Assembly: GCF_036365825.1 (NCBI RefSeq)
Contig: NZ_CP142674.1
Coordinates: 1-64,000 of the forward strand
Length of the DNA: 64,000 nucleotides
Source of the DNA: Qipengyuania sp. HL-TH1
GTDB lineage: Bacteria > Pseudomonadota > Alphaproteobacteria > Sphingomonadales > Sphingomonadaceae
Direction: 5' to 3'
Part shown: in pieces, positions 1-64,000 of the stretch
Position numbering within the stretch: position 1 is the first letter of the stretch
Layout: each line of letters opens with the position of its first letter
Made by a program: the position numbers and the translations under genes
The notes under the pieces: model-generated
Database searches by the model: none
Seen by the model: the letters and a program-made list of their open reading frames with translations, nothing else
What the model was told of the DNA's origin: nothing

Positions 1-92
1 GGCCGAACAGCCGGAAGGAGGGCGCAAAGCCGCCGCTGTGTCTGACCTTAAATAACGGTACGCGAATTCAAGCAGTCAAGAGGTAAGCTTGC

Positions 93-1226
93 CTATGAGG
101 TAAAGCGCTTCGCAAGTCGCGCCGCCGCGCCGCTTTGTGTGGCAAGTCTTGCGCCATATCGCATGACCGTGGCCGGGTCGCGCCAGCGATAGGCCTGCAT
201 GATTGCAGGCAACCCCTCCCCTGCCGCAAAATTGTCCTGCGCCACGCCGACCCTGATCGAATGGGACGAGATCTCTTTCAGCAGTTTCTCGAAGCGTGTT
301 TCGCTTATCTCTCCCAACAGACCCTTGGCATATGCATCGCGAATGAGGCGCCGATAGATCAGCGTAATCGAATTGGGATGGAGCGCAGCATTGCCCACGC
401 ACCGTACGGAACCATCTGCGTGACATTCCACGCGGCGGAACAGGGGGCCTTCGCGAATATCGCCATCTTTCTTCCAATCTCGGATGGCCTTCATCGTTGC
501 CGGTGATAGGTAGGCATAGGCGCCCTGACCTTCCGCATCGGTTTTCGAAGAAGGGATGTAGAGCGCCCCTCCCCCTGCCCCGTCGCCTTCGATATGGTCG
601 ACACGGATCGATACCAATTCCGAACGGCGGCACGCGGTATCATAGGCCGTGCGGATCAAGGCAGCATCGCGCAACCCTAGCCAGTCACGGCGGCAGGCCT
701 TGATAAGGTGCGCAAGACAGACACCCGAGGCCGGACCATCGAGGTCTGCCACTTCACCCTTGAAGCGGATGCCCCGAGCCTGGCGTTGTCGGGTCCCGCG
801 AGCACGGCGCATCGCCTTCAGCTCGAGCTTGACCAGAGGCTCCGCGGTTGGATCAGTCAGGCCGCCCATACGGTATGCCATGCCGATATGAACGAGATAG
901 CGGGCAATCGTTGCCGGGCTCCGCTGTTTCCATTCGCGTTGCAGTTTGACCTCATCACCGTCTGCGGTTCGACCGAGAACGCGAATCCACGCAGCAACAA
1001 GTTCTGGAGTTGCGTTGTCCGGTGCAATGTGTCGCTGGCGGCACCATTCTGCCCAGAGCGTGAGATCGGAAACAAACGCGCGCTTCGTGTTGTCGGACCA
1101 GGCCCGGACAGCCGCGTCGATCAGCCGAGGATCGAGCGCCGCTGCAGGTCCGGCCAACGCGCGGACCTCCGCAACGACCAGTGACTGGCTGTTATCCGAT
1201 GCCGCCAAGCTGCCCATTGCGCTCAA
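93..1226 (-). CDS. Tyrosine recombinase / phage-type integrase
   Basis: This 377-aa protein is a site-specific tyrosine recombinase expected to cut and rejoin DNA through a covalent phosphotyrosine. The catalytic set is complete: Arg200 in ACRRSEL, Lys228 in SSKTD, His322 and Arg325 in SHSIRVG, Trp348 in the usual His/Trp place, and the nucleophile Tyr357 nine residues later. The N-terminal ~150 residues look like a core-binding, SAM-like domain. Its start overlaps the stop of the upstream HEPN-like gene by 4 bp, so the two are probably co-translated. On a plasmid it may resolve multimers or move an integrated segment; no attachment site was identified. Family assignment is firm, the substrate unknown. 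Confidence 0.9.
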   Translation of the reverse strand: MSAMGSLAASDNSQSLVVAEVRALAGPAAALDPRLIDAAVRAWSDNTKRAFVSDLTLWAEWCRQRHIAPDNATPELVAAWIRVLGRTADGDEVKLQREWKQRSPATIARYLVHIGMAYRMGGLTDPTAEPLVKLELKAMRRARGTRQRQARGIRFKGEVADLDGPASGVCLAHLIKACRRDWLGLRDAALIRTAYDTACRRSELVSIRVDHIEGDGAGGGALYIPSSKTDAEGQGAYAYLSPATMKAIRDWKKDGDIREGPLFRRVECHADGSVRCVGNAALHPNSITLIYRRLIRDAYAKGLLGEISETRFEKLLKEISSHSIRVGVAQDNFAAGEGLPAIMQAYRWRDPATVMRYGARLATQSGAAARLAKRFTS

Positions 1227-2671
1227 GGTACCATTTCGCCAATCCAGACATAAATCCGTCGGCCCTCTACGCGCAGGATGAGGAGGTCCTCCACTGTAAG
1301 CGGTCGAACATGCGCGACCGGATTTCGTATCGTCGCGAGCCGCGAAAGCGTCTCGCCGATCGACACCTTGTTTTTGAAAATCGGCTTGAAGATCTCCTGC
1401 CAGTTATCATTGCGTTCGATGATTGCACGATAGTCGCCGAAATCGGCGTAGTCGAACAACTCGCCGGGTGCCCGTCCCATATCGACATCGACTTGGCGCC
1501 GGCGCTCCCATTCCTCGCGCACATTCGAATGAACACGCTGACGGATCCATTTCGGGCCGACAGAACGCACCATTGCCGCAGCGATGAAGGCGCGAAGCTT
1601 GCGTTCAAGCTGGCGCGCCATAGTGGCGACAACCAGATCGAGTTCGTCTTCATCTGCATCAGGCGGTGCTTCCACAGTCATTCCGAAAGGCATAAAAATC
1701 GAGCCCACCAGAGCCATCGGCAAACTGGAGAGACGCCTGTCGAACCCGCGTGCCAGGCGGAGCCCGCGCGCGAGCATCGCGTCTTCGGCGACGTCCTCCT
1801 CCGGCTTGGACTTGCGGTAGTCACCGAACTCCTCGCGCACCCTTTCGGCCACCCGTGGAGTCCCCGGAGCCGCGCGCGCCACAAGATCGGTTAGGCCGCG
1901 AAAGGCCGCATAGCCTTCCAGCGCGAGTTCCGGCCGGTCAGCCCGCACCCAGGGCGTCTCAATCGCGAGCACCTCGGTTCGTAACCGTTCCGCAAAGTCC
2001 ACTTGGGCATGTCGGACACCTGCGATCGCCGCGAAGTCGATCTGCGCAACCTCGGCCATGGTCGGTACACGCAGTTCAGGAAACAAATCAGGGTGATCGG
2101 TTGCCAGACGAGCACGAGACGGCACGATCCCGGCCAATGCATCAGCTGCTTGCGAGAGCCCGGCAAGCTGGCGTGCGAAGGCCTCTGTCGTCGTCGACAC
2201 CCCTTGCAGCCTTTCCATGACCGGAGCCAGTGCATCGCGCTTGGCGAGAATGTCGGCCACGGTGTCGTCGAGCAACCCGCGCCCCGCCACGAGGGAAGCG
2301 AAGGTATCCCCCGCGACCGACCCGCTCGCCATCCGCTCGGCAAGCGAGGCGGAGTGCGCGATCGCGCCAAGGCGATCAGAGACAAGATCGAACGTGCCGT
2401 TCGAGGCCATGAGGCTCAGTTCTTCAGCACGCTGACGCGCGGTGTCAAAAAAAGCCGGGTGCCGGTCGATCAGATCCTGATAGGTTTTCTGGTGGGCGAG
2501 CGCCTGTTCGACAAAATCGGGCTGCCGCGCGATCAATTTCTCATACTGGCTGTGGCCGCGCATTGCTCGCTCGATCAGTTGCGAAGAGCTGTCTTTGCCT
2601 GCGGCGAGCGATGCAAGCGTGCCGCCCTGCAAATCTCGCATGACCTTAGAAATTGGATCGTCTTGTCGCAT
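1223..2671 (-). CDS. HEPN-domain protein, Swt1-like C-terminus
   Basis: This 482-aa protein has no transmembrane segment or signal peptide. The first ~330 residues are helical, charged and not assigned. The C-terminus carries RNPVAH at about residues 449-454, matching the Rx4-6H catalytic signature of HEPN ribonucleases, and the surrounding sequence resembles Swt1-like HEPN domains. HEPN proteins are common RNases in toxin and defence systems, so RNA cleavage is a reasonable inference but is not shown. The gene reads away from a 29-bp inverted repeat and overlaps the recombinase downstream by 4 bp. No obvious antitoxin (MNT or similar) sits beside it, so it may act alone or regulate the recombinase. 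Confidence 0.6.
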   Translation of the reverse strand: MRQDDPISKVMRDLQGGTLASLAAGKDSSSQLIERAMRGHSQYEKLIARQPDFVEQALAHQKTYQDLIDRHPAFFDTARQRAEELSLMASNGTFDLVSDRLGAIAHSASLAERMASGSVAGDTFASLVAGRGLLDDTVADILAKRDALAPVMERLQGVSTTTEAFARQLAGLSQAADALAGIVPSRARLATDHPDLFPELRVPTMAEVAQIDFAAIAGVRHAQVDFAERLRTEVLAIETPWVRADRPELALEGYAAFRGLTDLVARAAPGTPRVAERVREEFGDYRKSKPEEDVAEDAMLARGLRLARGFDRRLSSLPMALVGSIFMPFGMTVEAPPDADEDELDLVVATMARQLERKLRAFIAAAMVRSVGPKWIRQRVHSNVREEWERRRQVDVDMGRAPGELFDYADFGDYRAIIERNDNWQEIFKPIFKNKVSIGETLSRLATIRNPVAHVRPLTVEDLLILRVEGRRIYVWIGEMVP

Positions 2672-2705
2672 GCGATCTGTTTACGCGCGACAGCCGCAAT
2701 TGCAT

Positions 2706-2734
2706 AGTGTTGATAAGCAGGCCTTATCAACACT
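2706..2734. promoter_or_regulatory. Inverted repeat between divergent genes
   Basis: Two perfect 12-bp arms (AGTGTTGATAAG and its complement) flank a 5-bp spacer. It lies between the divergent starts of the HEPN-like gene and the DUF1612 gene, so an operator is likely. Each arm also contains TTATCAACA, one base from a DnaA box, which leaves a replication-related role open. Confidence 0.6.
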
Positions 2735-2785
2735 AGTCATTCTGCATTGTGGACTCGCGTGTGCGTTTCAGTCTACTTTCGTGCC

Positions 2786-3801
2786 ATGAGCCGGCCGGCA
2801 CTTCCCCTCTCCTCGATCGCCTGGACGGCCGGATTGGCGGGCCTGTTCGGCGAAGCTATGGCAGCTATCGGCAGGCTGGATGCGCGGATTTCCGCCAGTC
2901 CTGTCGCTCAGCCATGGCGAAATCGGACGGTCTGGAAGGGCTATAGCACGGCGCTGCAACTGCAGCGATACGAGATCGATGAAATCGACGTATTTTCTCA
3001 AGCAACGGGAGTTCCGATAGCCGGGCGCCCCTCCGTTGCCACGGCGGGCCGACCGTTCGATGCATTTGGTGAGTGGAAGCATTCTTTTGATCGGGCGACT
3101 GTGCGTCACTGGCGCGAGGGCCTGCCCTTCAGCTTCGACCCGCCGGACACCTGGAGCAAGGCCCCTCCCCTCATCCGTGCGCTGACCTTGCTCGACATCT
3201 GGACGCGCCAGGACCCCTCGCCTCGTCCGTGGCTCTGCTTTCCCCAGCTGCTGGCCAGCATGAATGTGGTCGCAAGCGCTCTACCTTGCCTCGTCATAGG
3301 CGACCTCTCGCTACGGACCCTGCGCGGCCCGCGAGAGCGCCAGCTCAAGCGGCTGCTGAAGGCGTTGCGCAGCACTGCCGCCGACGGCCTGGAGCGTCTC
3401 GATCGGCTTGAGGGCTGGCGCCTGAACTTTGCTGCTGTACTTGCAGAGGAAAGCCGCCCGGGACTCTTGCGTGATCTGGGCAAACTTGTCCTTTCGCAGC
3501 CGCTGGTGACGGCGCGGCTGATTGCGGACACATTCGAGATTACGCTCTCGGGTGCGGGAAAGCTGCTTGCGCGTGCTGCCGCACACCGCCTTCTCGTTGA
3601 GGTTTCGGGCCGGAACAGCTGGCGTCTTTACGTCACGCCAGATATGGGGATCGCTCTGGGTATGGCCTCCCCCCGCGCGGCCGACCGCCCTCCCCTCCCC
3701 GACGAACCGAGGAGCTCGATACGGTGCTGGCGGACTTCGACAAGGAAATGGAAGAGATCGATACGCTTCTGCAGAACGTCCAGAGTTCCCGGCCTAGCTA
3801 A
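2786..3801 (+). pseudogene. DUF1612 / RHE_PE00001-family protein, frameshifted
   Basis: The first ~295 residues resemble the RHE_PE00001 (DUF1612, helix-turn-helix) family found beside replication genes on rhizobial and sphingomonad plasmids. The ATG at 2786 begins with SRPALPLSSIAW; a TTG at 2747 would extend the frame. The original frame runs on to 3931 as low-quality sequence over parB. A different frame encodes a natural-looking acidic tail (EELDTVLADFDKEMEEID) ending at the TAA at 3799-3801, 4 bp into the convergent parB stop. One extra C in the C6 tract at 3669-3674 would join the two frames. This is either a sequencing undercall, a slippery site or a real mutation. Function is unknown; a regulatory role is inferred only from the family's predicted HTH. 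Confidence 0.65.
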
Positions 3802-4781
3802 AGAACCTTCCCGATCGCCAAGATCAACTCGTCCTTGCCTGCTCCGGAACCTGGGAGCACTTTTATCGTCACACCCTCCCCCTTTGCAGGCCGGTTCACC
3901 GTTAGCATTGGCCGACCTTCTTTGGATTTGATCGTCTCCGCCTTCTCTTTCCTCGCAGGTTTGGCGGGAGCCACCGTGGCCTTGAGGAGGCGCTTGGCGG
4001 TTTCGGGGCCGCTCAGTGGTTCCGCCCCCCCTTCCCTATCCGCGACTATGGCGACCGCCTCGGCCTCCATTGCTTTTCGCGCGCGCTGATCATTTGCCAG
4101 TGGCTTGAGATCGCGCGCTATCCGGACAGTGATGTCGTGCCGGTCGGAGAAGGCCGAAACGATTTCGCTGGGGAGACGCGCGACATTGAGCATCCGGCTT
4201 AGCCAAGATTTTGAGATATTGAGGTGCTCGGCCATCTGGGTGAGCGAGCCCTCGTAGAACTCCTCCAGCGCAGCTTCATATTCGTGCGCCCGCTCCCAAT
4301 CGGTGATGTCCTTGCGCGAGCGGTTCTCGACATCGGAGACCCGGAAAGCCTCTTCGTCAGTGAGCTGCTGGACCGTGACCAAATAGTCAAACTCAGGGTG
4401 GTTGTGCTCGCGCAACCATTGCACGGTCCACCAGCGGCGCACCCCGGCGATGATCTCGTAGTCGTGGTCCGGATCATCACGCAACCGGCGCACAATAGCT
4501 GGGATGCGCTGCTTCTTGGCAGAAAGAAAGGCGCCGATGAGGTCACGGCAGCTTTCTTCGGTAAGATGATCGAGATCACGGTTGTGCAGCCGCCAGGGCC
4601 TGCAGCGGCCGGGATCGACGAATTCCGTTCGATCGGTCACAACCTTGCCCGATGCCAGTCGGTTGAGCGCCTCACTCCGGCTCGCCATGATGCTCCGCGC
4701 AGGGGCCGCCCCCCCCTCTTCGATCTCTTCGTCGAGCGAGTCGGTTAGCAATGAGCTGAACCCTTTGTTGCCCTTTGCCAT
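3798..4781 (-). CDS. parB: Plasmid partition protein ParB/RepB family
   Basis: This 327-aa protein is the DNA-binding partner of ParA and is expected to load on parS and segregate the plasmid. The N-terminal ParB/Spo0J domain contains the GVRRWW box, followed by the ENRSRKDITDWE segment and a helix-turn-helix region (LTQMAEHLNISKSWLSRMLN). The C-terminal ~100 residues are basic and probably dimerize. The ATG at 4781 has a good Shine-Dalgarno (AAGGAG) upstream. It lies downstream of parA on the same strand, with one parS-like palindrome just upstream of its start and another just after parA. The stop overlaps the convergent DUF1612 frame by 4 bp. Confidence 0.9.
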   Translation of the reverse strand: MAKGNKGFSSLLTDSLDEEIEEGGAAPARSIMASRSEALNRLASGKVVTDRTEFVDPGRCRPWRLHNRDLDHLTEESCRDLIGAFLSAKKQRIPAIVRRLRDDPDHDYEIIAGVRRWWTVQWLREHNHPEFDYLVTVQQLTDEEAFRVSDVENRSRKDITDWERAHEYEAALEEFYEGSLTQMAEHLNISKSWLSRMLNVARLPSEIVSAFSDRHDITVRIARDLKPLANDQRARKAMEAEAVAIVADREGGAEPLSGPETAKRLLKATVAPAKPARKEKAETIKSKEGRPMLTVNRPAKGEGVTIKVLPGSGAGKDELILAIGKVL

Positions 4782-4819
4782 GGCTTAATCTCCTTACTTT
4801 ATCGCCGCGCGGGGAGCTT

Positions 4820-4835
4820 GTTGCCACGTGGCAAC
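4820..4835. promoter_or_regulatory. parS-like palindrome 1
   Basis: A perfect 16-bp palindrome, GTTGCCACGTGGCAAC, lies between parA and parB. It has the CACGTG core and GTT/AAC ends seen in ParB-binding parS sites, and a second copy lies 125 bp away. Confidence 0.75.
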
Positions 4836-4944
4836 GCTGGCCCGCAATTGATCGATTTCCGCGCGCAAAAGCACCGAAGACAATCCGTTTCGATTTGTGG
4901 GAGGGTAACAACAACCCCTTGTTATACAATCTATTCCTCGCAAT

Positions 4945-4958
4945 TTGCCACGTGGCAA
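4945..4958. promoter_or_regulatory. parS-like palindrome 2
   Basis: The 14-bp core TTGCCACGTGGCAA repeats palindrome 1 and sits directly after the parA stop codon. Two identical cores in a 180-bp intergenic space support a centromere-like cluster. Confidence 0.7.
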
Positions 4959-4960
4959 CA

Positions 4961-6169
4961 TCAGATCGCGCCCTCCCCGGACCGACTCGCCCAAGACGCG
5001 ACAACATCATGCTCAATGTCGTCGCAAACCGCGGTGAGATATTTGAGGCAGCGCATGTGCACGTCACGCGAAGTCACCGGTCGATCGAGCTCGAAAACTG
5101 TTTTCAGACGAGAGCTCGCATTGTCGATTTCCGCGCTGGTCGGCATGATCGATGTGAGCATCGAGCCGCCAAAAACATCACGCATCATAGCCAGCAATTC
5201 GCGATGCATCGACTTGTTCTCGTCGACGCGGCTCGCAACGACGCGGATAAAATTATAGGCGGGGCGCGCCCTACCCCCAAGCTGCTCAAGTTGCTCCATC
5301 GTGGTTCGGGCCATGTCGACGAAGGAGACCGTCGACGAGAAGTCGATCACGCTCGGCGGCATTGGAATCACCATCGCGTTTGCGGCCTGCAAGACTGCCA
5401 TGGAAACCATGCCCAAGGCTGGCGGTGGGTCCATGATCACAACGTCATAGTCGTGCACCACTTCACCGATAGCTTGCGAGATAAGATCGATTACGTCGAA
5501 GCTTCGGGTCTGCGCGAGATGCGCCGCGATTTCATATTCCAGATTGTACAGCTTCAGGTTTGACGGAAGCAGATCGAGGCCATGAAAATGCGTCTTGCGG
5601 ATGATCGAACGCACACCGAGCAATTCCGGGTCATGGAAGTGTCCGTAAAGAGTATCATTCTCGCCGAGATCAATATCGGGCCGGTAACCGAACATCATGG
5701 TCGAACTTGCCTGGCTGTCACAATCCACCAGCAGCGTTCGATAACCCTTTATTGAAAAATGCTGGGCCAGATGCACGGCAATCGTGGATTTGCCGACACC
5801 GCCCTTGAAGTTCGATACCGAAATGATGGCCGGCATATCCTCAGGCTCTCGCCAAGGCCGGGTGTCGAAGACCTCCCGCATGTGATCGAGCTCGGCAAGA
5901 TTATAGGGCAGGCGATGACCCGAAGGTGTTCGCTCGCGTTCAGGCAGCCGGCCATCGCGTTCGGCCTCGCGTATCGCCGAGGCGGTCCGATCGACCAGTT
6001 CGGCAGCCTTAGAGATGGAATAGGTGGGGCCAGCTTTTTCACCGGTCTCGGGATCCATAGCGTGCGTCTGCAGCCGTTTAAGGATCGCCAACGACTTACG
6101 GTGAAGGGAACGGAGATCATCGGTCGCCGTGTTCTCCGAGCTCGCTGTGTCAGAAATTTGGGTCGCCAT
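4961..6169 (-). CDS. parA: Plasmid partition ATPase ParA/RepA family
   Basis: This 402-aa Walker-type ATPase is expected to move plasmid copies along the nucleoid with ParB. It has an N-terminal ~110-residue region including a MerR-like helix-turn-helix (YSISKAAELVDRTASAIREAE), typical of large ParA proteins that repress their own promoter. The deviant Walker A is KGGVGKST at 122-129, followed by DCDSQAS and MDPPPALG. I chose the ATG at 6169 because GAGGA lies at proper spacing; the open frame extends 23 codons further without a comparable site. Codons 16-20 overlap a perfect 14-bp inverted copy of the iteron core, so initiator binding could affect this gene. Confidence 0.92.
   Translation of the reverse strand: MATQISDTASSENTATDDLRSLHRKSLAILKRLQTHAMDPETGEKAGPTYSISKAAELVDRTASAIREAERDGRLPERERTPSGHRLPYNLAELDHMREVFDTRPWREPEDMPAIISVSNFKGGVGKSTIAVHLAQHFSIKGYRTLLVDCDSQASSTMMFGYRPDIDLGENDTLYGHFHDPELLGVRSIIRKTHFHGLDLLPSNLKLYNLEYEIAAHLAQTRSFDVIDLISQAIGEVVHDYDVVIMDPPPALGMVSMAVLQAANAMVIPMPPSVIDFSSTVSFVDMARTTMEQLEQLGGRARPAYNFIRVVASRVDENKSMHRELLAMMRDVFGGSMLTSIMPTSAEIDNASSRLKTVFELDRPVTSRDVHMRCLKYLTAVCDDIEHDVVASWASRSGEGAI
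6111..6124 (-). promoter_or_regulatory. Inverted iteron copy inside parA 5' coding region
   Basis: Read on the minus strand this is ACCGATGATCTCCG, identical over 14 bp to the first iteron at 6254. It encodes Thr-Asp-Asp-Leu-Arg near the start of parA, in inverted orientation to the array. Confidence 0.55.
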
Positions 6170-6253
6170 CTGCTGTCCTCGTTGGAAGTCTCGGAAAGAA
6201 ATAGACCCAGTTGAAGATTTCGGCAACGACTTGGCCAAAATACCTACAACCTT

Positions 6254-6459
6254 ACCGATGATCTCCGAGCCATTTGGGCCGGAACTAGCATCGGGTTTGC
6301 GAATGACCGATGATCTGCGAGCTCTTCCGGCGGCACAAACCCGCGGGTAGGGCAGGGTGGGGTACTTGTGGACAAGTACCGATGATCTGCGAGCGCAACC
6401 GATGACCTAGGTGCCAAAATACAATGATCTCGGTGCTTTCGAACCGATGATCTCGGAGC
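6254..6459 (+). repeat. Iteron array of the replication origin (six copies)
   Basis: Six direct repeats of a 17-bp unit, consensus ACCGATGATCTSSGAGC, occur at 6254-6270, 6306-6322, 6378-6394, 6398-6414, 6420-6436 and 6443-6459. Copies 1, 2, 3 and 6 are near-perfect; copies 4 and 5 are degenerate. The array lies between parA and the replication initiator, as expected of initiator-binding iterons. An AT-rich stretch follows from about 6460 to 6545 and is the probable melting region. Confidence 0.85.
6361..6380. promoter_or_regulatory. Palindrome with DnaA-box-like core
   Basis: GGTACTTGT and its complement flank GG inside the iteron array. It contains TTGTCCACA, one base from the DnaA box TTATCCACA, so it may recruit host DnaA. 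Confidence 0.5.
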
Positions 6460-6561
6460 ACATACCTACTTAATAAGAATCTCCTTCTCCGAATCCGATT
6501 CGCAAATCGTTTTCATTTTGTGATTTCGTTTCGGAAAGATCGCTGCGAACGCCGAACGGAC

Positions 6562-6575
6562 CCGAGATCATCGGT
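6562..6575 (-). promoter_or_regulatory. Inverted iteron-like operator upstream of the initiator gene
   Basis: CCGAGATCATCGGT is the exact reverse complement of the iteron core and lies about 115 bp before the initiator start. In iteron plasmids inverted iteron half-sites in the rep promoter bind initiator and repress it; the same role is inferred here. Confidence 0.6.
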
Positions 6576-6690
6576 GGATTTGCAGGTTTGACCGCCAGAA
6601 TTGCGCAAAAATCGCCAAAAGGGTTGATTTGCCCATCCAACCCTGTTGTTGATCGCAGCACCACAACCCGGCGAATCGGGGAAGGGGACG

Positions 6691-7980
6691 ATGACGCAGG
6701 ATGACAGGACACCGCTCGGGCACCAATACGCACTCGCCATGCTTTCCGGCGGGGCCGACGAGGTGCGTGAGCTCGCAGAGTATGCCGGTACGCAGCTGAC
6801 GCTTGACGCATTTCTGCGAGTACAGGACGAGGAACCGGTTCCCGCGTTCTTGCATTCCGCGCTGTGCGCGATGTCTCTTCCGACCAAGCGCCCGAAAAAC
6901 GAATTCGAGCCGATCATTCGTGAAGACGGACGCTATGCATTGGCGATCAATCCCCGGCCGGTTCTCCAGGACGTCGATGGCAAGCGTGTGATGAAGAGCC
7001 TTGGCGTACCCTTTGGCTCTTACCCGCGCGTCGCACTTATCTATATTCTTTCTCAGGCAGTGCAGCAGCGTTCGCGCGACGTGTTCCTTGGTCGAAATTT
7101 CACCGACTGGATGCGGCGGCTCGGCTATCAGACAATTTCGTATGGTCCCCGCGGTACGGCCAATCTCATGAAACAACAGGTCGATCGCCTACTCGCCTGC
7201 GAATGGCAAATTCGCTGGGACGGAGGAGAAACTGACCAGAACGCCTTCGCTGTGCGTGACGTAAAGATCTCCAACGAATATGCGGGCTCGCTCGACAAAG
7301 ACGGTGCCTTCGCGCGCGAAATTCGTATGTCCGAAGTCTTCTACCAACATCTGGTAGAGCACGCGGTCCCGCTTAATGAGGTCGCAATCCGCGAGTTGAA
7401 GGGCACGCCTACGGCGCTCGACCTCTACACTTATCTTGCCTACCGCTTGCCGCGGGTTACCGCCGGTCGCGGACAGGCGATATCCTGGGATCAACTTGCG
7501 AAGCATCTGGGCAACGCAGCGGACAGCAAGCGATTCAGGCAGACCGTCCGCGAGACGATGCAACTGGTCTCTTCGGTCTACCCCAATGCCAACATCGATG
7601 TGTCTGGTCGCAAGGTTGTGCTTCATCCATCACCCGCCCCGCTCGAGAAAAAACTTGTCGGCACGCACTTGCGCCTTGTTGGCGTGGAGCCTCGCAAGAA
7701 GCGGGGAGGGGAGGGGGCCAAGACCAAAGGCGCGAATACGGCAAAGCAGACGGTCGAAGACTTGCTAGCTTTTCCGAGCGGCTCACTTCAGTATGGCAAA
7801 CGCGAAGAGGCGTTCCTGAGAATCGGCCGGGACAAAGGGGCGCCTTGGGATGTCGACTTGATGGCCGGGGAGTTTCGACGCGGCTTCCCCGACGTCTCGC
7901 GCAAGCGCACAGAAAAGGAATGGTTGAGAGTTTGGGAAAGCTTCGTGACCTCCTACGCCAAGCGCCGAAAGCCCTGCTGA
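6691..7980 (+). CDS. repA: Plasmid replication initiator protein (RepA family)
   Basis: This 429-aa protein resembles the RepA/TrfA-related initiators of alphaproteobacterial plasmids, which bind iterons and open the origin. The body (about residues 75-320) contains the conserved GVPFGSYPRVALIYIL and DLYTYLAYRLPRV segments and winged-helix-like regions. A basic linker near 340-360 (KKRGGEGAKTKG) is encoded by a G-rich tract at 7703-7717 resembling the intergenic G-rich element found elsewhere. I chose ATG 6691 because AAGGGGACG precedes it; the frame is open 15 codons further up. It follows the iteron array directly and probably autoregulates through the inverted copy at 6562. Confidence 0.85.
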   Translation: MTQDDRTPLGHQYALAMLSGGADEVRELAEYAGTQLTLDAFLRVQDEEPVPAFLHSALCAMSLPTKRPKNEFEPIIREDGRYALAINPRPVLQDVDGKRVMKSLGVPFGSYPRVALIYILSQAVQQRSRDVFLGRNFTDWMRRLGYQTISYGPRGTANLMKQQVDRLLACEWQIRWDGGETDQNAFAVRDVKISNEYAGSLDKDGAFAREIRMSEVFYQHLVEHAVPLNEVAIRELKGTPTALDLYTYLAYRLPRVTAGRGQAISWDQLAKHLGNAADSKRFRQTVRETMQLVSSVYPNANIDVSGRKVVLHPSPAPLEKKLVGTHLRLVGVEPRKKRGGEGAKTKGANTAKQTVEDLLAFPSGSLQYGKREEAFLRIGRDKGAPWDVDLMAGEFRRGFPDVSRKRTEKEWLRVWESFVTSYAKRRKPC

Positions 7981-7990
7981 CTCCCGTCTT

Positions 7991-8033
7991 CGTGGCCACA
8001 CATATTGACAAAGCGTGGCCACGGCGCTATTTC
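7991..8033 (+). promoter_or_regulatory. Promoter and twin operator of a toxin-antitoxin operon
   Basis: A -35 box TTGACA (8005-8010) stands 17 bp before TATTTC (8028-8033). It is flanked by two copies of GTGGCCAC, at 7992-7999 and 8015-8022, each a perfect palindrome. This spacing around a promoter suggests autorepression by the antitoxin or toxin-antitoxin complex. Confidence 0.65.
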
Positions 8034-8052
8034 CTCTCCCAAGGAGATAGCC

Positions 8053-8442
8053 GTGACAAATATAGATCTGATTGCCGCTATTCGCGATCTGCCTGTACGA
8101 GACAGCGCACGTCTCAAAGACGCATTGATGGGGACCTTAAGTCGACTTTCGGGTGGCGAGCCTCTTGCGGTCCGGGCATTCAGGGATCGGTTCAGCGCCA
8201 TCAACCGCGAGGTTAGCGAGGGGGGCGTTCAACTGGTCGCAACCGCCGGATCACAAAACGTCTTGGTTTCACTCGATAGTCTCGCCGCTCTCATTGAATC
8301 GGTTCACCAGAGTATGAGCTTTGCCGACCAGCTTGAAATGTCGGGTTTCGAAGCGCTCGAGGTGGCAATGGTGGAAGATCAGGATCCCCTCGACGATGAG
8401 GGCCTTGTCTTTGGAACTGCAGTGATGGCTGAAGAGGCTTAG
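8053..8442 (+). CDS. Phd/YefM-like antitoxin
   Basis: This 129-aa protein resembles Phd/YefM antitoxins through residues ~45-85 (FSAINREVSEGGVQLVATAGSQ, then VLVSLDSLAALIE), the fold that binds operator DNA; the acidic C-terminus would wrap the toxin. I chose GTG 8053 because AAGGAG sits 6 bp upstream; the longer frame from TTG 8005 would start inside the -35 box. The gene is 8 bp from a PIN-like gene and is preceded by paired palindromes, the usual toxin-antitoxin layout. Similarity is modest, so the assignment leans on context. Confidence 0.6.
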   Translation: MTNIDLIAAIRDLPVRDSARLKDALMGTLSRLSGGEPLAVRAFRDRFSAINREVSEGGVQLVATAGSQNVLVSLDSLAALIESVHQSMSFADQLEMSGFEALEVAMVEDQDPLDDEGLVFGTAVMAEEA

Positions 8443-8450
8443 CGGCCAGC

Positions 8451-8906
8451 GTGCTGTATCTGCTCTCGACGCAAGTCCTGTTGGACATCCTCGGCAAACA
8501 ATCTCCCGGCACGCAATGGATGACTACCGCACCGGCAGGATCGGTGGAAATTAGCGTCGTTTCGATCGGGCAGGCTCAGCGCTATATCGGCAAGCTCTCG
8601 TCGGCATCCGAGAGAGAGAAACTGATGCGCGCTTTGCGGCGCATTGAGGCCACCGTCACTGGCAAGAACCGCGAGCATGAGGGCGTGGTGCCATTCGAAG
8701 GCGAGGCCGCGCGCATCTGGGCCGAGCTAGCGGACGCCGACTTGCCATACATCGTTCGCAATTCAGGTCACCCCGAGCGCGAAGTGCCGCTAGGGGCGAC
8801 CGGTCGCATGGTCGTGGCGACCGCGCTGGCGCGAAGCGGTACTCTTGTAGAGGCTCCGCAGCCCTATCACGAGAAGATCGCCCGGCTATTGGTCGAACAT
8901 CCGTGA
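8451..8906 (+). CDS. PIN-like toxin with degenerate acidic residues
   Basis: This 151-aa protein has the size and sequence rhythm of VapC-type PIN toxins: an N-terminal strand (YLLSTQVLLDIL), a central ISVVSIGQAQRY segment and a C-terminal GRMVVATALARSGTLVEAP resembling DALIAATALxxGxxLVTxN. The first catalytic Asp is replaced by Ser, the central Glu by Gln, and the Asp before the last helix by Gly or Arg, so metal-dependent RNase activity is doubtful. It starts with GTG behind a weak ribosome site and overlaps the downstream patatin gene by 4 bp. It may be an inactivated toxin, a structural partner or a diverged enzyme. Confidence 0.5.
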   Translation: MLYLLSTQVLLDILGKQSPGTQWMTTAPAGSVEISVVSIGQAQRYIGKLSSASEREKLMRALRRIEATVTGKNREHEGVVPFEGEAARIWAELADADLPYIVRNSGHPEREVPLGATGRMVVATALARSGTLVEAPQPYHEKIARLLVEHP

Positions 8907-9925
8907 CCAAAGGACAGGATCCAGAAGATCAATTGGTCATGCCCGAGGGCGGGCCATTCGAAGCTGGCGGGCGATATCAGGCGCTATGCCTGTCCGGAGG
9001 AGGATATCGCGGGCTATACACCGCAATCCTGCTCGAAGAGCTCGAACGACGGGCCGGAAAACAACTTCGCGAATGCTTTGATCTGATCGCCGGAACCTCG
9101 ATCGGCGGTATCCTTGCAATCGGTTTGGCCGCGGGGATCCCAGCCCATTCATTGCGGCTGTCTTTCGAAAAACACGGCAGCGCAATCTTTCCCAAGACCA
9201 ATCGGATATTGGGTCTAAAGATTCCGCGCCTGTCGCTACCGGCTTTTCGCCACCGATATTCGAATGACGGCCTGAGAGAGACAATCAAGACGATTCTCAA
9301 TGACCCCGGCGAGAAACTCACAATGACCGACGCAGGCCCATCGCTCCTCATTCCCAGCGTTAATGCGACTACCGATGACGCGGCGGTGTTCCGCACATCG
9401 TCCAGCGATCAAAACCTGACGCTTGTTGATGCCGCTCTCGCCACTTCGGCCGCACCGACCTATTTCCCCGAACACGCTATCGGCGATGAGAATTTTGTAG
9501 ATGGCGGGCTCATTGCCAATGCGCCCGATCTCTTGGCCATTTCGGATGGCCTTCAAGCGGGCTTTCGCAGAGAGGATATCCATGTCCTCAGTCTTGGCAC
9601 GGTCGAAACCATTGCAGGCCGGCGCATCCGCCCGCCATCCGGAACGGGCTACGTGACAGGTGCCAAGCGGCTTTTCGAACTAACTCTCGATGCGCAACAA
9701 CGGTTGGCTCTCAATGAAAGCCGCGCGCTGCTCGGTTCGAATTATCTGCGCATCGATGCGATTGCTTCTCCGGATCAAATGCGAGACCTAGGCCTCGACC
9801 GGATCGATAAGCAGAGCCGAAAGACACTCAGTGCCCTCGCGACAGCAAGCATCCGAGATCAACTCGGCTCCGATATCGGTCGCCTGAGAGGCATGCTCGG
9901 CCGCAGGGCGGAATGGGTCATGTAA
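8903..9925 (+). CDS. Patatin-like phospholipase (CapV-like)
   Basis: This 340-aa protein is a patatin-family lipid acyl hydrolase. It has the oxyanion glycine-rich loop GGGYRG (32-37), the nucleophile elbow GTSIGG with Ser66, and the catalytic DGG at about 200. Proteins of this form resemble CapV, the phospholipase effector of some CBASS defence systems, which attacks the host membrane when activated. No cyclic-nucleotide synthase is encoded nearby, so CBASS cannot be claimed. The GTG start overlaps the PIN-like gene by 4 bp, so all three genes from 8053 form one coupled operon. Membrane attack under control of the upstream pair is speculation. Confidence 0.8.
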   Translation: MTKGQDPEDQLVMPEGGPFEAGGRYQALCLSGGGYRGLYTAILLEELERRAGKQLRECFDLIAGTSIGGILAIGLAAGIPAHSLRLSFEKHGSAIFPKTNRILGLKIPRLSLPAFRHRYSNDGLRETIKTILNDPGEKLTMTDAGPSLLIPSVNATTDDAAVFRTSSSDQNLTLVDAALATSAAPTYFPEHAIGDENFVDGGLIANAPDLLAISDGLQAGFRREDIHVLSLGTVETIAGRRIRPPSGTGYVTGAKRLFELTLDAQQRLALNESRALLGSNYLRIDAIASPDQMRDLGLDRIDKQSRKTLSALATASIRDQLGSDIGRLRGMLGRRAEWVM

Positions 9926-9986
9926 TCCAACATTATCCTGACTGGCCGGCCTGCCATATCGAACCCCTCAGTGCCGCCTAGACCGA

Positions 9987-10001
9987 GGAGGGGGAGGGGG
10001 G
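9987..10001 (+). repeat. G-rich element, copy 1
   Basis: GGAGGGGGAGGGGGG lies 29 bp before the toprim gene start, outside its ribosome site. It is one of ten plus-strand tracts of this type in the window. Confidence 0.6.
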
Positions 10002-10030
10002 AGAGCGGATGGATTTAAGGTTGATGTCAC

Positions 10031-10870
10031 ATGCTTACCGCTCTCAAGCCTACCAAGGAAACCATTGATCTCGTCGCCGGCTTGAAGGGGCGGTGGCACG
10101 GTTCGTATGCCATGTGCCGCTGTCCCGCCCATGCCGACGAAAAGGCGTCGCTTTCCATCCGGCAGGGTAATCGCGGACTACTGGTCCATTGCTTCGCCGG
10201 GTGTCGCAGTGAAGACGTTCTTCGCGAACTCTCACGAACCAGACCGGTCTTCAATTCGCCAACGCCCGAGTATCGAACGGGTGCATCGACGCAGAATGCG
10301 CGGCGCATCTGGGACCAGGCTACCGAAATCAAAGGAACGCTTGCAGAAGCCTATCTGCGATCACGCAACCTTCCTCAGTCCTTGGGAGATTTGCGCTATC
10401 ACGCACGATGCCCGTTCGGCCGCAAGCCGAATGCCGTGTTCAGGCCGGCCCTGATTGTGGCCGTGCGGGAAGGGACGAAGATCAAGGCCATCCAGCGCAT
10501 CGCGCTCGGTCCGGGAGGACTGTCACATAAGGGTAAATACATGCTCGGACGACCGGGCATGGCGGCCTGGTCGCCAATCATGAAGGGCACCACACTCGCT
10601 CTGGCGGAAAGCATGGAGGATGCCGCCGCCTATACGAAGCTGAAAGGCACGCCGTGCTGGAGCACGCTGGGGGCCGAGCGATTGCCTCTGGTCCGCATCC
10701 CGGACGGGGTGGCAACTCTCGTAATTGCCGAGGACAACAACCGGGCAGGAAGGCTGGCGGCGCTTGCAGCCGTCGCGGCGCACGAGACTACGGATCGCCG
10801 CGTTCTTCGCGATCCGCCTCCACGAGCCGCCGCCGACTGGGCGGAGGTCAACGAAAACGCCGGCACATAG
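10031..10870 (+). CDS. Toprim-domain primase-like protein
   Basis: This 279-aa protein combines an N-terminal zinc-ribbon of the CHC2 type (CRCPAHADEKASLSI then HCFAGC, about residues 33-65) with a C-terminal toprim domain (LALAESMEDAAAY near 190, TLVIAEDNN near 230). This pairing is that of plasmid and phage DNA primases or primase-like proteins with DUF7146. It probably helps replicate or establish the plasmid as single-stranded DNA. The toprim Glu and Asp-x-Asp are present in variant form (AEDNN). It precedes the methylase-helicase gene across a G-rich tract. Confidence 0.75.
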   Translation: MLTALKPTKETIDLVAGLKGRWHGSYAMCRCPAHADEKASLSIRQGNRGLLVHCFAGCRSEDVLRELSRTRPVFNSPTPEYRTGASTQNARRIWDQATEIKGTLAEAYLRSRNLPQSLGDLRYHARCPFGRKPNAVFRPALIVAVREGTKIKAIQRIALGPGGLSHKGKYMLGRPGMAAWSPIMKGTTLALAESMEDAAAYTKLKGTPCWSTLGAERLPLVRIPDGVATLVIAEDNNRAGRLAALAAVAAHETTDRRVLRDPPPRAAADWAEVNENAGT

Positions 10871-10884
10871 GGCTTCGAAGAACA

Positions 10885-10901
10885 GAGGAGGGGGGGGGAG
10901 G
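10885..10901 (+). repeat. G-rich element, copy 2
   Basis: A polypurine tract with a run of nine G follows the toprim gene. The next gene has its own Shine-Dalgarno (AGGAG at 10922) about 20 bp further on, so the tract itself is not that gene's ribosome site. Confidence 0.6.
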
Positions 10902-10932
10902 ATTGGTTGCGGATCAGCATCAGGAGCAGACC

Positions 10933-13900
10933 GTGACCGACCTATTCGACATTTCCGAACAGCGCCTCAAAGGCGCTATCGAAACCGTGGCTGCTGACAT
11001 CGGCAATGCCCGTCTTTCGAAAAAGAAGCTCTTCGAGACGATGGAAGGGCTGCACGGCTGCACATCGGCAAACGGGACATGGACCCAGCGCGATGCTTAC
11101 GACCTACTGGAAGCAGGACTTGCACTTCACCTGACCCGACTCGGGCCCGTTGAGCGCACCGACATTTCCTCGATCTCCGACCTGGTCGACTCCCTGCCGA
11201 CCCAGACCGTCAGAAGCGAGGATCAAATCCGCTTCCAGCAGTTTTCGACCCCGGCAGACCTTGCAGCCTTGGCGATGATCGCCGCGCAGCCTCGGAGCGG
11301 GGATATCGTCCTCGAGCCGAGTGCCGGCCACGGCTCTCTCGTCAGCATGTTGCCGAGCGTCGAGGAACTGCACCTCAACGAGCTCGATCTGCGCCGGCGC
11401 GAGAAGCTGAAACTCCTTTTCGCTGGTGCGACCATCACCGGCTTCGACGGCGCCATGCTGACCTCGCTGGCCGCGCCCGAACTTCGGCCGACGCTGATCC
11501 TCATGAACCCGCCGTTCTCGCGCTCGCAGGGCAGGGGCGTCGATGAATACGCCGCTGTCCGCCATCTGCGGGCCGCGCTCTCGAAGCTCAGTCCCGGCGG
11601 CCGGGTCGTGGCGATCATGCCCGACTGGTTCACCACCAGCGCCAAGATGATCCGGATCTACGAAGAGACCTTTACGAACTGCACCGTACAGACCTCCGCC
11701 AGGCTCGCGAAATGCTATCACAAGCAGGGCACCAGCGTGGCCGTGCGCTTGATGGTGATCGACAAGACACCAGGGAACTCGAAACCATCGATCATCGCGC
11801 GCGATACCGTCCGCGAACTTGCAGACTGTCTTCCCATCGTGAAGCGAGCGACGGCTCTCTCCGAGCGCACGTCGGTGCCCCCGCAGCCCAAGCCGAAGGC
11901 GACCAGCCTCTTCAAGTCGATGCGCGCCAAGCCGCGGACGACGCCGCGGGTCGAACGCAAGATCTCGGTCCGCGAGATCGTCCCCGTCGAATATGGCAAG
12001 CTCGAGGCGCCGCGCGCGCTCGGTACGCAATCAGGGGTCTACGTTCCCTATCGGCCCAGTCGCATCGATATCGAAGGCTCGCGCGAACACCCGACGCCTC
12101 TGGTCGAGAGCGTCGCGATGGGTTCGATCCCGGCCCCGGTGCCGGACTATGTCCCGCGTCTGCACGATCGCATCCTGACAGACGCGCAGCTCTCCGAGGC
12201 ACAGCTCGAGACGATCATCTATGCCGGCAATGCCTGGACGCAATTCCTCCCCGGCAAGTTCACCCCGTCCGATGAAGGCGTAGGGCTTTCGCTGTCCGAA
12301 GACGGCAGAGCCTATCGCAAGGGCTATTTCCTAGGCGATGGCACCGGGGCGGGGAAGGGGCGGCAGGTTGCTGCTTGCATCCTCGACAACTGGCTCGCGG
12401 GCCGTCGTCAGGCAATCTGGGTCTCCAAGAACGAAAGCCTTCTCGAAGACGCCCGACGCGACTGGTCCGCGATCGGCGGGCTTCCGGCGGACATCCAACC
12501 GCTTTCGAGCTGGAAGATCGATGACGAACTTCCTTTTCGCGACGGCATCGTTTTCGTCACCTACCCGACGCTGCGCAGCCAGCGTCAGGACGCAACCCGC
12601 CTGAAGCAACTCCTCGACTGGGCAGGCACCGACTTCGAAGGCGTCATCGCATTCGACGAGAGCCATGAAATGGGCGGCGTCGCCGGCGGGGAGGGCGCCC
12701 GCGGTGCCAAGGCAGGGTCGCTGCAGGGTATCGCAGGTGTTCTCCTTCAGAACCACCTCCCGGATGCCCGCGTCCTTTACGCCTCTGCCACCGGAGCATC
12801 GGACGTGAACAATCTGGCCTATGCCGTTCGTCTCGGCCTGTGGGGTCCCGGCACTGCCTTCTCCAACCGCGAGGACTTCATCAGCCAGATCCGTTCGGGC
12901 GGAATAGCCGCGATGGAACTCGTCTCGCGCGATCTGAAGGCTTTGGGTCTTTATCAGGCTCGCGCACTCAGCTTCGCCGGTGTCGAATACGAAGTGCTGA
13001 AGCACGATCTGACAGACCAGCAAATCGGCATCTACGACACCTACGCTGACGCCTGGGCGATCATCCATCAGAACATGGAAGAAGCATTGGCACTTACCAA
13101 CGTCGTCGACGACCTCGATGGCGATACCCTGAACAGCGGCGCGAAGGCTGCGGCGCGCTCGCGCTTCGAAGGTGCCAAGCAGCGCTTCTTCAACCAGGTG
13201 CTGCTTTCAATGAAGCTGCCGACCTTGATCGCGGCGATCAACGACCATGTCGACCAGGACAAGGCCATCGTCGTCCAGCTCGTGTCTACCGCAGAAAGCA
13301 TTCTCGATCGCCGCCTCGATAGCCTATCGCCAGAAGAGCGGGCCGAACTCGACCTTGACCTGAGTCCGCGCGAAAACGTCATCGACTATCTCGAGCGCGC
13401 ATTCCCCACACAGCAGATGCAGGTCTTCGTCGACGACACTGGCGAGGAACGCTCGATGCCGATGTTCGACGACGAGGGACGCCCGGTCCACAATGCCGCG
13501 ACGATCGAGAAAAAGCAGCGTCTCATCGAGCACCTCTGCGCACTGCCACCCATCAAGCCCGCGCTCGACGGTATCATCGAACATTATGGCACCGAGAAGG
13601 TCGCCGAAGTGACAGGACGGACGAAGCGACTCATCACCCAAGGAGACGGCAGCCAGAAGCTCGAAACACGCTCGGCGCGCACGAACCAATCCGAAACCGA
13701 TCACTTCATGGATGGGCGCAAGAACATCCTCGTGTTCAGCGACGCCGGCGGCACGGGTCGTTCGTATCACGCCAGCCTCGATGCCAAAAATCAGCGCCAG
13801 CGCGTTCACTTCCTCCTGGAGCCGGGCTGGCGCGCCGACCGCGCGATTCAGGGGCTGGGCCGAACGCACCGGACGCACCAGGCCGAAACGCCGCTCTTTC

Positions 13901-15153
13901 GTCCGGTCACCACGAACTGCAAGGGCGAGCTGCGCTTTACCAGCACAATCGCTCGCCGGCTCGACAGTCTGGGCGCCCTGACCCGGGGCCAGCGCCAGAC
14001 GGGCGGGCAGAACCTGTTCGATCCCGCGGACAACCTCGAAAGCGAATACGCCAAGGCGGCGCTCGTGACATGGTTCGGACTGCTGGCCGAGGGCAAGCTA
14101 TCCAGCGCGACGCTGCTCGACTTCCAGAAGCGGAGCGGTCTCAAGATCGCGTCGGCCGACGGAATACTGGAAGAGGACCTTCCTCCGATCCAGCGCTGGC
14201 TCAACCGCATACTGGCATTGCCGATCGCCATGCAGAACGCGATCTTCGATGAGTTCCTAGCTCTGGTGGAAGCCCGCGTATCCGCGGCCCGGGATGCCGG
14301 CACGCTGGATGTCGGGGTCGAGACCATCCAGGTCGAAAGCGCCAGCGTCGCCGAGGATATCGTGCTCCGAACCGACGAACGAACCGGAGCAACCTCGCAC
14401 CTGCTGCGCATCGATCTGACAACCCGGTATCAGCCGACCACGCTGGAAAGGGTGCTCGAGCGGCGTGAATGGTCCGATGGCTGCATCCTCATGCGTAACA
14501 CGAAGAGCGACAAGGCCGCGCTCTGCGAACCATCGCGCCACTTCATGACCGAGAAGGGCGAGCTCATCCAGCGCGTGATCCTTCACCGGCCTTTGCGGCG
14601 GGAATACCACCAACTGCGAGACCTCGAAGAATCCGCGTGGGTAGAATGCGCCGAACCCCGCTTCGCGAAGCTGTGGGAGGCTGAATCCGAAGACAGCGCA
14701 TCCCGCCTGCACACCGAGACGGTCCATCTCGCCACGGGCCTGCTGCTACCCATCTGGTCGAACCTTCCGCGCGATTATCTCGAAGTGAACCGGATCGTGG
14801 ATCTCGAAGGTCGCAGCTGGCTCGGACGCATCGTCTACGACACCGACGTCGCCGACGTGCTGAAAGCCTTCGGCGTGAACTCGAGCGTGAAGCTCACGGA
14901 CGAAGCGGTCGTCAAAGCACTGCGTGAGAACCGCAGCATCACGATCGAGCAGCCGTTCGGCGCGGTGCTGAAGCGCTCTCGCGTCGCTGGCGATCTTCGC
15001 ATCGAAATAGCTGGAGCGCCTGCCGACCAGATCGAATGGCTGAAGAGCATCGGCTGCTTCACCGAGATCATCGCCTACCGCACCAGGGTTTTCGTCCCGG
15101 CGGACAATCCGGAGCCCGTCGTCAAGTCGCTGCTCGGTTTCCAGAATTCCTGA
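10933..15153 (+). CDS. Strawberry-notch-like helicase fused to a DNA methyltransferase
   Basis: This ~1406-aa protein joins two domains. Residues ~90-300 form an N6-adenine methyltransferase (EPSAGHGS motif I, LMNPPFS catalytic motif near 190-196). Residues ~430-1100 form a superfamily 2 helicase of the strawberry-notch type, with Walker A GDGTGAGKGRQ near 468, DESHEM near 574 and the Sbno C-terminal region with GRTHRTHQ. Such proteins are frequent on alphaproteobacterial conjugative elements next to ParB-like, ArdC and DUF736 genes; a role in plasmid establishment or protection from restriction is inferred. I chose GTG 10933, six bases after AGGAG; the frame is open back to 10654 but that part overlaps the toprim gene. 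Confidence 0.88.
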   Translation: MTDLFDISEQRLKGAIETVAADIGNARLSKKKLFETMEGLHGCTSANGTWTQRDAYDLLEAGLALHLTRLGPVERTDISSISDLVDSLPTQTVRSEDQIRFQQFSTPADLAALAMIAAQPRSGDIVLEPSAGHGSLVSMLPSVEELHLNELDLRRREKLKLLFAGATITGFDGAMLTSLAAPELRPTLILMNPPFSRSQGRGVDEYAAVRHLRAALSKLSPGGRVVAIMPDWFTTSAKMIRIYEETFTNCTVQTSARLAKCYHKQGTSVAVRLMVIDKTPGNSKPSIIARDTVRELADCLPIVKRATALSERTSVPPQPKPKATSLFKSMRAKPRTTPRVERKISVREIVPVEYGKLEAPRALGTQSGVYVPYRPSRIDIEGSREHPTPLVESVAMGSIPAPVPDYVPRLHDRILTDAQLSEAQLETIIYAGNAWTQFLPGKFTPSDEGVGLSLSEDGRAYRKGYFLGDGTGAGKGRQVAACILDNWLAGRRQAIWVSKNESLLEDARRDWSAIGGLPADIQPLSSWKIDDELPFRDGIVFVTYPTLRSQRQDATRLKQLLDWAGTDFEGVIAFDESHEMGGVAGGEGARGAKAGSLQGIAGVLLQNHLPDARVLYASATGASDVNNLAYAVRLGLWGPGTAFSNREDFISQIRSGGIAAMELVSRDLKALGLYQARALSFAGVEYEVLKHDLTDQQIGIYDTYADAWAIIHQNMEEALALTNVVDDLDGDTLNSGAKAAARSRFEGAKQRFFNQVLLSMKLPTLIAAINDHVDQDKAIVVQLVSTAESILDRRLDSLSPEERAELDLDLSPRENVIDYLERAFPTQQMQVFVDDTGEERSMPMFDDEGRPVHNAATIEKKQRLIEHLCALPPIKPALDGIIEHYGTEKVAEVTGRTKRLITQGDGSQKLETRSARTNQSETDHFMDGRKNILVFSDAGGTGRSYHASLDAKNQRQRVHFLLEPGWRADRAIQGLGRTHRTHQAETPLFRPVTTNCKGELRFTSTIARRLDSLGALTRGQRQTGGQNLFDPADNLESEYAKAALVTWFGLLAEGKLSSATLLDFQKRSGLKIASADGILEEDLPPIQRWLNRILALPIAMQNAIFDEFLALVEARVSAARDAGTLDVGVETIQVESASVAEDIVLRTDERTGATSHLLRIDLTTRYQPTTLERVLERREWSDGCILMRNTKSDKAALCEPSRHFMTEKGELIQRVILHRPLRREYHQLRDLEESAWVECAEPRFAKLWEAESEDSASRLHTETVHLATGLLLPIWSNLPRDYLEVNRIVDLEGRSWLGRIVYDTDVADVLKAFGVNSSVKLTDEAVVKALRENRSITIEQPFGAVLKRSRVAGDLRIEIAGAPADQIEWLKSIGCFTEIIAYRTRVFVPADNPEPVVKSLLGFQNS

Positions 15154-15185
15154 CAACGAGCACGAGCACCTTCGAACCGAGGAAA

Positions 15186-15199
15186 GGGGAGGGGGAGGG
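15186..15199 (+). repeat. G-rich element, copy 3
   Basis: GGGGAGGGGGAGGG lies 48 bp before the ParB-like start. With flanking bases, 20 bp at 15181-15200 are identical to 37936-37955. Confidence 0.65.
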
Positions 15200-15246
15200 T
15201 GAATGGTGTCCGGTGAATAGCCGGTCGACCATCAGGAGATACGACA

Positions 15247-17322
15247 ATGCAACTCATCCAGCTCAGCAAGCTCGACCAGAGCGAGGACAATGTCTGCAAG
15301 CGACCCAATCCGGAGTTCGAGGAACGCCTGTCCTTCGATATCGAGGCCCGCGGCGTCCTGCAGAACCTCATCGTCGCAAAAGCAAAGAAGCGCGGTCGCT
15401 TCGAGGTGATCGGAGGCGGCAAGCGGATGCGCGCCATGCACCGGATCGTCGAACGCGGCGCGATGGACGCAGATTTCGAGGTTCCCTGCCTCGTAATAGA
15501 TCGCCGCGAACACAATGCGAGCGAAGTGTCGCTGGCCGAGAACTTCCAGCGCCTGCAGATGACGCCGGCCGAGGAATGCCAGGCCTTCCAGCATTTCATC
15601 AAGGAAGACGGCGACACCGCCGCGGTCGCAAAGCGCTTCGGTCTCACACAGCGTTTCGTCGACGGCCGCCTCCGCCTCGCCAACCTGGCCGGACCGATCT
15701 TCGAAGCGCTGGCCGCCGGCGATATCACGCTCGACCTCGCCAAGGCCTATGCCGCAACCGATCAGCATGAGGTGCAGCTGCGCGTCTTCGAGCAGATGCG
15801 TCATGCGTGGAACCCCAGCGCGGACGCAATCCGCCGGATGATCGCCGATGGCTCGCTGCGCGGCAACGATCCCATCGCGCTTCTCGTCGGCGAGGACGCC
15901 TATGTGGCTGCGGGTGGCAAGATCGAGCGCGACCTCTTCAGCGAAGCGGCCGACGATCGCTGGATCGATGTCGAAATCGCCCACCAGCTTGCCGCCACCA
16001 AGATGGAAGCCGAAGCCGAACGGCTCGCTGCAGAAACGGGGCTCGCCTGGATCAACCCCGTGGCGGCCACCAATTCGTGGAGCGCTCGCAGCGAACTCGG
16101 CGTCAACCCGGTTCGCCTCCCACCGGCACCACTCTCCGAGGAAGCCCGCACGCGGATCGACGAAATCGACGCGCGCATGGACGACATCAACGCCATATTC
16201 GAGGACGAAAGCGCCCAAGATGAGGACGGGGTGGATCTCGACAAGCTCGAGATCGAATACGACACGCTCTCGAACGAACGCGAAGATCTCAACAACCCCG
16301 TGCGCGAGCTGCCCGAGGAATGGCGCGGCGAGGCCGGTCGCTTCCTCATCCTCACCAACAAGGGCGAGATGGTGCTGGAGAGCGACTACTACAGCGAGAA
16401 ACGGCTCAGCTTCGAGCAGGACGAGGACGGCAACGTCACCGCCACCAGCGAGGACGCGCCGACCCGCGGCGGCACGAGCAGTCAGGCCGGACGCCCGTCG
16501 ACTCCCGAAGCAGTCGCGCCGGGCGGTGAGAAGCCGATCAGCGCGAAGCTGTTCGACGAACTGTCCGTCCAACGCCGGAACATCCTCGCCGCCTCGCTCC
16601 TCGGCGACCCGGGTCTCGCGCTCGACTACGCCATCTTCGCCTTGTGCGACGATCGCAGCTACGAGAGCAAGGGCACCTCGCTGAAGGCCGGCAAGCCGCA
16701 GGACCCCGCCTACGGCGATATCCCGCAGTCGGCGGCCGAAGGGATCCTCGCCGCGGCCGAAGATGCGCTCGACAAGGCGTGGCATGAGCCCAAGGAGGTC
16801 GCCCAGCGATTCCTCGCCTTCCGCGAACTCGACGACGAGGCCAAGGCCGCATGGCTCTCCTACGTGGTCGCCGTCTCGCTGGAAGCGAAGAAGGGCTACA
16901 ATTCGGAGTATCATCCGATCCACTCGGTCCTCGGCAGCATTCTCGACGTCGACGTCGCCGCAATGTGGCGCCCGACTTCGGAGAACCTCTTCGACCGCAT
17001 CAACAAGACGTCCTGCCTCGCGGCCCTCACCGATATCGGCGGCTCCGAACTGGCGGCACGGTACGCGGCATCCAAGAAAGCCGATCTTTCCAAGACGTGC
17101 GAGAAACTCTTCTCCGGCGACGCGATCGTCGAAGAGGATGTCAAGGAACGCGCTCTCGCGTGGTTGCCCGAAGCGATGAAGTTCGAGATCTCCACCGGTG
17201 ATCTCGATCAAGGCGAGGCGCCGATCGAGCCGGACGGCGATGACGACCTCGCCGATACGGACGACGGCAAAACTGCCGAGGAACCCGAAGACGTCGACGA
17301 AGAAGCGGCGGTGGACGCCTGA
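15247..17322 (+). CDS. ParB/Spo0J-like nuclease-domain protein
   Basis: This 691-aa protein has an N-terminal ParB-like domain (IGGGKRMRAMHRI, then AENFQRLQMTPAEECQAF) and a helix-turn-helix (DTAAVAKRFGLTQRFVDGRLRL). The long C-terminal region (~250-690) is acidic and ends in a run of Asp and Glu. It is not the partition protein, which is encoded at 3798. Large ParB-like proteins of this kind occur in plasmid leading regions beside ArdC and helicase genes; a role in establishment rather than segregation is inferred. SD AGGAG sits close before the ATG. An open frame on the opposite strand is even longer but has no recognisable domain. Confidence 0.85.
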   Translation: MQLIQLSKLDQSEDNVCKRPNPEFEERLSFDIEARGVLQNLIVAKAKKRGRFEVIGGGKRMRAMHRIVERGAMDADFEVPCLVIDRREHNASEVSLAENFQRLQMTPAEECQAFQHFIKEDGDTAAVAKRFGLTQRFVDGRLRLANLAGPIFEALAAGDITLDLAKAYAATDQHEVQLRVFEQMRHAWNPSADAIRRMIADGSLRGNDPIALLVGEDAYVAAGGKIERDLFSEAADDRWIDVEIAHQLAATKMEAEAERLAAETGLAWINPVAATNSWSARSELGVNPVRLPPAPLSEEARTRIDEIDARMDDINAIFEDESAQDEDGVDLDKLEIEYDTLSNEREDLNNPVRELPEEWRGEAGRFLILTNKGEMVLESDYYSEKRLSFEQDEDGNVTATSEDAPTRGGTSSQAGRPSTPEAVAPGGEKPISAKLFDELSVQRRNILAASLLGDPGLALDYAIFALCDDRSYESKGTSLKAGKPQDPAYGDIPQSAAEGILAAAEDALDKAWHEPKEVAQRFLAFRELDDEAKAAWLSYVVAVSLEAKKGYNSEYHPIHSVLGSILDVDVAAMWRPTSENLFDRINKTSCLAALTDIGGSELAARYAASKKADLSKTCEKLFSGDAIVEEDVKERALAWLPEAMKFEISTGDLDQGEAPIEPDGDDDLADTDDGKTAEEPEDVDEEAAVDA

Positions 17323-17351
17323 GGGCGTCGGCAACCTCCTGATGCACTGGC

Positions 17352-17385
17352 CCGGTCGCTCCACTCGAGCGGCCGGGTCTTTTTC
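17352..17385 (+). terminator. Rho-independent terminator after the ParB-like gene
   Basis: A GC-rich stem (CCCGGTCGCTC pairing with GAGCGGCCGGG) is followed by five T. It ends the ParB-like transcript just before ardC. Confidence 0.7.
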
Positions 17386-17402
17386 ATGGCCGGAGACACT
17401 TC

Positions 17403-18341
17403 ATGAAACGCTCCCCCAAGCGCGACGTCGCGCAGGACATCACGAACCTCATCATCAGAAAGATCGAGGAGGGCACGCTGCCCTGGCGGCGCCCATGGAA
17501 GAAGACAGGCGCCGGCGGTGCGCCGCTGCGCGCCAACGGCGTGCCATACACCGGCATCAACCGCCTGTACCTGTGGGCCGTTGCGGACGCGATGGGATAT
17601 CAATCGCGCTATTGGATGACATATCGGCAAGCTCAGGAGCTCGGCGGGCAGGTTCGCCGCGGCGAGAGCGCCGAACCGAGCATCTATTTCAACACGACCA
17701 AGAAAACCGAGGTCGATCGCTCCACCGGCGAGGAATCCTCGCGCACGATCCGCTTCATGCGCGCCTATTCAGTGTTCAACGTCTCGCAAATCGACGGGTT
17801 GCCGGTCCATTTCTACCCCGACCCCGTACCCGAAGCGCCGCCGACCCCGTCGCAGAAGGCGGCGGCGATCGCGGCGTTCTTCGCGCCCATTCCGAGCGAG
17901 GTTCGCTATGGCGGTGACCGGGCGTTCTATTCTCCGGGCGGCGACTTCATTCAGATGCCGCACCGCCACAGCTTCGTGAACGAGGACGGCCTCGCCGCAA
18001 CCCTCGCTCACGAAACCGGACACTGGACGGGACATCCCAACAGGCTCGCGCGCACGTTCGGTAAGCGCTTCGGCGACAAGGGCTATGCGTTCGAGGAACT
18101 CGTAGCCGAGCAGATCTCGGCACGGATCTGCTACGAACTCGGGCTTCCGGCCGATCTCCACGAAAGTCACGCCAGCTATATCGGCCATTGGCTCGACATC
18201 CTGAAGTCGGACAAGAGCGCGATCATCACCGCCGCCGCGAAGGCCGACCAGGCCTTCTCCTTTCTTGCCGAATTCTCAGGCTACGACAGCGAAGCAGAGG
18301 AGGCGGGCCATGAGGCGGCTGCACTTCAGGCTTACGCTTGA
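17403..18341 (+). CDS. ardC: ArdC-family antirestriction protein
   Basis: This 312-aa protein has the ArdC layout: an N-terminal single-stranded DNA-binding domain (DITNLIIRKIEEGTLPWRRPW, about residues 11-130) and a C-terminal zincin-like metallopeptidase domain with HETGHWTGH (~203-211) and a downstream Glu (FEELVAEQISA). ArdC proteins protect incoming plasmid DNA from restriction during conjugation. The gene follows a terminator and so probably has its own promoter. Its 3' end overlaps the next small gene by 32 bp. The position in a block reading toward oriT fits early expression in the recipient. Confidence 0.9.
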   Translation: MKRSPKRDVAQDITNLIIRKIEEGTLPWRRPWKKTGAGGAPLRANGVPYTGINRLYLWAVADAMGYQSRYWMTYRQAQELGGQVRRGESAEPSIYFNTTKKTEVDRSTGEESSRTIRFMRAYSVFNVSQIDGLPVHFYPDPVPEAPPTPSQKAAAIAAFFAPIPSEVRYGGDRAFYSPGGDFIQMPHRHSFVNEDGLAATLAHETGHWTGHPNRLARTFGKRFGDKGYAFEELVAEQISARICYELGLPADLHESHASYIGHWLDILKSDKSAIITAAAKADQAFSFLAEFSGYDSEAEEAGHEAAALQAYA

Positions 18342-18702
18342 GCCGGGTCTGGAAGCGGTCGTGCGCCTCGCGCAGCTCCACCAGTACGCGACCGACCTCG
18401 TCGATGGCGAGCGGGTTCTCATCGGACCAGCACTCAGGGAGAGAATGGTACTCAACTTCCCGGCCAGGGAACCCGGTGACGTCCTAGACAGCCTGCTTGG
18501 CAATGGACCTGTAGGGTGGACCGTTTCCGGACAGGAACAGGGCGGGTCCCTGGTCGTGATCTCGACCGAGGGTCCGGGGGTCTCGTTCTCCGCGATTGGA
18601 CGAATCCTCGAACAGGTCGCTCCAGAGGCATTTCTGAAGCCGATCGTCTACGAGCCCATACCGGGGAGCTCCCTGACGGCGCATTCCAAAGCGCTGCATT
18701 GA
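18310..18702 (+). CDS. Conserved hypothetical protein
   Basis: This ~130-aa soluble protein is not recognised. I chose ATG 18310, preceded by an AGGAGG-type ribosome site at about 18297, rather than the open frame from 18265. It overlaps the ardC 3' end by 32 bp, so it is probably co-translated with it. No signal peptide, membrane segment or known motif is visible. The stop codon runs straight into a G-rich tract. Confidence 0.6.
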   Translation: MRRLHFRLTLEPGLEAVVRLAQLHQYATDLVDGERVLIGPALRERMVLNFPAREPGDVLDSLLGNGPVGWTVSGQEQGGSLVVISTEGPGVSFSAIGRILEQVAPEAFLKPIVYEPIPGSSLTAHSKALH

Positions 18703-18718
18703 GGGGAGGGGGAGGGGG
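18703..18718 (+). repeat. G-rich element, copy 4
   Basis: GGGGAGGGGGAGGGGG begins immediately after a stop codon and lies 30 bp before the next start. Confidence 0.65.
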
Positions 18719-18748
18719 CCATTGCATCTGCAATGGAAGGGAAATCCC

Positions 18749-19390
18749 ATGACCTGCGACATCGACTACCGCTATCGCCGCGCGCTCGACCCCGATGGGT
18801 TGACCACATACGAGACTGCGGTTCGCGCGCTGAACGAGGCGATAGACGACGCCCGCCTCGCAGGCCTCCCGGCGGCGGACTGCCCCGCCGTGCTTCTGCT
18901 CACCCGGCACCTCTCGCGAATTGCCGACGGGGAGCAGACAGGTCGGCGCCACGAGGATGCCGAGCTGCGGCAGCGATGCATCGACCGGCTCAGCGATCTC
19001 AAGCATTCGCCCGCGATCGTGGCGCTGGTGCGCCGAGGTCTCGACTATCGGCAGGAGGAGCTCCGGCACTACCGGCGCGAAGGCTCCCGTACCCTGCGCA
19101 TGATCGCATTCGAGCTGGGAATTGCCCACAGCGACTATCGGCTCGGATACACGACGCCGCAAGAATCTCTCGCCGGAGACCACACGCTGGAATCGAAGGG
19201 CCTGTTCGTCCGGATCTCGCCCGAACGCTTCGGGGAGCCGGGCGTCGCCTGGCGTAATCCGCACTGGAAACCACCTGGCGCGACGCTGCGCAAGGCACCC
19301 ATCACAGTGCTGCGCGACATACCCGGCCTCGCCAAGCGGATCGCCCGAGAACTCAAGCTTCCCGCGCCGGCACAGGCCGGACTCATCTGA
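18749..19390 (+). CDS. Conserved hypothetical protein
   Basis: This 213-aa protein, rich in Arg and Glu, is not recognised. It is mostly helical by composition and has no membrane segment. I chose ATG 18749 (TCDIDYRYRRALD) because GGAAGGGAA lies upstream; the frame is open nine codons further. It is followed 11 bp later by the DUF6927-like gene and belongs to the plus-strand run that starts at ardC. Confidence 0.6.
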   Translation: MTCDIDYRYRRALDPDGLTTYETAVRALNEAIDDARLAGLPAADCPAVLLLTRHLSRIADGEQTGRRHEDAELRQRCIDRLSDLKHSPAIVALVRRGLDYRQEELRHYRREGSRTLRMIAFELGIAHSDYRLGYTTPQESLAGDHTLESKGLFVRISPERFGEPGVAWRNPHWKPPGATLRKAPITVLRDIPGLAKRIARELKLPAPAQAGLI

Positions 19391-19401
19391 AGGAACACGA
19401 C

Positions 19402-20022
19402 ATGGGATGGCTTACGATGACACGCATGGCCATGGGTGGGCACGAGACCCCCAAGGCCTATCTCGACGCCCAGCTCACCTACGAGCGCAAAGCTGAAGGC
19501 GATACGCCCTTCCAGGGACTTCGCGTGCTCAAGAGCGTCTATTCGGGAAGCACCTACTATGCCGCGGCCGAACGCTACGACGAGAACGGCAAGCGGATCT
19601 ACGTGACCGCGATCATCTGTCTGGTCCGCTGGAATCCGCGCGCCAGCGATGGCCACATCTTCGGCTATAAGGACATGGACGAGGACATGGGTCCCTGCGA
19701 AGCGAGCTGCCCGCGGAGCGTCCTCGCGCTCTTGACGACGACCTCGCATCCCTTCGCGCTCGATTGGCGCAGGCGCTGCTACCGGATGCTGGCGCTCAGG
19801 GAACGGCGCATCGCCGATGGCGATCTCATCCGCTTCCCCGAGCCCATGAAATTCACAGACGGCAGCGAGCACCGCGAATTCCGGATTCGGAGGGATGGAC
19901 AGAAAACCGTCCTGACCCTTGCCGACGGACGCGGTCGCTTCAAGATTTCCCGCCTTCTCGAACGGCGGTTCGAGATCGTCCGCGAACCGAAGGTCGCGAA
20001 GACCTTCTTCCCCGCCGCCTGA
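19402..20022 (+). CDS. DUF6927-like conserved protein
   Basis: This 206-aa protein begins MGWLTMTRMAMGGHETPKAYLD and contains YYAAAERY and a GPCEASCPRSVLALL stretch, features I associate with DUF6927 proteins of alphaproteobacterial mobile elements. Function is unknown. AAGGAA lies a few bases before the ATG. It sits between two unrecognised small genes in one transcriptional direction. Family assignment is from memory and moderate. Confidence 0.6.
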   Translation: MGWLTMTRMAMGGHETPKAYLDAQLTYERKAEGDTPFQGLRVLKSVYSGSTYYAAAERYDENGKRIYVTAIICLVRWNPRASDGHIFGYKDMDEDMGPCEASCPRSVLALLTTTSHPFALDWRRRCYRMLALRERRIADGDLIRFPEPMKFTDGSEHREFRIRRDGQKTVLTLADGRGRFKISRLLERRFEIVREPKVAKTFFPAA

Positions 20023-20038
20023 AACGGAAGTCTCCGAA

Positions 20039-20239
20039 ATGGAACAAGATCGCCTCGATCCCCGGCGCCATCGACTGTGCGGCCGAAGCAACGCCGAGAG
20101 GCTGGCGCTCCGGCTATCGGAAGCTACCGGGGAAGATCACGCCGTCATGCGCACCGATTGTCCGCTGCAGCCCCTGCGCGTCACACCCTCGCGTGGCCAT
20201 GACCCGGCAACTTTCGAATTGCAGGTGATACTGCTCTGA
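20039..20239 (+). CDS. Small hypothetical protein
   Basis: A 66-aa reading frame starts at an ATG with CGGAAG upstream and ends one base before the stop of the convergent gene. It contains NAERLALRLSEATGEDH, which looks like a genuine helix. No family is recognised; coding status is plausible rather than certain. Confidence 0.45.
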   Translation: MEQDRLDPRRHRLCGRSNAERLALRLSEATGEDHAVMRTDCPLQPLRVTPSRGHDPATFELQVILL

Positions 20240-20737
20240 CTACTCGCCGATCTCGCCGCCCAGGGCGGGATCGAGAAACCAGGAAGCTCCCTGCTCGAAA
20301 TCGCCTTCGCGCGGCGGAACTGGCCCGTCGGGTTCGGCCGACACGTAGGGGTTGATCTGTACCGAGGGCAAGGTGCCCGAGCGGAACAAGGAAGCGGAGA
20401 TCTCGCAACGCGCCTTCAGGAGGTCGATCAGCCATTCGAGATCGTCCAGCATCTGCAGCACGCCGCGCCCGGCAAGCGTGTAATAGAGGCAGCGCTGATA
20501 ATCATCGCATTCGCAGGAAAGGACCTGGGTGAGCTTCCGCTTCGCTCCGCGCTGACCTTCATGCACCGCCTCGAGCGTTTCGAAGAGCTCACGAGCCGAA
20601 TGGTACGCGTCGAAAGCCTCGACGCCGATCGAGGCGTTCGCCAGCGACCGCCGTGTGGCGCGATTGAGCTCGTCGAGCGATGCATCGCGCAGCGCGATAT
20701 CCAGATCGAACCGACCAACCGCGAATGCCTTGTTCAT
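20240..20737 (-). CDS. Conserved hypothetical protein
   Basis: This 165-aa protein is one of the few minus-strand genes in the 8-36 kb block. It is helical, with LDELNRATRRSLANAS and MLDDLEWLIDLLKARCE segments, and has no membrane span. The ATG at 20737 has a strong GAGGAG upstream. It is divergent from the 20803 gene with about 65 bp between starts, so the two may share a regulatory region. Function is unknown. Confidence 0.6.
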   Translation of the reverse strand: MNKAFAVGRFDLDIALRDASLDELNRATRRSLANASIGVEAFDAYHSARELFETLEAVHEGQRGAKRKLTQVLSCECDDYQRCLYYTLAGRGVLQMLDDLEWLIDLLKARCEISASLFRSGTLPSVQINPYVSAEPDGPVPPREGDFEQGASWFLDPALGGEIGE

Positions 20738-20802
20738 CACGCAAAACTCCTCTAAGCGATGAACATAGAGTGAACAAAGAGGCCCGTCAACCGGTTTAGA
20801 TC

Positions 20803-22089
20803 ATGTGGCTCATACCCAAGGACACCAGCGGCCTGACGGGTCGCGTCGCGATCAGCGACGGTCTCAAGGACGCGCTGATACGCTGGTATACAGGGAAGGG
20901 CGACGATGCGGACCACAGAGCGTCCGTATCTCTCGTCGTCACCTCGCGCGAGAACGGCAAGTGGCTCGCGTGCGACTGCCTGGCGCAGGACCGTTCGCCA
21001 CCCATCATGAGCCCAGCATATCTCAGTTTCCAGGAAACCTATTATCTGCGCCGCCTGACGGCTCGCCCGGGGCACAATCCCAAATGCCCGTTCTACATGC
21101 CGCAGGCACCGCAGCGTATCCGCGAAACCGGCAGCGACGCTCTCTACGAGATTGAACAGCCCAAAGGCCTGTTCATCGCTCACCAGAAAGCGCCAGAAAA
21201 ACTTGCCCAAAAGCCCGATGCAAGCGAGCCCGACGACAGGTCTCGCGGCGTCGCCATTCCGCGGCTCGGCAAACTGCTCTGGCTGCTGCTTGAGCGTGCG
21301 CGCTCAAACGTCCTGCGCGAGCTCCCGCCAGAGGGTCCACGCGACGGCTCCATAAGCGCCGAGATGCGGCGCCTGCGCGAGGTCGCCGGACAGTTCAACA
21401 TCGCTCCCGGCGTCCGGCTCATGAACCATTTCTACACGACGGCCATCGAATACGAAAAGCACGTCGTCCACGCCCGCCTGCGCGAAGCGGAGAAGGACTG
21501 GCCCGAGGAATTCGCGCCGCAAGCGTTTCTCCTTCTCGAAGCCAACCAAGTGACCAGCAGCGAGATCGTGACCGGCCTCGGCACCGTGGAGATCCGCAAC
21601 CGCATCCAGCATACAGGCATCATCCGCGCCGAGGTCCAGCCACCCTTCCTCGTCCTCGCTGTCGTCGGCGAACACAGCAAGCGTGAAGGCTACCGCGCCT
21701 TGCGGGCCTATGCACAGCCTGTCTTCACCGGCAACCAGTTCGTCCCGACGGAGCGCGACCACGACCGGGACGTTCTCCGGGGACTCCAGAAAGCGCAATA
21801 CACCCTCCGACGTGACGGCATCCGCATGGCGGTGAAAAAGATCTTGTTCGACATCGAAACCGAACACGGATCGGCGAGGCCCGATTTCCTCGTTGCAGTG
21901 AAGCATCAGGCATCGGGGCGACAGATCACCTTCGCCCTGCAGGTTCTCCAGTCCGCCGACAGCGGATATCTGGAACTTCGCGGGATTGAGCACGACCGGC
22001 TCCTCGAAATCGGCCCGGTCGTCGCACTGCCGCTGAGCGACATAACAGCGGACGTCATCGCCGATCACGCGAGACAAATCATAAGCTGA
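20803..22089 (+). CDS. Hypothetical protein with Cys pairs, possible nuclease-like C-terminus
   Basis: This 428-aa protein is not assigned. The N-terminal half has scattered Cys/His (CDCLAQD, then CPFYM) that could bind zinc. The C-terminal ~90 residues (RPDFLVAVKHQASG, then ITFALQVLQ) recall the strand arrangement of PD-(D/E)XK-like folds but lack a clear E-x-K, so nuclease activity is not claimed. There is no membrane segment. It ends straight into a G-rich tract that precedes the DUF7007 gene. Confidence 0.6.
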   Translation: MWLIPKDTSGLTGRVAISDGLKDALIRWYTGKGDDADHRASVSLVVTSRENGKWLACDCLAQDRSPPIMSPAYLSFQETYYLRRLTARPGHNPKCPFYMPQAPQRIRETGSDALYEIEQPKGLFIAHQKAPEKLAQKPDASEPDDRSRGVAIPRLGKLLWLLLERARSNVLRELPPEGPRDGSISAEMRRLREVAGQFNIAPGVRLMNHFYTTAIEYEKHVVHARLREAEKDWPEEFAPQAFLLLEANQVTSSEIVTGLGTVEIRNRIQHTGIIRAEVQPPFLVLAVVGEHSKREGYRALRAYAQPVFTGNQFVPTERDHDRDVLRGLQKAQYTLRRDGIRMAVKKILFDIETEHGSARPDFLVAVKHQASGRQITFALQVLQSADSGYLELRGIEHDRLLEIGPVVALPLSDITADVIADHARQIIS

Positions 22090-22108
22090 GAGGGGGAGGG
22101 GGAGGGGA
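22090..22108 (+). repeat. G-rich element, copy 5
   Basis: Three G runs (5, 5 and 4) separated by single A follow the stop of the preceding gene. The next gene has a separate perfect AAGGAGG ribosome site. Confidence 0.65.
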
Positions 22109-22136
22109 TTAAGCGAACCAAAAGGAGGTTTCGCTC

Positions 22137-22772
22137 ATGTCCCTGTTTGCATCCACGCCCCGCCCGGAAACCTCGCCTTGGGGACCGGTCCAGCAGGCCG
22201 ATCAGCTGGCTCCCGGCATCTGGTCTGTAATGACCGCCAGCCACGGCGGGCTCCTCCTCTCTGACGCCCGGCAGACCGCAATGCCCGATGCCCTGCGGCT
22301 CGACGCTCCCGTATACGAAGAAGACGCGAACTGGGCCCTAGTCTACCTCGCCTTCGAGCGGGAGCTTGCAGTGCAGAAAACCTGCACTGCAGATTTCCTG
22401 CAACTCGTCCGCGACACGGCCCGGTGCTGGCACCCCGATCGTTACGCCGCACATACCGGAGAAACCGTCCCACCGAACGAGTCCCACGTCCTGCGCACGC
22501 GCGCCGCCTACGAAGCCGCGATAGGCGAATACTGTACGACGAGTGCCTGGGGAGACTGGGCCGAATGGGTTCCGGAAGGAAAGGTCGGCGTGATCGCACG
22601 CCGGCTCGTGTCGGTAAATCATCTCGGGCGTCCGACCTACGGCGACGACGAAGTCTGCGCGCTGGTCGACAAGCAGGCCTATTCTCAACGCGGCGAAGTC
22701 ACTGTGCTGGCTTCGGTTCCCCATGAGATCATCGATCCCCCGGCAGAGCTTCGGCCGAAGAGGCTGACATGA
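22137..22772 (+). CDS. DUF7007-like protein
   Basis: This 211-aa protein begins with SPWGPVQQADQLAPGIWSV and TASHGGLLLS, the pattern of DUF7007 proteins found on alphaproteobacterial plasmids. Biochemical role is unknown. It has a strong AAGGAGG before the ATG and overlaps the PP-loop gene by 4 bp, so it is translated as the first gene of a coupled operon running to about 29.8 kb. Confidence 0.7.
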   Translation: MSLFASTPRPETSPWGPVQQADQLAPGIWSVMTASHGGLLLSDARQTAMPDALRLDAPVYEEDANWALVYLAFERELAVQKTCTADFLQLVRDTARCWHPDRYAAHTGETVPPNESHVLRTRAAYEAAIGEYCTTSAWGDWAEWVPEGKVGVIARRLVSVNHLGRPTYGDDEVCALVDKQAYSQRGEVTVLASVPHEIIDPPAELRPKRLT

Positions 22773-23860
22773 ACTCGCAGGGAATGGCCGTCGCGAGCGA
22801 CGACACAATCGCATCCGCGCTGCGCTCCGGCGCGCACGTCGTCTACAGCCTCTCGGGCGGAAAGGATTCGAGCGCGGCCGCCTTCGCCGTCGAAGCGCAT
22901 CTCGACCGGATCGGACACCCGCGTGATCGCCGTCACGCCATTCATGCCGATCTCGGGCTGATCGAATGGCCATCCACTCCAGGCTTCGTCGAGACGATCG
23001 CAGCCATGCTCGGAGTCGACCTCTCCATTGTCAGGCGCAAGGCCGGAGGTCTGATCCAACGATGGGAGCAACGCTGGCAGAGTTCGCTTCGCCGCTACGA
23101 AAACCTGGAGACCTACCAGCTCGTCTCACCCTTCTCCTCTGCCAAGCTCCGCTTCTGCACAGGCGAGGCCAAGGTTCAGCCGATCGGCGCCGAGCTCAGG
23201 AAACGCTTCGCAGGCGAAACCATCATTTCGATCGTCGGAATCCGGCGCGAGGAAAGTCCCGCCAGGGCCAAAGCGCCGATCAGCAAGCCCGACCTTCGCT
23301 TCGCCCCCGTCGGCAACAGGGCCGGAACAACCATGTTGACTTGGCATCCGATCGTCGAATGGTCCGCACGCGACGTCTTCGCCTATCACGCTATGCGCGC
23401 CATTCCGCTTCACGAGGCCTATGGCCGCGGCGCGGACCGGCTCAGCTGCAGCTATTGCGTGCTCGCCGGACTGAACAACCTCGCGGTCTCCTCCACCTGC
23501 GAAGGAAACCACCCCGCCTATCGCGCGATCGTCGGGATCGAAGCCCGTTCCGGCTTCTCCTTCCAACCTGGACGCTGGCTCGCAGACGTCAGTCCGCACC
23601 TGCTCGGCCCACAGCTGTCCACAGACGTAGCGAACGCCAAGCGAATGGGCGATCGAAGGCGCGATTTAGAGACTGGATTGCCGCCCGACCTGCGGTTCAC
23701 AAAGGGCTGGCCGCCCCGGGTTCCCGATCTCGAGGAAGCCAGAACGATTCATCGCGTCCGAAGCGAGCTGACCTCGACCCACGGCCTCACAGACCACTGG
23801 CCGGGACCGGCGATGATCCGCGAGCGCTTCGCCGAACTCCATGCCGCCAAGGCGGCCTGA
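22769..23860 (+). CDS. PAPS-reductase-like PP-loop ATP pyrophosphatase (first copy)
   Basis: This 363-aa protein has the PP-loop SGGKDSS at about 29-35, the signature of enzymes that adenylate a substrate using ATP. Later motifs are VGIRREESPAR near 153 and a Cys-containing segment LSCSYCVLAGLNN near 228, which may bind metal or carry sulfur. Such proteins include PAPS reductase and DndC of DNA phosphorothioation, but dndA, dndD and dndE are absent. It overlaps the DUF7007 gene by 4 bp and precedes a HerA-type ATPase by 21 bp. The substrate is unknown; nucleic acid modification is a hypothesis. Confidence 0.75.
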   Translation: MNSQGMAVASDDTIASALRSGAHVVYSLSGGKDSSAAAFAVEAHLDRIGHPRDRRHAIHADLGLIEWPSTPGFVETIAAMLGVDLSIVRRKAGGLIQRWEQRWQSSLRRYENLETYQLVSPFSSAKLRFCTGEAKVQPIGAELRKRFAGETIISIVGIRREESPARAKAPISKPDLRFAPVGNRAGTTMLTWHPIVEWSARDVFAYHAMRAIPLHEAYGRGADRLSCSYCVLAGLNNLAVSSTCEGNHPAYRAIVGIEARSGFSFQPGRWLADVSPHLLGPQLSTDVANAKRMGDRRRDLETGLPPDLRFTKGWPPRVPDLEEARTIHRVRSELTSTHGLTDHWPGPAMIRERFAELHAAKAA

Positions 23861-23881
23861 TACGACATCATGGAGACAATC

Positions 23882-25075
23882 ATGGAAACACCTTCCCACA
23901 ACGCAAACCGCGTCCCGATTGGCCGACATTACGCGGGCACGCTCGAACTCGATCTAGACCGCCTCCTTGCGGGTCGATTGCTGATCCAGGGAACCAGCGG
24001 CGCCGGAAAGAGCGCGACCCTGAGGCGGATTATCGAAGAAGCTTTCGAGTTCATGACGACGGTCATCGTCGATCCGGAGGCCGAGTTCGGGAACCTCGCT
24101 GCGCATATCGGCGCGACCACGATCAAGGGAACCGAGATCACCGCAGAAGGTCTCGGCGCCGCGGCGCTGCGCGCGCGCGAACATCGCATTCCGCTTCACA
24201 TCGATCTGTCCGACCTCGATCCGGAGCAGCGCATCATCAAGGCCGCGGCGTTCTTCGCGGGACTGATGAGCACCCCTAGCGACCTGTGGTCGAACACAAT
24301 GCTGGTCTGCATCGACGAGGGACATCTCCTAGCGCCCCACCTTGCCGGGCGAGCGCAGGACGCCGAAACCCGCCGCCTTGGTGTCGCCACCCTAACCGAC
24401 TTGTGTTCGCGCGGGCGGAAGAGAGGTCTCGCGACCATCGTCGCGACGCAGCGGCTCGCCAAACTCAGCGCATCCGTGACCAGCGAACTCCTGAACTTCC
24501 TTGTCGGCCTGAACGTGTTCGACAGGGACGTGAAACGCGCGGCGGATTTCCTCGGCTTCTCGGCCAAGGACGCGGACAAGCTTCGCACGCTTGCGCCCGG
24601 CGAATTCTATGCGATGGGACCGGCCCTGGAGGCCAGCGCCACGCTCGCGAAGATCGATCCGACCATCACAAGGCATACCGGCGCAACACCGCAACTCGTC
24701 GGCTCGGCCGATCACAGCGCCGAGGAGGCCGAAAGCCTTCTGGCACTCGACGCGATGCGCACGTTGGCGCAACCCGAGAAGAGCAGGCTGACGCTCAAGG
24801 GGACGAGGGCTCTCGATGCCTTCCTCCTCGATCCCGCCGCGACTCTCGCGATAACCACCGTTCAGGCACTGGCGAAGATCTCTCCTAACGCGACGACCTG
24901 TACCGACCTGTCGGCCCATACGGGACGCGAGCGCGAGGACATCCACGATGCTCTCGACACGCTGTCGGCGATCGGCGCGATCGAGACCACCCACCGCGAC
25001 GACACGCGCATAGCGCGCCTCTCGGCCCGGCTGCGGCAGAAGAACGCCAATGTCGACCTTGTCGCTCTCGCATGA
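23882..25075 (+). CDS. HerA-like (DUF87) ATPase
   Basis: This ~397-aa P-loop ATPase has Walker A GTSGAGKS at ~37-44, a VDPEAEFG segment and Walker B VCIDEGHLL, followed by RGRKRGLATIVATQR, typical of HerA/FtsK-like DNA translocases. A winged-helix-like region occupies the last ~70 residues. HerA ATPases partner with nucleases in repair and in several defence systems; no NurA- or Sir2-type partner is adjacent here. I chose ATG 23882 because GGAGACAATC precedes it; another ATG is four codons upstream. It overlaps the next gene by 26 bp. Confidence 0.8.
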   Translation: METPSHNANRVPIGRHYAGTLELDLDRLLAGRLLIQGTSGAGKSATLRRIIEEAFEFMTTVIVDPEAEFGNLAAHIGATTIKGTEITAEGLGAAALRAREHRIPLHIDLSDLDPEQRIIKAAAFFAGLMSTPSDLWSNTMLVCIDEGHLLAPHLAGRAQDAETRRLGVATLTDLCSRGRKRGLATIVATQRLAKLSASVTSELLNFLVGLNVFDRDVKRAADFLGFSAKDADKLRTLAPGEFYAMGPALEASATLAKIDPTITRHTGATPQLVGSADHSAEEAESLLALDAMRTLAQPEKSRLTLKGTRALDAFLLDPAATLAITTVQALAKISPNATTCTDLSAHTGREREDIHDALDTLSAIGAIETTHRDDTRIARLSARLRQKNANVDLVALA

Positions 25076-28001
25076 CGACTTCGATGTCGTTGAACTGGCC
25101 CCCTTCGTGCCTGGCACTTCTGGGCACGCGGCGCAGCCGCTGCGCGAAATGCCTTTCAGGCACGATGCCTGGACACCGCAGGAAACGGACGCGCTGAAAG
25201 ACCTGTTCGGCGCCGACGAACCCCTCCAGGCCATCTCCGAGCGTCTTGACCGACCCCTGCATTCGGTCAGGTCGAAAATCCACGCTCTCGGTTTGCGGCG
25301 AAATTCCACCAGGGAATGGACCGACCTTGACGATGCCGAACTCGCACGGCGCTACGGCAACGAGGCGACCGCCACGATAGCCCGCGACCTCGGACGAAGC
25401 TGCAGCGCGGTCTATGTCCGGGCACAGATCCTCGAACTGACGGAACCGCAACCGCCCGAATGGACCGAATGGGAGGATGCCCAGCTCCGCGCCGGATACA
25501 CGCGCGCGACCGACGTCTCCCAGATCGCGGCGATCATCGGCCGGCCCGTTAGCGGAACGGCTTCGCGCGCCTCCAAACTCGGACTGAAACACCCCAGCAA
25601 CCCCGCGGGATGGACCGAACCGGAAATCTGTCGCGCCCTCGAACTCCTCGACACCGGCATTGCCTATCGCGACGCGATCGAGATCATGGTGAACGAGGGC
25701 TTCCCCCGCAGGAGCAAGGCCGGCTTCGGCCCGAAGATCCGCGCCGCCGGCTATACCAGGGGCTGGGGCCGGGCATGGTTGCCAGAGGAAGATGCGCTAC
25801 TCCGCAAGGCCTACGCGACAGGAGCAAGCCTCACACCGCTAAGAACACGGCTCGGACGAACGCGGCATTCGATCAAGTGGCGCGCGGAGCATCTAGGTCT
25901 CACGGGAAGCCACAGCGCGAAAAACGGGTTCCGGGGCGGCCCCGACTGGACTGACGCCGATATAGCCAGCCTGAAGGCGCATTACGGGACCATGTCGAAC
26001 GCGGCGCTGGCCAGATTTCTGGGGCGTTCCAAACTGGCGATCTCGACCCGCGCAAACGTGCTGGGTCTCGTCCACGGCTACATCCGGCCCTGGTCCGATG
26101 ACGAACTGCGCGCACTCCAGGTCGCCTACGAGAACGAAATCGCCATCGCCGATCTCGCAGGGGCCTTGGGCCGAAAGCCCATGTCCGTCTCGAAATTCGC
26201 GACGAAGCACGGACTCCATTTCGGCCGCCGCCCCAGGACGACGCCCGCGCCATCGATCGAGACCATTCTGGCGCTCGATGAAGGGGGAGGGGGGGGAATG
26301 CCGGGAATCAATCAGACAAGGAGGAACCCGGTGAAGTACGAACCCATTCGCGCAAGCGTGAGCCCCGACACGATCGGGAAGGTCACACGACTCTTCAACG
26401 GCTCGCTGAGCGACATCCTGAACGAGCTGCTGCAGAACGCCCGCAGGGCCGGCGCGAGCGCCGTCAACGTCGACGCGACGCCTCGAGAAAACGGCTTGCG
26501 AATTACCATCGACGACGACGGTTGCGGGATTGACGATCCGGCTCGCGTTCTCGCGCTCGGCGCATCGCGTTGGGACGCCCAGGTCGCCAGCGCCGAGGAT
26601 CCCGCGGGGATGGGCGTCTTCAGCCTTGCCGGCAAGGCGACCGTGATCGAGTCCCGATCGGATTCGACAGGTTCTGCCTGGCGGATCGCAATCCCCGCCG
26701 ATGCATGGACCGGAGACGTGGAGATCGCCGTGGATCGCTCCGAACGGCGGAAGGGAACTTCGATCTCGTTCCTCCTGCCGGGCGCTTGCGAAGGATCGGT
26801 CGAGAACGCCGTCAGGGAAGCCTCGCAGTATTTTCCGATCCCCGTCCGGTTCGCCGGCAGGGACATGCCTCGAAAGGACTTCCTGAGCGGCGCCATCCAT
26901 GTCGAGGACTGGAACGGCAGCCGGATCGGCATCTTTCATGGCCGGCCTTATCACCGGACCCCAACCGTGAACTTCCACGGCGTCACCGTCTTCACTCGCC
27001 TTTTCGAGGTGGCGCAGGTCGGCAGACAGGAGATCCATGCCCGCATCGATATCGGGCATACGCCCGAACTGCAGCTCGTCCTGCCGGCGCGCAAGGAATT
27101 CGTCGAAAACGCCGGTTTGACGACCCTCAAGGCTGCCTGCGAGGTCGCCTGCTATCGCGCGATCGCCGCACAGAAATCGCACAGCCTCAGCTTCGAGAGC
27201 TACAGCAGGGCGGCTTCACTAGGAATCCCGCTTGCCGAGGCCGAAGCCGCTCTCACCGCATGGGAGCCCGACATCGCCGACAATGACACCGGGACCGAGG
27301 CCGGCGAGCGCCGGACCATCACCGGCGATGAATTTCTCATGGACGCGCACGAAGCGCATTTCGGCCAGATAATCGCACGCGCGCTTCGCGGCACGCCCAT
27401 CCGTTCCAAGCTCGTCGACCGCAATTCCCGCTTCGAAGGCTACAGCTGGTACGACGCGCTACGCGAAATGCGCGATCCGAACTTCGTCGTTCGCACCGAT
27501 GCCGCGATCCACACCGTGGACGCCATCGCCGCCGATCCGCCCCTCGCTGCCGTTACCATCGCGCAGGAAATTCATCTCGAATACGCAATCGATGACCAGG
27601 GATGTGATGGTGCCGCCCGGGAGCGCGTCGAGGCCGATATCGTTCTCACCTTCCCTGACGGATGCTGCTCCGACGGAATCGAGGACGTGACGATCGCCTA
27701 CGTCGCCTCGGACGCCCTCCAGCCCGAAGGGCTGGTCGCTCTCCTCGACAATGCCTGCTTTTCCGCCTGGAACGATTCAGACGCCGATAGCTGGGACACG
27801 CAGCACGACCGGTTTCTCCGCGACGCTCGCGAACTCGCCTACCGCATCCTCATCGGCGAGGACGCCGCCATCGCGTCCCAATTCCGCGACGCGATCGCAC
27901 GCATCATGTGGACCCTGCCCAAAGGCAAGAAGGTGACGATCGCCTTCACGCACGACAGCCCGATCGATGTGACGGTCTGCGATCAAGAGCAGGCGACATG
28001 A
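25050..28001 (+). CDS. Seven Myb/SANT-like repeats fused to a GHKL (Hsp90-type) ATPase
   Basis: The 983-aa frame has two parts. Residues ~40-405 hold seven tandem ~45-residue units, each opening with W-(T/S/L)-x-x-(E/D) and closing with a helix-turn-helix like LGRSxxAVxxRAxxLGL, resembling Myb/SANT or GcrA-type DNA-binding units. Residues ~428-983 are a GHKL ATPase with N-box NELLQNARRAG, DDDGCGID and GMGVFSLAGKA. They are joined by a Gly run encoded by a G-rich tract (G8 at 26289-26296). The second part has its own GTG at 26331 behind a perfect AAGGAGG, so it can be made separately. A one-base change in G8 would end the first protein at the TGA 26332-26334, overlapping that GTG. Whether fusion or two genes is native is undecided. 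Confidence 0.7.
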   Translation: MSTLSLSHDDFDVVELAPFVPGTSGHAAQPLREMPFRHDAWTPQETDALKDLFGADEPLQAISERLDRPLHSVRSKIHALGLRRNSTREWTDLDDAELARRYGNEATATIARDLGRSCSAVYVRAQILELTEPQPPEWTEWEDAQLRAGYTRATDVSQIAAIIGRPVSGTASRASKLGLKHPSNPAGWTEPEICRALELLDTGIAYRDAIEIMVNEGFPRRSKAGFGPKIRAAGYTRGWGRAWLPEEDALLRKAYATGASLTPLRTRLGRTRHSIKWRAEHLGLTGSHSAKNGFRGGPDWTDADIASLKAHYGTMSNAALARFLGRSKLAISTRANVLGLVHGYIRPWSDDELRALQVAYENEIAIADLAGALGRKPMSVSKFATKHGLHFGRRPRTTPAPSIETILALDEGGGGGMPGINQTRRNPVKYEPIRASVSPDTIGKVTRLFNGSLSDILNELLQNARRAGASAVNVDATPRENGLRITIDDDGCGIDDPARVLALGASRWDAQVASAEDPAGMGVFSLAGKATVIESRSDSTGSAWRIAIPADAWTGDVEIAVDRSERRKGTSISFLLPGACEGSVENAVREASQYFPIPVRFAGRDMPRKDFLSGAIHVEDWNGSRIGIFHGRPYHRTPTVNFHGVTVFTRLFEVAQVGRQEIHARIDIGHTPELQLVLPARKEFVENAGLTTLKAACEVACYRAIAAQKSHSLSFESYSRAASLGIPLAEAEAALTAWEPDIADNDTGTEAGERRTITGDEFLMDAHEAHFGQIIARALRGTPIRSKLVDRNSRFEGYSWYDALREMRDPNFVVRTDAAIHTVDAIAADPPLAAVTIAQEIHLEYAIDDQGCDGAARERVEADIVLTFPDGCCSDGIEDVTIAYVASDALQPEGLVALLDNACFSAWNDSDADSWDTQHDRFLRDARELAYRILIGEDAAIASQFRDAIARIMWTLPKGKKVTIAFTHDSPIDVTVCDQEQAT
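26283..26296 (+). repeat. G-rich element, copy 6, inside a coding frame
   Basis: GGGGGAGGGGGGGG is the same class of tract that is intergenic at other loci, but here it is translated as a Gly run between the HTH repeats and the GHKL ATPase. The G8 part could slip. Confidence 0.65.
26331..28001 (+). other. Alternative start for the GHKL ATPase as a separate protein
   Basis: GTG 26331 stands six bases after AAGGAGG (26318-26324), the best ribosome site in this part of the operon. Starting here gives a 556-aa Hsp90-like ATPase without the HTH repeats. Confidence 0.55.
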
Positions 28002-28900
28002 GCTCGCCGCGCGTGCTGTGCTACGGGGTCGGCGTCGACAGCACGGCCTTGCTGGTCGAGCTGGAAAGTCGCGGCGAGGCGCCCGATCTCGTTTTGACCG
28101 CCGACACCGGAGCCGAGAAGACAGAGACCTACGCATTTCAGGAAATCATGCGCCGATGGATGGCGGAGCGCTCCATCGCCTACGAGGTCGTGCGCTACGA
28201 GGCCAAGCGTTTCAAGAACTGGCCGCCCTACCGCGACCTCACGGAATCGCTTCTGACCAATGGATGCCTGCCCTCGATCGCCTTCGGCCGGCATAGCTGC
28301 TCGCTCAAATACAAGGCGGCGCCGCAGGAGGCCTTCATCAAGGCCTGGCAACCCGCGATCGAGGCATGGGTGCAGGGCAAAAAAGTCATCCGCTACATCG
28401 GCTATGACGCCTCGCCGCGAGACGGGCAGCGATACGCGCACGCAAAGACGATCGACGATCCGCTGTTCGACAACCGATATCCGCTTCGGGAATGGGGTTG
28501 GGATCGCACCGCCTGCGCCAACCGGATCATCGAGGCCGGTCTCCCCGTGCCACCGAAATCGTCGTGCGTGTTCTGCACGGCCATGAAACCCGACGAGGTT
28601 CGCAGCCTATCGACCGAATGGCTGCGAACGATCGTACTCATCGAAGCGCGGGCGGCCCCCCGCCTGAAGACCGTCGAAGGCCTTTGGCGAAAATCGACCC
28701 GGACAAGACCGGGACGGATGACGGATTTCATCCGCGACGAAGGCCTTCTCGACTCCGCCGAGATCGACAGGATCATCGAGACCGCGCCTCCGGACCTCGT
28801 CGCCTTTCAGGAAAGGGCCGCGCAGCAGCCCCTGGAAACACGCGAACCAATGTCGAGCTGGCTCGACCGCTTTCACAGCAAGGAGACCCATCATGCCTGA
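27998..28900 (+). CDS. PAPS-reductase-like PP-loop protein (second copy)
   Basis: This 300-aa protein has a variant PP-loop (CYGVGVDSTALLVEL) and an HSCSLKYK motif near 100 reminiscent of the Cys-containing segment of PAPS reductases, plus CVFCTAMKP near 190. Similar proteins are found on phages and plasmids. ATG 27998 overlaps the GHKL stop by 4 bp (ATGA), so it is translationally coupled. It is clearly diverged from the first PP-loop protein at 22769; two such enzymes flanking a HerA ATPase and a GHKL ATPase is the notable context. The substrate is unknown. Confidence 0.75.
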   Translation: MSSPRVLCYGVGVDSTALLVELESRGEAPDLVLTADTGAEKTETYAFQEIMRRWMAERSIAYEVVRYEAKRFKNWPPYRDLTESLLTNGCLPSIAFGRHSCSLKYKAAPQEAFIKAWQPAIEAWVQGKKVIRYIGYDASPRDGQRYAHAKTIDDPLFDNRYPLREWGWDRTACANRIIEAGLPVPPKSSCVFCTAMKPDEVRSLSTEWLRTIVLIEARAAPRLKTVEGLWRKSTRTRPGRMTDFIRDEGLLDSAEIDRIIETAPPDLVAFQERAAQQPLETREPMSSWLDRFHSKETHHA

Positions 28901-29258
28901 TACGCTCGCACCGGCGGCTTCGAACACGGAACGCATAGCCGAGCTCAACGATCGCGCGAGGCTCGGCCTCGATCGGACAGCCCGCACCATCTTCACGCTC
29001 AATCTGCTCGACAGCCTCAGCGACGGGAGCCGCCGCAACGACATCCTGGCGCAAGCGCGTGTCATGAAAGCGATGCGTAGCTGCACCTTTTCGGACGATT
29101 CCCCCGAGAGAGACATGGCCTGGTTCGAGGTCGACGGAATCCGCGTGATGATGAAAATCGACTACTACGACCCTGCATTCGAGTACGGTTCCGAAGATCC
29201 GGCGAATGCAGCCGAGACGCGGCGTGCGATCACGCTCATGAAACCGGAGGATTATTAA
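28893..29258 (+). CDS. DUF3768-family protein
   Basis: This 121-aa protein has the DUF3768 pattern ERIAELNDRARLG near the start and VMMKIDYYDPAFEYGSEDPA followed by TRRAITLMKPEDY at the end. The family is common on alphaproteobacterial plasmids; its function is unknown. It overlaps the preceding PP-loop gene by 8 bp. Confidence 0.8.
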   Translation: MPDTLAPAASNTERIAELNDRARLGLDRTARTIFTLNLLDSLSDGSRRNDILAQARVMKAMRSCTFSDDSPERDMAWFEVDGIRVMMKIDYYDPAFEYGSEDPANAAETRRAITLMKPEDY

Positions 29259-29261
29259 GCC

Positions 29262-29453
29262 ATGACCATCAGGACAGCAGACGCGGCGACCAAAACGGCC
29301 GTCGATACCGCGCTGCGACATTTGCGCGCGGCCCGAGGGGAATGGCGCAAGGCGAACTGCCCGCGCGCGCTGGAGAAGGTACGCCGCGCAATCGACAGCA
29401 CGGAAGGGGCAAAGCGCCACTGCGACCATCGCCGCGCGAGATCGCCGGCATGA
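29262..29453 (+). CDS. Small basic hypothetical protein
   Basis: A 63-aa basic protein (AVDTALRHLRAARGEWRKAN) starts 3 bp after the DUF3768 stop and overlaps the next gene by 4 bp (ATGA). Coupling on both sides supports real coding. No family is recognised. Confidence 0.5.
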   Translation: MTIRTADAATKTAVDTALRHLRAARGEWRKANCPRALEKVRRAIDSTEGAKRHCDHRRARSPA

Positions 29454-29797
29454 GCCGCCACCAGCTGCAGCTGCGCGACGGCGTTGCCGCGACATCCGCA
29501 TGGATCGGGTGGGACCGCCCCCTTCGCACGTTCTTCGCCCAAGTCTTCGCCGCCGATCCGGACGATGAAGACGAAGAAGTCCCGATTCTCTGGGAAGGCA
29601 CCGCCGAGGCCGAACTCCCGCGGCCCGTCGACGCCATAAGATTGCTCGAGCCCTACTGCGACATTCCCGCAGAGATCGCCGCCAGTCTCGAAATCGACCG
29701 GATGAAGACGCTCGCGACGATCGACGGGCCCAACCAGACAGAAGCGAAGGCCTTCCTCGCGCGGCTCGAAGCTCGCGACAAGCGCGACCAGGCCTGA
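29450..29797 (+). CDS. Hypothetical acidic protein
   Basis: This 115-aa protein has an acidic stretch (DPDDEDEEVPILWEG) and a C-terminal charged helix. ATG 29450 overlaps the previous stop by 4 bp, marking it as the last gene of the coupled cluster that begins at 22137. No known domain is visible. Confidence 0.55.
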   Translation: MSRHQLQLRDGVAATSAWIGWDRPLRTFFAQVFAADPDDEDEEVPILWEGTAEAELPRPVDAIRLLEPYCDIPAEIAASLEIDRMKTLATIDGPNQTEAKAFLARLEARDKRDQA

Positions 29798-29880
29798 AAA
29801 TCCACACAAGCCGACGACGCACGGCCCCTGCCGGGGCTTCGTGCGGATTGCGCGCGTTTGCGCGCTGCCGGGCTGCGCCC

Positions 29881-29894
29881 GGGGGGAGGGAGGG
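29881..29894 (+). repeat. G-rich element, copy 7
   Basis: GGGGGGAGGGAGGG lies 54 bp before the first DUF736 start, directly after a GC hairpin in the leader. Confidence 0.6.
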
Positions 29895-29948
29895 ATGAAG
29901 GGAAGTGGTCCGGACAAGGGGTTCGGACAGAGCATCAGGAGACTTCCC

Positions 29949-30443
29949 ATGAACATCGGTACCCTCAAGGCCAATGCCGACGGCGTTCACATCGGCCGCA
30001 TCGTCACCATGGCATTCGCCGCCACCATCGCCCTGCGCGAGTTCGTCTCGACCAACGAGCGCGCCCCCGCCTTCGACGTGATGGCGCTCTCGGCCGACCG
30101 CCGCAGCTGGGTGAAGGTCGGCGCGCTGTGGGAATACTCGTCGAACGACACCGGCGAGGTGTTCCTCTCGGGCCGGATCGACGATCCCAGCCTCGACAAG
30201 CCGATCGACGTCGCCATGTTCCGCCAGGACGACGGCTCCTACAACGTCGCCTGGCGCCGTCCGCAGCGCAAGCGCACGCTCCCCGGCATGGCCAGCGAAG
30301 GCGAAGACACCCTGCCGCCGCTGAACGCAACCGGCGGCGAGCCCGAGCAGGCCGGTTCGACCACCGGCGGCGACGGCCTGGGCGAGAGCACCGCTCCCTC
30401 GCCGAAGACCAAGGCCAAGGCGAAGGAGACCGCCGACGCCTGA
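29949..30443 (+). CDS. DUF736-family protein, copy 1
   Basis: This 164-aa protein has the DUF736 fold region (MNIGTLKANADG, then DGSYNVAWRRP near residue 100) followed by a low-complexity Gly/Ser/Thr and Lys/Ala tail. DUF736 genes are hallmark cargo of alphaproteobacterial conjugative elements, of unknown function. I chose ATG 29949 behind CAGGAG; the frame is open 36 codons up through the leader. A terminator follows. The second copy at 32869 encodes an identical protein. Confidence 0.85.
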   Translation: MNIGTLKANADGVHIGRIVTMAFAATIALREFVSTNERAPAFDVMALSADRRSWVKVGALWEYSSNDTGEVFLSGRIDDPSLDKPIDVAMFRQDDGSYNVAWRRPQRKRTLPGMASEGEDTLPPLNATGGEPEQAGSTTGGDGLGESTAPSPKTKAKAKETADA

Positions 30444-30494
30444 CGACAGCGTCCCCCGGGCCGGTGCGACCCCTCCCGCATCGGCCCCTCACGA

Positions 30495-30531
30495 GGTCCG
30501 TCCGCGCGATCCCCCGCGGGCGGGCCTTTTT
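30495..30531 (+). terminator. Rho-independent terminator after DUF736 copy 1
   Basis: A stem of GGTCCGTCCGCG with CGCGGGCGGGCC is followed by five T. The same terminator recurs in the second repeat copy. Confidence 0.75.
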
Positions 30532-30599
30532 ACTGCCGCCAGCTCCTGCGCCACCGACAAAGGAAAGAGGGTGGACGAACGACGATCAAGAGGAGGCCG

Positions 30600-31100
30600 A
30601 TGATGAACCAGCAGACATACACGATCGATCTGGGCGGTGCGCCGTGGGGCGAGGACTGCGCACAGATCGGACACACTCCGAACTTCGCAAATGTCAATCG
30701 AGCTGAGGTCGCGCTCTATCGCGCCGCCCTAATCGCACTGCTCGGCGAACCTCCCGAAGGCATCGAGCTGCGTTCCTGCGCGAACCGCCATGATTTCGGC
30801 ACTTACCGCACGCTGGAAGCACTCGTCGATCCCGTTAGGGATGACGGCTCGCACGCAGCATACATAGAACAGCTGGAGACGGGAATCGAGCGATGGTTCC
30901 ACGCTGGCTTCGCACCGCCCTCTGCGCCTCAGCTCGAGAACGCGACCGCGATCGCCAAGTTCTGCACCGACGCCATCCGCGGCGCCATCAACACAACGCG
31001 CCCCCTGCCTGCCGGCGACTTCTTCCCGGCCGAGTTCCAGACGTTGAACGGCAACCTGCGCGCCGCTTTCCCCGACATCGCCGCAACGGCACTCGCCTGA
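30600..31100 (+). CDS. Hypothetical protein between DUF736 repeats
   Basis: This ~166-aa soluble protein begins with one or two Met behind GAGGAGG. It contains TYTIDLGGAPWGEDCAQIG and no recognisable motif. It is the first of five genes lying between the two 759-bp repeats, so it would be lost if they recombined. Confidence 0.6.
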   Translation: MMNQQTYTIDLGGAPWGEDCAQIGHTPNFANVNRAEVALYRAALIALLGEPPEGIELRSCANRHDFGTYRTLEALVDPVRDDGSHAAYIEQLETGIERWFHAGFAPPSAPQLENATAIAKFCTDAIRGAINTTRPLPAGDFFPAEFQTLNGNLRAAFPDIAATALA

Positions 31101-31111
31101 GGAAACCCGAA

Positions 31112-31795
31112 ATGGCCGACCACTACACCAAGACGTCCTTCGTGCTCGAAGCCGACCCGCGCGACGTCGTATTCCTGCGCGAAGTCACCGACCTCGATCT
31201 ATCGCTCGTGCCCGACATTGAATGGCGCGAACAATTCGAGAACCGCTCCGCGCGCTTCAAGAACGCCTTCCCCGGCTCCGACGCGGACCCGTTCGAAGCA
31301 TACCGCTCGCTGTTCAGCGATCCCGCCTACCCGATACCGGGTTTCGAGATCTCCTGCGCAGGAATGACCGACGACGGGCGGCAACGCATTGTCGTCAGCG
31401 GCGACCAGATCGACCCAGAGACTCTGGCCAACATCGTCCAGGCCACGTGCCCGAGCGCCCTACCGACGGGGTTCTGCTATGCCTACGGATGCAGCAAGCT
31501 TCGCCCCGACGAATTCGGCGGCGGTTTCGTCCTCATCACCGACGACGCCGTCGTCTTCCGGGGAACCCAGGAAGGCCTGCACTCCGCCCTCAAGCAGCTC
31601 GAAGACGAGGATGCGCGCTCGCTCGTCCTGGCGACGCGCGACCCGAAGCACGGGCTTTCGTTCTGGAACAAGGAAACCGGCTTCGGAAGATTGGCCGACG
31701 CCACCGTGTTCACGCCAAGCGAGGCTGAAAAGGCCGCCCCGGTGATCGCAGCCGACGAACCGGAATGGACGACAATGCCGCGGTGGCCGCAGTGA
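31112..31795 (+). CDS. Hypothetical protein
   Basis: This 227-aa protein starts at ATG 31112 with GAGGAA upstream, 11 bp after the previous stop. It has no membrane segment or known motif; a GGGFVLITDDAVVFRG strand pattern is visible near residue 135. It overlaps the next gene and is part of the repeat-bounded segment. Confidence 0.6.
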   Translation: MADHYTKTSFVLEADPRDVVFLREVTDLDLSLVPDIEWREQFENRSARFKNAFPGSDADPFEAYRSLFSDPAYPIPGFEISCAGMTDDGRQRIVVSGDQIDPETLANIVQATCPSALPTGFCYAYGCSKLRPDEFGGGFVLITDDAVVFRGTQEGLHSALKQLEDEDARSLVLATRDPKHGLSFWNKETGFGRLADATVFTPSEAEKAAPVIAADEPEWTTMPRWPQ

Positions 31796-32103
31796 GCGAT
31801 CCCGAACTTGTCCGGATGCAAGCCCGGCGCGACGAAACGCGCCACCTCCTCGGCGAAATCGGCGACCGCCTCGCAGCCGAGGCCGAACGCAAAGTGACAG
31901 CCTGCGACCTCCTGCCGTATACCTTCGGCCGGCATTCGACCAGCTGGACGCCCCGTCACGAGCGACGCTACCAGCATCATCTGGGCGGAGCTCGAACGGC
32001 GCATCGCAACGAGATCGGCGCCCTGCAGGCAAAGCTCGCCCGGCAGGACGCCGCTATTGCGGCTCGTCATCTGCGCAAAGCGCGGCGCGCGCCGGAAGCT
32101 TGA
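31765..32103 (+). CDS. Small coiled-coil-like hypothetical protein
   Basis: This basic, Arg- and Ala-rich protein of about 103-112 residues is probably helical. The start is uncertain: ATG 31765 lies inside the previous gene, whereas GTG 31792 overlaps that gene's stop by 4 bp and is the more usual arrangement. No family is recognised. Confidence 0.45.
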   Translation: MDDNAAVAAVSDPELVRMQARRDETRHLLGEIGDRLAAEAERKVTACDLLPYTFGRHSTSWTPRHERRYQHHLGGARTAHRNEIGALQAKLARQDAAIAARHLRKARRAPEA

Positions 32104-32110
32104 CGCGGTG

Positions 32111-32353
32111 ATGACCGGGGCGCAGCAAATGGCGATGCCGACCAAGGAAACCATCGACACCAGTCACGGCAAGGTGTGGCTCACACACTTTGACAACGGT
32201 GACGTTTCGATCTGGACGCCTCCGCGCTCGCGCCAGGCCGATCTCGTCGCCGACACCGTGAACGGCCGCGCCGCGTGGAAGCCGAAATACAAGGCATGGA
32301 TCGCTCCCGCCGTTCACGCGCAGCAGATCATCGAGGAGCTTCAGGACGTCTAA
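32111..32353 (+). CDS. Small hypothetical protein
   Basis: An ~80-aa protein (KVWLTHFDNGDVSIWTPP) with a possible start at ATG 32111 or 32129. It looks like a compact beta-rich domain and lies 7 bp after the previous stop. Function is unknown. Confidence 0.5.
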   Translation: MTGAQQMAMPTKETIDTSHGKVWLTHFDNGDVSIWTPPRSRQADLVADTVNGRAAWKPKYKAWIAPAVHAQQIIEELQDV

Positions 32354-32424
32354 CCCCGAAGCGACCAATTTCGGTTCGAACGACTAAACCGACCCACATT
32401 CCTGCAAACCCAACGGAGAGTCCC

Positions 32425-32697
32425 ATGAAACTCGACGATCGCATCTTCGTGGCCACGCTGGCGACGGGCATAGGCTATGCCGACCGCACGCGCGAAGAAC
32501 ATGGGGACTGGAAACGCCTCGCCATCCTGTTCTTTTCCGACCTTCGTGCCGATATCGAACCCGACTGCCCTGCCGATCTGGAAAGCCAGATCCGATCCCA
32601 TATGGCGACCATTCAAGCACGCAGGGGAGAGCTTTACCAGGTCTCGACCTCGGGTCAGACGATCACGCTGGGTCATGCGCTCGAGGGCGCAAGATAG
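32425..32697 (+). CDS. Small hypothetical protein
   Basis: This 90-aa protein starts at ATG 32425 behind GGAGAG. It has GYADRTREEHGDWKRLAIL near the start and no known motif. It is the last gene before the second DUF736 repeat. Confidence 0.5.
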   Translation: MKLDDRIFVATLATGIGYADRTREEHGDWKRLAILFFSDLRADIEPDCPADLESQIRSHMATIQARRGELYQVSTSGQTITLGHALEGAR

Positions 32698-32800
32698 CCG
32701 TACCCCGGTTCGACAAGGATCAATCCTGAACACCTGACGCACGGCCCCTGCCGGGGCTTCGTGCGGATTGCGCGCGTTTGCGCGCTGCCGGGCTGCGCCC

Positions 32801-32814
32801 GGGGGGAGGGAGGG
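32801..32814 (+). repeat. G-rich element, copy 8
   Basis: GGGGGGAGGGAGGG, identical to copy 7 because it lies in the duplicated unit. Confidence 0.6.
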
Positions 32815-32868
32815 ATGAAGGGAAGTGGTCCGGACAAGGGGTTCGGACAGAGCATCAGGAGACTTCCC

Positions 32869-33363
32869 ATGAACATCGGTACCCTCAAGGCCAATGCCGA
32901 CGGCGTTCACATCGGCCGCATCGTCACCATGGCATTCGCCGCCACCATCGCCCTGCGCGAGTTCGTCTCGACCAACGAGCGCGCCCCCGCCTTCGACGTG
33001 ATGGCGCTCTCGGCCGACCGCCGCAGCTGGGTGAAGGTCGGCGCGCTGTGGGAATACTCGTCGAACGACACCGGCGAGGTGTTCCTCTCGGGTCGGATCG
33101 ACGATCCCAGCCTCGACAAGCCGATCGACGTCGCCATGTTCCGCCAGGACGACGGCTCCTACAACGTCGCCTGGCGCCGTCCGCAGCGCAAGCGCACGCT
33201 CCCTGGCATGGCCAGCGAAGGCGAAGACACCCTGCCGCCGCTGAACGCAACCGGCGGCGAGCCCGAGCAGGCCGGTTCGACCACCGGCGGCGACGGCCTG
33301 GGCGAGAGCACCGCTCCCTCGCCGAAGACCAAGGCCAAGGCGAAGGAGACCGCCGACGCCTGA
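32869..33363 (+). CDS. DUF736-family protein, copy 2
   Basis: The encoded 164-aa protein is identical to that at 29949; the two genes differ at two silent positions. Such near-identity implies recent duplication or gene conversion. Leader, G-rich tract, ribosome site and terminator are duplicated too, so both copies should be expressed and doubled dosage is expected. Confidence 0.85.
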   Translation: MNIGTLKANADGVHIGRIVTMAFAATIALREFVSTNERAPAFDVMALSADRRSWVKVGALWEYSSNDTGEVFLSGRIDDPSLDKPIDVAMFRQDDGSYNVAWRRPQRKRTLPGMASEGEDTLPPLNATGGEPEQAGSTTGGDGLGESTAPSPKTKAKAKETADA

Positions 33364-33414
33364 CGACAGCGTCCCCCGGGCCGGTGCGACCCCTCCCGCA
33401 TCGGCCCCTCACGA

Positions 33415-33451
33415 GGTCCGTCCGCGCGATCCCCCGCGGGCGGGCCTTTTT
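33415..33451 (+). terminator. Rho-independent terminator after DUF736 copy 2
   Basis: Same stem and T run as at 30495, carried in the repeat. Confidence 0.75.
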
Positions 33452-33525
33452 ACTGCCGCCAGCTCCTGCGCCACCGACAAAGGAAAGAGGGTGGGTATAC
33501 GGCAGGCAATCGAAGGAACCAGACC

Positions 33526-33801
33526 GTGCCCCAGCAACCCAGGACACAGCGCCTGCCGAATTTCATCATTATCGGGCGCGTTCGCGAAGGAGAACTCGAT
33601 TGCATCTCCGCAATCAACGGAAGCTCGATCGCGGACGCACAGCTCTGGAATGCGCTTCTCATCGAGACGCATCGCTGTCTATCCCTCGCCGTCGGGGAGG
33701 ATCTCACCGTGTGGAGCGTTCACGATATCACCGCGGTGCTGTTGCCAGACCCGAACGCCATCGGCTTTGCCGCGTGCATCGATCTCTCTGATCTCTCTTG
33801 A
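33526..33801 (+). CDS. Small hypothetical protein
   Basis: This 91-aa protein starts with GTG behind AAGGAA. It contains NFIIIGRVREGELDCISAIN and ends LDDLS-like (IDLSDLS). No family is recognised. It is the first gene after the second DUF736 repeat. Confidence 0.5.
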   Translation: MPQQPRTQRLPNFIIIGRVREGELDCISAINGSSIADAQLWNALLIETHRCLSLAVGEDLTVWSVHDITAVLLPDPNAIGFAACIDLSDLS

Positions 33802-33909
33802 AAATCCGGACTATCCGGATTATATGGATCGTTATCCGCATGACGGTAATGACGACGACGACGGGCCTGGCCCATTGGTAACTTGGCGATGATGAAAGCG
33901 GAGACGAAC

Positions 33910-34245
33910 ATGAAACAAGCCTACGGAGAAACCGTCACCACGACCGCTTTCTCGAAGAAGGTCGGCTACTATTACGACGAGGCAATCCGCAGACCCATCG
34001 GTCTCGAACGCCACGGAGAAGTCCGCGTCGTCATGGTGCCGGTCGACGAGTACAACTCGCTTCGAAAGCTGTTCGCGCGTGCCCTGAAATCGGAGCAGCT
34101 GAAGGATGTCATCGGAGAAATCACCACCGCGCCGCCGGCGTTCCACCCTGACGCCCCGGACAGCTACGAGGAAGACGCCGGCGCGGGCGCCCATCATCCC
34201 AAGCAAAACCGCAAGCGGGCAGAACGCGAAACCGCGACCGCCTGA
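33910..34245 (+). CDS. Phd/YefM-like antitoxin of a PemK-type pair
   Basis: This ~111-aa protein resembles prevent-host-death antitoxins: TTTAFSKKVGYYYDEAIRR and VMVPVDEYNSLRKL form the Phd-like N-terminal DNA-binding fold, and the acidic, disordered C-terminus would bind the toxin. I chose ATG 33910 behind GCGGAG; other Met codons occur at 33883-33892. It overlaps the PemK-like toxin frame, the usual coupling for such pairs. It should neutralise the toxin and repress the operon. Confidence 0.7.
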   Translation: MKQAYGETVTTTAFSKKVGYYYDEAIRRPIGLERHGEVRVVMVPVDEYNSLRKLFARALKSEQLKDVIGEITTAPPAFHPDAPDSYEEDAGAGAHHPKQNRKRAERETATA

Positions 34246-34630
34246 GCCTGGCGCCATCATCGATTACGGGTACCTCTGGGCCCGCGAGGACGCCAAGGGC
34301 CAGGAAAACGCCACCAAGACGCGGCCCTGCTACATTTACGGCGTGAAACCGATAGACGGGCTCTACATCGTCTCGGTCATGGCGATCTCCAGGTCCTCGA
34401 CCGGAGCGCGCGTTCCCGTTCATCCGCGTGAGCGTGCAGCGCTGGGGCTTCCCGACGACTGTGACGTCGTGATCGAGGAAGTCAACGTCTTCCAATGGTC
34501 CGGCCCCGACATCGTCCCGCAGCCCGATGGTTCCCTCATGCGAGCCAACCCGGCATCGAAGAAGCTCACCGCGGCGATCGGCACCGCAATGGTCGGGAGG
34601 ACCCCCACGATCGTCTTCCGCGCACCCTGA
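34106..34630 (+). CDS. PemK/MazF-like growth inhibitor toxin
   Basis: The conserved part runs from PGAIIDYGYLWARED through TRPCYIYG and EEVNVFQWSGPDI to the end, matching alphaproteobacterial PemK-like plasmid toxins, whose relatives are mRNA interferases. The start is a problem: no ATG, GTG or TTG occurs just before the conserved region. The only in-frame ATG is 34106, giving ~45 basic low-complexity residues read across the antitoxin gene. Translation may start there, at a rare codon, or by coupling with the antitoxin stop at 34245. Confidence 0.65.
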   Translation: MSSEKSPPRRRRSTLTPRTATRKTPARAPIIPSKTASGQNAKPRPPEPGAIIDYGYLWAREDAKGQENATKTRPCYIYGVKPIDGLYIVSVMAISRSSTGARVPVHPRERAALGLPDDCDVVIEEVNVFQWSGPDIVPQPDGSLMRANPASKKLTAAIGTAMVGRTPTIVFRAP

Positions 34631-35088
34631 GAAAGCGGTCTTCAACACACCACCGCCGTGGTTCATCCGGTTCCTCAGGCACCCTCCTGTCCCGACGGTA
34701 TAGCCTTGACGACGATCGCGGACAGCGGCGCATCGTGGCTGCGTCGATCCCGGCACTTCACAAGCCCTGAGACGGGGCCGGCGCCAAGCAGCTGACATGG
34801 TCTGACTCCCGCCGATTTTCGGGCCTCCGCCACAAACGAGAACGGTGTTCAAGTCTTCCCAGCACCTCCAAGCCGAGTGCGTGTCCGCCGTCCAGTGCCC
34901 CTGCCCCTCCGGTCGGGCTTAGGGCCAACCTGCGAAAATACGAGCCGTGTTGCTCGCTTCGCGAGCTGCCCGCACCACCTCGATTTTCGAGGTTTCCCGC
35001 GCACGAATGCGCGGTGTCCCACCCCTCCTTCCGGGGCTCGATAAGGGCACCGGCGGACAAGCCGTCGGCTCAGAAGGAGGCTTTTGAA
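34631..35088 (+). other. 458-bp gene-free, hairpin-rich leader of ssb
   Basis: No gene is seen. Several short hairpins occur, such as CCTCGATTTTCGAGG near 34978 and CCGCGCACGAATGCGCGG near 34999, and the stretch ends in AAGGAGG before ssb. A long structured leader or a promoter region active in single strands is possible. Confidence 0.5.
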
Positions 35089-35424
35089 ATGAACACCGTC
35101 AACCTCGTCGGCCGACTGGCCAAGGATCCGATCGCCCGCGACGGCAGCAAGACCAAGGTCACCGAGCTGCTTCTGGTCACCGAGCGCCCCGTCATCCGCG
35201 ACGGCCGCGTCCAGAAGGATCCGGAGACCGGCTACACGAAGACCGACGCCGAATTCCACAAGATCACCGTCTTCAACGGCATGGGTCTCCCGCTTCGGGA
35301 CCACAAGGCGAAGGGCGACCAGCTCGCGATCACCGGCCGGCTCCACTACTCGCGCTGGCAGGATGCCGACGGCAACGACCGGTACGGCTGCGAGATCATC
35401 GCCGAAAACGTCGAGTTCATCTGA
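35089..35424 (+). CDS. ssb: Single-stranded DNA-binding protein
   Basis: This 111-aa protein is an OB-fold SSB: MNTVNLVGRLAKDPIAR at the start, EFHKITVFN in the middle and DRYGCEIIAENVEFI at the end. It lacks the long acidic tail of chromosomal SSB, as many plasmid forms do. The ATG is preceded by AAGGAGG. A plasmid SSB gene in the region that enters the recipient first is a known leading-region feature (F, ColIb), where it helps establishment and dampens the SOS response. A hairpin at about 35437-35459 with a short T run may end its transcript. Confidence 0.85.
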   Translation: MNTVNLVGRLAKDPIARDGSKTKVTELLLVTERPVIRDGRVQKDPETGYTKTDAEFHKITVFNGMGLPLRDHKAKGDQLAITGRLHYSRWQDADGNDRYGCEIIAENVEFI

Positions 35425-35485
35425 CCGACACCGATGGGCGGCGCGCAAGCGCCGTCCTTTCACCATCTCACCCAGGAGAATTGCC

Positions 35486-35752
35486 ATGAAGGACTTCGGC
35501 CTTTTCGCCGAGCGCGACGCCGCGCGCGCGGAACGTAAGCTCAGCGAGCTCAATCGCTTTGCCGCCCGCCGCGAAATCATGCTCGAGACCATCGATCTCG
35601 AGGCACTGGATCGCAACACCGCATTCGATATCCTCGAAACCGACGAGGACCTGGCCGAAACAATCGCTTTCGGCCCGATCTACGTCCATCACCTCTCGAC
35701 ATTGGAAGCACAACGCGCCGAGATCGCCGCTATGCTTCCAAAAGCGGCTTGA
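35486..35752 (+). CDS. Small hypothetical protein
   Basis: This 88-aa, mostly helical, acidic protein starts at ATG 35486 behind CAGGAG. It follows the ssb hairpin. No family is recognised. Confidence 0.55.
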   Translation: MKDFGLFAERDAARAERKLSELNRFAARREIMLETIDLEALDRNTAFDILETDEDLAETIAFGPIYVHHLSTLEAQRAEIAAMLPKAA

Positions 35753-35766
35753 CGGGAGTTTTTGCC

Positions 35767-35955
35767 ATGCAAGTGATCGCGATCGACAACTTCGGCCGGG
35801 ACAATGTAAGCGACCGCGTGGTCTCAACCGATCTCAGCCAAGCTGCGGCCGAGGAAAAAGCCCAGCAAATGAACACACTGCACGGAGGACCGACCTCTGC
35901 ACGCTATTATGTTGTCAAACCGGACGACTACGTGCCCTATGTCTGGGAGCCCTGA
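35767..35955 (+). CDS. Small hypothetical protein
   Basis: A 62-aa protein (MQVIAIDNFGRDNVSDRVV) starts at ATG 35767, 14 bp after the previous stop. GGGAG lies upstream. It looks like a compact alpha/beta peptide; function is unknown. Confidence 0.5.
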   Translation: MQVIAIDNFGRDNVSDRVVSTDLSQAAAEEKAQQMNTLHGGPTSARYYVVKPDDYVPYVWEP

Positions 35956-35987
35956 TCGGGTAACTTGAGCATCGAGGAACACAGTGC

Positions 35988-36439
35988 ATGAGGCGTACTA
36001 CAACCACAGTGCCCGGCTTTTCACTCGAAGCGGTTGGGCGTCGCCTTCGTGACGCACGCAAAGCAGCGGGTTTGACACAAGAAGAATTCGCCGAAGCATC
36101 GGGATTCAACAAATCTTCGGTTATAGCCTGGGAAAGTGGAAGAAATTCCCCCCTGCGAAGATGTTTGCGTGCTTGCGGCTCGTCTGTAACATATCCCCCG
36201 AATGGGTGCTTTGCGGACCCGGCCCTAAGCCACTCAAAGACATTACTCCTACGCAACGAGATCGAACTGCACGCGCCGAAGCGCGTGTGCGAGACCTGGC
36301 TCAGTCCCATGGATTAGAGCTCTCACAGGAAGGCATTGACGACCTCACACTCTTAGTCATCAACGAGACCGAAGATAACGAAGAGCAGATCTACCAGAAG
36401 ATGGTCCCCATTATGCAAGCCGTCGCCAAGGCGGCGTGA
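35988..36439 (+). pseudogene. XRE-family regulator, frameshifted at a C6 tract
   Basis: The first frame encodes a classic XRE helix-turn-helix (RRLRDARKAAGLTQEEFAEA, then KSSVIAWESGR, residues ~16-52). It leaves frame at the C6 tract 36148-36153. The continuation lies in another frame (KMFACLRLVCNISPEWVLCGPG), which is the usual continuation of this fold, and ends at 36439. One extra C would restore a 150-aa protein. Both halves look conserved, so this may be a sequencing undercall, slippage or a fresh mutation. The intact product would repress nearby genes. Confidence 0.7.
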
Positions 36440-36456
36440 AAAGCCAGCGGCACATG

Positions 36457-36590
36457 CCGCCTCCCGCCCTGCGGACGGGATCGCGCTCTATTGCGCTAAA
36501 CTCCTTGCGGCCCTGGCTTCGCGAGGGCGCGCTGCGTCGCCAAGCTCCACCGAGCCCCTGACGGGTCTCGGCCCATTCGGGTGACGATCG
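36457..36590 (+). repeat. Dispersed leader repeat, type 1 copy A
   Basis: A ~134-bp element shared with 37497-37631 and, in part, 42525-42634. Shared blocks include CTCTATTGCGCTA, CCAAGCTCCACCGAGCC and TTCGGGTGACGATCG. Stem CCGAG/CTCGG (36550-36571) is preserved in all copies with compensating changes inside. It precedes a 57-aa gene. Confidence 0.8.
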
Positions 36591-36765
36591 CATGGCGAGA
36601 GTAAGGGGCCTTTCCACCAGAAGTCCCATTATGCCATGCGGGTCACGCTATGCGTCGAGGATCCTGCGGCCCGCTATCGCGGCGCCGCTATGGCGGCGTC
36701 CCTGACGCGCGTGCTGCCGCATGTCGGGCCTTCGGGGTCAATCATGACACCCAAGGAGGCTTATC

Positions 36766-36939
36766 ATGTTCAGCTGCACCACCATCGATTCCGCAATCAG
36801 CGGCGAGGCGAATGGATGCGAAAGCGATCAGCACATCGTCGCGATCGGAGATCGCTTCCAGGTCGTCGACGAATTCGACCTGACCGAGTGGCAAGAGAGC
36901 CGCGTCGTCGAGACGGTCTATTTCGACGATCCGGTGTGA
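36766..36939 (+). CDS. Small acidic hypothetical protein
   Basis: This 57-aa protein (MFSCTTIDSAISGEANGCES) has a strong AAGGAGG before the ATG and a clear terminator right after the stop, so it is very likely a real single-gene transcript. It is acidic and contains IVAIGDRFQVVDEFDLTEW. No family is recognised. It lies behind type 1 leader copy A, in the block reading toward oriT; small acidic proteins there can be anti-defence proteins, but that is only a guess. Confidence 0.65.
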   Translation: MFSCTTIDSAISGEANGCESDQHIVAIGDRFQVVDEFDLTEWQESRVVETVYFDDPV

Positions 36940-36945
36940 TCGTGC

Positions 36946-36976
36946 GGGGGCAGCGCGATGCGCTGCTCCCCTTTTT
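36946..36976 (+). terminator. Rho-independent terminator
   Basis: A GC stem (CAGCGC with GCGCTG, extended by G and C runs) is followed by five T. Confidence 0.75.
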
Positions 36977-36979
36977 CAG

Positions 36980-37459
36980 TTAGCCCCAAGGATCCTCGGA
37001 GAGCTTCCTCAAATCAATCATAAAACCGTCTGGCGACGGAAGTAGATCCCTGCGATCCTTTTCGCTGACACGAGGGTTTTCCGGATCGTTCGGCCGATCG
37101 CCCGGCTTGCCACGCGGACGAATGTACATCTCTCTGACCCAAAGATCGGTACCCACCGCTTCGAACCGGACATAGGCGACATGGCTGCAGCGCTTCTTCG
37201 CCAACGAACGGTTTGTAATCCTATCGGCCTGGGTCGATTTGACCTCGATGTTTTCCGCACCGAATTCGAGATCGTACTGTTCGACGCGATGGCCTGCATG
37301 AGTGGCGCGATATGCTTTCGCGACCAAGTGCTCGCCCAATGCTCCAAGCCATTGGCCGTTCAAAGTCGGTTTTTTCCCGTTTCTGTCAGGGTCCTCCAAT
37401 TCGTCGAGCGCGTCGGCGAGACCTTCCTTGATGGTTTGCGTAGCGTGTTTCTGAGTCAT
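36980..37459 (-). CDS. Predicted PD-(D/E)XK nuclease-like protein
   Basis: This 159-aa protein contains the core of a restriction-endonuclease-like fold: LGALGEHLVAKAY (helix with Glu), then DLEFGAENIEVKST, where Asp, Glu and Lys fit D-(x)n-E-x-K. It resembles small DUF6998-type proteins. It is on the minus strand, convergent with the 36766 gene across the terminator. Nuclease activity is inferred from motif only. As a plasmid gene it might process DNA or attack competing elements. Confidence 0.6.
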   Translation of the reverse strand: MTQKHATQTIKEGLADALDELEDPDRNGKKPTLNGQWLGALGEHLVAKAYRATHAGHRVEQYDLEFGAENIEVKSTQADRITNRSLAKKRCSHVAYVRFEAVGTDLWVREMYIRPRGKPGDRPNDPENPRVSEKDRRDLLPSPDGFMIDLRKLSEDPWG

Positions 37460-37496
37460 TGAGACGACTTACAGCAAAGCCGTGAACAAATGGGTA

Positions 37497-37631
37497 CCGC
37501 CTCCCGTCCTTCGGCCGGGACCGGGCTCTATTGCGCTAAGGCTCCTTGCGGCCCTGGCTTCGCTAGGGCTCGCTGCGTCGCCAAGCTCCACCGAGCCCCT
37601 AACGGGTCTCGGCCCATTCGGGTGACGATCG
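37497..37631 (+). repeat. Dispersed leader repeat, type 1 copy B
   Basis: Closely matches copy A, with stem CCGAG/CTCGG at 37591-37612 and hairpin CCCTGGC/GCTAGGG near 37553. It begins the 768-bp gene-free stretch before the DUF2493 gene. Confidence 0.8.
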
Positions 37632-38013
37632 CCTGGCGGGATAACCGCGTACCGCGCTATCGCGCTGCGGCCTGAAGAGCGGGGCTGTCTGCATCGGCTC
37701 GACCTTCGGCCGACGAGATAATGCCCGCCGCCTACCCAGCAGATTCAGGACATCCCATCAACGCCGCTCTGGCCTTCGGTCGGGCCTCCGCCTTTTTGAT
37801 TGGCCCCGCGGGCTCTCGGTCCCACCGCTCGCGTCCGGGCGGCCGCGCGAGGGCAACGACCCCTGGCGTTGCCGCGCGCGCGAGACGCGCCGGCCTGTCT
37901 TGCCGCGGCTCCTGCGGGAGCCCGATATTCTCGAAGGAAAGGGGAGGGGGAGGGTGTGTTTGATTGCATCCTCGTGTGATGGGGTCCGAAGGATACTTGC
38001 GGCAAGGATCCGG
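37632..38013 (+). other. Gene-free GC-rich leader segment
   Basis: No supported gene. Short palindromes such as CGCGCTATCGCGCTGCGG and CTTCGGCCGACG occur, and a G-rich tract lies at 37941-37954. It appears to belong to the long leader of the DUF2493 gene. Confidence 0.4.
37941..37954 (+). repeat. G-rich element, copy 9
   Basis: GGGGAGGGGGAGGG; 20 bp including flanks are identical to the tract before the ParB-like gene. It is exceptional in lying 270 bp from the next start. Confidence 0.65.
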
Positions 38014-38097
38014 TCAAGGATCCGCGGTTCCCCCAATTTTTTCCCGGCATTTGTCTGCTTTCAGCAGACGGGAAAAAATCGGCTCCCCCACGGCCCG
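38014..38097 (+). repeat. Dispersed leader repeat, type 2 copy 1
   Basis: Flanks TCAAGGATCCGCGGTTCCCC and GGCTCCCCCACGGCCCG are shared with 39399-39455. Between them lies a long hairpin (TTTTTTCCCG...CGGGAAAAAA enclosing GTCTGCT/AGCAGAC). The other copy has a different, shorter hairpin in the same place. Confidence 0.75.
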
Positions 38098-38227
38098 TAG
38101 GCGTTAACCGGGGTCCGGCCCTGACGTGCCGGCTTCCCGGTTAACGTCCCTGACCTCGCTTGTCCGCTGCGCACCATTGGACCCCGTCATCACGCGATGA
38201 CGCGATCAAAACCAATGGAGGCTACCA

Positions 38228-39232
38228 ATGCAGAAGTTCAACTCTTTCGCCGATCTCGCGAACGCCCGCATGGAACTGGCAGACACCCGTTCCGAAGTCA
38301 CCGCCGCCTACGACGGCGCTTTCCTCGAACAGAGCGACATGGCGAAGCTCAGCGTCGTCGACGAACCGATGGCGGCCGAAATGCCGGATCCCGACATGGC
38401 GCGGCGCGCCGTCGAGATGGCTATCGGAACGATCTTCGACGTCCTGAAGGACACCCGGATGGAGGAATTCGCCCAGCAGCTCGCCTGGGGGATGGTCAAC
38501 TCCTTTCACATGACCGCCCGCCTGGCCGAGGGACGCGAGGACGATGCGGCGAAGAAGCTCGGCGAACTTGCCCGTCACTTCGATCCTTCCGAGATCTACG
38601 CCGTCGAGCTCGAAGAAACGCAGATGCTCGTCCAGACGCTGCAGGGATGCCGCGAAGCCCTGGAGGCGATGCGCGACCATGCAGCCGACGTCTACCGGGT
38701 CGAGACCGGACGTCCGTTCACGGCAACTCGCGGCTCGCAGGTGAGCAAGAACGGCGTAACCGCCTCGCAGATCCAGGCTCGCGACTTCCTGGCAGCACGC
38801 GCGAAGGACCGCAGGGCACAGTTCCAGCCCGAAGGTCCGCTCGTCGTCACCTCGGGCGGCATGAAGGAATGGTACGACTTCGAGATGATCTGGGACATCC
38901 TCGACGACATCAAGTCCCGCATCCCGAACATGGTTCTCGGAACGACCGGAATGCGCAAGGGCGTCGATGCAATGGCGAACGCATGGGCCCAGAAGAACGG
39001 CGTGCAGACGATCCTCTTCATGCCCGACGGGCGTCACGGCAACCGCGCTCCGTTCCTGCGCAACGAGAACATGGTCAAGCTCGGCCCGGTGGAAGCGATC
39101 GTCGGCGAAGGCTCCGGCATCCAAGCGAACCTCGCACAGCGGCTCCGTCAGGCTGGGGTGCCGGTTCACATCCGCCGCATTGCCGATCAGCGGCCGCAAA
39201 CGCAGCGGGTCGGCGCTTCCACCTTCGGGTGA
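38228..39232 (+). CDS. DUF2493 / SLOG-family protein
   Basis: This 334-aa protein has an unassigned helical N-terminal half (~1-190) and a C-terminal DUF2493 Rossmann-like domain of the SLOG superfamily: VVTSGGMKEWYDFEMIWDIL, then GTTGMRKGVDAMANAWAQ and GNRAPFLRNENMVKL. SLOG proteins bind or process nucleotide ligands, and some act in conflict systems; the substrate here is unknown. The gene has a very long leader (repeats type 1 and 2) and a strong terminator after it, so it is regulated alone. Confidence 0.75.
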   Translation: MQKFNSFADLANARMELADTRSEVTAAYDGAFLEQSDMAKLSVVDEPMAAEMPDPDMARRAVEMAIGTIFDVLKDTRMEEFAQQLAWGMVNSFHMTARLAEGREDDAAKKLGELARHFDPSEIYAVELEETQMLVQTLQGCREALEAMRDHAADVYRVETGRPFTATRGSQVSKNGVTASQIQARDFLAARAKDRRAQFQPEGPLVVTSGGMKEWYDFEMIWDILDDIKSRIPNMVLGTTGMRKGVDAMANAWAQKNGVQTILFMPDGRHGNRAPFLRNENMVKLGPVEAIVGEGSGIQANLAQRLRQAGVPVHIRRIADQRPQTQRVGASTFG

Positions 39233-39240
39233 GCCTCTCG

Positions 39241-39278
39241 GGAGGCTCCGGCAGTCGCCGGAGCCTCCCTTCCTTTTT
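39241..39278 (+). terminator. Strong rho-independent terminator
   Basis: A perfect 12-bp stem (GGAGGCTCCGGC with its complement) with a 4-base loop is followed by a T-rich tail just after the DUF2493 gene. Confidence 0.85.
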
Positions 39279-39398
39279 CGTCTCGGCAGAACGGGCTCGG
39301 GGGGCATCGAGCCCCCGTCGCCCGTCTTGGCGCGTCACAGGACCGGGGAGGGCTCGTCTCGTCGATGTCCCAGTCTGTCACGGGCGCACTGGCGCGCC

Positions 39399-39455
39399 TC
39401 AAGGATCCGCGGTTCCCCCAATTTTGCTACGCAAAATCGGCTCCCCCACGGCCCG
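39399..39455 (+). repeat. Dispersed leader repeat, type 2 copy 2
   Basis: Same flanks as 38014-38097, but the hairpin is ATTTTGC TAC GCAAAAT. Different sequence with retained pairing suggests the structure matters. It precedes the small coiled-coil membrane protein. Confidence 0.75.
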
Positions 39456-39537
39456 CTTGCGCGGTCGCCTGCGGCGATCCTTGACCCGCTGGACGCCCGT
39501 GACCGGCGGGAACCACCATCAACACATGGAGGTTAAG

Positions 39538-39783
39538 ATGGGCGTCCAAATCACATTGTTCAAAGCGCTGAAAGAGGCTAAAGTCTCGGGCGAGAACGCA
39601 GAGAAGGTCGTCTCCGAACTGGAGGAGTACATTGCGATGAAAATCACCGAAGCCAATGCAGAGCTGATTGCCGAAGTAAAGTCGCTTCGGACCGATGTCG
39701 CCACCAATCGCTGGGTCCTCGGGCTCATCGGAGTCATCATCGCGATAGGCTCGGCCACGGGCGGCTATATAGCAGCGGTCTGA
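39538..39783 (+). CDS. Small coiled-coil protein with one membrane span
   Basis: This 81-aa protein has a helical, acidic N-terminal ~55 residues (ENAEKVVSELEEYIAMKIT) likely to form a coiled coil, then one transmembrane helix (WVLGLIGVIIAIGSATGGYI, ~59-78). This is the design of DUF1640/CCDC90-like small proteins. GGAGGTTAAG precedes the ATG and a terminator follows directly. Location in the inner membrane is likely; function is unknown. Confidence 0.7.
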   Translation: MGVQITLFKALKEAKVSGENAEKVVSELEEYIAMKITEANAELIAEVKSLRTDVATNRWVLGLIGVIIAIGSATGGYIAAV

Positions 39784-39788
39784 CCGCG

Positions 39789-39810
39789 GGGGGCTTCGGC
39801 CCCCTTTTTT
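39789..39810 (+). terminator. Rho-independent terminator
   Basis: GGGGGC, TTCG loop, GCCCCC and six T, immediately after the coiled-coil membrane protein. Confidence 0.9.
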
Positions 39811-39818
39811 ACTTCGCC

Positions 39819-40010
39819 TTGCCCAAGTTCGAGCGCCCACTTCTCAAATACCTCTTCGTCGGGTTCCTTGCCGGGATAGTGCTACGCTACGTCCCGCCGT
39901 GTCCTTTCCTCAATCGCATCCCGTTCGCATGGCTGACGATCCTCGCAGTCACCGCCGGCATCACCGCAGCCTACGGCTTGATGGCCTTCATGAACCGCAG
40001 GCTCGATTGA
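39819..40010 (+). CDS. Possible small two-span membrane protein
   Basis: A 63-aa hydrophobic frame (LLKYLFVGFLAGIVLRYV, then FAWLTILAVTAGITAAYGLM) starts with TTG just after the terminator. No ribosome site is visible. Coding is uncertain. Confidence 0.35.
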   Translation: MPKFERPLLKYLFVGFLAGIVLRYVPPCPFLNRIPFAWLTILAVTAGITAAYGLMAFMNRRLD

Positions 40011-40554
40011 CGGTAGCCGCAGCCCACACATCACAGCTCGCGATCGCGTAGCACCAAGACGAACCGCAGTGCCACGGCCGCGGCGGTCCCTTGCTCGCTG
40101 GCGACCTTTCGGTCGCGTGCGCCACGCTCGGTCCGCCTTGGCCCCGCCGGCATGGCTGGCTCGCCCGGACGCCTTCGCGTCCGTAGGCATCGCGGCCATG
40201 CCTGTCCTGCGCTGACGGGTAGCTGGGAGCGGGCGACGACGCCCGCTTCCATATGGTCGACGTTCCGCCAGGCGCTGGCACTCACTCGCGTGCTGGCGGA
40301 CATGCGTCCGCCCTAGCAACGCTCGGTGTGCCGCGCGCACTTGCAGCAGTCCCTCCGGCTCGCTGACGAACATCCGTTCGTCCGCGCATCGCCGATGCTT
40401 TCCTGCTCGGAATCCGGCCCCATGCCGGGGCAGGCTTTGCGCCGCATCAATCCTCGACGGGATGCGCCGATGGACACCGCCTGCCTTCACCGAACAGGCC
40501 TCGCATCAAAGGGGAGGGGGAAGGGGAGAGACGAGTTCATCACAGGAGGCAGAG
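40011..40554 (+). other. 544-bp gene-free, hairpin-rich leader
   Basis: No supported gene. Many short stems with TTCG-type loops are visible, such as CGGACGCCTTCGCGTCCG near 40158 and GACCTTTCGGTC near 40100. It ends with a G-rich tract and AGGAGG before the 40555 gene. It resembles the ssb and DUF2493 leaders in style but not in sequence. Confidence 0.5.
40511..40528 (+). repeat. G-rich element, copy 10
   Basis: GGGGAGGGGGAAGGGGAG lies 27 bp before the next start, upstream of a separate AGGAGG. Confidence 0.65.
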
Positions 40555-41133
40555 ATGATCGTCACCTTCCGCATCAAGGACACACAGACCCAGCTTCATT
40601 CACGGCCCGCTGAAATCTCCGCGCTGGAGCTCGCCGCGCTGACGCGGCGGCTTCACTCTGGCAACGCCGCGCTCGACGTCGATCCCGGGGAATTCGGGGC
40701 AGCGCCCCTCAATTTCGAGATCAACGCCAATGCCCTCTCGATGGCCGCATTCACCGCCTGCTTCGACCATCGGACCGAAATCATCTCGATCGTCGAAGAG
40801 GCGCAGTTCCTCGGGCGGACGCTGCGCGTCCGGCACCTCGGGCGCCTCGCTCCGATAACGATCGAGGTCTCCGAACATATCGCCCTTGCGCGCGATCTCA
40901 TGATGGGCCCGGACCTTGCCGCGAAGGTACTCTTCGCCCTGGGACGCGACGACGCGGATGAAGGCGAGCTGACCCTCGAAAGCTTGCGATTGCTCCTTCA
41001 GGATCATCGCACCTACGACGCGTTCTGCGGCGCCAAGATCACCCCGATTTACGACAGTCTGGCGTACCTCGCCTTCACCGACTGCGGCGAACAGACCCCC
41101 ATACTGGAGTGGGCCCAGCGATCGACAACGTGA
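40555..41133 (+). CDS. Conserved hypothetical protein
   Basis: This 192-aa soluble protein starts at ATG 40555 behind AGGAGG. It contains LELAALTRRLHSGNAALDVDP and no recognised motif. It overlaps the next gene by 4 bp (GTGA) and forms a two-gene unit behind a long structured leader. Confidence 0.6.
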   Translation: MIVTFRIKDTQTQLHSRPAEISALELAALTRRLHSGNAALDVDPGEFGAAPLNFEINANALSMAAFTACFDHRTEIISIVEEAQFLGRTLRVRHLGRLAPITIEVSEHIALARDLMMGPDLAAKVLFALGRDDADEGELTLESLRLLLQDHRTYDAFCGAKITPIYDSLAYLAFTDCGEQTPILEWAQRSTT

Positions 41134-41498
41134 ACGCGATCGCCACGCCTCGGACACGCCTGAAGATGCGACGCCCCAACTGCGGTTCCGAAGCGATCTG
41201 CAAGGATGCCTGGGCCGCTTGGGACGAGAGCAACCAGCGCTGGGAGCTCGGCGGGGTCTACGACCATGAAACCTGCATCGAATGCGAGCACGAAGGCGAC
41301 GACCATTTCGACCGAATCGATCTCAGCACAGGCGCGATCGTCGGTTCCGAAATAGACGAAGGATTGCCCGGCAACTGCGTCTCGGGCGAGGGCCATAACA
41401 TGCAGCCGCACCCGGTCACCGGAGCGCCATACTGCAAGGCGTGCTGCCCGCCTGAAGAGCCATTCGCGAACCACGCAATCTCATCGACCGGCGACTAG
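41130..41498 (+). CDS. Small Cys-rich, probable zinc-binding protein
   Basis: This ~122-aa protein carries the pattern RPNCGSEAICKDAWAAWDE, then CIECEHEG and later CKACC. It matches a small zinc-ribbon-like family on mobile elements with the form CGSxxxxxDAxAxWD...CxxC. The GTG start overlaps the previous stop by 4 bp; an ATG at 41166 would trim 12 residues. Its first zinc ligand pair is reduced to one Cys. Function is unknown. Confidence 0.6.
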   Translation: MNAIATPRTRLKMRRPNCGSEAICKDAWAAWDESNQRWELGGVYDHETCIECEHEGDDHFDRIDLSTGAIVGSEIDEGLPGNCVSGEGHNMQPHPVTGAPYCKACCPPEEPFANHAISSTGD

Positions 41499-41522
41499 CC
41501 TCCCGCTGGATCGATGCATCGG

Positions 41523-41558
41523 AAAAGGGTGTCCGGCCATGAGCCGCGGCACCCTTTT
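41523..41558 (+). terminator. Probable terminator
   Basis: Arms AAAAGGGTG and CACCCTTTT enclose a GC-rich inner part shortly after the zinc-binding gene. Confidence 0.55.
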
Positions 41559-41692
41559 CTCATGCCCGATACTCGAAGCACTGGCGCATCACGGCAACGC
41601 CTCGAACGAGCAGTGCAGCAAGTGACTTCCGCCTCCCGCCGATGGCCCGTCCGCCACCATCGCCATGAGCACTCCGGCCATACGCGGGTCAA

Positions 41693-41753
41693 CCGAAAAT
41701 GGACCGACCGTGAAGCCGCTACGCGGCTTCCGCACCACTCGATCAATTTTCGG
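41693..41753 (+). other. Nested hairpin in the leader of a small gene
   Basis: CCGAAAAT pairs with ATTTTCGG, and inside lies a perfect GAAGCCGC TAC GCGGCTTC hairpin with the same TAC loop as leader repeat type 2 copy 2. It sits in a 344-bp gene-free stretch before the 41843 gene. Confidence 0.55.
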
Positions 41754-41842
41754 TTCCCCTCCGCTTCGCTCCGGTGACCCGCGCACCGCCGGAGCGCTGA
41801 TTCATGGCATGGCGGACGAGCCGCCAACGACAGGAGGCTACC

Positions 41843-42094
41843 ATGTGCTACACCACCGAAACATTCGAGGCTGACACCGCCACGATCCGCCAGATCGACA
41901 CCGACACGATCGCGCTCGACGAGAAGACACTGGAAGCGGAACGGCGCTCCTACCACTCCTTCTTCGACGTCCATGTGGTCCGCACCGAAGACGGCTACAT
42001 CCTCATCGAGGAAGGCGATTACGGCGAGCTTCCGATGCACCTCATCGACGACATCGTCTACACCGCCACCGGCAAAATGGACGACGAATACTGA
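41843..42094 (+). CDS. Small acidic hypothetical protein
   Basis: This 83-aa acidic protein (MCYTTETFEADTATIRQIDT) has AGGAGG before the ATG. A GC hairpin (GGGCGGCGC with GCGCCGCCC, 42101-42122) separates it from the convergent gene. Its size, acidity and position near oriT resemble small anti-defence proteins, but no homology is recognised. Confidence 0.6.
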   Translation: MCYTTETFEADTATIRQIDTDTIALDEKTLEAERRSYHSFFDVHVVRTEDGYILIEEGDYGELPMHLIDDIVYTATGKMDDEY

Positions 42095-42123
42095 CCCGAA
42101 CGGGCGGCGCTAAGGCGCCGCCC

Positions 42124-42369
42124 TCAGGACGCCTGCTTCTGGACCGCAGGCTCCATCTTTTCGAGCGCCTCGATCGCGCTCTTCGGCTTGACGCTGACGG
42201 CCAGTTCCAACAGTCTCACCGCACGCGCATGACCGACCTTGCGCACGAGCCTTGCCAGCTCCTTTTCGGCCTCTTCCTTTTCCATCTGCGCAAGCTTCCT
42301 CCGGCGCTCCGCAACGTCCTGTTCCGCAGCTTCGAGAGCCGCTCTTTCGCGCTCCACTTTCGATACCAT
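42124..42369 (-). CDS. Small coiled-coil protein
   Basis: This ~81-aa protein is almost entirely charged helix (VERERAALEAAEQDVAERRR) and likely forms a coiled coil. ATG 42369 has AAAGGA at good spacing; another Met lies two codons upstream. It is on the minus strand close to the predicted oriT, so a mobilization accessory role is possible. It resembles DUF6437-like proteins, an assignment I hold loosely. Confidence 0.55.
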   Translation of the reverse strand: MVSKVERERAALEAAEQDVAERRRKLAQMEKEEAEKELARLVRKVGHARAVRLLELAVSVKPKSAIEALEKMEPAVQKQAS

Positions 42370-42524
42370 TTCCATGTCCTTTCACGACGGATTTCATGCT
42401 TCGCTTGATGCAGCAACCGCCATGAATTTTCGAGCCGTTTTTTTGCTCGATGCTTTTGCGTTTTGCCGTGATGGAAGGAGGTCTGTTATTTGGGCCATCC
42501 TTCGCGGCCTCGGCCGCTACGGAC

Positions 42525-42634
42525 CGCGCTCTATTGCGCTAGGTTCCTCGCTGCCCTGGCTTCGCTAGGGCAGCTTCGTCACCAAGCTCCACCGAGCCTG
42601 GCTATGCCAGTCTCGGCCCTTCGGGTGACGATCG
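42525..42634 (+). repeat. Dispersed leader repeat, type 1 copy C
   Basis: Shares the blocks of copies A and B. Its central stem is CCGAG-CCTGGC-TAT-GCCAG-CTCGG, where A and B have CCC/GGG, so pairing is kept though bases differ. No gene follows directly; the next is the RHH gene beyond oriT. A perfect GTGGACC/GGTCCAC hairpin follows at 42637-42654. Confidence 0.75.
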
Positions 42635-42839
42635 ACGTGGACCTGAAGGTCCACTCTTGTCCACCCAGGAAGAAGCATTGCCACCGCAGCGTTATACACG
42701 CTCGGGGCTCTTGGCGGCACGATGGCCGGCACTCCCAGCTGGATAACCAGCTCCTCTCACGACTCCTCGAGACAAGCGACCGAGAAGAAGAACCGCCAAG
42801 TCCCTATTTTAGCACACCGAACACGGCTGCGCCGTAGGT

Positions 42840-43065
42840 CTTTTCGGATCGAAAGATGTTAGATAGCAATGAGTTAGAACGATTTACCGGCCCCGAAATA
42901 TATTTCGGATTTGGGGCGGGAAGCGGGGAAGCTCCAAATGTGCCGCTTTTTCAACCGCTTGGAGCCGCAATATATTTCGGGTGCGTCAGCGCTTCCCTTT
43001 CCGTTTCGGACGGCATATAAGGGGCTTGCGATAGAGAAACCATGCACAACTCGGAAAGAGTTTGC
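42840..43065 (+). other. Predicted origin of transfer (oriT) region
   Basis: This gene-free, relatively AT-rich region lies just before the RHH-coupling protein-relaxase genes, where oriT is found in R388. It holds a perfect 16-bp palindrome CCGAAATATATTTCGG (42893-42908) and a partial repeat AATATATTTCGG at 42969-42980. Both could bind the RHH protein. The nick site could not be identified from sequence alone. Confidence 0.55.
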
Positions 43066-43356
43066 ATGGCCAGTACATACAAAGGCATCGGCGTAGGGTT
43101 TTCCTCCGATGCGCTCGAAGCCCTCGATGCCTACGCCGGAGCGCAAGGCATCACACGTGCCGAGGCTATTCGCACCTCCGTCAATATCGGCCTGCCGATG
43201 CTCAAGCTGGGCATCGCCCTTAACGGCCCACGCGCGCTTACCATCCTAGAGCATACACAGCTAGCGCTCTCACTGCTTGTCGAACGGCAGTACCCCGAAG
43301 ACAGCGACGAGCTGATCCGCGCCGCCATGCGCAACGTGCGAGAGCACCATGCGTAA
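43066..43356 (+). CDS. RHH-type relaxosome accessory protein (TrwA-like position)
   Basis: This ~96-aa protein has a ribbon-helix-helix-like N-terminus (GVGFSSDALEALDAYAGAQG, then TRAEAIRTSVNIGL) as in CopG/MetJ-type DNA binders, and a helical C-terminus. Its place ahead of the coupling protein and relaxase matches trwA of R388, whose product binds oriT and represses the operon. I chose ATG 43066 behind GAAAGAG; another Met lies eight codons up. It overlaps the coupling-protein gene by 8 bp. Confidence 0.65.
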   Translation: MASTYKGIGVGFSSDALEALDAYAGAQGITRAEAIRTSVNIGLPMLKLGIALNGPRALTILEHTQLALSLLVERQYPEDSDELIRAAMRNVREHHA

Positions 43357-45745
43357 CGACATCCGGACCAACAAGCAGGCGATCACTCTGACGCACGCTT
43401 CGGCGCGCGGAAAGGTGAAGCGAAACGCGGGCAATTTCACGCGCGGATCACAGCTGTTCCATCACGAAATTTTGATGACTTGGGCGGGCATCCGGATCCC
43501 GCTCTACACGTGGATCGGGACGACCGTTCTTCTGCTCTTCGTGCTGGGCTACTTCACCTTCAAGAATCACGAAGTCCATCTCGTCCTGATGAAGCTCCTA
43601 TCGTCGGTCTGGGGATGGATGTCGCTGGACCCGATGAAGGCGATAAACCTGACGCTTCCATCGGGCCAAATCGTCCAGGGAACGATGGCGATGGTTCCCT
43701 ATCATCCCGCCGTCGAAGCGGCATGGTCTCGCGCCATCCAGGTCACAGTTTCTTCGATGCTCGGCGCGGCATTCATATGCGTTCCTTTGACCATCTGGTT
43801 CGTCGACTTTTCGCGCAAGCGCGGATCGGAAATTCTTACCGAACGCCACGAGCGCGGCGCGGTGCTCGTCGAGCGACCGATGCTCAAGGATTCCATCCTG
43901 TCGCACAACTGGCGCGAGCACGAGAAGGAATGCCTTTCACGGACACCGCCAGAGGATCCGAACGCGGTCCTCAAGGAACCGCTCAAGCAACGTATCAGGC
44001 GTGGTCTCCATCAGCCCTACAAGCTCGCCGGATTGCCCTATCCCTGGCGGCTCGAGCAGAGCCACGCGATGTTCATCGGAACGACCGGGGCTGGTAAGAC
44101 CACCGAGCTCAAAAAACTGGTCACGCAGGCACGCGAACGTGGCCATCGATGCGTGATATTCGACCTCACCGGGACCTTCGTCGAAAGCTTCTACAATGAA
44201 GCCACCGATGTGATCCTCAACCCGATGGACAAGCGGTGCCAAGCGTGGTCCATTTTCAACGACTGCCATAACTACGCCGAGTTCATGAGCGCCGCCACCG
44301 CGCTCGTTCCGAGCGGCCAATCTGTCGAGGACGATTTCTGGCAGAAGTCCGCTCGCACGCTCATGGTCGAAATGTGCGTCAAGATGCTCAAGATGGGCGT
44401 GCGCTCGAACGGCGGTCTCGCCTACTTCCTGATGATGTCGGATCTCAAGACGATCCACGCACAACTGGAAGGAACAGTCGCCGGACCGATGATGTCGCCA
44501 TCGGCAGCGAAGATGGCGGAATCGATCCGCACGACCTTCATCGCCAATGCGAACGCCTTTCGTTTCCTCCCCGAACCCCCGCCGGGCGAAGAAGGCTTCT
44601 CAATCAAAAAATGGATGACCGAGGACGTCCAGGAGGGTTCGATCCTTTTCATCACTTCCACGCACCCCGATCTGGTCCTCAACCGGCCCTTGCTGACGCT
44701 CTGGATGGACCTGGCGGTGAACGCCCTCTTCCAGATGGGTCGAAGCCGCAATCTGCGCACTTGGTTCCTGATCGACGAAGTCCATGCTTTGCACCGCCTC
44801 CCAGCAATCGATCACGGCCTCCAGACGGCGCGCGCATTCGGCGGCGCCTTCGTGCTCGGAATGCACTCCTTCGACAAACTGGAGGAAACCTACGGAGAGC
44901 ATGGAGCCACCAATCTGGCATCGCTTGCCGGCACCAAGCTCATCCTGAAAACCGCCGACCCGGAGACGTCGCGCCGCTGCTCCGAATTCATCGGCAGCCG
45001 CGAAGTTCGCCAGATGGATGAAGCCTATTCCTACGGCTACAATAACAGCCGCGACGCCTCGACGATCACGCCGCGAACCGATGTCAAAGAGCTCGTCATG
45101 CCGGACGATATCGGCAACCTGCCGAGCCTCAGCGGCTTCATCAAATTCCCCGACGGATTTCCCGCCGCGCGCATTAGGCTCACATGGAAGGATTACCCCG
45201 AACGCGCCGAGGGCTTCATGCGCGTCACCGACATGCGCGCCGCCGAATACGTGCCGACCGACGAAGAAGCCGCTGAAATGGGTGTCGGGGGTCGCGAGGG
45301 TGAGGGGCCGGACAACGTACCCAAGGACCGGCGCGATGGGGTGGATATCGTGCTCAGCCAGGCGGAGCTCGAAGCCGAGAAGCTGCGCGAGGAGGTGGAG
45401 GGTTCGCTCGATCGGTCGGTGGAGCAGACGGCTGCGGAGTTGCAGCACAGGACCGATGCGAAAGATGTGGTCAACGGAACCAGCGACCAGCGCGACCAGG
45501 ACGATCTGTCGAAGTTCAAGCACACCGGCAAGCGCGACGAGCGCGAGCGCCAGAAAATCGCGCAGCGTGACGTCGAGGAGCGCAACGCTTCCAATCGGAA
45601 CGTCCTTGCCCAGACGCGCCAGCTCCGGGGCCGAGACGACGGTCAGGAAAGCGTTCTCGAGCGCGAGAACCGACAGGGATTCGGCCGCGAGAAGGAGGAT
45701 CGCCACGAGGTGGCGATCGACGACGAGCAGGAGATGGGCCGGTGA
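43349..45745 (+). CDS. traD: Type IV coupling protein (TraD/TrwB family)
   Basis: This 798-aa inner-membrane ATPase links the relaxosome to the secretion channel. Two transmembrane helices lie near 47-70 and 130-152. The ATPase domain has Walker A GTTGAGKTT near 245 and Walker B FLIDEVHAL near 473. The C-terminal ~170 residues are highly charged and probably disordered, and may contact the relaxase. It overlaps the RHH gene by 8 bp and the XRE gene by 4 bp, so transfer genes are one coupled operon. No type IV secretion genes follow within the window. Confidence 0.9.
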   Translation: MRNDIRTNKQAITLTHASARGKVKRNAGNFTRGSQLFHHEILMTWAGIRIPLYTWIGTTVLLLFVLGYFTFKNHEVHLVLMKLLSSVWGWMSLDPMKAINLTLPSGQIVQGTMAMVPYHPAVEAAWSRAIQVTVSSMLGAAFICVPLTIWFVDFSRKRGSEILTERHERGAVLVERPMLKDSILSHNWREHEKECLSRTPPEDPNAVLKEPLKQRIRRGLHQPYKLAGLPYPWRLEQSHAMFIGTTGAGKTTELKKLVTQARERGHRCVIFDLTGTFVESFYNEATDVILNPMDKRCQAWSIFNDCHNYAEFMSAATALVPSGQSVEDDFWQKSARTLMVEMCVKMLKMGVRSNGGLAYFLMMSDLKTIHAQLEGTVAGPMMSPSAAKMAESIRTTFIANANAFRFLPEPPPGEEGFSIKKWMTEDVQEGSILFITSTHPDLVLNRPLLTLWMDLAVNALFQMGRSRNLRTWFLIDEVHALHRLPAIDHGLQTARAFGGAFVLGMHSFDKLEETYGEHGATNLASLAGTKLILKTADPETSRRCSEFIGSREVRQMDEAYSYGYNNSRDASTITPRTDVKELVMPDDIGNLPSLSGFIKFPDGFPAARIRLTWKDYPERAEGFMRVTDMRAAEYVPTDEEAAEMGVGGREGEGPDNVPKDRRDGVDIVLSQAELEAEKLREEVEGSLDRSVEQTAAELQHRTDAKDVVNGTSDQRDQDDLSKFKHTGKRDERERQKIAQRDVEERNASNRNVLAQTRQLRGRDDGQESVLERENRQGFGREKEDRHEVAIDDEQEMGR

Positions 45746-46044
45746 ACCTCTCCCCCTCCGTCATCGCGTATTCGGACCGCTTCCGACCGGCGATCGGAAA
45801 TAGCCTGCGCTGCGCGCGCGTCGCTCTCGGTCGATCGCAGGATGACATGGCGCGCGAGCTCGGTATCGCCCGGCAAACGCTCGCGGGGTACGAGAACGGC
45901 CATAGCGAGCCGCTCAGCAGCCTCCTCGCGCGGCTGTGCGAGGACTTCGGTCTGGATCCGGCATGGCTCCTCGCAGGTGCCAGCAGTCGCCCCATGTTCG
46001 CCACGGATGCGATACGCCCCCAGAATGCGTTGGAACGCGCTTGA
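45742..46044 (+). CDS. XRE-family regulator inside the transfer operon
   Basis: This 100-aa protein has an XRE helix-turn-helix (GNSLRCARVALGRSQDDMAR, then ARQTLAGYENG, residues ~19-55). The GTG start overlaps the coupling-protein stop by 4 bp, and its stop shares one base with the relaxase ATG. A regulator wedged between coupling protein and relaxase is unusual and suggests it controls transfer, perhaps through the oriT-side promoter. Confidence 0.8.
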   Translation: MNLSPSVIAYSDRFRPAIGNSLRCARVALGRSQDDMARELGIARQTLAGYENGHSEPLSSLLARLCEDFGLDPAWLLAGASSRPMFATDAIRPQNALERA

Positions 46045-49000
46045 TGCTGTCCGTCGCATCCGTTTCATCCGCAAGTGGCGCGGCGAACTACTTCGCCAAG
46101 GACGACTACTATGTCGGTGACGGCCCCGCCGAGCTGAGCGAATGGGGAGGGAAGGGCGCCGAAGCGCTCGGTCTGAGCGGTCCGGTGTCGAAGGAGGACT
46201 TCGAGCGGGTCCTCGATGGGAAGCTGCCCGACGGGACCGTCGTCAACGGCGCGGAGAAGCGCAGGGCAGGTGTGGATCTCACCTTCTCCATGCCGAAATC
46301 GGTGAGCCTGATGGCGCAGCTCGGCGGCGACAAGCGCGTCCTCACGGCGCAGGAGGCGGCGGTGAAGGCCACGATGGCCTATCTCGAAAAACATTTCGCC
46401 GAAGCGCGAGACTATTCACGCAATTCCAACGGCGAAGCGGTCCAGACCGGCAAGCTGCTTTACGCGCTCTTCCAGCACGACACGAGTCGCAAACTAGACC
46501 CCCAGAACCATACCCACGCCGTCATCGCGGCTATGACACAGGACAAGACGGGCAACTGGAAGGCGCTCTGGAACGGCGAGGTCTGGAAGAACAACTCCGT
46601 CCTCGGATCGATCTACAACGCGGCGCTGCGCTCCAATCTCGAAAAGATCGGCTACCGAACCGAGCTTACCGGCAAACACGGCCAGTTCGAAATCCAGGGC
46701 GTGTCGCGCGAGGTCATCGAAGCGTTCAGCCAGCGAAGGCTGGATATCCTCGCGACCGCCGATAAGCTCGGCCGAAGCGCGAGCGAAACAGAGTTCCTGC
46801 GGGGCGTTACCAAGAACACCCGCGATCCCAAGCTCAATCCCGACGACAAGCAGGCGCTCCGCCAGGAATGGGCCAAGCGCGCGGAAGGACTGGGTTTCGA
46901 TGCGAAGGCGCATGTGGAACAGGCTCGCGCGCGCACGGAGAATACCCGAGAAGGACCGTTGGGGACGGTGGATCGGGTGCGCGGCGTCATCGCTGCGGTA
47001 CAGGAAGCCACCCAGCTTTATACGAGACCTGCCGACGAGCTGACCACGAACGGCCTGCAGCGCATGGGCCTAACACCCACCCAGCTGCGCACCGAGCTCG
47101 CGACCGCTTCGGCCGTCCGCGTGATCGGAGAGCGGGAAACTTCATGGACACGCGGCGAACTGGTCAAGACGGCGCTCGATCTCGGCGTCAAGGGCGTGAC
47201 CGCCGAGGGTGTGGAAGCCCGCATGGAGGTGCTGATCGATAAGGGGCAGATGCTGCCCGGCAAAAGTACACGGCTCGACGGTGCGATCGAGAAGTTCACC
47301 ACGCCCGAACATGCAGCGATCGAACGGGCGACCCTCGCAAACGTGACGGCCGGGAGAGATGCGAGCCAGGGAATGATCGAGGCTGGTGCAGCCCCGGAAC
47401 GTCTGCGCGCGGTATCGGGCGAGCACGATCTCAACGCCGAGCAGATCGCTGCCGGAACGCTCGCATTGTCGAGCGACGACCGCACGGTCGTGATCCAAGG
47501 CGTCGCCGGCGCCGGCAAGACGACCCTCATCTCCGCGATCGCCAGCGTGGCACGCGAGGAGGGCAGGGACGTAATCGGCCTCGCCTTCGCGAACAAGATG
47601 GTGAACGACCTCCGGAACGAAACCGAAATACGCTCCTCGAGCGGCGAGCCGGTAGAGGAGGGTATCGAGGCCAAAACCGTCTCTTCCTTCGTCAATCAGC
47701 ATTTGCGGGCCGCGCTTCACGGCAGCGGACCCACTTTCGAAGCCTCGAAAGCCGCGCTCACGGGCAAGGTCCTCGTTCTCGACGAAGCTTCGCTGGTCGC
47801 CAACAAACCGATGAACGATCTTCTCACGATCGCCAATCGGTTGGGCGTCGAGAAGCTGGTGATGATCGGCGACAGAGCGCAGTTGCAACCGATCGAGGCG
47901 GGCAAGAGCTTCTCGCTCATCCAGTCCGACGGCCCCGCACTGGCGAGGCTCGACACCAGCCTTCGCCAACGGACCGAACACATGAAGGACGCCGCGGGCC
48001 TGGCCCGAGCGGGCAAGTTCCGAGAGAGCTTCGCCTCGCTCGGCGACAAGGTGGTCGAAGCGGGCAAGGACCACTTGGCGGTAGCAGCCAAGACCTGGCT
48101 CGATCTCTCGCGCGAGGACCGGGAACGCACCGCCATCTACTCGTCCGGCAGAGACGCGCGCGCGACCCTCAACAGGTTGGTTCAGGACGGACTGAGAGCC
48201 GAAGGCTCGATTAAGGGCGAGGGGATGGTGCTCGATACGCTCAGACCGGCCCACGCGACCCGTGAGGAACTTCGCTACGCATCGACCTATGCCAAGGGGC
48301 AGCTGCTCGAAGTCATACGCCAGAACGCGCCTGGCGGGCTTTCTCGCGGCCGATACGATGTCGAGGGTCTCGACGAGAAGGGCAGGGTGCTCCTGCGTGA
48401 CGAGAACGGCAAGCTGAAGCGCTTCGATCCCACGCGCATCGACCCTGCCGACAAACGCGACGCCTTGCGTCTCTCTGAAAAGACCAAAGAGATCATCCAC
48501 GAAGGCGACAAGGTCCGCTGGACCGAAAAGGACGACGCGCGCAAGCTGATGAAATCCGAGGAGGCGAAGATCCTCGGCATCAAGGACGGCGTCGTGACGG
48601 TCGAGAACCGGTACGGCGAAACGGTCGAGCTCAAGCAAAACGACAAGATGCTGGAACGCATGGGTCTCGCCTACGCGATCAACATGCATCAGGCGCAGGG
48701 TGATACGCGCGACATGGCGATCGGCGAGATGCACTCGTCGGCGCGGCATCTCTCGAACCAACGCCTGGCGCTGGTGATGATGACCCGCGTGCGCGACGAC
48801 ATCACCATCGTCACCAACGATCGCGACCAGCTCCTCGCACAGATCGGCCGCAATCCCGGCGACAAGACCAGCGCCCTCGAAACGCTCGGCGAGAAACAGG
48901 TCGAGAATGCGCGCAGCGACCGCGCCGCTACCGACTTCAATCCGAGAGTTCCCGAACACCTGAAGAACGGCGAGGCAAGCGCGGACCGCCTGCCACCGGT

Positions 49001-49070
49001 CGGCAAGGAAAGCCTGCGCGCGGTACCGCAGATCGACCTTCCCGAACGCAATATCGAACGTGCCCGATAG
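46044..49070 (+). CDS. mobF: MOBF relaxase (TrwC/TraI family) with helicase domain
   Basis: This 1008-aa protein nicks oriT and unwinds the plasmid for transfer. The N-terminal relaxase has Tyr22/Tyr23 near the start (AKDDYYVGDG) and the metal-binding triad His145, His156, His158 in HDTSRKLDPQNHTH. The C-terminal RecD-like helicase has Walker A GVAGAGKTT near 490 and LDEASLV. I chose ATG 46044, overlapping the XRE stop, because it puts the expected MLSVASVSS start of MOBF relaxases at the N-terminus. Order with the coupling protein and RHH gene matches R388. It reads away from oriT. Confidence 0.93.
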   Translation: MLSVASVSSASGAANYFAKDDYYVGDGPAELSEWGGKGAEALGLSGPVSKEDFERVLDGKLPDGTVVNGAEKRRAGVDLTFSMPKSVSLMAQLGGDKRVLTAQEAAVKATMAYLEKHFAEARDYSRNSNGEAVQTGKLLYALFQHDTSRKLDPQNHTHAVIAAMTQDKTGNWKALWNGEVWKNNSVLGSIYNAALRSNLEKIGYRTELTGKHGQFEIQGVSREVIEAFSQRRLDILATADKLGRSASETEFLRGVTKNTRDPKLNPDDKQALRQEWAKRAEGLGFDAKAHVEQARARTENTREGPLGTVDRVRGVIAAVQEATQLYTRPADELTTNGLQRMGLTPTQLRTELATASAVRVIGERETSWTRGELVKTALDLGVKGVTAEGVEARMEVLIDKGQMLPGKSTRLDGAIEKFTTPEHAAIERATLANVTAGRDASQGMIEAGAAPERLRAVSGEHDLNAEQIAAGTLALSSDDRTVVIQGVAGAGKTTLISAIASVAREEGRDVIGLAFANKMVNDLRNETEIRSSSGEPVEEGIEAKTVSSFVNQHLRAALHGSGPTFEASKAALTGKVLVLDEASLVANKPMNDLLTIANRLGVEKLVMIGDRAQLQPIEAGKSFSLIQSDGPALARLDTSLRQRTEHMKDAAGLARAGKFRESFASLGDKVVEAGKDHLAVAAKTWLDLSREDRERTAIYSSGRDARATLNRLVQDGLRAEGSIKGEGMVLDTLRPAHATREELRYASTYAKGQLLEVIRQNAPGGLSRGRYDVEGLDEKGRVLLRDENGKLKRFDPTRIDPADKRDALRLSEKTKEIIHEGDKVRWTEKDDARKLMKSEEAKILGIKDGVVTVENRYGETVELKQNDKMLERMGLAYAINMHQAQGDTRDMAIGEMHSSARHLSNQRLALVMMTRVRDDITIVTNDRDQLLAQIGRNPGDKTSALETLGEKQVENARSDRAATDFNPRVPEHLKNGEASADRLPPVGKESLRAVPQIDLPERNIERAR

Positions 49071-49080
49071 GAGACTGGCA

Positions 49081-49476
49081 ATGAACAAGACGCAGCATGG
49101 CCTGATCGCCAACGACCCGAAGAGCGACAGCCTGATGGCCGTCCTCGAGCAGCAGCCGACCCTTACCAACTTCGTGAAGCAGGCCGGGCTGCAGGAAGTC
49201 GCCGAAATGGTGGAGGGGGACAATTTTGTGGTGTGCGATCTGGACCTGCACGGGGTCCAGGGGTGCGCCGACATGCGCGAGATGATCGCGAACCAGCAGA
49301 TGGTGGCCGAGTGCGTCGCCATCGGCCTCGCCATCCTCGTCGCAGTCATCGTCGGGTCGATCGCCGTCGCTTTCGTAAACCTCGCAACGAAGTTCGCCGC
49401 GCCGATCGGAAGGAACCGCGTCTACGCGCTCTTTCCGCGGCGCCTGAACGAATTCTGGAAAGGCAGCATGACATGA
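49081..49476 (+). CDS. Hypothetical single-span membrane protein
   Basis: This 131-aa protein has one clear transmembrane helix (VAIGLAILVAVIVGSIAVAF, ~79-100) after a soluble part. It begins 10 bp after the relaxase stop and overlaps the next small gene by 4 bp. Transfer-associated function is inferred only from position. Confidence 0.6.
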   Translation: MNKTQHGLIANDPKSDSLMAVLEQQPTLTNFVKQAGLQEVAEMVEGDNFVVCDLDLHGVQGCADMREMIANQQMVAECVAIGLAILVAVIVGSIAVAFVNLATKFAAPIGRNRVYALFPRRLNEFWKGSMT

Positions 49477-49616
49477 CCAACGTCCTAACCGGGCCGTGGG
49501 GCCTCTTCACGGTCTCGCCACGGGAGCTGATCGAAATCGGCGTGATGATCGGTGTCGCGGTCGCCCTGACGGTGATGATCTACTGGAACATTCCGCGCTG
49601 GTCGGGCGAGGACTGA
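49473..49616 (+). CDS. Small membrane protein
   Basis: A 47-aa peptide with one membrane helix (LIEIGVMIGVAVALTVMIYW) starts at an ATG overlapping the previous stop by 4 bp. The next gene starts 2 bp after its stop. Tight coupling on both sides supports coding. Confidence 0.55.
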   Translation: MTNVLTGPWGLFTVSPRELIEIGVMIGVAVALTVMIYWNIPRWSGED

Positions 49617-49618
49617 AC

Positions 49619-50146
49619 ATGGACGGCCAATCTCTCCTGATCCTCGTGATCGCGGGCGTGGTGATCGCGACCTTCGCGATCCTGAACGGCCTGCCGAAGC
49701 GCCAGCTTTCACGACTTAAGGTTCGCCCAAAGCCGCTGATGACGCCCGCCGAGCGCAGGGTCTGCCTGATGATCGAACGGGCGATGCCCGGCGCACGGGT
49801 GCATTCGCAGGTCTCGATGGGCGCCATCATGAACCCGGCCAAAGGGCTGTCCAAGTCGGAATGGTGGACCACCTTCAACAAATTCAGCTCCAAACGCGTC
49901 GACTTCGTGGTCGAGGATCCGCATTCCGGTCGGATCATCCTGCTCGTCGAGCTCGACGATCGCAGCCACGACCGCCGCAGCGACACCGATCGCGACGCCC
50001 TTACGCGTCACGCCGGATACACGACCGTGCGCCTTCCCGCAGGCGAACGCCCCACGCAAACGAGTGTCGAAAGGCATATCGAAGCCGCGCTCGGACCAGC
50101 CTTGCCGCACCCGGCGCAATCACCCTGGCAAGCCACCCAAACCTGA
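49619..50146 (+). CDS. DUF2726-like protein with N-terminal membrane helix
   Basis: This 175-aa protein has an N-terminal hydrophobic helix (LLILVIAGVVIATFAILNGL) and a DUF2726 domain (LMTPAERRVCLMIERAMPG, then VDFVVEDPHSGRIILLVELDD). DUF2726 belongs to the PD-(D/E)XK-like superfamily; Asp, Glu-Leu-Asp and the later RDALTRHAGY fit the usual layout. The cellular role is unknown. The ATG lies 2 bp after the previous stop. Confidence 0.7.
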   Translation: MDGQSLLILVIAGVVIATFAILNGLPKRQLSRLKVRPKPLMTPAERRVCLMIERAMPGARVHSQVSMGAIMNPAKGLSKSEWWTTFNKFSSKRVDFVVEDPHSGRIILLVELDDRSHDRRSDTDRDALTRHAGYTTVRLPAGERPTQTSVERHIEAALGPALPHPAQSPWQATQT

Positions 50147-50158
50147 AGGAGGACCACG

Positions 50159-50368
50159 ATGGCATTCGATTACGAAGACGTAGGCACATTCGGCAGCAAA
50201 CGCGCGGCCGAAGACTGGGCTCACCGAAACAGGGTGGACCTGCGCGACCTGCACATCCGCAACGCCGGTGGCGACCGGGTCGAGGTCGGCATCCGCAAGA
50301 GCGGTTACGACGACAAGGAGAAATACGACAACCGCCACGGCGAACGGCGGGACGGATTCTGGCGCTGA
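50159..50368 (+). CDS. Small basic hypothetical protein
   Basis: This 69-aa charged protein (FGSKRAAEDWAHRNRVDLRD) starts at an ATG behind AGGAGG, 12 bp after the DUF2726-like gene. No family is recognised. Confidence 0.6.
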   Translation: MAFDYEDVGTFGSKRAAEDWAHRNRVDLRDLHIRNAGGDRVEVGIRKSGYDDKEKYDNRHGERRDGFWR

Positions 50369-50504
50369 CGCCGGACGGGCGCACGCGCGCCCGAACCTTT
50401 CCGCAAGGCACAGCCCTTCGGAAAAACCACCCCGCGAGGGGCCTAACGCGCCGTCGGCGCACCAACCAGTCCGGGCGACCGGAAGAAGAAAAGGGAAACG
50501 ACAG

Positions 50505-50867
50505 ATGTTGAAGAAGATGATGATCGCCGCCGCATTCGCAGGCGCATTCATGGCCGTACCCGCGGCCGCCCAAGACGCTGGCAATGATGTCCATGCGAAG
50601 CACCAGGCAGCCGTTACGTCGGCCGTGGCCGACGGCACCAACACGGCAGCGAGCAACGTCGCCAGGCAGATGCTCGACATGGTCGCAAAGGAAGCGAAGG
50701 TGCGGGCCGCGATCGATCAGAGCGGGGCGGCCAAGAAGCGTCTCATCTCGCTCAACGACGCGGTCCGCTGCGCCGACTGCGAGGAGGAAAAACACCATAA
50801 GTGCGACGACGCCAAGTGCGACGACGCGGCGAAGTGCAAGAAAGCGAAATGCCAAGGCAAGGCATGA
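50505..50867 (+). CDS. Secreted Cys-rich small protein
   Basis: This 120-aa protein has an N-terminal signal peptide (MLKKMMIAAAFAGAFMAV, cleavage near AAAQ at ~22). The mature part is helical and ends with CADCEEEKHHKCDDAKCDD and further Cys/Lys/Asp repeats that may bind metal in the periplasm. AAGGGAAACG precedes the ATG, and it overlaps the next gene by 4 bp. Function is unknown. Confidence 0.65.
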   Translation: MLKKMMIAAAFAGAFMAVPAAAQDAGNDVHAKHQAAVTSAVADGTNTAASNVARQMLDMVAKEAKVRAAIDQSGAAKKRLISLNDAVRCADCEEEKHHKCDDAKCDDAAKCKKAKCQGKA

Positions 50868-51331
50868 GAATGAACGGAGGGGTCGTGATCGTCGACGAGC
50901 CGCAAGTGCAATGCCCCTTTTGCCGGGGTTTCATGCCGGGCTGGCTATCGCGCTATCCCGGCAAGGCCTGCACGCTCTGTGAGCGGCCCCTCCTTCTCGT
51001 TCCTTCTGCATCGTCCGTTCGACACCGCTCGATTCTGAGCGCCCTCGACGTCGCCAAAGTCATCATGCTGCCGGTCATGGTCGGCGCGACCATTTCGTTC
51101 GGGTTCGGTCGCCTTGGCATCGACGGCTTCGCGCAGATCGTCGCTGCCAGCCTCCTCGCCTGGGGGATGATCGATGTCTGGGACGGAACGGCAGGGCTGA
51201 AGACGGGCATCGACAAGGTGAAGAAGCAGATCCGCCGCGGCGCCGCCGCGCGCAAGATGTCGATCGCCAAGACCATCTTCGGGCTGTCGTCGACCATCCT
51301 GGGCGGGCTTGGCCTGCTGATGGCGAGCTGA
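50864..51331 (+). CDS. Zinc-ribbon membrane protein
   Basis: This ~155-aa protein begins with a zinc-ribbon-like CPFCRGF...CTLCERP, followed by two or three hydrophobic segments (VAKVIMLPVMVGATISFGFG, then IVAASLLAWGMIDVW, then TIFGLSSTILGGLGLLMA). ATG 50864 overlaps the previous stop by 4 bp. No family is recognised. Confidence 0.6.
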   Translation: MRMNGGVVIVDEPQVQCPFCRGFMPGWLSRYPGKACTLCERPLLLVPSASSVRHRSILSALDVAKVIMLPVMVGATISFGFGRLGIDGFAQIVAASLLAWGMIDVWDGTAGLKTGIDKVKKQIRRGAAARKMSIAKTIFGLSSTILGGLGLLMAS

Positions 51332-51333
51332 CG

Positions 51334-51993
51334 ATGGGCATCGACGATCGTGAATACATGAAGGAACGATACCGCAGGCGCGGGGGAGCCGTCGGTATAC
51401 CTATCTGGCGCGATCGCCACGCTCGCATGGAATATGACGAGGCGGACATGGTCGCCGGCCGTTATCGCGCACAAGCCGGCTCGATGCTTCGCCTGGGTCC
51501 TACCAGCTCCGCAACCGGTTCGAGAAAGAACATGCTCGCCGCGGCTGCGCTCGGGTTTGCCGCGATCGTCTATGTCCTCGCCGCACAGCCTTTCGGCGAT
51601 GTCCTCGATTTCAGCGGGCTGCCGAAGACCGGCGAGTTTCGCGTGCTCGCGAAACTACGCGCGGAGCCAACAGGGTTGCTCAAGATCGCCGCGCCGGACG
51701 AGGATATCGCGCTGCATCTGCTGGACGCCCACGACCGCGAAGTGTTCGTCGGATTCGTCCGGAAAGACGAAGAAAGCGCGCTGACGGTACCTGCCGGCCG
51801 ATGGCATACCATCGTCACTTCGGGAACGGCCGAGAGCCTGCAGGTCGCAACGGACCTCACGCTTGGCCATCCCCTTGGCATTATCGAGATCTCTCCGGGG
51901 GAGGCTGTCACCGCCTCGCGCGTGGCTGAGGACCAGCAAACGGAGAGCGAACAGTGTCAAAAGCCTTGGAAAACGCGATTCCGCGTCAGATAG
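51334..51993 (+). CDS. Hypothetical single-span protein
   Basis: This 219-aa protein has a basic cytoplasmic N-terminus, one membrane helix (MLAAAALGFAAIVYVLAA, ~68-86) and a soluble C-terminal domain likely in the periplasm. It starts 3 bp after the previous stop. Its last 13 codons lie in the first unit of a 280-bp tandem repeat, so the current C-terminus may be repeat-derived. Confidence 0.55.
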   Translation: MGIDDREYMKERYRRRGGAVGIPIWRDRHARMEYDEADMVAGRYRAQAGSMLRLGPTSSATGSRKNMLAAAALGFAAIVYVLAAQPFGDVLDFSGLPKTGEFRVLAKLRAEPTGLLKIAAPDEDIALHLLDAHDREVFVGFVRKDEESALTVPAGRWHTIVTSGTAESLQVATDLTLGHPLGIIEISPGEAVTASRVAEDQQTESEQCQKPWKTRFRVR

Positions 51994-52038
51994 CGCGAGA
52001 GTCTCAGTTCCTCTGGCTATGGAAGCGCACGATAAACT

Positions 52039-52233
52039 ATGTATATCAATGCTATACCAATAAATCACGCACCGACGGATATTTTTTTACCAATCGAGCC
52101 AGACACGAGTTCTCAGATAGCTACAGTGGACAACCGTCAACGGAGAAACCAGCACAACTACTGGCTCGGCTGCCTGGTCCTGCCCGTGCTCCTTTATGCG
52201 ATCGTGCGACTTCTGGTTCACCTAGCAAGCTAG
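52039..52233 (+). CDS. Small membrane peptide in repeat unit 1
   Basis: A 64-aa peptide ends with one membrane helix (NYWLGCLVLPVLLYAIVRLL). The homologous frame in unit 2 retains HDYWVGCLILPVLLYAIVRL. V/I swaps and silent changes between the copies favour real coding. An ATG starts unit 1; no ribosome site is obvious. Confidence 0.45.
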   Translation: MYINAIPINHAPTDIFLPIEPDTSSQIATVDNRQRRNQHNYWLGCLVLPVLLYAIVRLLVHLAS

Positions 52234-52401
52234 CGGCACTCACGGCAGGGTCAGATGGTTCGCAGCTAGGACTCAATCTGTCAAAAGCCTCGGAAAACGG
52301 GATTCCGCGCCAGATAGAGCGAGATTCTCATTTCGTGTGGCTGGCAGCAAGCCCAATCTGCACAGCAAAACAATACTTTAACGGGCACGCGCGTTCCGAC
52401 C

Positions 52402-52557
52402 GACATTTTTTTGCCAATCGAGCAAACCGCAAATTTTCGGATAACAACAGTGGATGACCGGAAACGGAGAAACCTGCACGATTACTGGGTTGGCTGTCTG
52501 ATTTTGCCGGTGCTCCTTTATGCGATCGTGCGGCTTCTAATTCACCTAGCAAGCTAG
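52402..52557 (+). pseudogene. Start-less duplicate of the membrane peptide
   Basis: Unit 2 keeps the conserved frame from PTDIFLPIE to HLAS-stop but has no ATG or GTG in frame; only a TTG at about 52411 could serve. It is probably a decaying copy. Confidence 0.4.
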
Positions 52558-52601
52558 CCGGGGGTCACGACCGAGCGAGGCGATCCGCTGGTTGGCTTTC
52601 A

Positions 52602-53321
52602 TCAAACCTCAGCTACAGCGAATTCGGGCGAGCCTGCCCAGGTAAGCTCCCAAGTCGCTCCTTGTCGGATGTTCTGGACAAGTGTCGTGCGGAATGTCGC
52701 CAGGCAGCTTCCACCGGCCCGGCGTGACGACGGATAGACAACACCACCGAAATCGGCGCCTCGCAGTTCCCGCGCCAGTTTTTGCCCCGCTGCATGGCCA
52801 CTTTCCTCAACGGGATCGAGGTAGTCCGCTCCGTCCTGGTCGCGCAGATCCACGAAAGGTCCCAGAAACCCTGCGATCAGTTCACGGTACCGCGTGACGT
52901 TCTCATAGCGGCCGACGTTGTGCAGTTCGCGGGTCAGATGGTGACCGACTTCCGCCACAGCGGTCTCGTTCGGCGCATCACCGAACGCCGCGTACCATGC
53001 ACCGCGATTGCCGTCGTTGAAGCGGCTGCCTTGAGGACGCGTGTAACAGAATGCCGCGTTCACATAGGTCCAACCATAACCGTAGGCAGATGTCAGCAGT
53101 TCGTCCTGCCGCACCTCGGAAGGCAGCGGCATATTCTCGTTTTGCCGGAGTGAAGTCTTTCGCTCGATCTCCTCCAGAAAGGCGAGTGCGGCGTCCGTGT
53201 CCGCCAGCGGAGCCATCGCGGGCTCTTCGATATAGGCTGTGCTTATCAGCCGGATTGTCGCCGGTTCGACGATCTCAACAAGCGGTAATCCTCGTGGGAC
53301 CGTGTTTTCGACAAGCTGCAC
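52602..53321 (-). CDS. RES-domain toxin
   Basis: This 239-aa protein has the RES motif region AAFCYTRPQGSRFNDGN followed by AWYAAFGDAPNETAVAEVGHH, holding the Arg and Glu expected of NAD+-degrading or ADP-ribosylating RES toxins (MbcT, ParT). It lies 7 bp after a DUF2384-type antitoxin and starts with GTG behind GAGG. The family's action is depletion of NAD+ or modification of a host enzyme; which applies here is unknown. Confidence 0.8.
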   Translation of the reverse strand: MQLVENTVPRGLPLVEIVEPATIRLISTAYIEEPAMAPLADTDAALAFLEEIERKTSLRQNENMPLPSEVRQDELLTSAYGYGWTYVNAAFCYTRPQGSRFNDGNRGAWYAAFGDAPNETAVAEVGHHLTRELHNVGRYENVTRYRELIAGFLGPFVDLRDQDGADYLDPVEESGHAAGQKLARELRGADFGGVVYPSSRRAGGSCLATFRTTLVQNIRQGATWELTWAGSPEFAVAEV

Positions 53322-53328
53322 GGCCGCC

Positions 53329-53739
53329 TCACAAGCCGCCGCGCAGCGCGTCGATATGCTGGCGGACCGCCGCCATCGCGGGAATACCGCCGGCGATCAT
53401 CATATCGACCGGCCGCCTGCCATTGTAGGGCGCGCCTTTGTTGGCCAGCGTCGGCCACTCGGTGGTAAGCGGCCCGTTGAACAAGAGCCGCAACCCCTTG
53501 AAGATGCCGATGATGAGGCTTGCGCGCGTGACCTTGTCGCGATCAAGGCGACCCTTGAACGCATCCTGCTTCATCCGGTCCCAAGTAGCTTGGGGAACAT
53601 CGAACAGCGCCGCACCTTCCTGACCGGATAGATCCCAGTGCTGGGCGGCACGAACCACAGCTTTCACGATCACGGAGACCTGCTCGCGATCGGCGATCGG
53701 GGCGACCTGTGGGCGCTCTAAGTCCTGGACGCTTGTCAT
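53329..53739 (-). CDS. Xre/MbcA/ParS-type antitoxin (DUF2384)
   Basis: This 136-aa protein has the bipartite layout of antitoxins paired with RES toxins: an N-terminal HTH-like region (WDLSGQEGAALFDVPQATWD) and a C-terminal DUF2384 toxin-binding segment (NGPLTTEWPTLANKGAPYNG, then RPVDMMIAGG). The ATG has AAGAGGTGAAG upstream, and a near-perfect palindrome lies in the promoter. It should both neutralise the toxin and repress the operon. Confidence 0.85.
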   Translation of the reverse strand: MTSVQDLERPQVAPIADREQVSVIVKAVVRAAQHWDLSGQEGAALFDVPQATWDRMKQDAFKGRLDRDKVTRASLIIGIFKGLRLLFNGPLTTEWPTLANKGAPYNGRRPVDMMIAGGIPAMAAVRQHIDALRGGL

Positions 53740-53751
53740 GCTTCACCTCTT

Positions 53752-53773
53752 ATGATAGAGATATCTATATCAT
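53752..53773. promoter_or_regulatory. Operator-like palindrome of the RES operon
   Basis: ATGATAGAGATATCTATATCAT is 22 bp with two mismatches to perfect dyad symmetry, only 13 bp from the antitoxin start. It is probably the antitoxin's binding site and may also influence the divergent DUF2235 gene. Confidence 0.65.
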
Positions 53774-53823
53774 ATGAGGTCCGATTGCAAGTGCAGTCGG
53801 ACGTGCAAACGAGGCAGACCACC

Positions 53824-55296
53824 GTGTCGAAGAACATTTTGATATTTTCCGATGGCACCGGTCAATACGGTGGGCTGAAACCCGACCAGCGCCTGTCGAA
53901 CATCTACAAGCTCTACGCCGCGGCGCGCCCTTCCATCGACAATTGCATCGACCCTGCCGACCAGGTCGCATTCTACGATTCGGGCCTTGGCACAGGAGAA
54001 GATGGGGGCGGATGGGGTCAGCGCCTTTCGCGTATATTCGGTTTGGCCTTCGGTACCGGTATCAGCGACAATATTGCCGACTGCTACGAGGCGATCCTCA
54101 AGCACTACGAGCCGGGCGATCGTATCTATCTCTTCGGGTTCAGTCGCGGCGCCTACACCGCGCGGTGCGTGGCGAATGTGCTGAACCTGTGCGGGGTCCC
54201 GCAAACGCGCGAAGGTGGCCCTATCCCGCGCGGCGGGAAAGCGCTGCGCGACATCGCCGAGGAAGCCGTGTTCGAAGTCTATGAGCACGGTGCCGGCAAA
54301 CCACGCGGCGACTACGAAGAAGAGCGCGAGGAGAAGGCGCGCCGATTTCGAGCGAAATACAATTGCTGCGGCGAAGGACTGGATGGCGAGGAGCAGGGCA
54401 ATGTCGCGCCGTACTTTATCGGCGTTTTCGATACGGTGGCCTCACTCGGGACGGCGCGCGCACGGACCTTCATTTTCGCCAGCTTCTTTCTTTCCCTCGG
54501 CGCCGCCCTGATCGCGGGGTTCTGGATCAAGTCTGCATGGGCTGCAGCTCTTCTGGCGATCCCCGCTCTCTGGTTGCTCTACAAGGGGCTCGGCATGGCG
54601 AAGCGGCAATGGAAGACCATTACCGACTGGCCAAAACCTGGCCAAAAGCGATCGCACAGCGCCAAGTGGAACATGAAGAACGCAGACAGGTTCCTCGACA
54701 CGAACGTGCGCTTTGCGCGCCATGCATGCTCGATCGATGAAGACCGCAAGCATTTCCCCATCGCAGGCTGGGGCTATTCCTCCGACGTTCAGCGCATGGA
54801 TCACCTCGATCCGCCCTGGCTTCGCCAGGTCTGGTTTGCCGGCAACCACTCGGACGTTGGGGGTAGCCATCCAGAAGACGAGTCGCGGCTTTCCGATATT
54901 GCCTTGCAGTGGATGGTGGAACAGCTCGACGAAACCAAGCATCCGATAGAACTGAACCGGGCCCGCCTCAACCTGTGGCCCGATGCGCTCGGAATCCAGC
55001 ATGATGAGCGCCGAGCGCTGCTCGACGCCCCCTGGCAGGCCCTGCTACCCAGGAAATGGCGAAAGACATGGCCGCAGGAAGCCAGATCCATCAATCCGCA
55101 AGCGGAATTGCATCCGAGCGTTTTCGAGCGCGCTCGCGCAACGTCAGTCAGGAACTACGACCGGCACGAGCCTTACCGGCCGAGCGCGCTCCAGAAGCAC
55201 GAGAAACTCTTGGCAGCCGGGTCGACGACCGAGCCTCCGGCGCAACCGATCAGCCCCGATAGGCCGGGCGCCGAGGGCAACCAGACCGATCCGTAA
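53824..55296 (+). CDS. DUF2235 alpha/beta hydrolase with two membrane segments
   Basis: This ~490-aa protein opens with KNILIFSDGTGQYGG and has the nucleophile elbow GFSRG near residue 106, the signature of DUF2235 hydrolases, which include Tle1 phospholipase effectors. Two hydrophobic helices lie near 213-234 and 237-255. The GTG at 53824 fits the family start; the frame is open 24 codons upstream. It sits between a RES toxin-antitoxin pair and the nuclease-TPR-GreAB-C-PIN gene, without type VI secretion genes, so a membrane-attacking defence effector is more likely than a secreted one. Confidence 0.75.
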   Translation: MSKNILIFSDGTGQYGGLKPDQRLSNIYKLYAAARPSIDNCIDPADQVAFYDSGLGTGEDGGGWGQRLSRIFGLAFGTGISDNIADCYEAILKHYEPGDRIYLFGFSRGAYTARCVANVLNLCGVPQTREGGPIPRGGKALRDIAEEAVFEVYEHGAGKPRGDYEEEREEKARRFRAKYNCCGEGLDGEEQGNVAPYFIGVFDTVASLGTARARTFIFASFFLSLGAALIAGFWIKSAWAAALLAIPALWLLYKGLGMAKRQWKTITDWPKPGQKRSHSAKWNMKNADRFLDTNVRFARHACSIDEDRKHFPIAGWGYSSDVQRMDHLDPPWLRQVWFAGNHSDVGGSHPEDESRLSDIALQWMVEQLDETKHPIELNRARLNLWPDALGIQHDERRALLDAPWQALLPRKWRKTWPQEARSINPQAELHPSVFERARATSVRNYDRHEPYRPSALQKHEKLLAAGSTTEPPAQPISPDRPGAEGNQTDP

Positions 55297-55391
55297 CTGG
55301 TCACGCCGTTCGCCACAGACCGACATGCAACCGAGAACCCGGCCAACCCTATAGAATTAGCCTCCCAGTTTCGAAAGCTCCGTTACCCACG

Positions 55392-58300
55392 ATGCCCTCC
55401 TCGACAATCATCAAGATGCCATCGGACGACAAGGCCTTCGAGGAAAACTGTGTGCCGCTGTTCTGCGGCGTCCTGAATGACCCGAACGTCAAGCTCGTCG
55501 GCACGCGGGGCAAAGCCCAATCGGGGATCGATCTGACCGGCAGGCGCGACCGCGATCCCACGCAGCTGGTCGGTATCCAGTGCAAGCTCATCACGCGTGG
55601 CGGAAAGCTCACCGAGGAGATCGTCCGCGCCGACTTCGCCAAAGCCCTGCAGATCACTCCGGCGCTGACCGAATTCATCGTCGCCACCACCGCGAACGAC
55701 GATCTCGAATACGATCGCATTGCAAACACGCTGTCGCAGGAGCAGGCGGCGCTCGGCCGCCGAATCGACGTCCAGGTCTGGGGATGGGACACGCTCCAAC
55801 CGAAAATTCGCGCGCATAAGGCGGCGCTCGATGCGTTCGATCCCGGTCACAGCGCATCGACCGATCGGATTGTGGCCCTGGGAGAGGAATCTCTCGAGCG
55901 CCATGGCCATACGAAAGCAGCCGTCGATCGCGGGTTCGAGATGCAGGAGCGCATCCTGAGAACGGTGACGGCCATCGATGCTGGCCGCAGCGGTGAACTG
56001 GATGTTCACCTCGATCTCCAGATCGATGGGTATCGCGACATCCTCAACGGCGGCAAACCGCACACCGCGCTCGGCCTGCTCGAGAACCTCGAAGCAAAAT
56101 TGACCGCAAACAGTTCTGCAGCGATACGTGCGCGCACTCGCGCCAATATCGGCCTCGCCTACCAGCGGCTCGGCGATGACGAGCGAGCCGGCGAACTGCT
56201 TCTCGAAGCCTACGAGCTCAATCCCGACGATCCGAAAGTCGCTACCAATCGCGCTCTTGGCCTTCAGCTTCTCGGACGCTTCGAGGAGTCGACGCAGTGG
56301 GCGCGCGCGCGGCTGCGAGAAGATTCCTCCGACGAACACGCCGCCGCCTTCCTGCTCCAGGCGGCGACGTTTCTCACGGACCTGGACGATCCGAGTGCAG
56401 ATATCCCCGAAGAGCTCTGCAACAGCGAGCTGGTCCGTATCTATCGCTGCGCCTTCTTGCGCTCACGCGGCCGTGACGACGAATGGCGGCAACTGGCGAT
56501 CAAGAACTGGCACGACAATCCTGACAGCCTTCCCGCGGGCCGGCTTGCCGGCGATGCCTACCTCGAGATCGCGATCGGCGATGGCCGGTTCGAACGATCG
56601 GCAAAGATCGACTCCATTAGGCAGGAGGCGCTCGCATCTGCGCGCGACCTCCTGCAAAACTACTGGGACGAGGTGCGGCAATACGAAAACGCCGATCAAA
56701 ACACCTACAATTGCGTCGCCTGCAATCTAATCACCGCCTATCGCGCTCTTGGCCATCCCGAGAAAGCCGACACGATCGCCACGCAATTGCTCGCGATCGC
56801 TCCCACCGACGAGAACGCGCTGATGAACGCGGCCTACGCATCGATGGACCAAGGGCACCATGAGAACGCACTGGGCCATGCTCGCAAGCTCGATGACGGG
56901 CCGGCGAAGACCGCCCTGCTGTTGCATATCTGGTCGGCGCAATCCAACTGGGTGAGCATCCTGGACTACAAATCCGACGAACGGCGCAGCGCTTTGTCGG
57001 AAGCCGTCCAGGAGCAATACGACGCGATGGTTTTCCGCGCGACCTACGCGGCCGACACGTCGCTCGATTGCCGCGAAGACGCAGATATTTTGCTGGCACG
57101 CTGGCCGGCCTCGCTGCCGGTGCATGTCACGGTAGCCGATGCCCTCAGCCACCGCGGTTCGGACCGCTTGGGTCACGTGATCGACAGAGCGATGGGGCTG
57201 GTCACCGATGCCACGAACTTTGGCCATCGATCGATGCTCGCGCATCTGTTCTACCTCGAAGAGCGATGGGACGATGTCATCGGAACGCTCAGTGGCTTCG
57301 TCGCGCTTGATCGCGACACCGTACAGCTGTCCTGGTTGGCCCTTTCGCATGCGAACAGCGACGAGCGAACCAGGGCGAGCACCTTCTTCCGCGAACTGTC
57401 TCCCGAATTGCTCGCAACGTCGAAATACGCCCGCCTTGCGGGAGCGGCCGAGCACAACCGCGGCGATGTGAAAGCGGCCGAGCGGTATCTCCGCATGGCA
57501 ATAGCGGACGACCCCAACGATCTACGCGCGCACTTGCTGCTACAAAGCGCGCTTCAGCGGGCGAACAAGTCCAGAGATGCGCAAGATCACATCCTGCCGC
57601 TCGACGAAACGAAGCTTGTCGGAAACCCCCATGATCGCCTGCGACTGGCGATGCTCCTGCGCCATTTCGGGGAGGCTGGACGCGCACTCGAACTGGCATT
57701 CGATGCCGCATCGCAAAATCGCGGGGACCGCGAGATCGTCTCGTCGTATCCCGGTTTGATTTTTACCGACGAGGAACTTCCCTCGTCGATTGCGATGGCC
57801 AAGGGCCTTGGCCCAAACTTCTGGTTCAGGCTCGAAGGCGTCGATGGCGAGGAGCCTGTCGAGGGCATTCTCAGCGACGAGCCAATCCCGGAGGTCCAGA
57901 CTTTTCCGGGAACCCATGCTCTCGCGGCGGCGCTTGCAGGAAAGGTCGTCGGCGACAGCGTGACCCTCCCGCAGAACATGGGGCCCGACCTCACTTATGA
58001 AGTGAAAGAGGCGAAGCACAGATACATCTGGCTGCTCCACGATATCATGCACACGCACGGGGCCCGGTTTCCGGAAGAGACCGCGATGTTCTCGCTGAAA
58101 ACCAGGGAAGGGGATGTCCAGCCCATCCTCGACATGGCGAAAGAGATGTCGGAACGCGGGCGCTCGATTATCGATGTCTATCTCGAAAACGCGATACCGC
58201 TTGCTGCCGTCGCTCCGATGTGCCGCAAGAACGTCATCGAGATGGCAGACCATCTCGTCATCATCGGCGAGGATCTTAGGACCTGCCTCGGCGATCACGG

Positions 58301-59333
58301 CGAACGAAACAACGCGCAGCAAGCGGTCGTCGAGGGCAAGGGGCAAGCTGCGGCTCTGGACACGATCGCGGTCTGGCGCGCGAGCCAGCTCGGGGTGCTG
58401 GACGATCTACGCGATTGGTTCGGAACACTTTATGTCGCGCAATCCTCGTTCGATGAACTGCTGGAATTACGGTCGAGTTCGGAATTCGCGTCGCGGCAGG
58501 ATACCGGGTTCCTCGGCTATCACGAGGGCAAGCACTTTCGTAGCGAGCTTACGGCAGAGGAGGCTGGTGCGCAGAAAGCGCGGATTGATGCGGCGCTCGA
58601 GGACATCCAGCGCTGCTGCGAAATTGTCCCTGTCGACGATTCCCAGTCGATCGAAGGCGGGTGGAAATCCGCGCTGGCCGAAAACTCGTTGCTTCTTGAT
58701 CCGATCCTGGCCGCGCGCGAACGCGATTGCCTGCTGCTTTCCGAAGAATTGAACACCAAACAGCTGGCACATCAGCTCGGCATCGCACGCACTTCGTGGC
58801 TGCAGGCCACCTTGATGACGATGGCCGAACAAGGCGCGCTCGCAAACGGAAGCTACTACCGCGCGACCGCCCGGCTCGCTGTCTCGCGCCACGGGCACGT
58901 GTCGCTCAGCGGAGACGCACTGCTCGGCATTCTCCTGCTCGAAGATGAGTTTGCCTTCGAGTATTTCGGAGCCGCGAGCCGCTACATCGGCGGCGCAAAA
59001 GCCGAGCCGGTCTCGCATATCGAGGCGGTGAAAGGCTTCGCGCTCGCTGTTGCGTCCGCTAAACTTCCTGAATGGCAAAGAGGGCGAGCTTTGGGCTTGT
59101 TAATTGGTCGTCTTATCGCCGGCCGATCGGACTGGCATCCACTTCTGTTTGTTCTCGAACTGCAGCTGCGAGCTTTGCGAGCACGGCTATCGAACGCGCG
59201 CTGGGCGCACGACTATCTCATCGAGTGGTTGCGGGGCCATTTCATCGGCATCGACGAAGTTCGCGAAGACCCGAGACTAACCACGCGTAAGAAGAAGCGG
59301 ATCGCCAAAGCTAGAACCAGGAGATCGTCTTGA
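55392..59333 (+). CDS. Restriction-like nuclease-TPR-GreAB-C-PIN conflict protein
   Basis: This 1313-aa protein has four parts. Residues ~10-150 form a restriction-like nuclease with QSGID and QCK (Asp47, Gln63-x-Lys65), as in Mrr-type enzymes. Residues ~200-800 are tetratricopeptide-like repeats. Residues ~835-880 resemble the C-terminal domain of GreA/GreB (FPGTHALAAALAGKVVGDSV). Residues ~985-1190 resemble the PIN domain linked to TPR-GreAB-C proteins (LDTIAVWRASQLGVLDD, then LLLSEELNTKQLAHQLG). Aravind and colleagues predicted this combination as a biological-conflict effector. A second ATG is eight codons downstream. Next to Gabija, anti-phage function is likely but unproven. Confidence 0.7.
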   Translation: MPSSTIIKMPSDDKAFEENCVPLFCGVLNDPNVKLVGTRGKAQSGIDLTGRRDRDPTQLVGIQCKLITRGGKLTEEIVRADFAKALQITPALTEFIVATTANDDLEYDRIANTLSQEQAALGRRIDVQVWGWDTLQPKIRAHKAALDAFDPGHSASTDRIVALGEESLERHGHTKAAVDRGFEMQERILRTVTAIDAGRSGELDVHLDLQIDGYRDILNGGKPHTALGLLENLEAKLTANSSAAIRARTRANIGLAYQRLGDDERAGELLLEAYELNPDDPKVATNRALGLQLLGRFEESTQWARARLREDSSDEHAAAFLLQAATFLTDLDDPSADIPEELCNSELVRIYRCAFLRSRGRDDEWRQLAIKNWHDNPDSLPAGRLAGDAYLEIAIGDGRFERSAKIDSIRQEALASARDLLQNYWDEVRQYENADQNTYNCVACNLITAYRALGHPEKADTIATQLLAIAPTDENALMNAAYASMDQGHHENALGHARKLDDGPAKTALLLHIWSAQSNWVSILDYKSDERRSALSEAVQEQYDAMVFRATYAADTSLDCREDADILLARWPASLPVHVTVADALSHRGSDRLGHVIDRAMGLVTDATNFGHRSMLAHLFYLEERWDDVIGTLSGFVALDRDTVQLSWLALSHANSDERTRASTFFRELSPELLATSKYARLAGAAEHNRGDVKAAERYLRMAIADDPNDLRAHLLLQSALQRANKSRDAQDHILPLDETKLVGNPHDRLRLAMLLRHFGEAGRALELAFDAASQNRGDREIVSSYPGLIFTDEELPSSIAMAKGLGPNFWFRLEGVDGEEPVEGILSDEPIPEVQTFPGTHALAAALAGKVVGDSVTLPQNMGPDLTYEVKEAKHRYIWLLHDIMHTHGARFPEETAMFSLKTREGDVQPILDMAKEMSERGRSIIDVYLENAIPLAAVAPMCRKNVIEMADHLVIIGEDLRTCLGDHGERNNAQQAVVEGKGQAAALDTIAVWRASQLGVLDDLRDWFGTLYVAQSSFDELLELRSSSEFASRQDTGFLGYHEGKHFRSELTAEEAGAQKARIDAALEDIQRCCEIVPVDDSQSIEGGWKSALAENSLLLDPILAARERDCLLLSEELNTKQLAHQLGIARTSWLQATLMTMAEQGALANGSYYRATARLAVSRHGHVSLSGDALLGILLLEDEFAFEYFGAASRYIGGAKAEPVSHIEAVKGFALAVASAKLPEWQRGRALGLLIGRLIAGRSDWHPLLFVLELQLRALRARLSNARWAHDYLIEWLRGHFIGIDEVREDPRLTTRKKKRIAKARTRRSS

Positions 59334-59425
59334 TTGCTCCGGCCGCAAACCGGGAAAGCCAAAATTTGCTTGCCGCTTGGTTTAACAAGAATGATTCACA
59401 CCTTCCCTTCCGCGCGGACGCCGTG

Positions 59426-61216
59426 TCAGGGGACCTGGTCATAGCCGAAATTACAGGCGAGCAGGATATCGGTAGGGTGATAGACATTGTGCTGGCCCCG
59501 GCGCCGCCCTGCTTCCGATATCAGATGCAGGTTCTTTTTCGCCCTTGAGCATATAACATACAGGAGCCTGTTCGCGGCCGCGACCTTGTCGTCCTCGTTG
59601 AAATGCGGGACCATTCCCTCAAGGAGGCCGAAGGCGATCACGGCTTCGAATTCGGCGCCTTTCACACCATGGATCGTCGAAACAGTGATCCCGGTCTTCT
59701 CATCGAAAACCTTGCGGAACATGGAAACGTCGGCAATCGCGGTCGCACCATCTGCAACAAGCCGGTCGATACGCCGCTGCGATCCTTCGACGAAGGCCTC
59801 GTAATGCTCGACCAGCATTGGGGAACTAGTGCGATCGATGCCGAGCGCCGAGAAAAGGGCGTCGAAGCATTCGAGCAAATATGCAAGACCATCGGTTTCG
59901 GTCGAGGAGATACCGTTCGAGACGCGCAACAGACTTTTGCGGGTAATCGCGGTGGTATTAATGCCCGCCAGATCGAGCGCGGCGATCACTTCACCGGCCC
60001 ATCGGCTGCGCCGGATGTAAAGCTGCGGCGAAGCCTCGGTCAGGATGATCCGAGCAAGCTTGTACCAAAAATTGTCGATGTCCCGCGCGAAGGGGACCAT
60101 CCCGGGGCCGGAGAAGCTGTAATCGGGCAAAGCCGCCACAAGCTGGCGTGTCATGGCGGCAAGCGGCAACCATTGCGGTCCGACGATGCAGACTTCGCTG
60201 GGCGGAATTCCCAGCGTGTCGATGTTGTGGCGGATCAGCCGCACGACCTCAGCCACCAGCATGTCGCGGTGCGTCGAATGGTCGTAGGAAATTGCGCTCG
60301 CAAAGTTCTTGTATTTGCCTCCCGCGCTGATCTTGGAAGTCAGCTGGTTGAAGTTCTCGAAATAGCTGACGATGCGATCCGATGAGCGGTAGTTCACCGA
60401 AAGGTCCATCTCGGTAAAGCTTACACCGCTAAGTGCGGAAAACTCGGCAGGGGTGATCGCATAGCCGCCAAGCGACCCGTAGATCGCCTGATTGGGATCT
60501 CCGACAACGAACGCTCTGGCCTTGCCCATCGACGCTTTCAGGATGGCGCCAAGTATCGCGTACTGGATTTCCTTGGTGTCCTGATACTCATCGACCAGCA
60601 CGATCGCGAAAATCGAGCCCAGAAGCACGCTGATGGATGGGACGTCCCGGACCAGCTCGTAGGCGTAGGAGAGTATCATCTCGAAATCGACCTGACGACT
60701 GGAACGCAGGTCGGCCCAATATTGCTGGAGAAGCGCATCGACACTGGCCTGCTTCCAGTGCGGGCAGGAGATGACATAGCCAGTCGAGGTAAAATAGTGG
60801 CCACAGTCAAAGGTGCGAAGACCGCCGCCATGCTGAGTGCACAGTAGCTCATGTGCACGTTCGGTATCGTGCGCATTGATCACTCGGAAGCCGTGTTTGA
60901 GCTCGGGGTGGTATACAGCGTAAGGTCGCAAGATCCACTCGAGGCAGAAGGAATGGATAGTGCCGATCCAGAGCTGACCGGTGTCGACGCCGAGCTGTTC
61001 GATCCGCTCCTGGATTTCATCGGCCGCGCGGTGAGTGTAAGTGATCGCAACGACACGCTGCTTGTCGGACGTGAGCAACGATAGTTCACGGGCGATCTTG
61101 TAGGTCAGCGTATGCGTCTTCCCGCTGCCAGGGCACGCGGTCAGGAACACGCTGCCGGGTTGCTCAATCGCATTGACCTGATCTGCGTTCAGGGCATTCG
61201 CGTTCCAAACGAACAT
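59426..61216 (-). CDS. gajB: Gabija UvrD-like helicase GajB
   Basis: This 596-aa superfamily 1 helicase has Walker A ACPGSGKT at 27-34, ITYTHRAADEIQERI, the Walker B DEYQDT near 207, GDPNQAIYG and STIHGVKGAEFEAV. Pairing with an OLD-type nuclease directly upstream (shared TGATG at 61214-61216) identifies it as GajB of the Gabija anti-phage system, where GajB acts with GajA on phage DNA. Length fits the family. Four genes in this island carry nuclease or helicase signatures. Confidence 0.88.
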   Translation of the reverse strand: MFVWNANALNADQVNAIEQPGSVFLTACPGSGKTHTLTYKIARELSLLTSDKQRVVAITYTHRAADEIQERIEQLGVDTGQLWIGTIHSFCLEWILRPYAVYHPELKHGFRVINAHDTERAHELLCTQHGGGLRTFDCGHYFTSTGYVISCPHWKQASVDALLQQYWADLRSSRQVDFEMILSYAYELVRDVPSISVLLGSIFAIVLVDEYQDTKEIQYAILGAILKASMGKARAFVVGDPNQAIYGSLGGYAITPAEFSALSGVSFTEMDLSVNYRSSDRIVSYFENFNQLTSKISAGGKYKNFASAISYDHSTHRDMLVAEVVRLIRHNIDTLGIPPSEVCIVGPQWLPLAAMTRQLVAALPDYSFSGPGMVPFARDIDNFWYKLARIILTEASPQLYIRRSRWAGEVIAALDLAGINTTAITRKSLLRVSNGISSTETDGLAYLLECFDALFSALGIDRTSSPMLVEHYEAFVEGSQRRIDRLVADGATAIADVSMFRKVFDEKTGITVSTIHGVKGAEFEAVIAFGLLEGMVPHFNEDDKVAAANRLLYVICSRAKKNLHLISEAGRRRGQHNVYHPTDILLACNFGYDQVP

Positions 61217-63351
61217 CAGAGCATCGCGATGATGGAATTAATCCGATCGCCGGGGAATGCGGCCAGCATCTCGGCGCGCACCGCGGCAAAGTCGATCTCT
61301 CGATCGCGAAAGCGCGCGATTGTATCGCGCATCACATCGACCTGAGATTGCAGTACCAGCCCCGACGCAACTTGAACCTTGAGTCGGTACTCGAGAATGC
61401 TCGCCATGGTTTCGACGGAGATCGGCCGATGTGCGCTAAATAGGGCGGACAGGAGATAATTGGGCAGATGCACATCGGGGGTGATTGCCTTGCCGAGAAT
61501 GATCGCGAACCAGCCCTTGCCGACTTGCTTCGCCATCGTGAGCACACGCGTTCCATAACGGGCGATGTCACCGGATTCGAGGTCGGCCTTGGCCTGAGCG
61601 ATGGTTCCTGCGTCAACATAGACGTCGTTCAGGATGGAGGCCACTGCTGCATTGTTGCCGGCAAGAATGAAGTCCACTTCGAAGGTATGCTGCGCGAAAT
61701 GCGCGCTCAGCCAGGCATTGTCGTGGCAGAAAGCGTTGAGCCGAGCCGAACGGGCCGCTCCGGAGGTCTGCGATCCGAGCGCACGGCTCTTCGCCTTGAT
61801 CTCGGCATCGCTGTCGAGCGGATCGGGCGTCAGGTCGATAAAGGCCTGGTCGAGGTCCGTGATGATCGCGCAATTTTTGCGAATTCGCATATCGTGGAAA
61901 AGGACGGCCACATTCTCGAAGCCTGTGCTGCGAATATTGATCAGGCTGGTGCCAAGTTCGTCCAGACTCAGACCGAACACCTGCCTTATCAGGATCGGAA
62001 CGAGAATCTCCTCGGCGTCTCCCTCGACCAGCAGCACACTTTTGGCAAAGAGCAGATTGCTGCGCACCGCGTCGAGGTATCGCTGGATATTACCGATCTG
62101 GCCGGGATCGAGACCGGCAGCGGGTTGAAAGACTTCGCAAACACCACCGTTTCGTCCGAGGATGTTGATGTTCTCGACATTGCTGACTTCTGAGATGTGA
62201 GTCGAATGCGTCGAGTAGATAATCTGCGTGTCGTCATAGTTCAGGCGGTCGAACAGCGTTTTCTGGATATGAGTATGGATGTGCGCCTCGGGCTCCTCGA
62301 CCACGAGGAAATTGGCAAAAGTCTGTTTGACCTTCTGATATTTAAATTCGAGGAGCTTGAGGGTCAGGTAAATGAGGTTTGCTCCGCCTAGGCTGAGCTC
62401 ATGGATCGCGCCCTCATATCCGGCTTCCGATTCGCCGACGAAGAGCTTCAGCGACTGGAAGAGGCGATCGGCTTCATCGGACAGGTCGGACCGGATAGAG
62501 AGGGATTTCGGGGAGTAGGTTTCGCCTGCTGCATCAGTGATTGTTTCGCGGATATCGGCGCGGATCGCGCCTACGTCGTCAAGACCCTCGATCGCATCAT
62601 TCAGGTTAGACACCAGGTCGCTGATCGGAGCAAAGGCAGCGGGGTCGATCTCGCCGCTCTTGCCCTTGAGCAGAGTGAGCAGCGGATTGGTGCGATTGTT
62701 CTGGAACTCCGCAACGACGTCGCGGAGCGCCTGGACGAAGGTGAAGCCGACTTCGCGCGCAATCGAAAACATGCCGGGGACGACCCCGCCAATTTCGGGC
62801 GGGGTGAGTTCCTCCGGGAAAGTGACTGTATCGAAATCGCCGACAAGCGAACGATAGACATCGGGATCGCAGAAATCAGCGCTGCTTTTGCCGGTGAAGA
62901 TCGTTTCGTAGTCCGACAGACTGACCTCGGCGCGCAGCGCCGCCAAGCCAGCATGATCGCCGACAGCCAGCTCGCCTAGCTTCTGGCGAACTGCAGCTTT
63001 CGGACGGAAGATCAGATTATAGGTCGCCCGATCAACGGTCGCGGCGGCGATGTTGCCGGTAGCGTGGAGGAACAGCGACTGGATCGTTTCATCCTGCGAC
63101 ACATCGGTGAATTCGAGGCTGATGATGATCCAGTGACCGCGCCACTCGGCGATACCGCGATGGAAGTCGCGTTCATCGAGACGGTAGGCCATGCGGAGCA
63201 GGTTCTCATCGAGAAGCAGCCGGATCGCCCGAAACAGGTTTGTCTTGCCGGACCCGTTCTCGCCGATGATCGTGTTGACGCCCTTTTCAAACTTCACCGT
63301 CGCAGCGGCAAAGTTTCGGTAATTGACCATCTGGAGTTTCGATATGTGCAT
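61216..63351 (-). CDS. gajA: Gabija OLD-family ATPase-nuclease GajA
   Basis: This 711-aa protein has an N-terminal ABC-type ATPase (Walker A GENGSGKT at 30-37, LSLGGANLIYL signature near 340, VVEEPEAHIH Walker B) and a C-terminal toprim nuclease (VLLVEGDAEEILV near 440, AIITDLDQAF near 498). This is the OLD class that pairs with a UvrD helicase in Gabija. GajA nicks DNA when nucleotide levels fall during infection. It is co-translated with gajB through a one-base overlap and lies 30 bp after an exonuclease gene on the same strand. Confidence 0.9.
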   Translation of the reverse strand: MHISKLQMVNYRNFAAATVKFEKGVNTIIGENGSGKTNLFRAIRLLLDENLLRMAYRLDERDFHRGIAEWRGHWIIISLEFTDVSQDETIQSLFLHATGNIAAATVDRATYNLIFRPKAAVRQKLGELAVGDHAGLAALRAEVSLSDYETIFTGKSSADFCDPDVYRSLVGDFDTVTFPEELTPPEIGGVVPGMFSIAREVGFTFVQALRDVVAEFQNNRTNPLLTLLKGKSGEIDPAAFAPISDLVSNLNDAIEGLDDVGAIRADIRETITDAAGETYSPKSLSIRSDLSDEADRLFQSLKLFVGESEAGYEGAIHELSLGGANLIYLTLKLLEFKYQKVKQTFANFLVVEEPEAHIHTHIQKTLFDRLNYDDTQIIYSTHSTHISEVSNVENINILGRNGGVCEVFQPAAGLDPGQIGNIQRYLDAVRSNLLFAKSVLLVEGDAEEILVPILIRQVFGLSLDELGTSLINIRSTGFENVAVLFHDMRIRKNCAIITDLDQAFIDLTPDPLDSDAEIKAKSRALGSQTSGAARSARLNAFCHDNAWLSAHFAQHTFEVDFILAGNNAAVASILNDVYVDAGTIAQAKADLESGDIARYGTRVLTMAKQVGKGWFAIILGKAITPDVHLPNYLLSALFSAHRPISVETMASILEYRLKVQVASGLVLQSQVDVMRDTIARFRDREIDFAAVRAEMLAAFPGDRINSIIAML

Positions 63352-63381
63352 GGTTCCCCCGGATTTGAGTTTGTAGCGTGA

Positions 63382-64000
63382 TCAGGTGCGATCGGAAAAG
63401 CGGTTGAAGGGGGTGATCTCACGCACCAGCAACTCGACGTCGCGCAGATAGATTTCTTTGCGAAGAAAGGCGATTTCATCGCCCTGCAGACCATCGTCGA
63501 CATCGATGTACCAAGCGCGGGGGTTGGGATTGTCGTCACCGTTCCAGCGATAGCCGCGTGCCTTGAGCACGTCCTTCAAATCGAAAGGGGAGTTCTCCGC
63601 CCAGATTCGCCAGCTTGGGCGTCGGGCCTTTTCCAGAAGCTTCTGCATTGCCGGCACGCGGCTTGCGGGAAGCGGCATAGCGAGCAATTCGATGGCTGCG
63701 CGACAGTCATGAACGGCGCGGTGACGATCGTAGAAAAACCCGGCGCCGGCGGCGAGATAGGCCAGTTTCACGCCTTCATGACCTTCGCCGATCCAGTCGA
63801 TCTGCGACATCGAACAGGCCCAGGGTTTGAACACAAATGCATCGCTGAGACGTTCGAGAAACCGCCGATCAAAGCCGGCATTGTGCGCGATCACAAGAGA
63901 AGCGCGATCGACCAGTGCGCGGACAGCGTCGAGATCGATACGATGCCCGGCAACCATCGCGTCGGTAATCCCGGTCAAACGGGTTATTTCGGGCGGAATC
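63382..64000 (-). CDS. DnaQ-like 3'-5' exonuclease, N-terminus outside the window
   Basis: At least 206 residues of a DEDDh exonuclease are visible: LTGITDAMVAG, then VIAHNAGFDRRFLERL and HRAVHDCRAAIELL, with an unassigned C-terminal part. The frame stays open to the window edge, so the first DED motif and the start lie beyond 64000; a TTG at 63978 is not the true start. It is 30 bp upstream of gajA on the same strand, so it may belong to the same operon. Confidence 0.8.
   Translation of the reverse strand, partial: IPPEITRLTGITDAMVAGHRIDLDAVRALVDRASLVIAHNAGFDRRFLERLSDAFVFKPWACSMSQIDWIGEGHEGVKLAYLAAGAGFFYDRHRAVHDCRAAIELLAMPLPASRVPAMQKLLEKARRPSWRIWAENSPFDLKDVLKARGYRWNGDDNPNPRAWYIDVDDGLQGDEIAFLRKEIYLRDVELLVREITPFNRFSDRT

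Follow-up and report, generated by a model that had tools for sequence, protein, structure and literature searches.

Compact folded elements in the leading region of a Sphingomonadales conjugative plasmid as candidate single-stranded-DNA promoters

How the leading-region genes of a conjugative plasmid could be switched on while the incoming DNA is still single-stranded is the question raised by the 64,000-nucleotide stretch from Qipengyuania sp. HL-TH1 analysed here (the window). A preliminary description held that nearly all genes between about 10 and 42 kb lie on the plus strand and point toward oriT; codon-model gene calls for 10031-43065 bear this out, with 35 of the 38 genes on the plus strand and three on the minus strand (Table 1). 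Pfam likewise confirmed that the block contains ssb, ardC and a ParB-like gene. The label ‘methylase-helicase’ was only half right, because the Strawberry-notch helicase is recognised by Pfam but the same search found no methylase domain in that protein. The annotations of two relatives include a toprim-domain protein, located at the far end of their leading region. The genes for TrwB and the TrwC/MobF relaxase point away from the leading region, as had been expected of the transfer genes.

We predict nic on the minus strand, with 42813 and 42814 on either side of the cut (5'-GTTCGGTGT^GC-3'), at a site that presumably resembles the nic sites of F and R388. If it is correct, the T-strand would be the minus strand and would run left from this point. 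An alignment of 11 regions showed that the block GCACACCGAACaCGGC...GCCG is conserved at oriT, with changes in one locus (L016), and upheld the polarity assumed at the outset, whereas the position first given for oriT, near 42.9 kb, gives way to the predicted nic.

The repeated hairpin leaders reported earlier at 36457-36590, 37497-37631, 38014-38097 and 39399-39455 all exist and are all repeats; missed at that stage were motif 1, in both of its copies, and the third copy of the long repeat (motif 3). Motif 1 at the ssb leader is also visible in a leader alignment of related loci L006-L016. The covariance model used for motif 2 contains near-identical rows from L006 and L007, and the motif 2 scores of the window are therefore high partly by construction. 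For motif 3, the copies at 37497 and 36501 share 95% identity across 100 nt, and the copy closest to the predicted nic has DNA fold z-scores of -5.39 (minus) and -4.25 (plus).

Table 1. Features of the leading region, oriT and adjoining transfer genes.
Feature	Coordinates	Strand	Evidence
Strawberry-notch type helicase	10903-15153	+	PF13872, PF13871
ParB-like protein	15247-17322	+	PF17762 above cut-off, PF02195 slightly below cut-off
ArdC antirestriction protein	17403-18341	+	PF08401 and PF18818
Three minus-strand genes	20240-20737, 36980-37459, 42124-42369	-	Codon-model gene calls
Motif 1, ssb leader	34917-35026	-	cmsearch R2 89.9 bits, E 2e-17
ssb of leading region	35089-35424	+	PF00436 E 3.1e-18
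Motif 3 (long repeat), leader of gene 36766-36939	36457-36600	.	Direct repeat
Motif 3, upstream of motif 2/DUF2493 leader	37497-37641	.	Direct repeat
Motif 2 (core 38012-38103), YAcAr/DUF2493 leader	38012-38158	-	cmsearch R1 80.9 bits, E 4.9e-18
YAcAr (DUF2493, SLOG) protein	38228-39232	+	PF10686 E 5.2e-18
Motif 2 (core 39397-39461), leader of gene 39538-39783	39390-39490	-	cmsearch R1 71.4 bits, E 1.4e-15
Small protein after motif 2	39538-39783	+	Gene call; syntenic CDS in related locus L005
Motif 1, leader of gene 41843-42094	41681-41786	-	cmsearch R2 90.1 bits, E 1.8e-17
Small protein after motif 1	41843-42094	+	Gene call; syntenic CDS in related loci L005-L008
Motif 3, ~170-315 nt from predicted nic	42498-42640	.	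Direct repeat
oriT core	42780-42840	-	Hairpin ACGGC-GCA-GCCGT and predicted nic
Small protein	43066-43356	+	Syntenic with ribbon-helix-helix/CopG genes; no Pfam match
TrwB-type coupling protein	43349-45745	+	PF10412 E 5.7e-146
TrwC/MobF relaxase	46044-49070	+	PF08751 E 4.9e-82

The recurrent motifs 1 and 2 both covary, their folds being conserved through compensatory changes. The covariation score of motif 2 was 0.400 versus 0.122 in shuffled alignments (0 of 500 shuffles as high), and 94.9% of cells were paired versus 39-58% in a slid control; the earlier claim that the leaders covary thus holds for motif 2 in four of five measures, for each of which none of the 500 shuffles reached the observed value, but fails in the fifth, pairs changed on both sides (10 versus 9.7), which 361 of 500 shuffles reached. 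When the same alignments were folded with RNAalifold as T-strand and as coding strand, motif 2 (37 copies) gave -26.97 kcal/mol with 22 pairs versus -7.68 with 13 pairs, and motif 1 (22 copies) gave -8.58 kcal/mol with 10 pairs versus -0.36 with 11. Half-pairs in T-strand letters, with expectations from within-column shuffles that keep composition, amounted to 90 G-T (84.1 expected) and 4 A-C (15.3 expected) in motif 2, and to 2 A-C (13.7 expected) in motif 1; for neither motif were A-C half-pairs as rare in any of 400 shuffles. The T-strand G-T count of motif 1 lies below its shuffle mean (40 versus 48.6), a sign in the other direction. Across 42 distinct sequences, the apical stem of motif 2, which is variable, contained 43 half-pairs of the T-strand type versus 6 of the coding-strand type, in a strand-neutral tally for which re-paired arms by themselves yield about 2:1. 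The copies of each motif share ancestry, and none of these counts is therefore independent; moreover, nearly all elements precede plus-strand genes, so that T-strand and gene direction are inseparable in these data. By computation, the alignments place the selection for folding of motifs 1 and 2 on the T-strand and not on the mRNA.

Fold energies computed with DNA parameters were lower for the T-strand in all 23 motif 1 and all 44 motif 2 copies, whereas cobalamin riboswitches, used as a control, went in the opposite direction (15 versus 1 of 19) and chromosomal upstream pieces gave 20 versus 14 of 37. Relative to dinucleotide shuffles, the T-strand was favoured by 39 versus 2 of 44 copies for motif 2, and for motif 1 (n = 23) by 14 versus 5 with DNA and 16 versus 3 with RNA parameters; the riboswitches favoured the plus strand by 14 versus 2 with RNA but only 8 versus 5 with DNA parameters. 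Within the window, the DNA fold z-scores of motif 2 were -6.75 (minus) and -5.02 (plus) for the copy at 38012-38158, and -3.25 and -1.64 for that at 39390-39490. Neither motif 1 copy of the window favoured the T-strand as a single sequence (-4.31 versus -4.35; -4.63 versus -5.74), and the signal of motif 1 therefore resides in the comparison of copies. A whole-plasmid scan corrected linearly for composition gave leading intergenic DNA no overall lean toward the T-strand: the mean residual was 0.05, and 3.2% of 157 windows exceeded +4 and none fell below -4.

Placement follows a regular pattern. The end of the motif 1 core lies 96-128 nt from the start codon in 22 of 23 copies, and that of motif 2 lies 74-204 nt away in all 43 copies (of 49) that precede a plus-strand gene. 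A TrwC (MOBF) relaxase lies within 40 kb of 49 of the 98 motif 1 hits and of 37 of the 50 motif 2 hits, and every one of these copies has the strand that was predicted and occupies the leading side of the relaxase; the other 49 and 13 have no relaxase in reach.

Evolution suggests that the elements fold on the transferred single strand, and they therefore probably switch genes on while the plasmid is single-stranded. We favour, as the probable reading, that motifs 1 and 2 are single-stranded-DNA cis-elements that fold on the incoming T-strand and act as promoters for early genes. The T-strand would enter the recipient 5' end first, and each element would fold in vivo, its core ending ~75-200 nt before the start codon of a putative early gene (ssb, YAcAr and the small proteins). 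The folded element would then serve as a single-strand promoter, recognised by host RNA polymerase, which would read the T-strand toward nic, such that Ssb and other establishment proteins would be made ahead of the complementary strand. Once the strand became duplex, the fold would be lost and the elements turned off, and early expression would be transient.

Single-stranded-DNA promoters have been established experimentally in enterobacterial plasmids, namely F, with homologous sequences in ColIb-P9 (PMC11541004, PMC9849209). With Frpo1 and Frpo2 (ssi) of F, the elements described here share a MOBF plasmid, the leading region, a position upstream of ssb, genes that point to oriT with the T-strand as template (given the predicted nic), and a computed T-strand fold more stable than its complement; the two promoter regions of F gave -119.1 versus -111.6 and -210.7 versus -203.7 kcal/mol, from two sequences that are 89% alike and without composition control. 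Frpo, however, is one long imperfect hairpin whose stem bears -35 and -10 boxes (PMC9849209), whereas motifs 1 and 2 in the window have cores of ~65-110 nt, which comprise several helices and in which no -35/-10 can be recognised. In a low-power scan, -35/-10 pairs in the elements were no commoner than expected by chance, and Frpo did not stand out either: on the T-strand, 9 of 12 was reached by 0 of 23 motif 1 and 0 of 44 motif 2 copies, and Frpo itself reached only 8. Searching the window with Frpo1 and Frpo2 by blastn gave only matches of 18 and 31 nt (E 0.087 and 0.025), at chance level, in agreement with the earlier remark that the leaders look unlike known Frpo. Since strand and side relative to the MOBF relaxase are as predicted, motifs 1 and 2 would act like Frpo, with transcription from single-stranded DNA, without being homologous to it. 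The Frpo-like role first suggested for the leaders is thus favoured, for motifs 1 and 2, by predicted nic and T-strand polarity, gene content, T-strand folding and placement, but not by motif 3, whose outcomes in the strand tests were mixed, the copies at 36457 and 37497 included. The candidates Frpo' and Frpo* of Samuel et al. (2024), likewise described as single-stranded-DNA promoters of leading regions, where they precede anti-defence genes and ssb, were sought by BLAST to known Frpo together with a -35/-10 consensus (PMC11541004), a search that would probably miss motifs 1 and 2; the terms ‘Sphingo’ and ‘Alphaproteobacteria’ are absent from the main text of that article.

The main rival is that the folded strand consists of small minus-strand antisense RNAs that repress ssb and other leading genes in the donor, much as in the FinP/traJ pair. 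Whether the minus strand folds as RNA or as DNA cannot be told from wobble and covariation tests alone, the elements are located where mRNA 5' ends may be, and the F locus, with FinP and the leader of traJ, provides such a pair on a MOBF plasmid. We nevertheless consider this unlikely: antisense-type promoters to the right of the elements (score at least 9) were found in 0 of 22 and 1 of 44 copies (0.3 and 0.6 expected), not above chance in a low-power scan, and antisense control does not demand the strict tie of placement to the leading region and relaxase. The loops, moreover, prefer a GNA triloop, a form with special properties in DNA; d(GCGAAGC) has extraordinary stability as DNA (PMC4686876). 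GC-TNC-GC on the coding strand, which is GC-GNA-GC on the T-strand, was biased 63 versus 12 in 56 leaders, and such T-strand mini-hairpins numbered 151 versus 50 in leading intergenic DNA, compared with 28 versus 23 in chromosomal and 4 versus 8 in other plasmid intergenic DNA; a weaker excess also occurs in leading coding DNA (222 versus 162).

Alternatively, the elements could be T-strand sites for second-strand synthesis, which load primase, PriA or a plasmid primase, or exclude SSB, without any mRNA start. A T-strand-specific fold, the motif 3 copy near the predicted nic and the annotated toprim-domain protein would all suit such sites, and Frpo is called both promoter and primer site in the title of a 1997 Cell paper (via PMC11541004). 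Short start-codon spacing is not expected of priming sites, nor is the presence of either motif ahead of YAcAr-family genes, where one plasmid type has motif 1 and another has motif 2, and we regard this explanation as improbable.

Ordinary mRNA leaders, in which the hairpins would work in the transcript as riboswitch, attenuator or protein-binding leader, are very unlikely even though the elements precede start codons. RNAalifold did not find for motifs 1 and 2 the conserved structure on the transcript strand that such leaders call for, the coding-strand folds being far weaker: those of motif 2 contained 0 G-T (G-U) pairs (8.0 expected) and 6 A-C (10.0 expected), and those of motif 1 contained 11 G-T (19.4 expected) and 10 A-C (20.2 expected). 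The minus strand was favoured with DNA parameters in 67 of 67 copies of the two motifs, opposite to the riboswitch control. The radC RNA model (RF01754) aligned weakly over its full length to the plus strand of the ssb leader, at 19.5 bits against a cut-off of 40, and we do not assign the leader to that family; seven other motif 1 loci yielded no match to this model at E up to 5, where a similarly weak match might go unlisted. That the inverted repeats are double-stranded operators or cruciforms, with strand bias as a by-product of mutation or composition, is least plausible of all, for although leading DNA is rich in C and A on the plus strand, re-paired arms alone yield A-C over G-T at the ratio noted above and the composition-corrected scan saw no general bias, the T-strand depletion of A-C persists against composition-keeping within-column shuffles and for both motifs dinucleotide-shuffle z-scores continue to point to the T-strand.

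The STAXI RNA motif (RF01728) is likewise structured and recurs close to ssb and antirestriction genes; its authors weighed a role in single-stranded DNA and preferred RNA (Weinberg 2010; PMC2864571). No match to its family model was found in the window or in genome G000, and identity with STAXI was rejected; nine STAXI copies, in contrast to the present elements, showed no minus-strand preference.

In conclusion, we tentatively suggest that conjugative plasmids and integrated elements of Sphingomonadales may have evolved, independently, a second kind of single-stranded-DNA promoter. It would consist of two compact folds able to precede genes of one family, YAcAr, and would be built with DNA-specific GNA mini-hairpins and no recognisable -35/-10 hairpin; covariation of its T-strand would be an evolutionary trace of genes being controlled by single-stranded DNA. 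If this is true, the use of the incoming strand for early expression has more than one origin and escapes homology searches. The strand test, which asks which strand tolerates a wobble pair and takes riboswitches as control, is applicable to any conjugative family and could tell which of the candidate ‘RNA’ motifs found in mobile elements are RNA and which are single-stranded DNA. For a group of hosts whose plasmids are known to confer pollutant degradation, the first action of leading-region genes would become a testable question.

The elements considered here lie in the first 64 kb of a contig of 133,762 bases, in a genome of 3.3 Mb; positions 40400-48000 are 99.7% identical to plasmid plsm_A of Qipengyuania sp. 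HL-TH1 (NZ_CP138852.1). The transfer side carries a TrwB-type coupling protein and a TrwC/MobF relaxase, both oriented rightward, and 35 of the 38 called genes of the leading region are oriented toward it, in agreement with the preliminary description. A single block is common to 11 aligned regions before the coupling gene, being altered in pNL1, and consists of a small inverted repeat followed by 5'-GTTCGGTGT-GC-3' on the minus strand. We take this block to resemble the nic sites of F and R388, and because of that resemblance we infer a nic between 42813 and 42814 on the minus strand. The conserved block is in keeping with the polarity assumed earlier, by which the transferred strand (T-strand, here minus) would leave the putative nic leftward across the leading region.

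Gene order is largely kept across 12 related plasmid regions, in pNL1 only partially. Pfam matches in the leading region include ssb, ArdC, ParB-like, Strawberry-notch helicase, YAcAr/DUF2493 and DUF736 genes, and a Phd/YefM-like protein matches below the Pfam cut-off. Two DUF736 genes in mid leading region (29949-30443 and 32869-33363) encode identical first 40 residues; they share a single protein accession in NZ_CP138852.1, and YT40 and FD7 likewise have two DUF736 genes. A helix-turn-helix gene (35988-36439) falls into two frames in the window versus a single 453-nt CDS in NZ_CP138852.1. Immediately left of the leading region, close to the replication gene, 8939-9925 encodes a CBASS-type phospholipase effector (PADLOC, E 1.1e-80). 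The block at 22137-29258 encodes DUF7007, PAPS-reductase (weakly BrxP/SspD/DndC-like), HerA/mad8-like, HATPase and SspD-like proteins, and resembles a section of a defence or DNA-modification island within the leading region.

Copies of the three recurrent elements in the window
Element	Position	Remark
Motif 1 (folded leader element)	34917-35026	before ssb
Motif 1	41681-41786	
Motif 2 (folded leader element)	38012-38158	
Motif 2	39390-39490	
Motif 3 (long repeat)	36457-36600	
Motif 3	37497-37641	
Motif 3	42498-42640	close to the putative nic; missed in the preliminary description

On the T-strand, the motif 1 consensus reads GGGAAACC-stem-GTGGTGCGG-hairpin-ACACGG-stem-GGTTG, with a candidate CACC/GGTG pseudoknot noticed by eye; that of motif 2 reads GGGGGAGCCGATTTT-stem-AAAATTGGGGG, enclosed by further stems. 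Motif 3 conserves GCTCCACCGAG...CTCGG...ACGATCG, and its copy beside oriT also occurs in three related regions (L006, L007 and L008). Covariance models of motifs 1 and 2 were built from T-strand alignments, which took in 22 of the 23 listed motif-1 and 37 of the 43 listed motif-2 stretches; searched with E up to 1, they found neither motif on the rest of the plasmid outside the window. Motif 1 gave 98 matches in 57 of 199 family genomes, and a class-wide search of 142 genomes, weak in that at most 26 candidates were scored per genome, matched the source genome only. The motif 2 pattern with its decisive pair left open (R with Y) is present in 28 of 396 Sphingomonadales genomes. Because the motif-1 model weakly matches a motif-2 copy in L014, a related region (20.4 bits, E 0.048), the two motifs may be distant kin. 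A regular-expression tally for motif 1 (34 versus 7) includes six unrelated sites (L016:27848, L047, L060, L061, L064 and L076); these, and the overlapping or duplicate matches L051:1508, L094:4785 and L063, were removed from the energy, z-score, distance, promoter, -35/-10 and element-helix counts.

The elements stand a short way before genes. With distances counted from where the conserved core ends, all 23 motif-1 copies are followed by a plus-strand gene, at 96-128 nt in 22, and 17 of the 23 proteins are SSB-like (first residues, by eye). Behind motif 2 the next gene is on the plus strand in 43 of 49 copies, at 74-204 nt (median 118); one copy precedes a minus-strand gene and five lie at the edge of the retrieved sequence. 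A TrwC relaxase lies at most 40 kb away on the contig for 49 of 98 motif-1 and 37 of 50 motif-2 matches, with none in reach for the other 49 and 13. Where TrwC is in reach, all copies are on the predicted strand and the leading side, at a median of 5.6 kb (motif 1) or 5.4 kb (motif 2). Motif 1 is associated with TrwC: among 199 genomes, 40 have both, 17 the motif only, 24 TrwC only and 118 neither (p 1.2e-12).

In five of six inspected motif-1 regions without a nearby TrwC, the element stands directly before a Pfam-called SSB gene; in the sixth, L158, no called gene lies close behind it. A second motif-1 copy in L154 precedes a YAcAr protein. SSB and YAcAr genes thus bear such an element in different mobile elements. 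YAcAr follows motif 2 in plasmids of the window's type and motif 1 in L154, and the syntenic place of gene 41843, compared by position only, has motif 1 in some plasmids and motif 2 in others. Motif 1 occurs twice, at a spacing of about 2.1 kb, on L154 and L155, which are plasmids or contigs of another type; one copy precedes ssb and the other a different gene. Judged by eye, L154 has ArdC- and ParB-like starts too, and it has no TrwC within 40 kb. On chromosome C2 of the source genome, motif 1 stands directly before another ssb at 2390164-2395913 (L090) and 3110846-3110956 (L091), the former region having a TrwC relaxase of its own.

Wobble pairs bear on the question of which strand folds. 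A fold in an mRNA leader can accommodate G-U on the coding strand, whereas one on the T-strand can accommodate minus-strand G-T, seen as A-C in coding-strand letters. In T-strand letters, the 800 cells of motif 2 comprise 669 Watson-Crick, 90 G-T, 4 A-C and 37 other pairs, versus 84.1 G-T and 15.3 A-C expected from within-column shuffles; motif 1 has 160, 40, 2 and 18, versus 48.6 G-T and 13.7 A-C, so that its G-T is also under expectation. A-C was as low in none of 400 shuffles for either motif. Since the structures in these counts came from RNAalifold on T-strand alignments, the coding strand was folded too, reaching -7.68 versus -26.97 kcal/mol on the T-strand for motif 2, and -0.36 versus -8.58 for motif 1. 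For the coding strand of motif 2 the best fold forms 13 pairs versus 22, with standard pairs in 96.5% of cells and G-T at 0 versus 8.0 expected; in that for motif 1 the two half-pairs are depleted to a similar degree (G-T 11 versus 19.4, A-C 10 versus 20.2 expected). A strand-neutral tally in motif 2, over the unconstrained part of its stem, gave 43 T-strand-type versus 6, where composition alone would give about 2:1. The decisive motif-2 pair is, on the coding strand, A-C or G-C in each of the 50 matches listed and never A-T or G-T (A-C 41 and G-C 8 over 49 distinct copies). Covariation in motif 2 is solid: 124 cells changed on both sides versus 48.3 shuffled and a score of 0.400 versus 0.122, neither equalled in any of 500 shuffles, with collapse on sliding, although the number of pairs with two-sided changes is at shuffled level (10 versus 9.7). 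Motif 3 half-pairs show no strand preference (36 versus 36). Unsupervised helix tallies of whole leaders and of elements were discarded as noisy, the cobalamin control giving 37 G-T and 52 A-C at threshold 16.

With DNA parameters the T-strand is more stable in all 23 motif-1 and all 44 motif-2 copies, whereas the control riboswitches of the same group show the reverse (15 versus 1, n=19); chromosomal upstream pieces gave 20 versus 14 (n=37). Dinucleotide-shuffle z-scores favour the T-strand by 39 versus 2 for motif 2 (DNA, n=44) and, for motif 1, by 14 versus 5 (DNA, n=23) and 16 versus 3 (RNA). Under the same shuffles riboswitches favour plus, clearly with RNA (14 versus 2) and weakly with DNA parameters (8 versus 5), and the chromosomal control gave 13 versus 14 (RNA) and 14 versus 13 (DNA). 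For motif 3, energies gave 14 versus 2 of 16 (DNA) and 9 versus 6 (RNA), and z-scores 11 versus 3 and 5 versus 8. Two results count against T-strand folding: the window's two motif-1 copies, taken singly, show no T-strand preference, and a plasmid scan with linear composition correction found no general T-strand excess in leading intergenic DNA overall.

The main rival holds that the folded strand is a minus-strand antisense RNA, and here loop sequence is informative. On the T-strand the heptamer reads GC-GNA-GC, the DNA mini-hairpin class described as extraordinarily stable (PMC4686876). Its coding-strand form, GC-TNC-GC, outnumbers the reverse complement 63:12 in 56 leaders and 151:50 in leading intergenic DNA (76 kb, 12 loci), versus 28:23 in chromosomal and 4:8 in other plasmid intergenic DNA and 222:162 in leading coding DNA. 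This bias favours DNA over minus-strand RNA. Next after antisense RNA comes a priming site for second-strand synthesis.

Promoters of the Frpo type, active on single-stranded DNA, have been described in F, and ColIb-P9 has sequences homologous to them (PMC9849209, PMC11541004). The T-strand of the F intergenic regions with Frpo1 and Frpo2 is more stable by 7.0 and 7.5 kcal/mol, an advantage absent from some 160-nt windows. No -35/-10 boxes were found in our elements by a scan that also fails to single out Frpo, and promoter scans of low power found 13 versus 6.2 expected on the chromosome (score at least 9, n=205) and 5 versus 10.8 before leading genes (score at least 9, n=171). An Rfam search of the window at gathering cut-offs gave no match; a hint of radC RNA did not hold up, and STAXI RNA was rejected. 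Searches of open-access papers found none joining Frpo with Alphaproteobacteria, or leading region, sphingomonads and conjugative plasmid, absences that are weak evidence. The impression that the hairpins are unlike any known stands in that they are not Frpo by homology; judged by anatomy, they may work as Frpo does.

In conclusion, sequence comparison supports the fold, strand, position and orientation of the elements, and we infer the nic, folding in the cell, the start of RNA synthesis and its timing. A candidate single-strand promoter is the simplest reading of motifs 1 and 2: the element would fold on entry of the T-strand, the folded strand would be read toward nic, and second-strand synthesis would then silence it.
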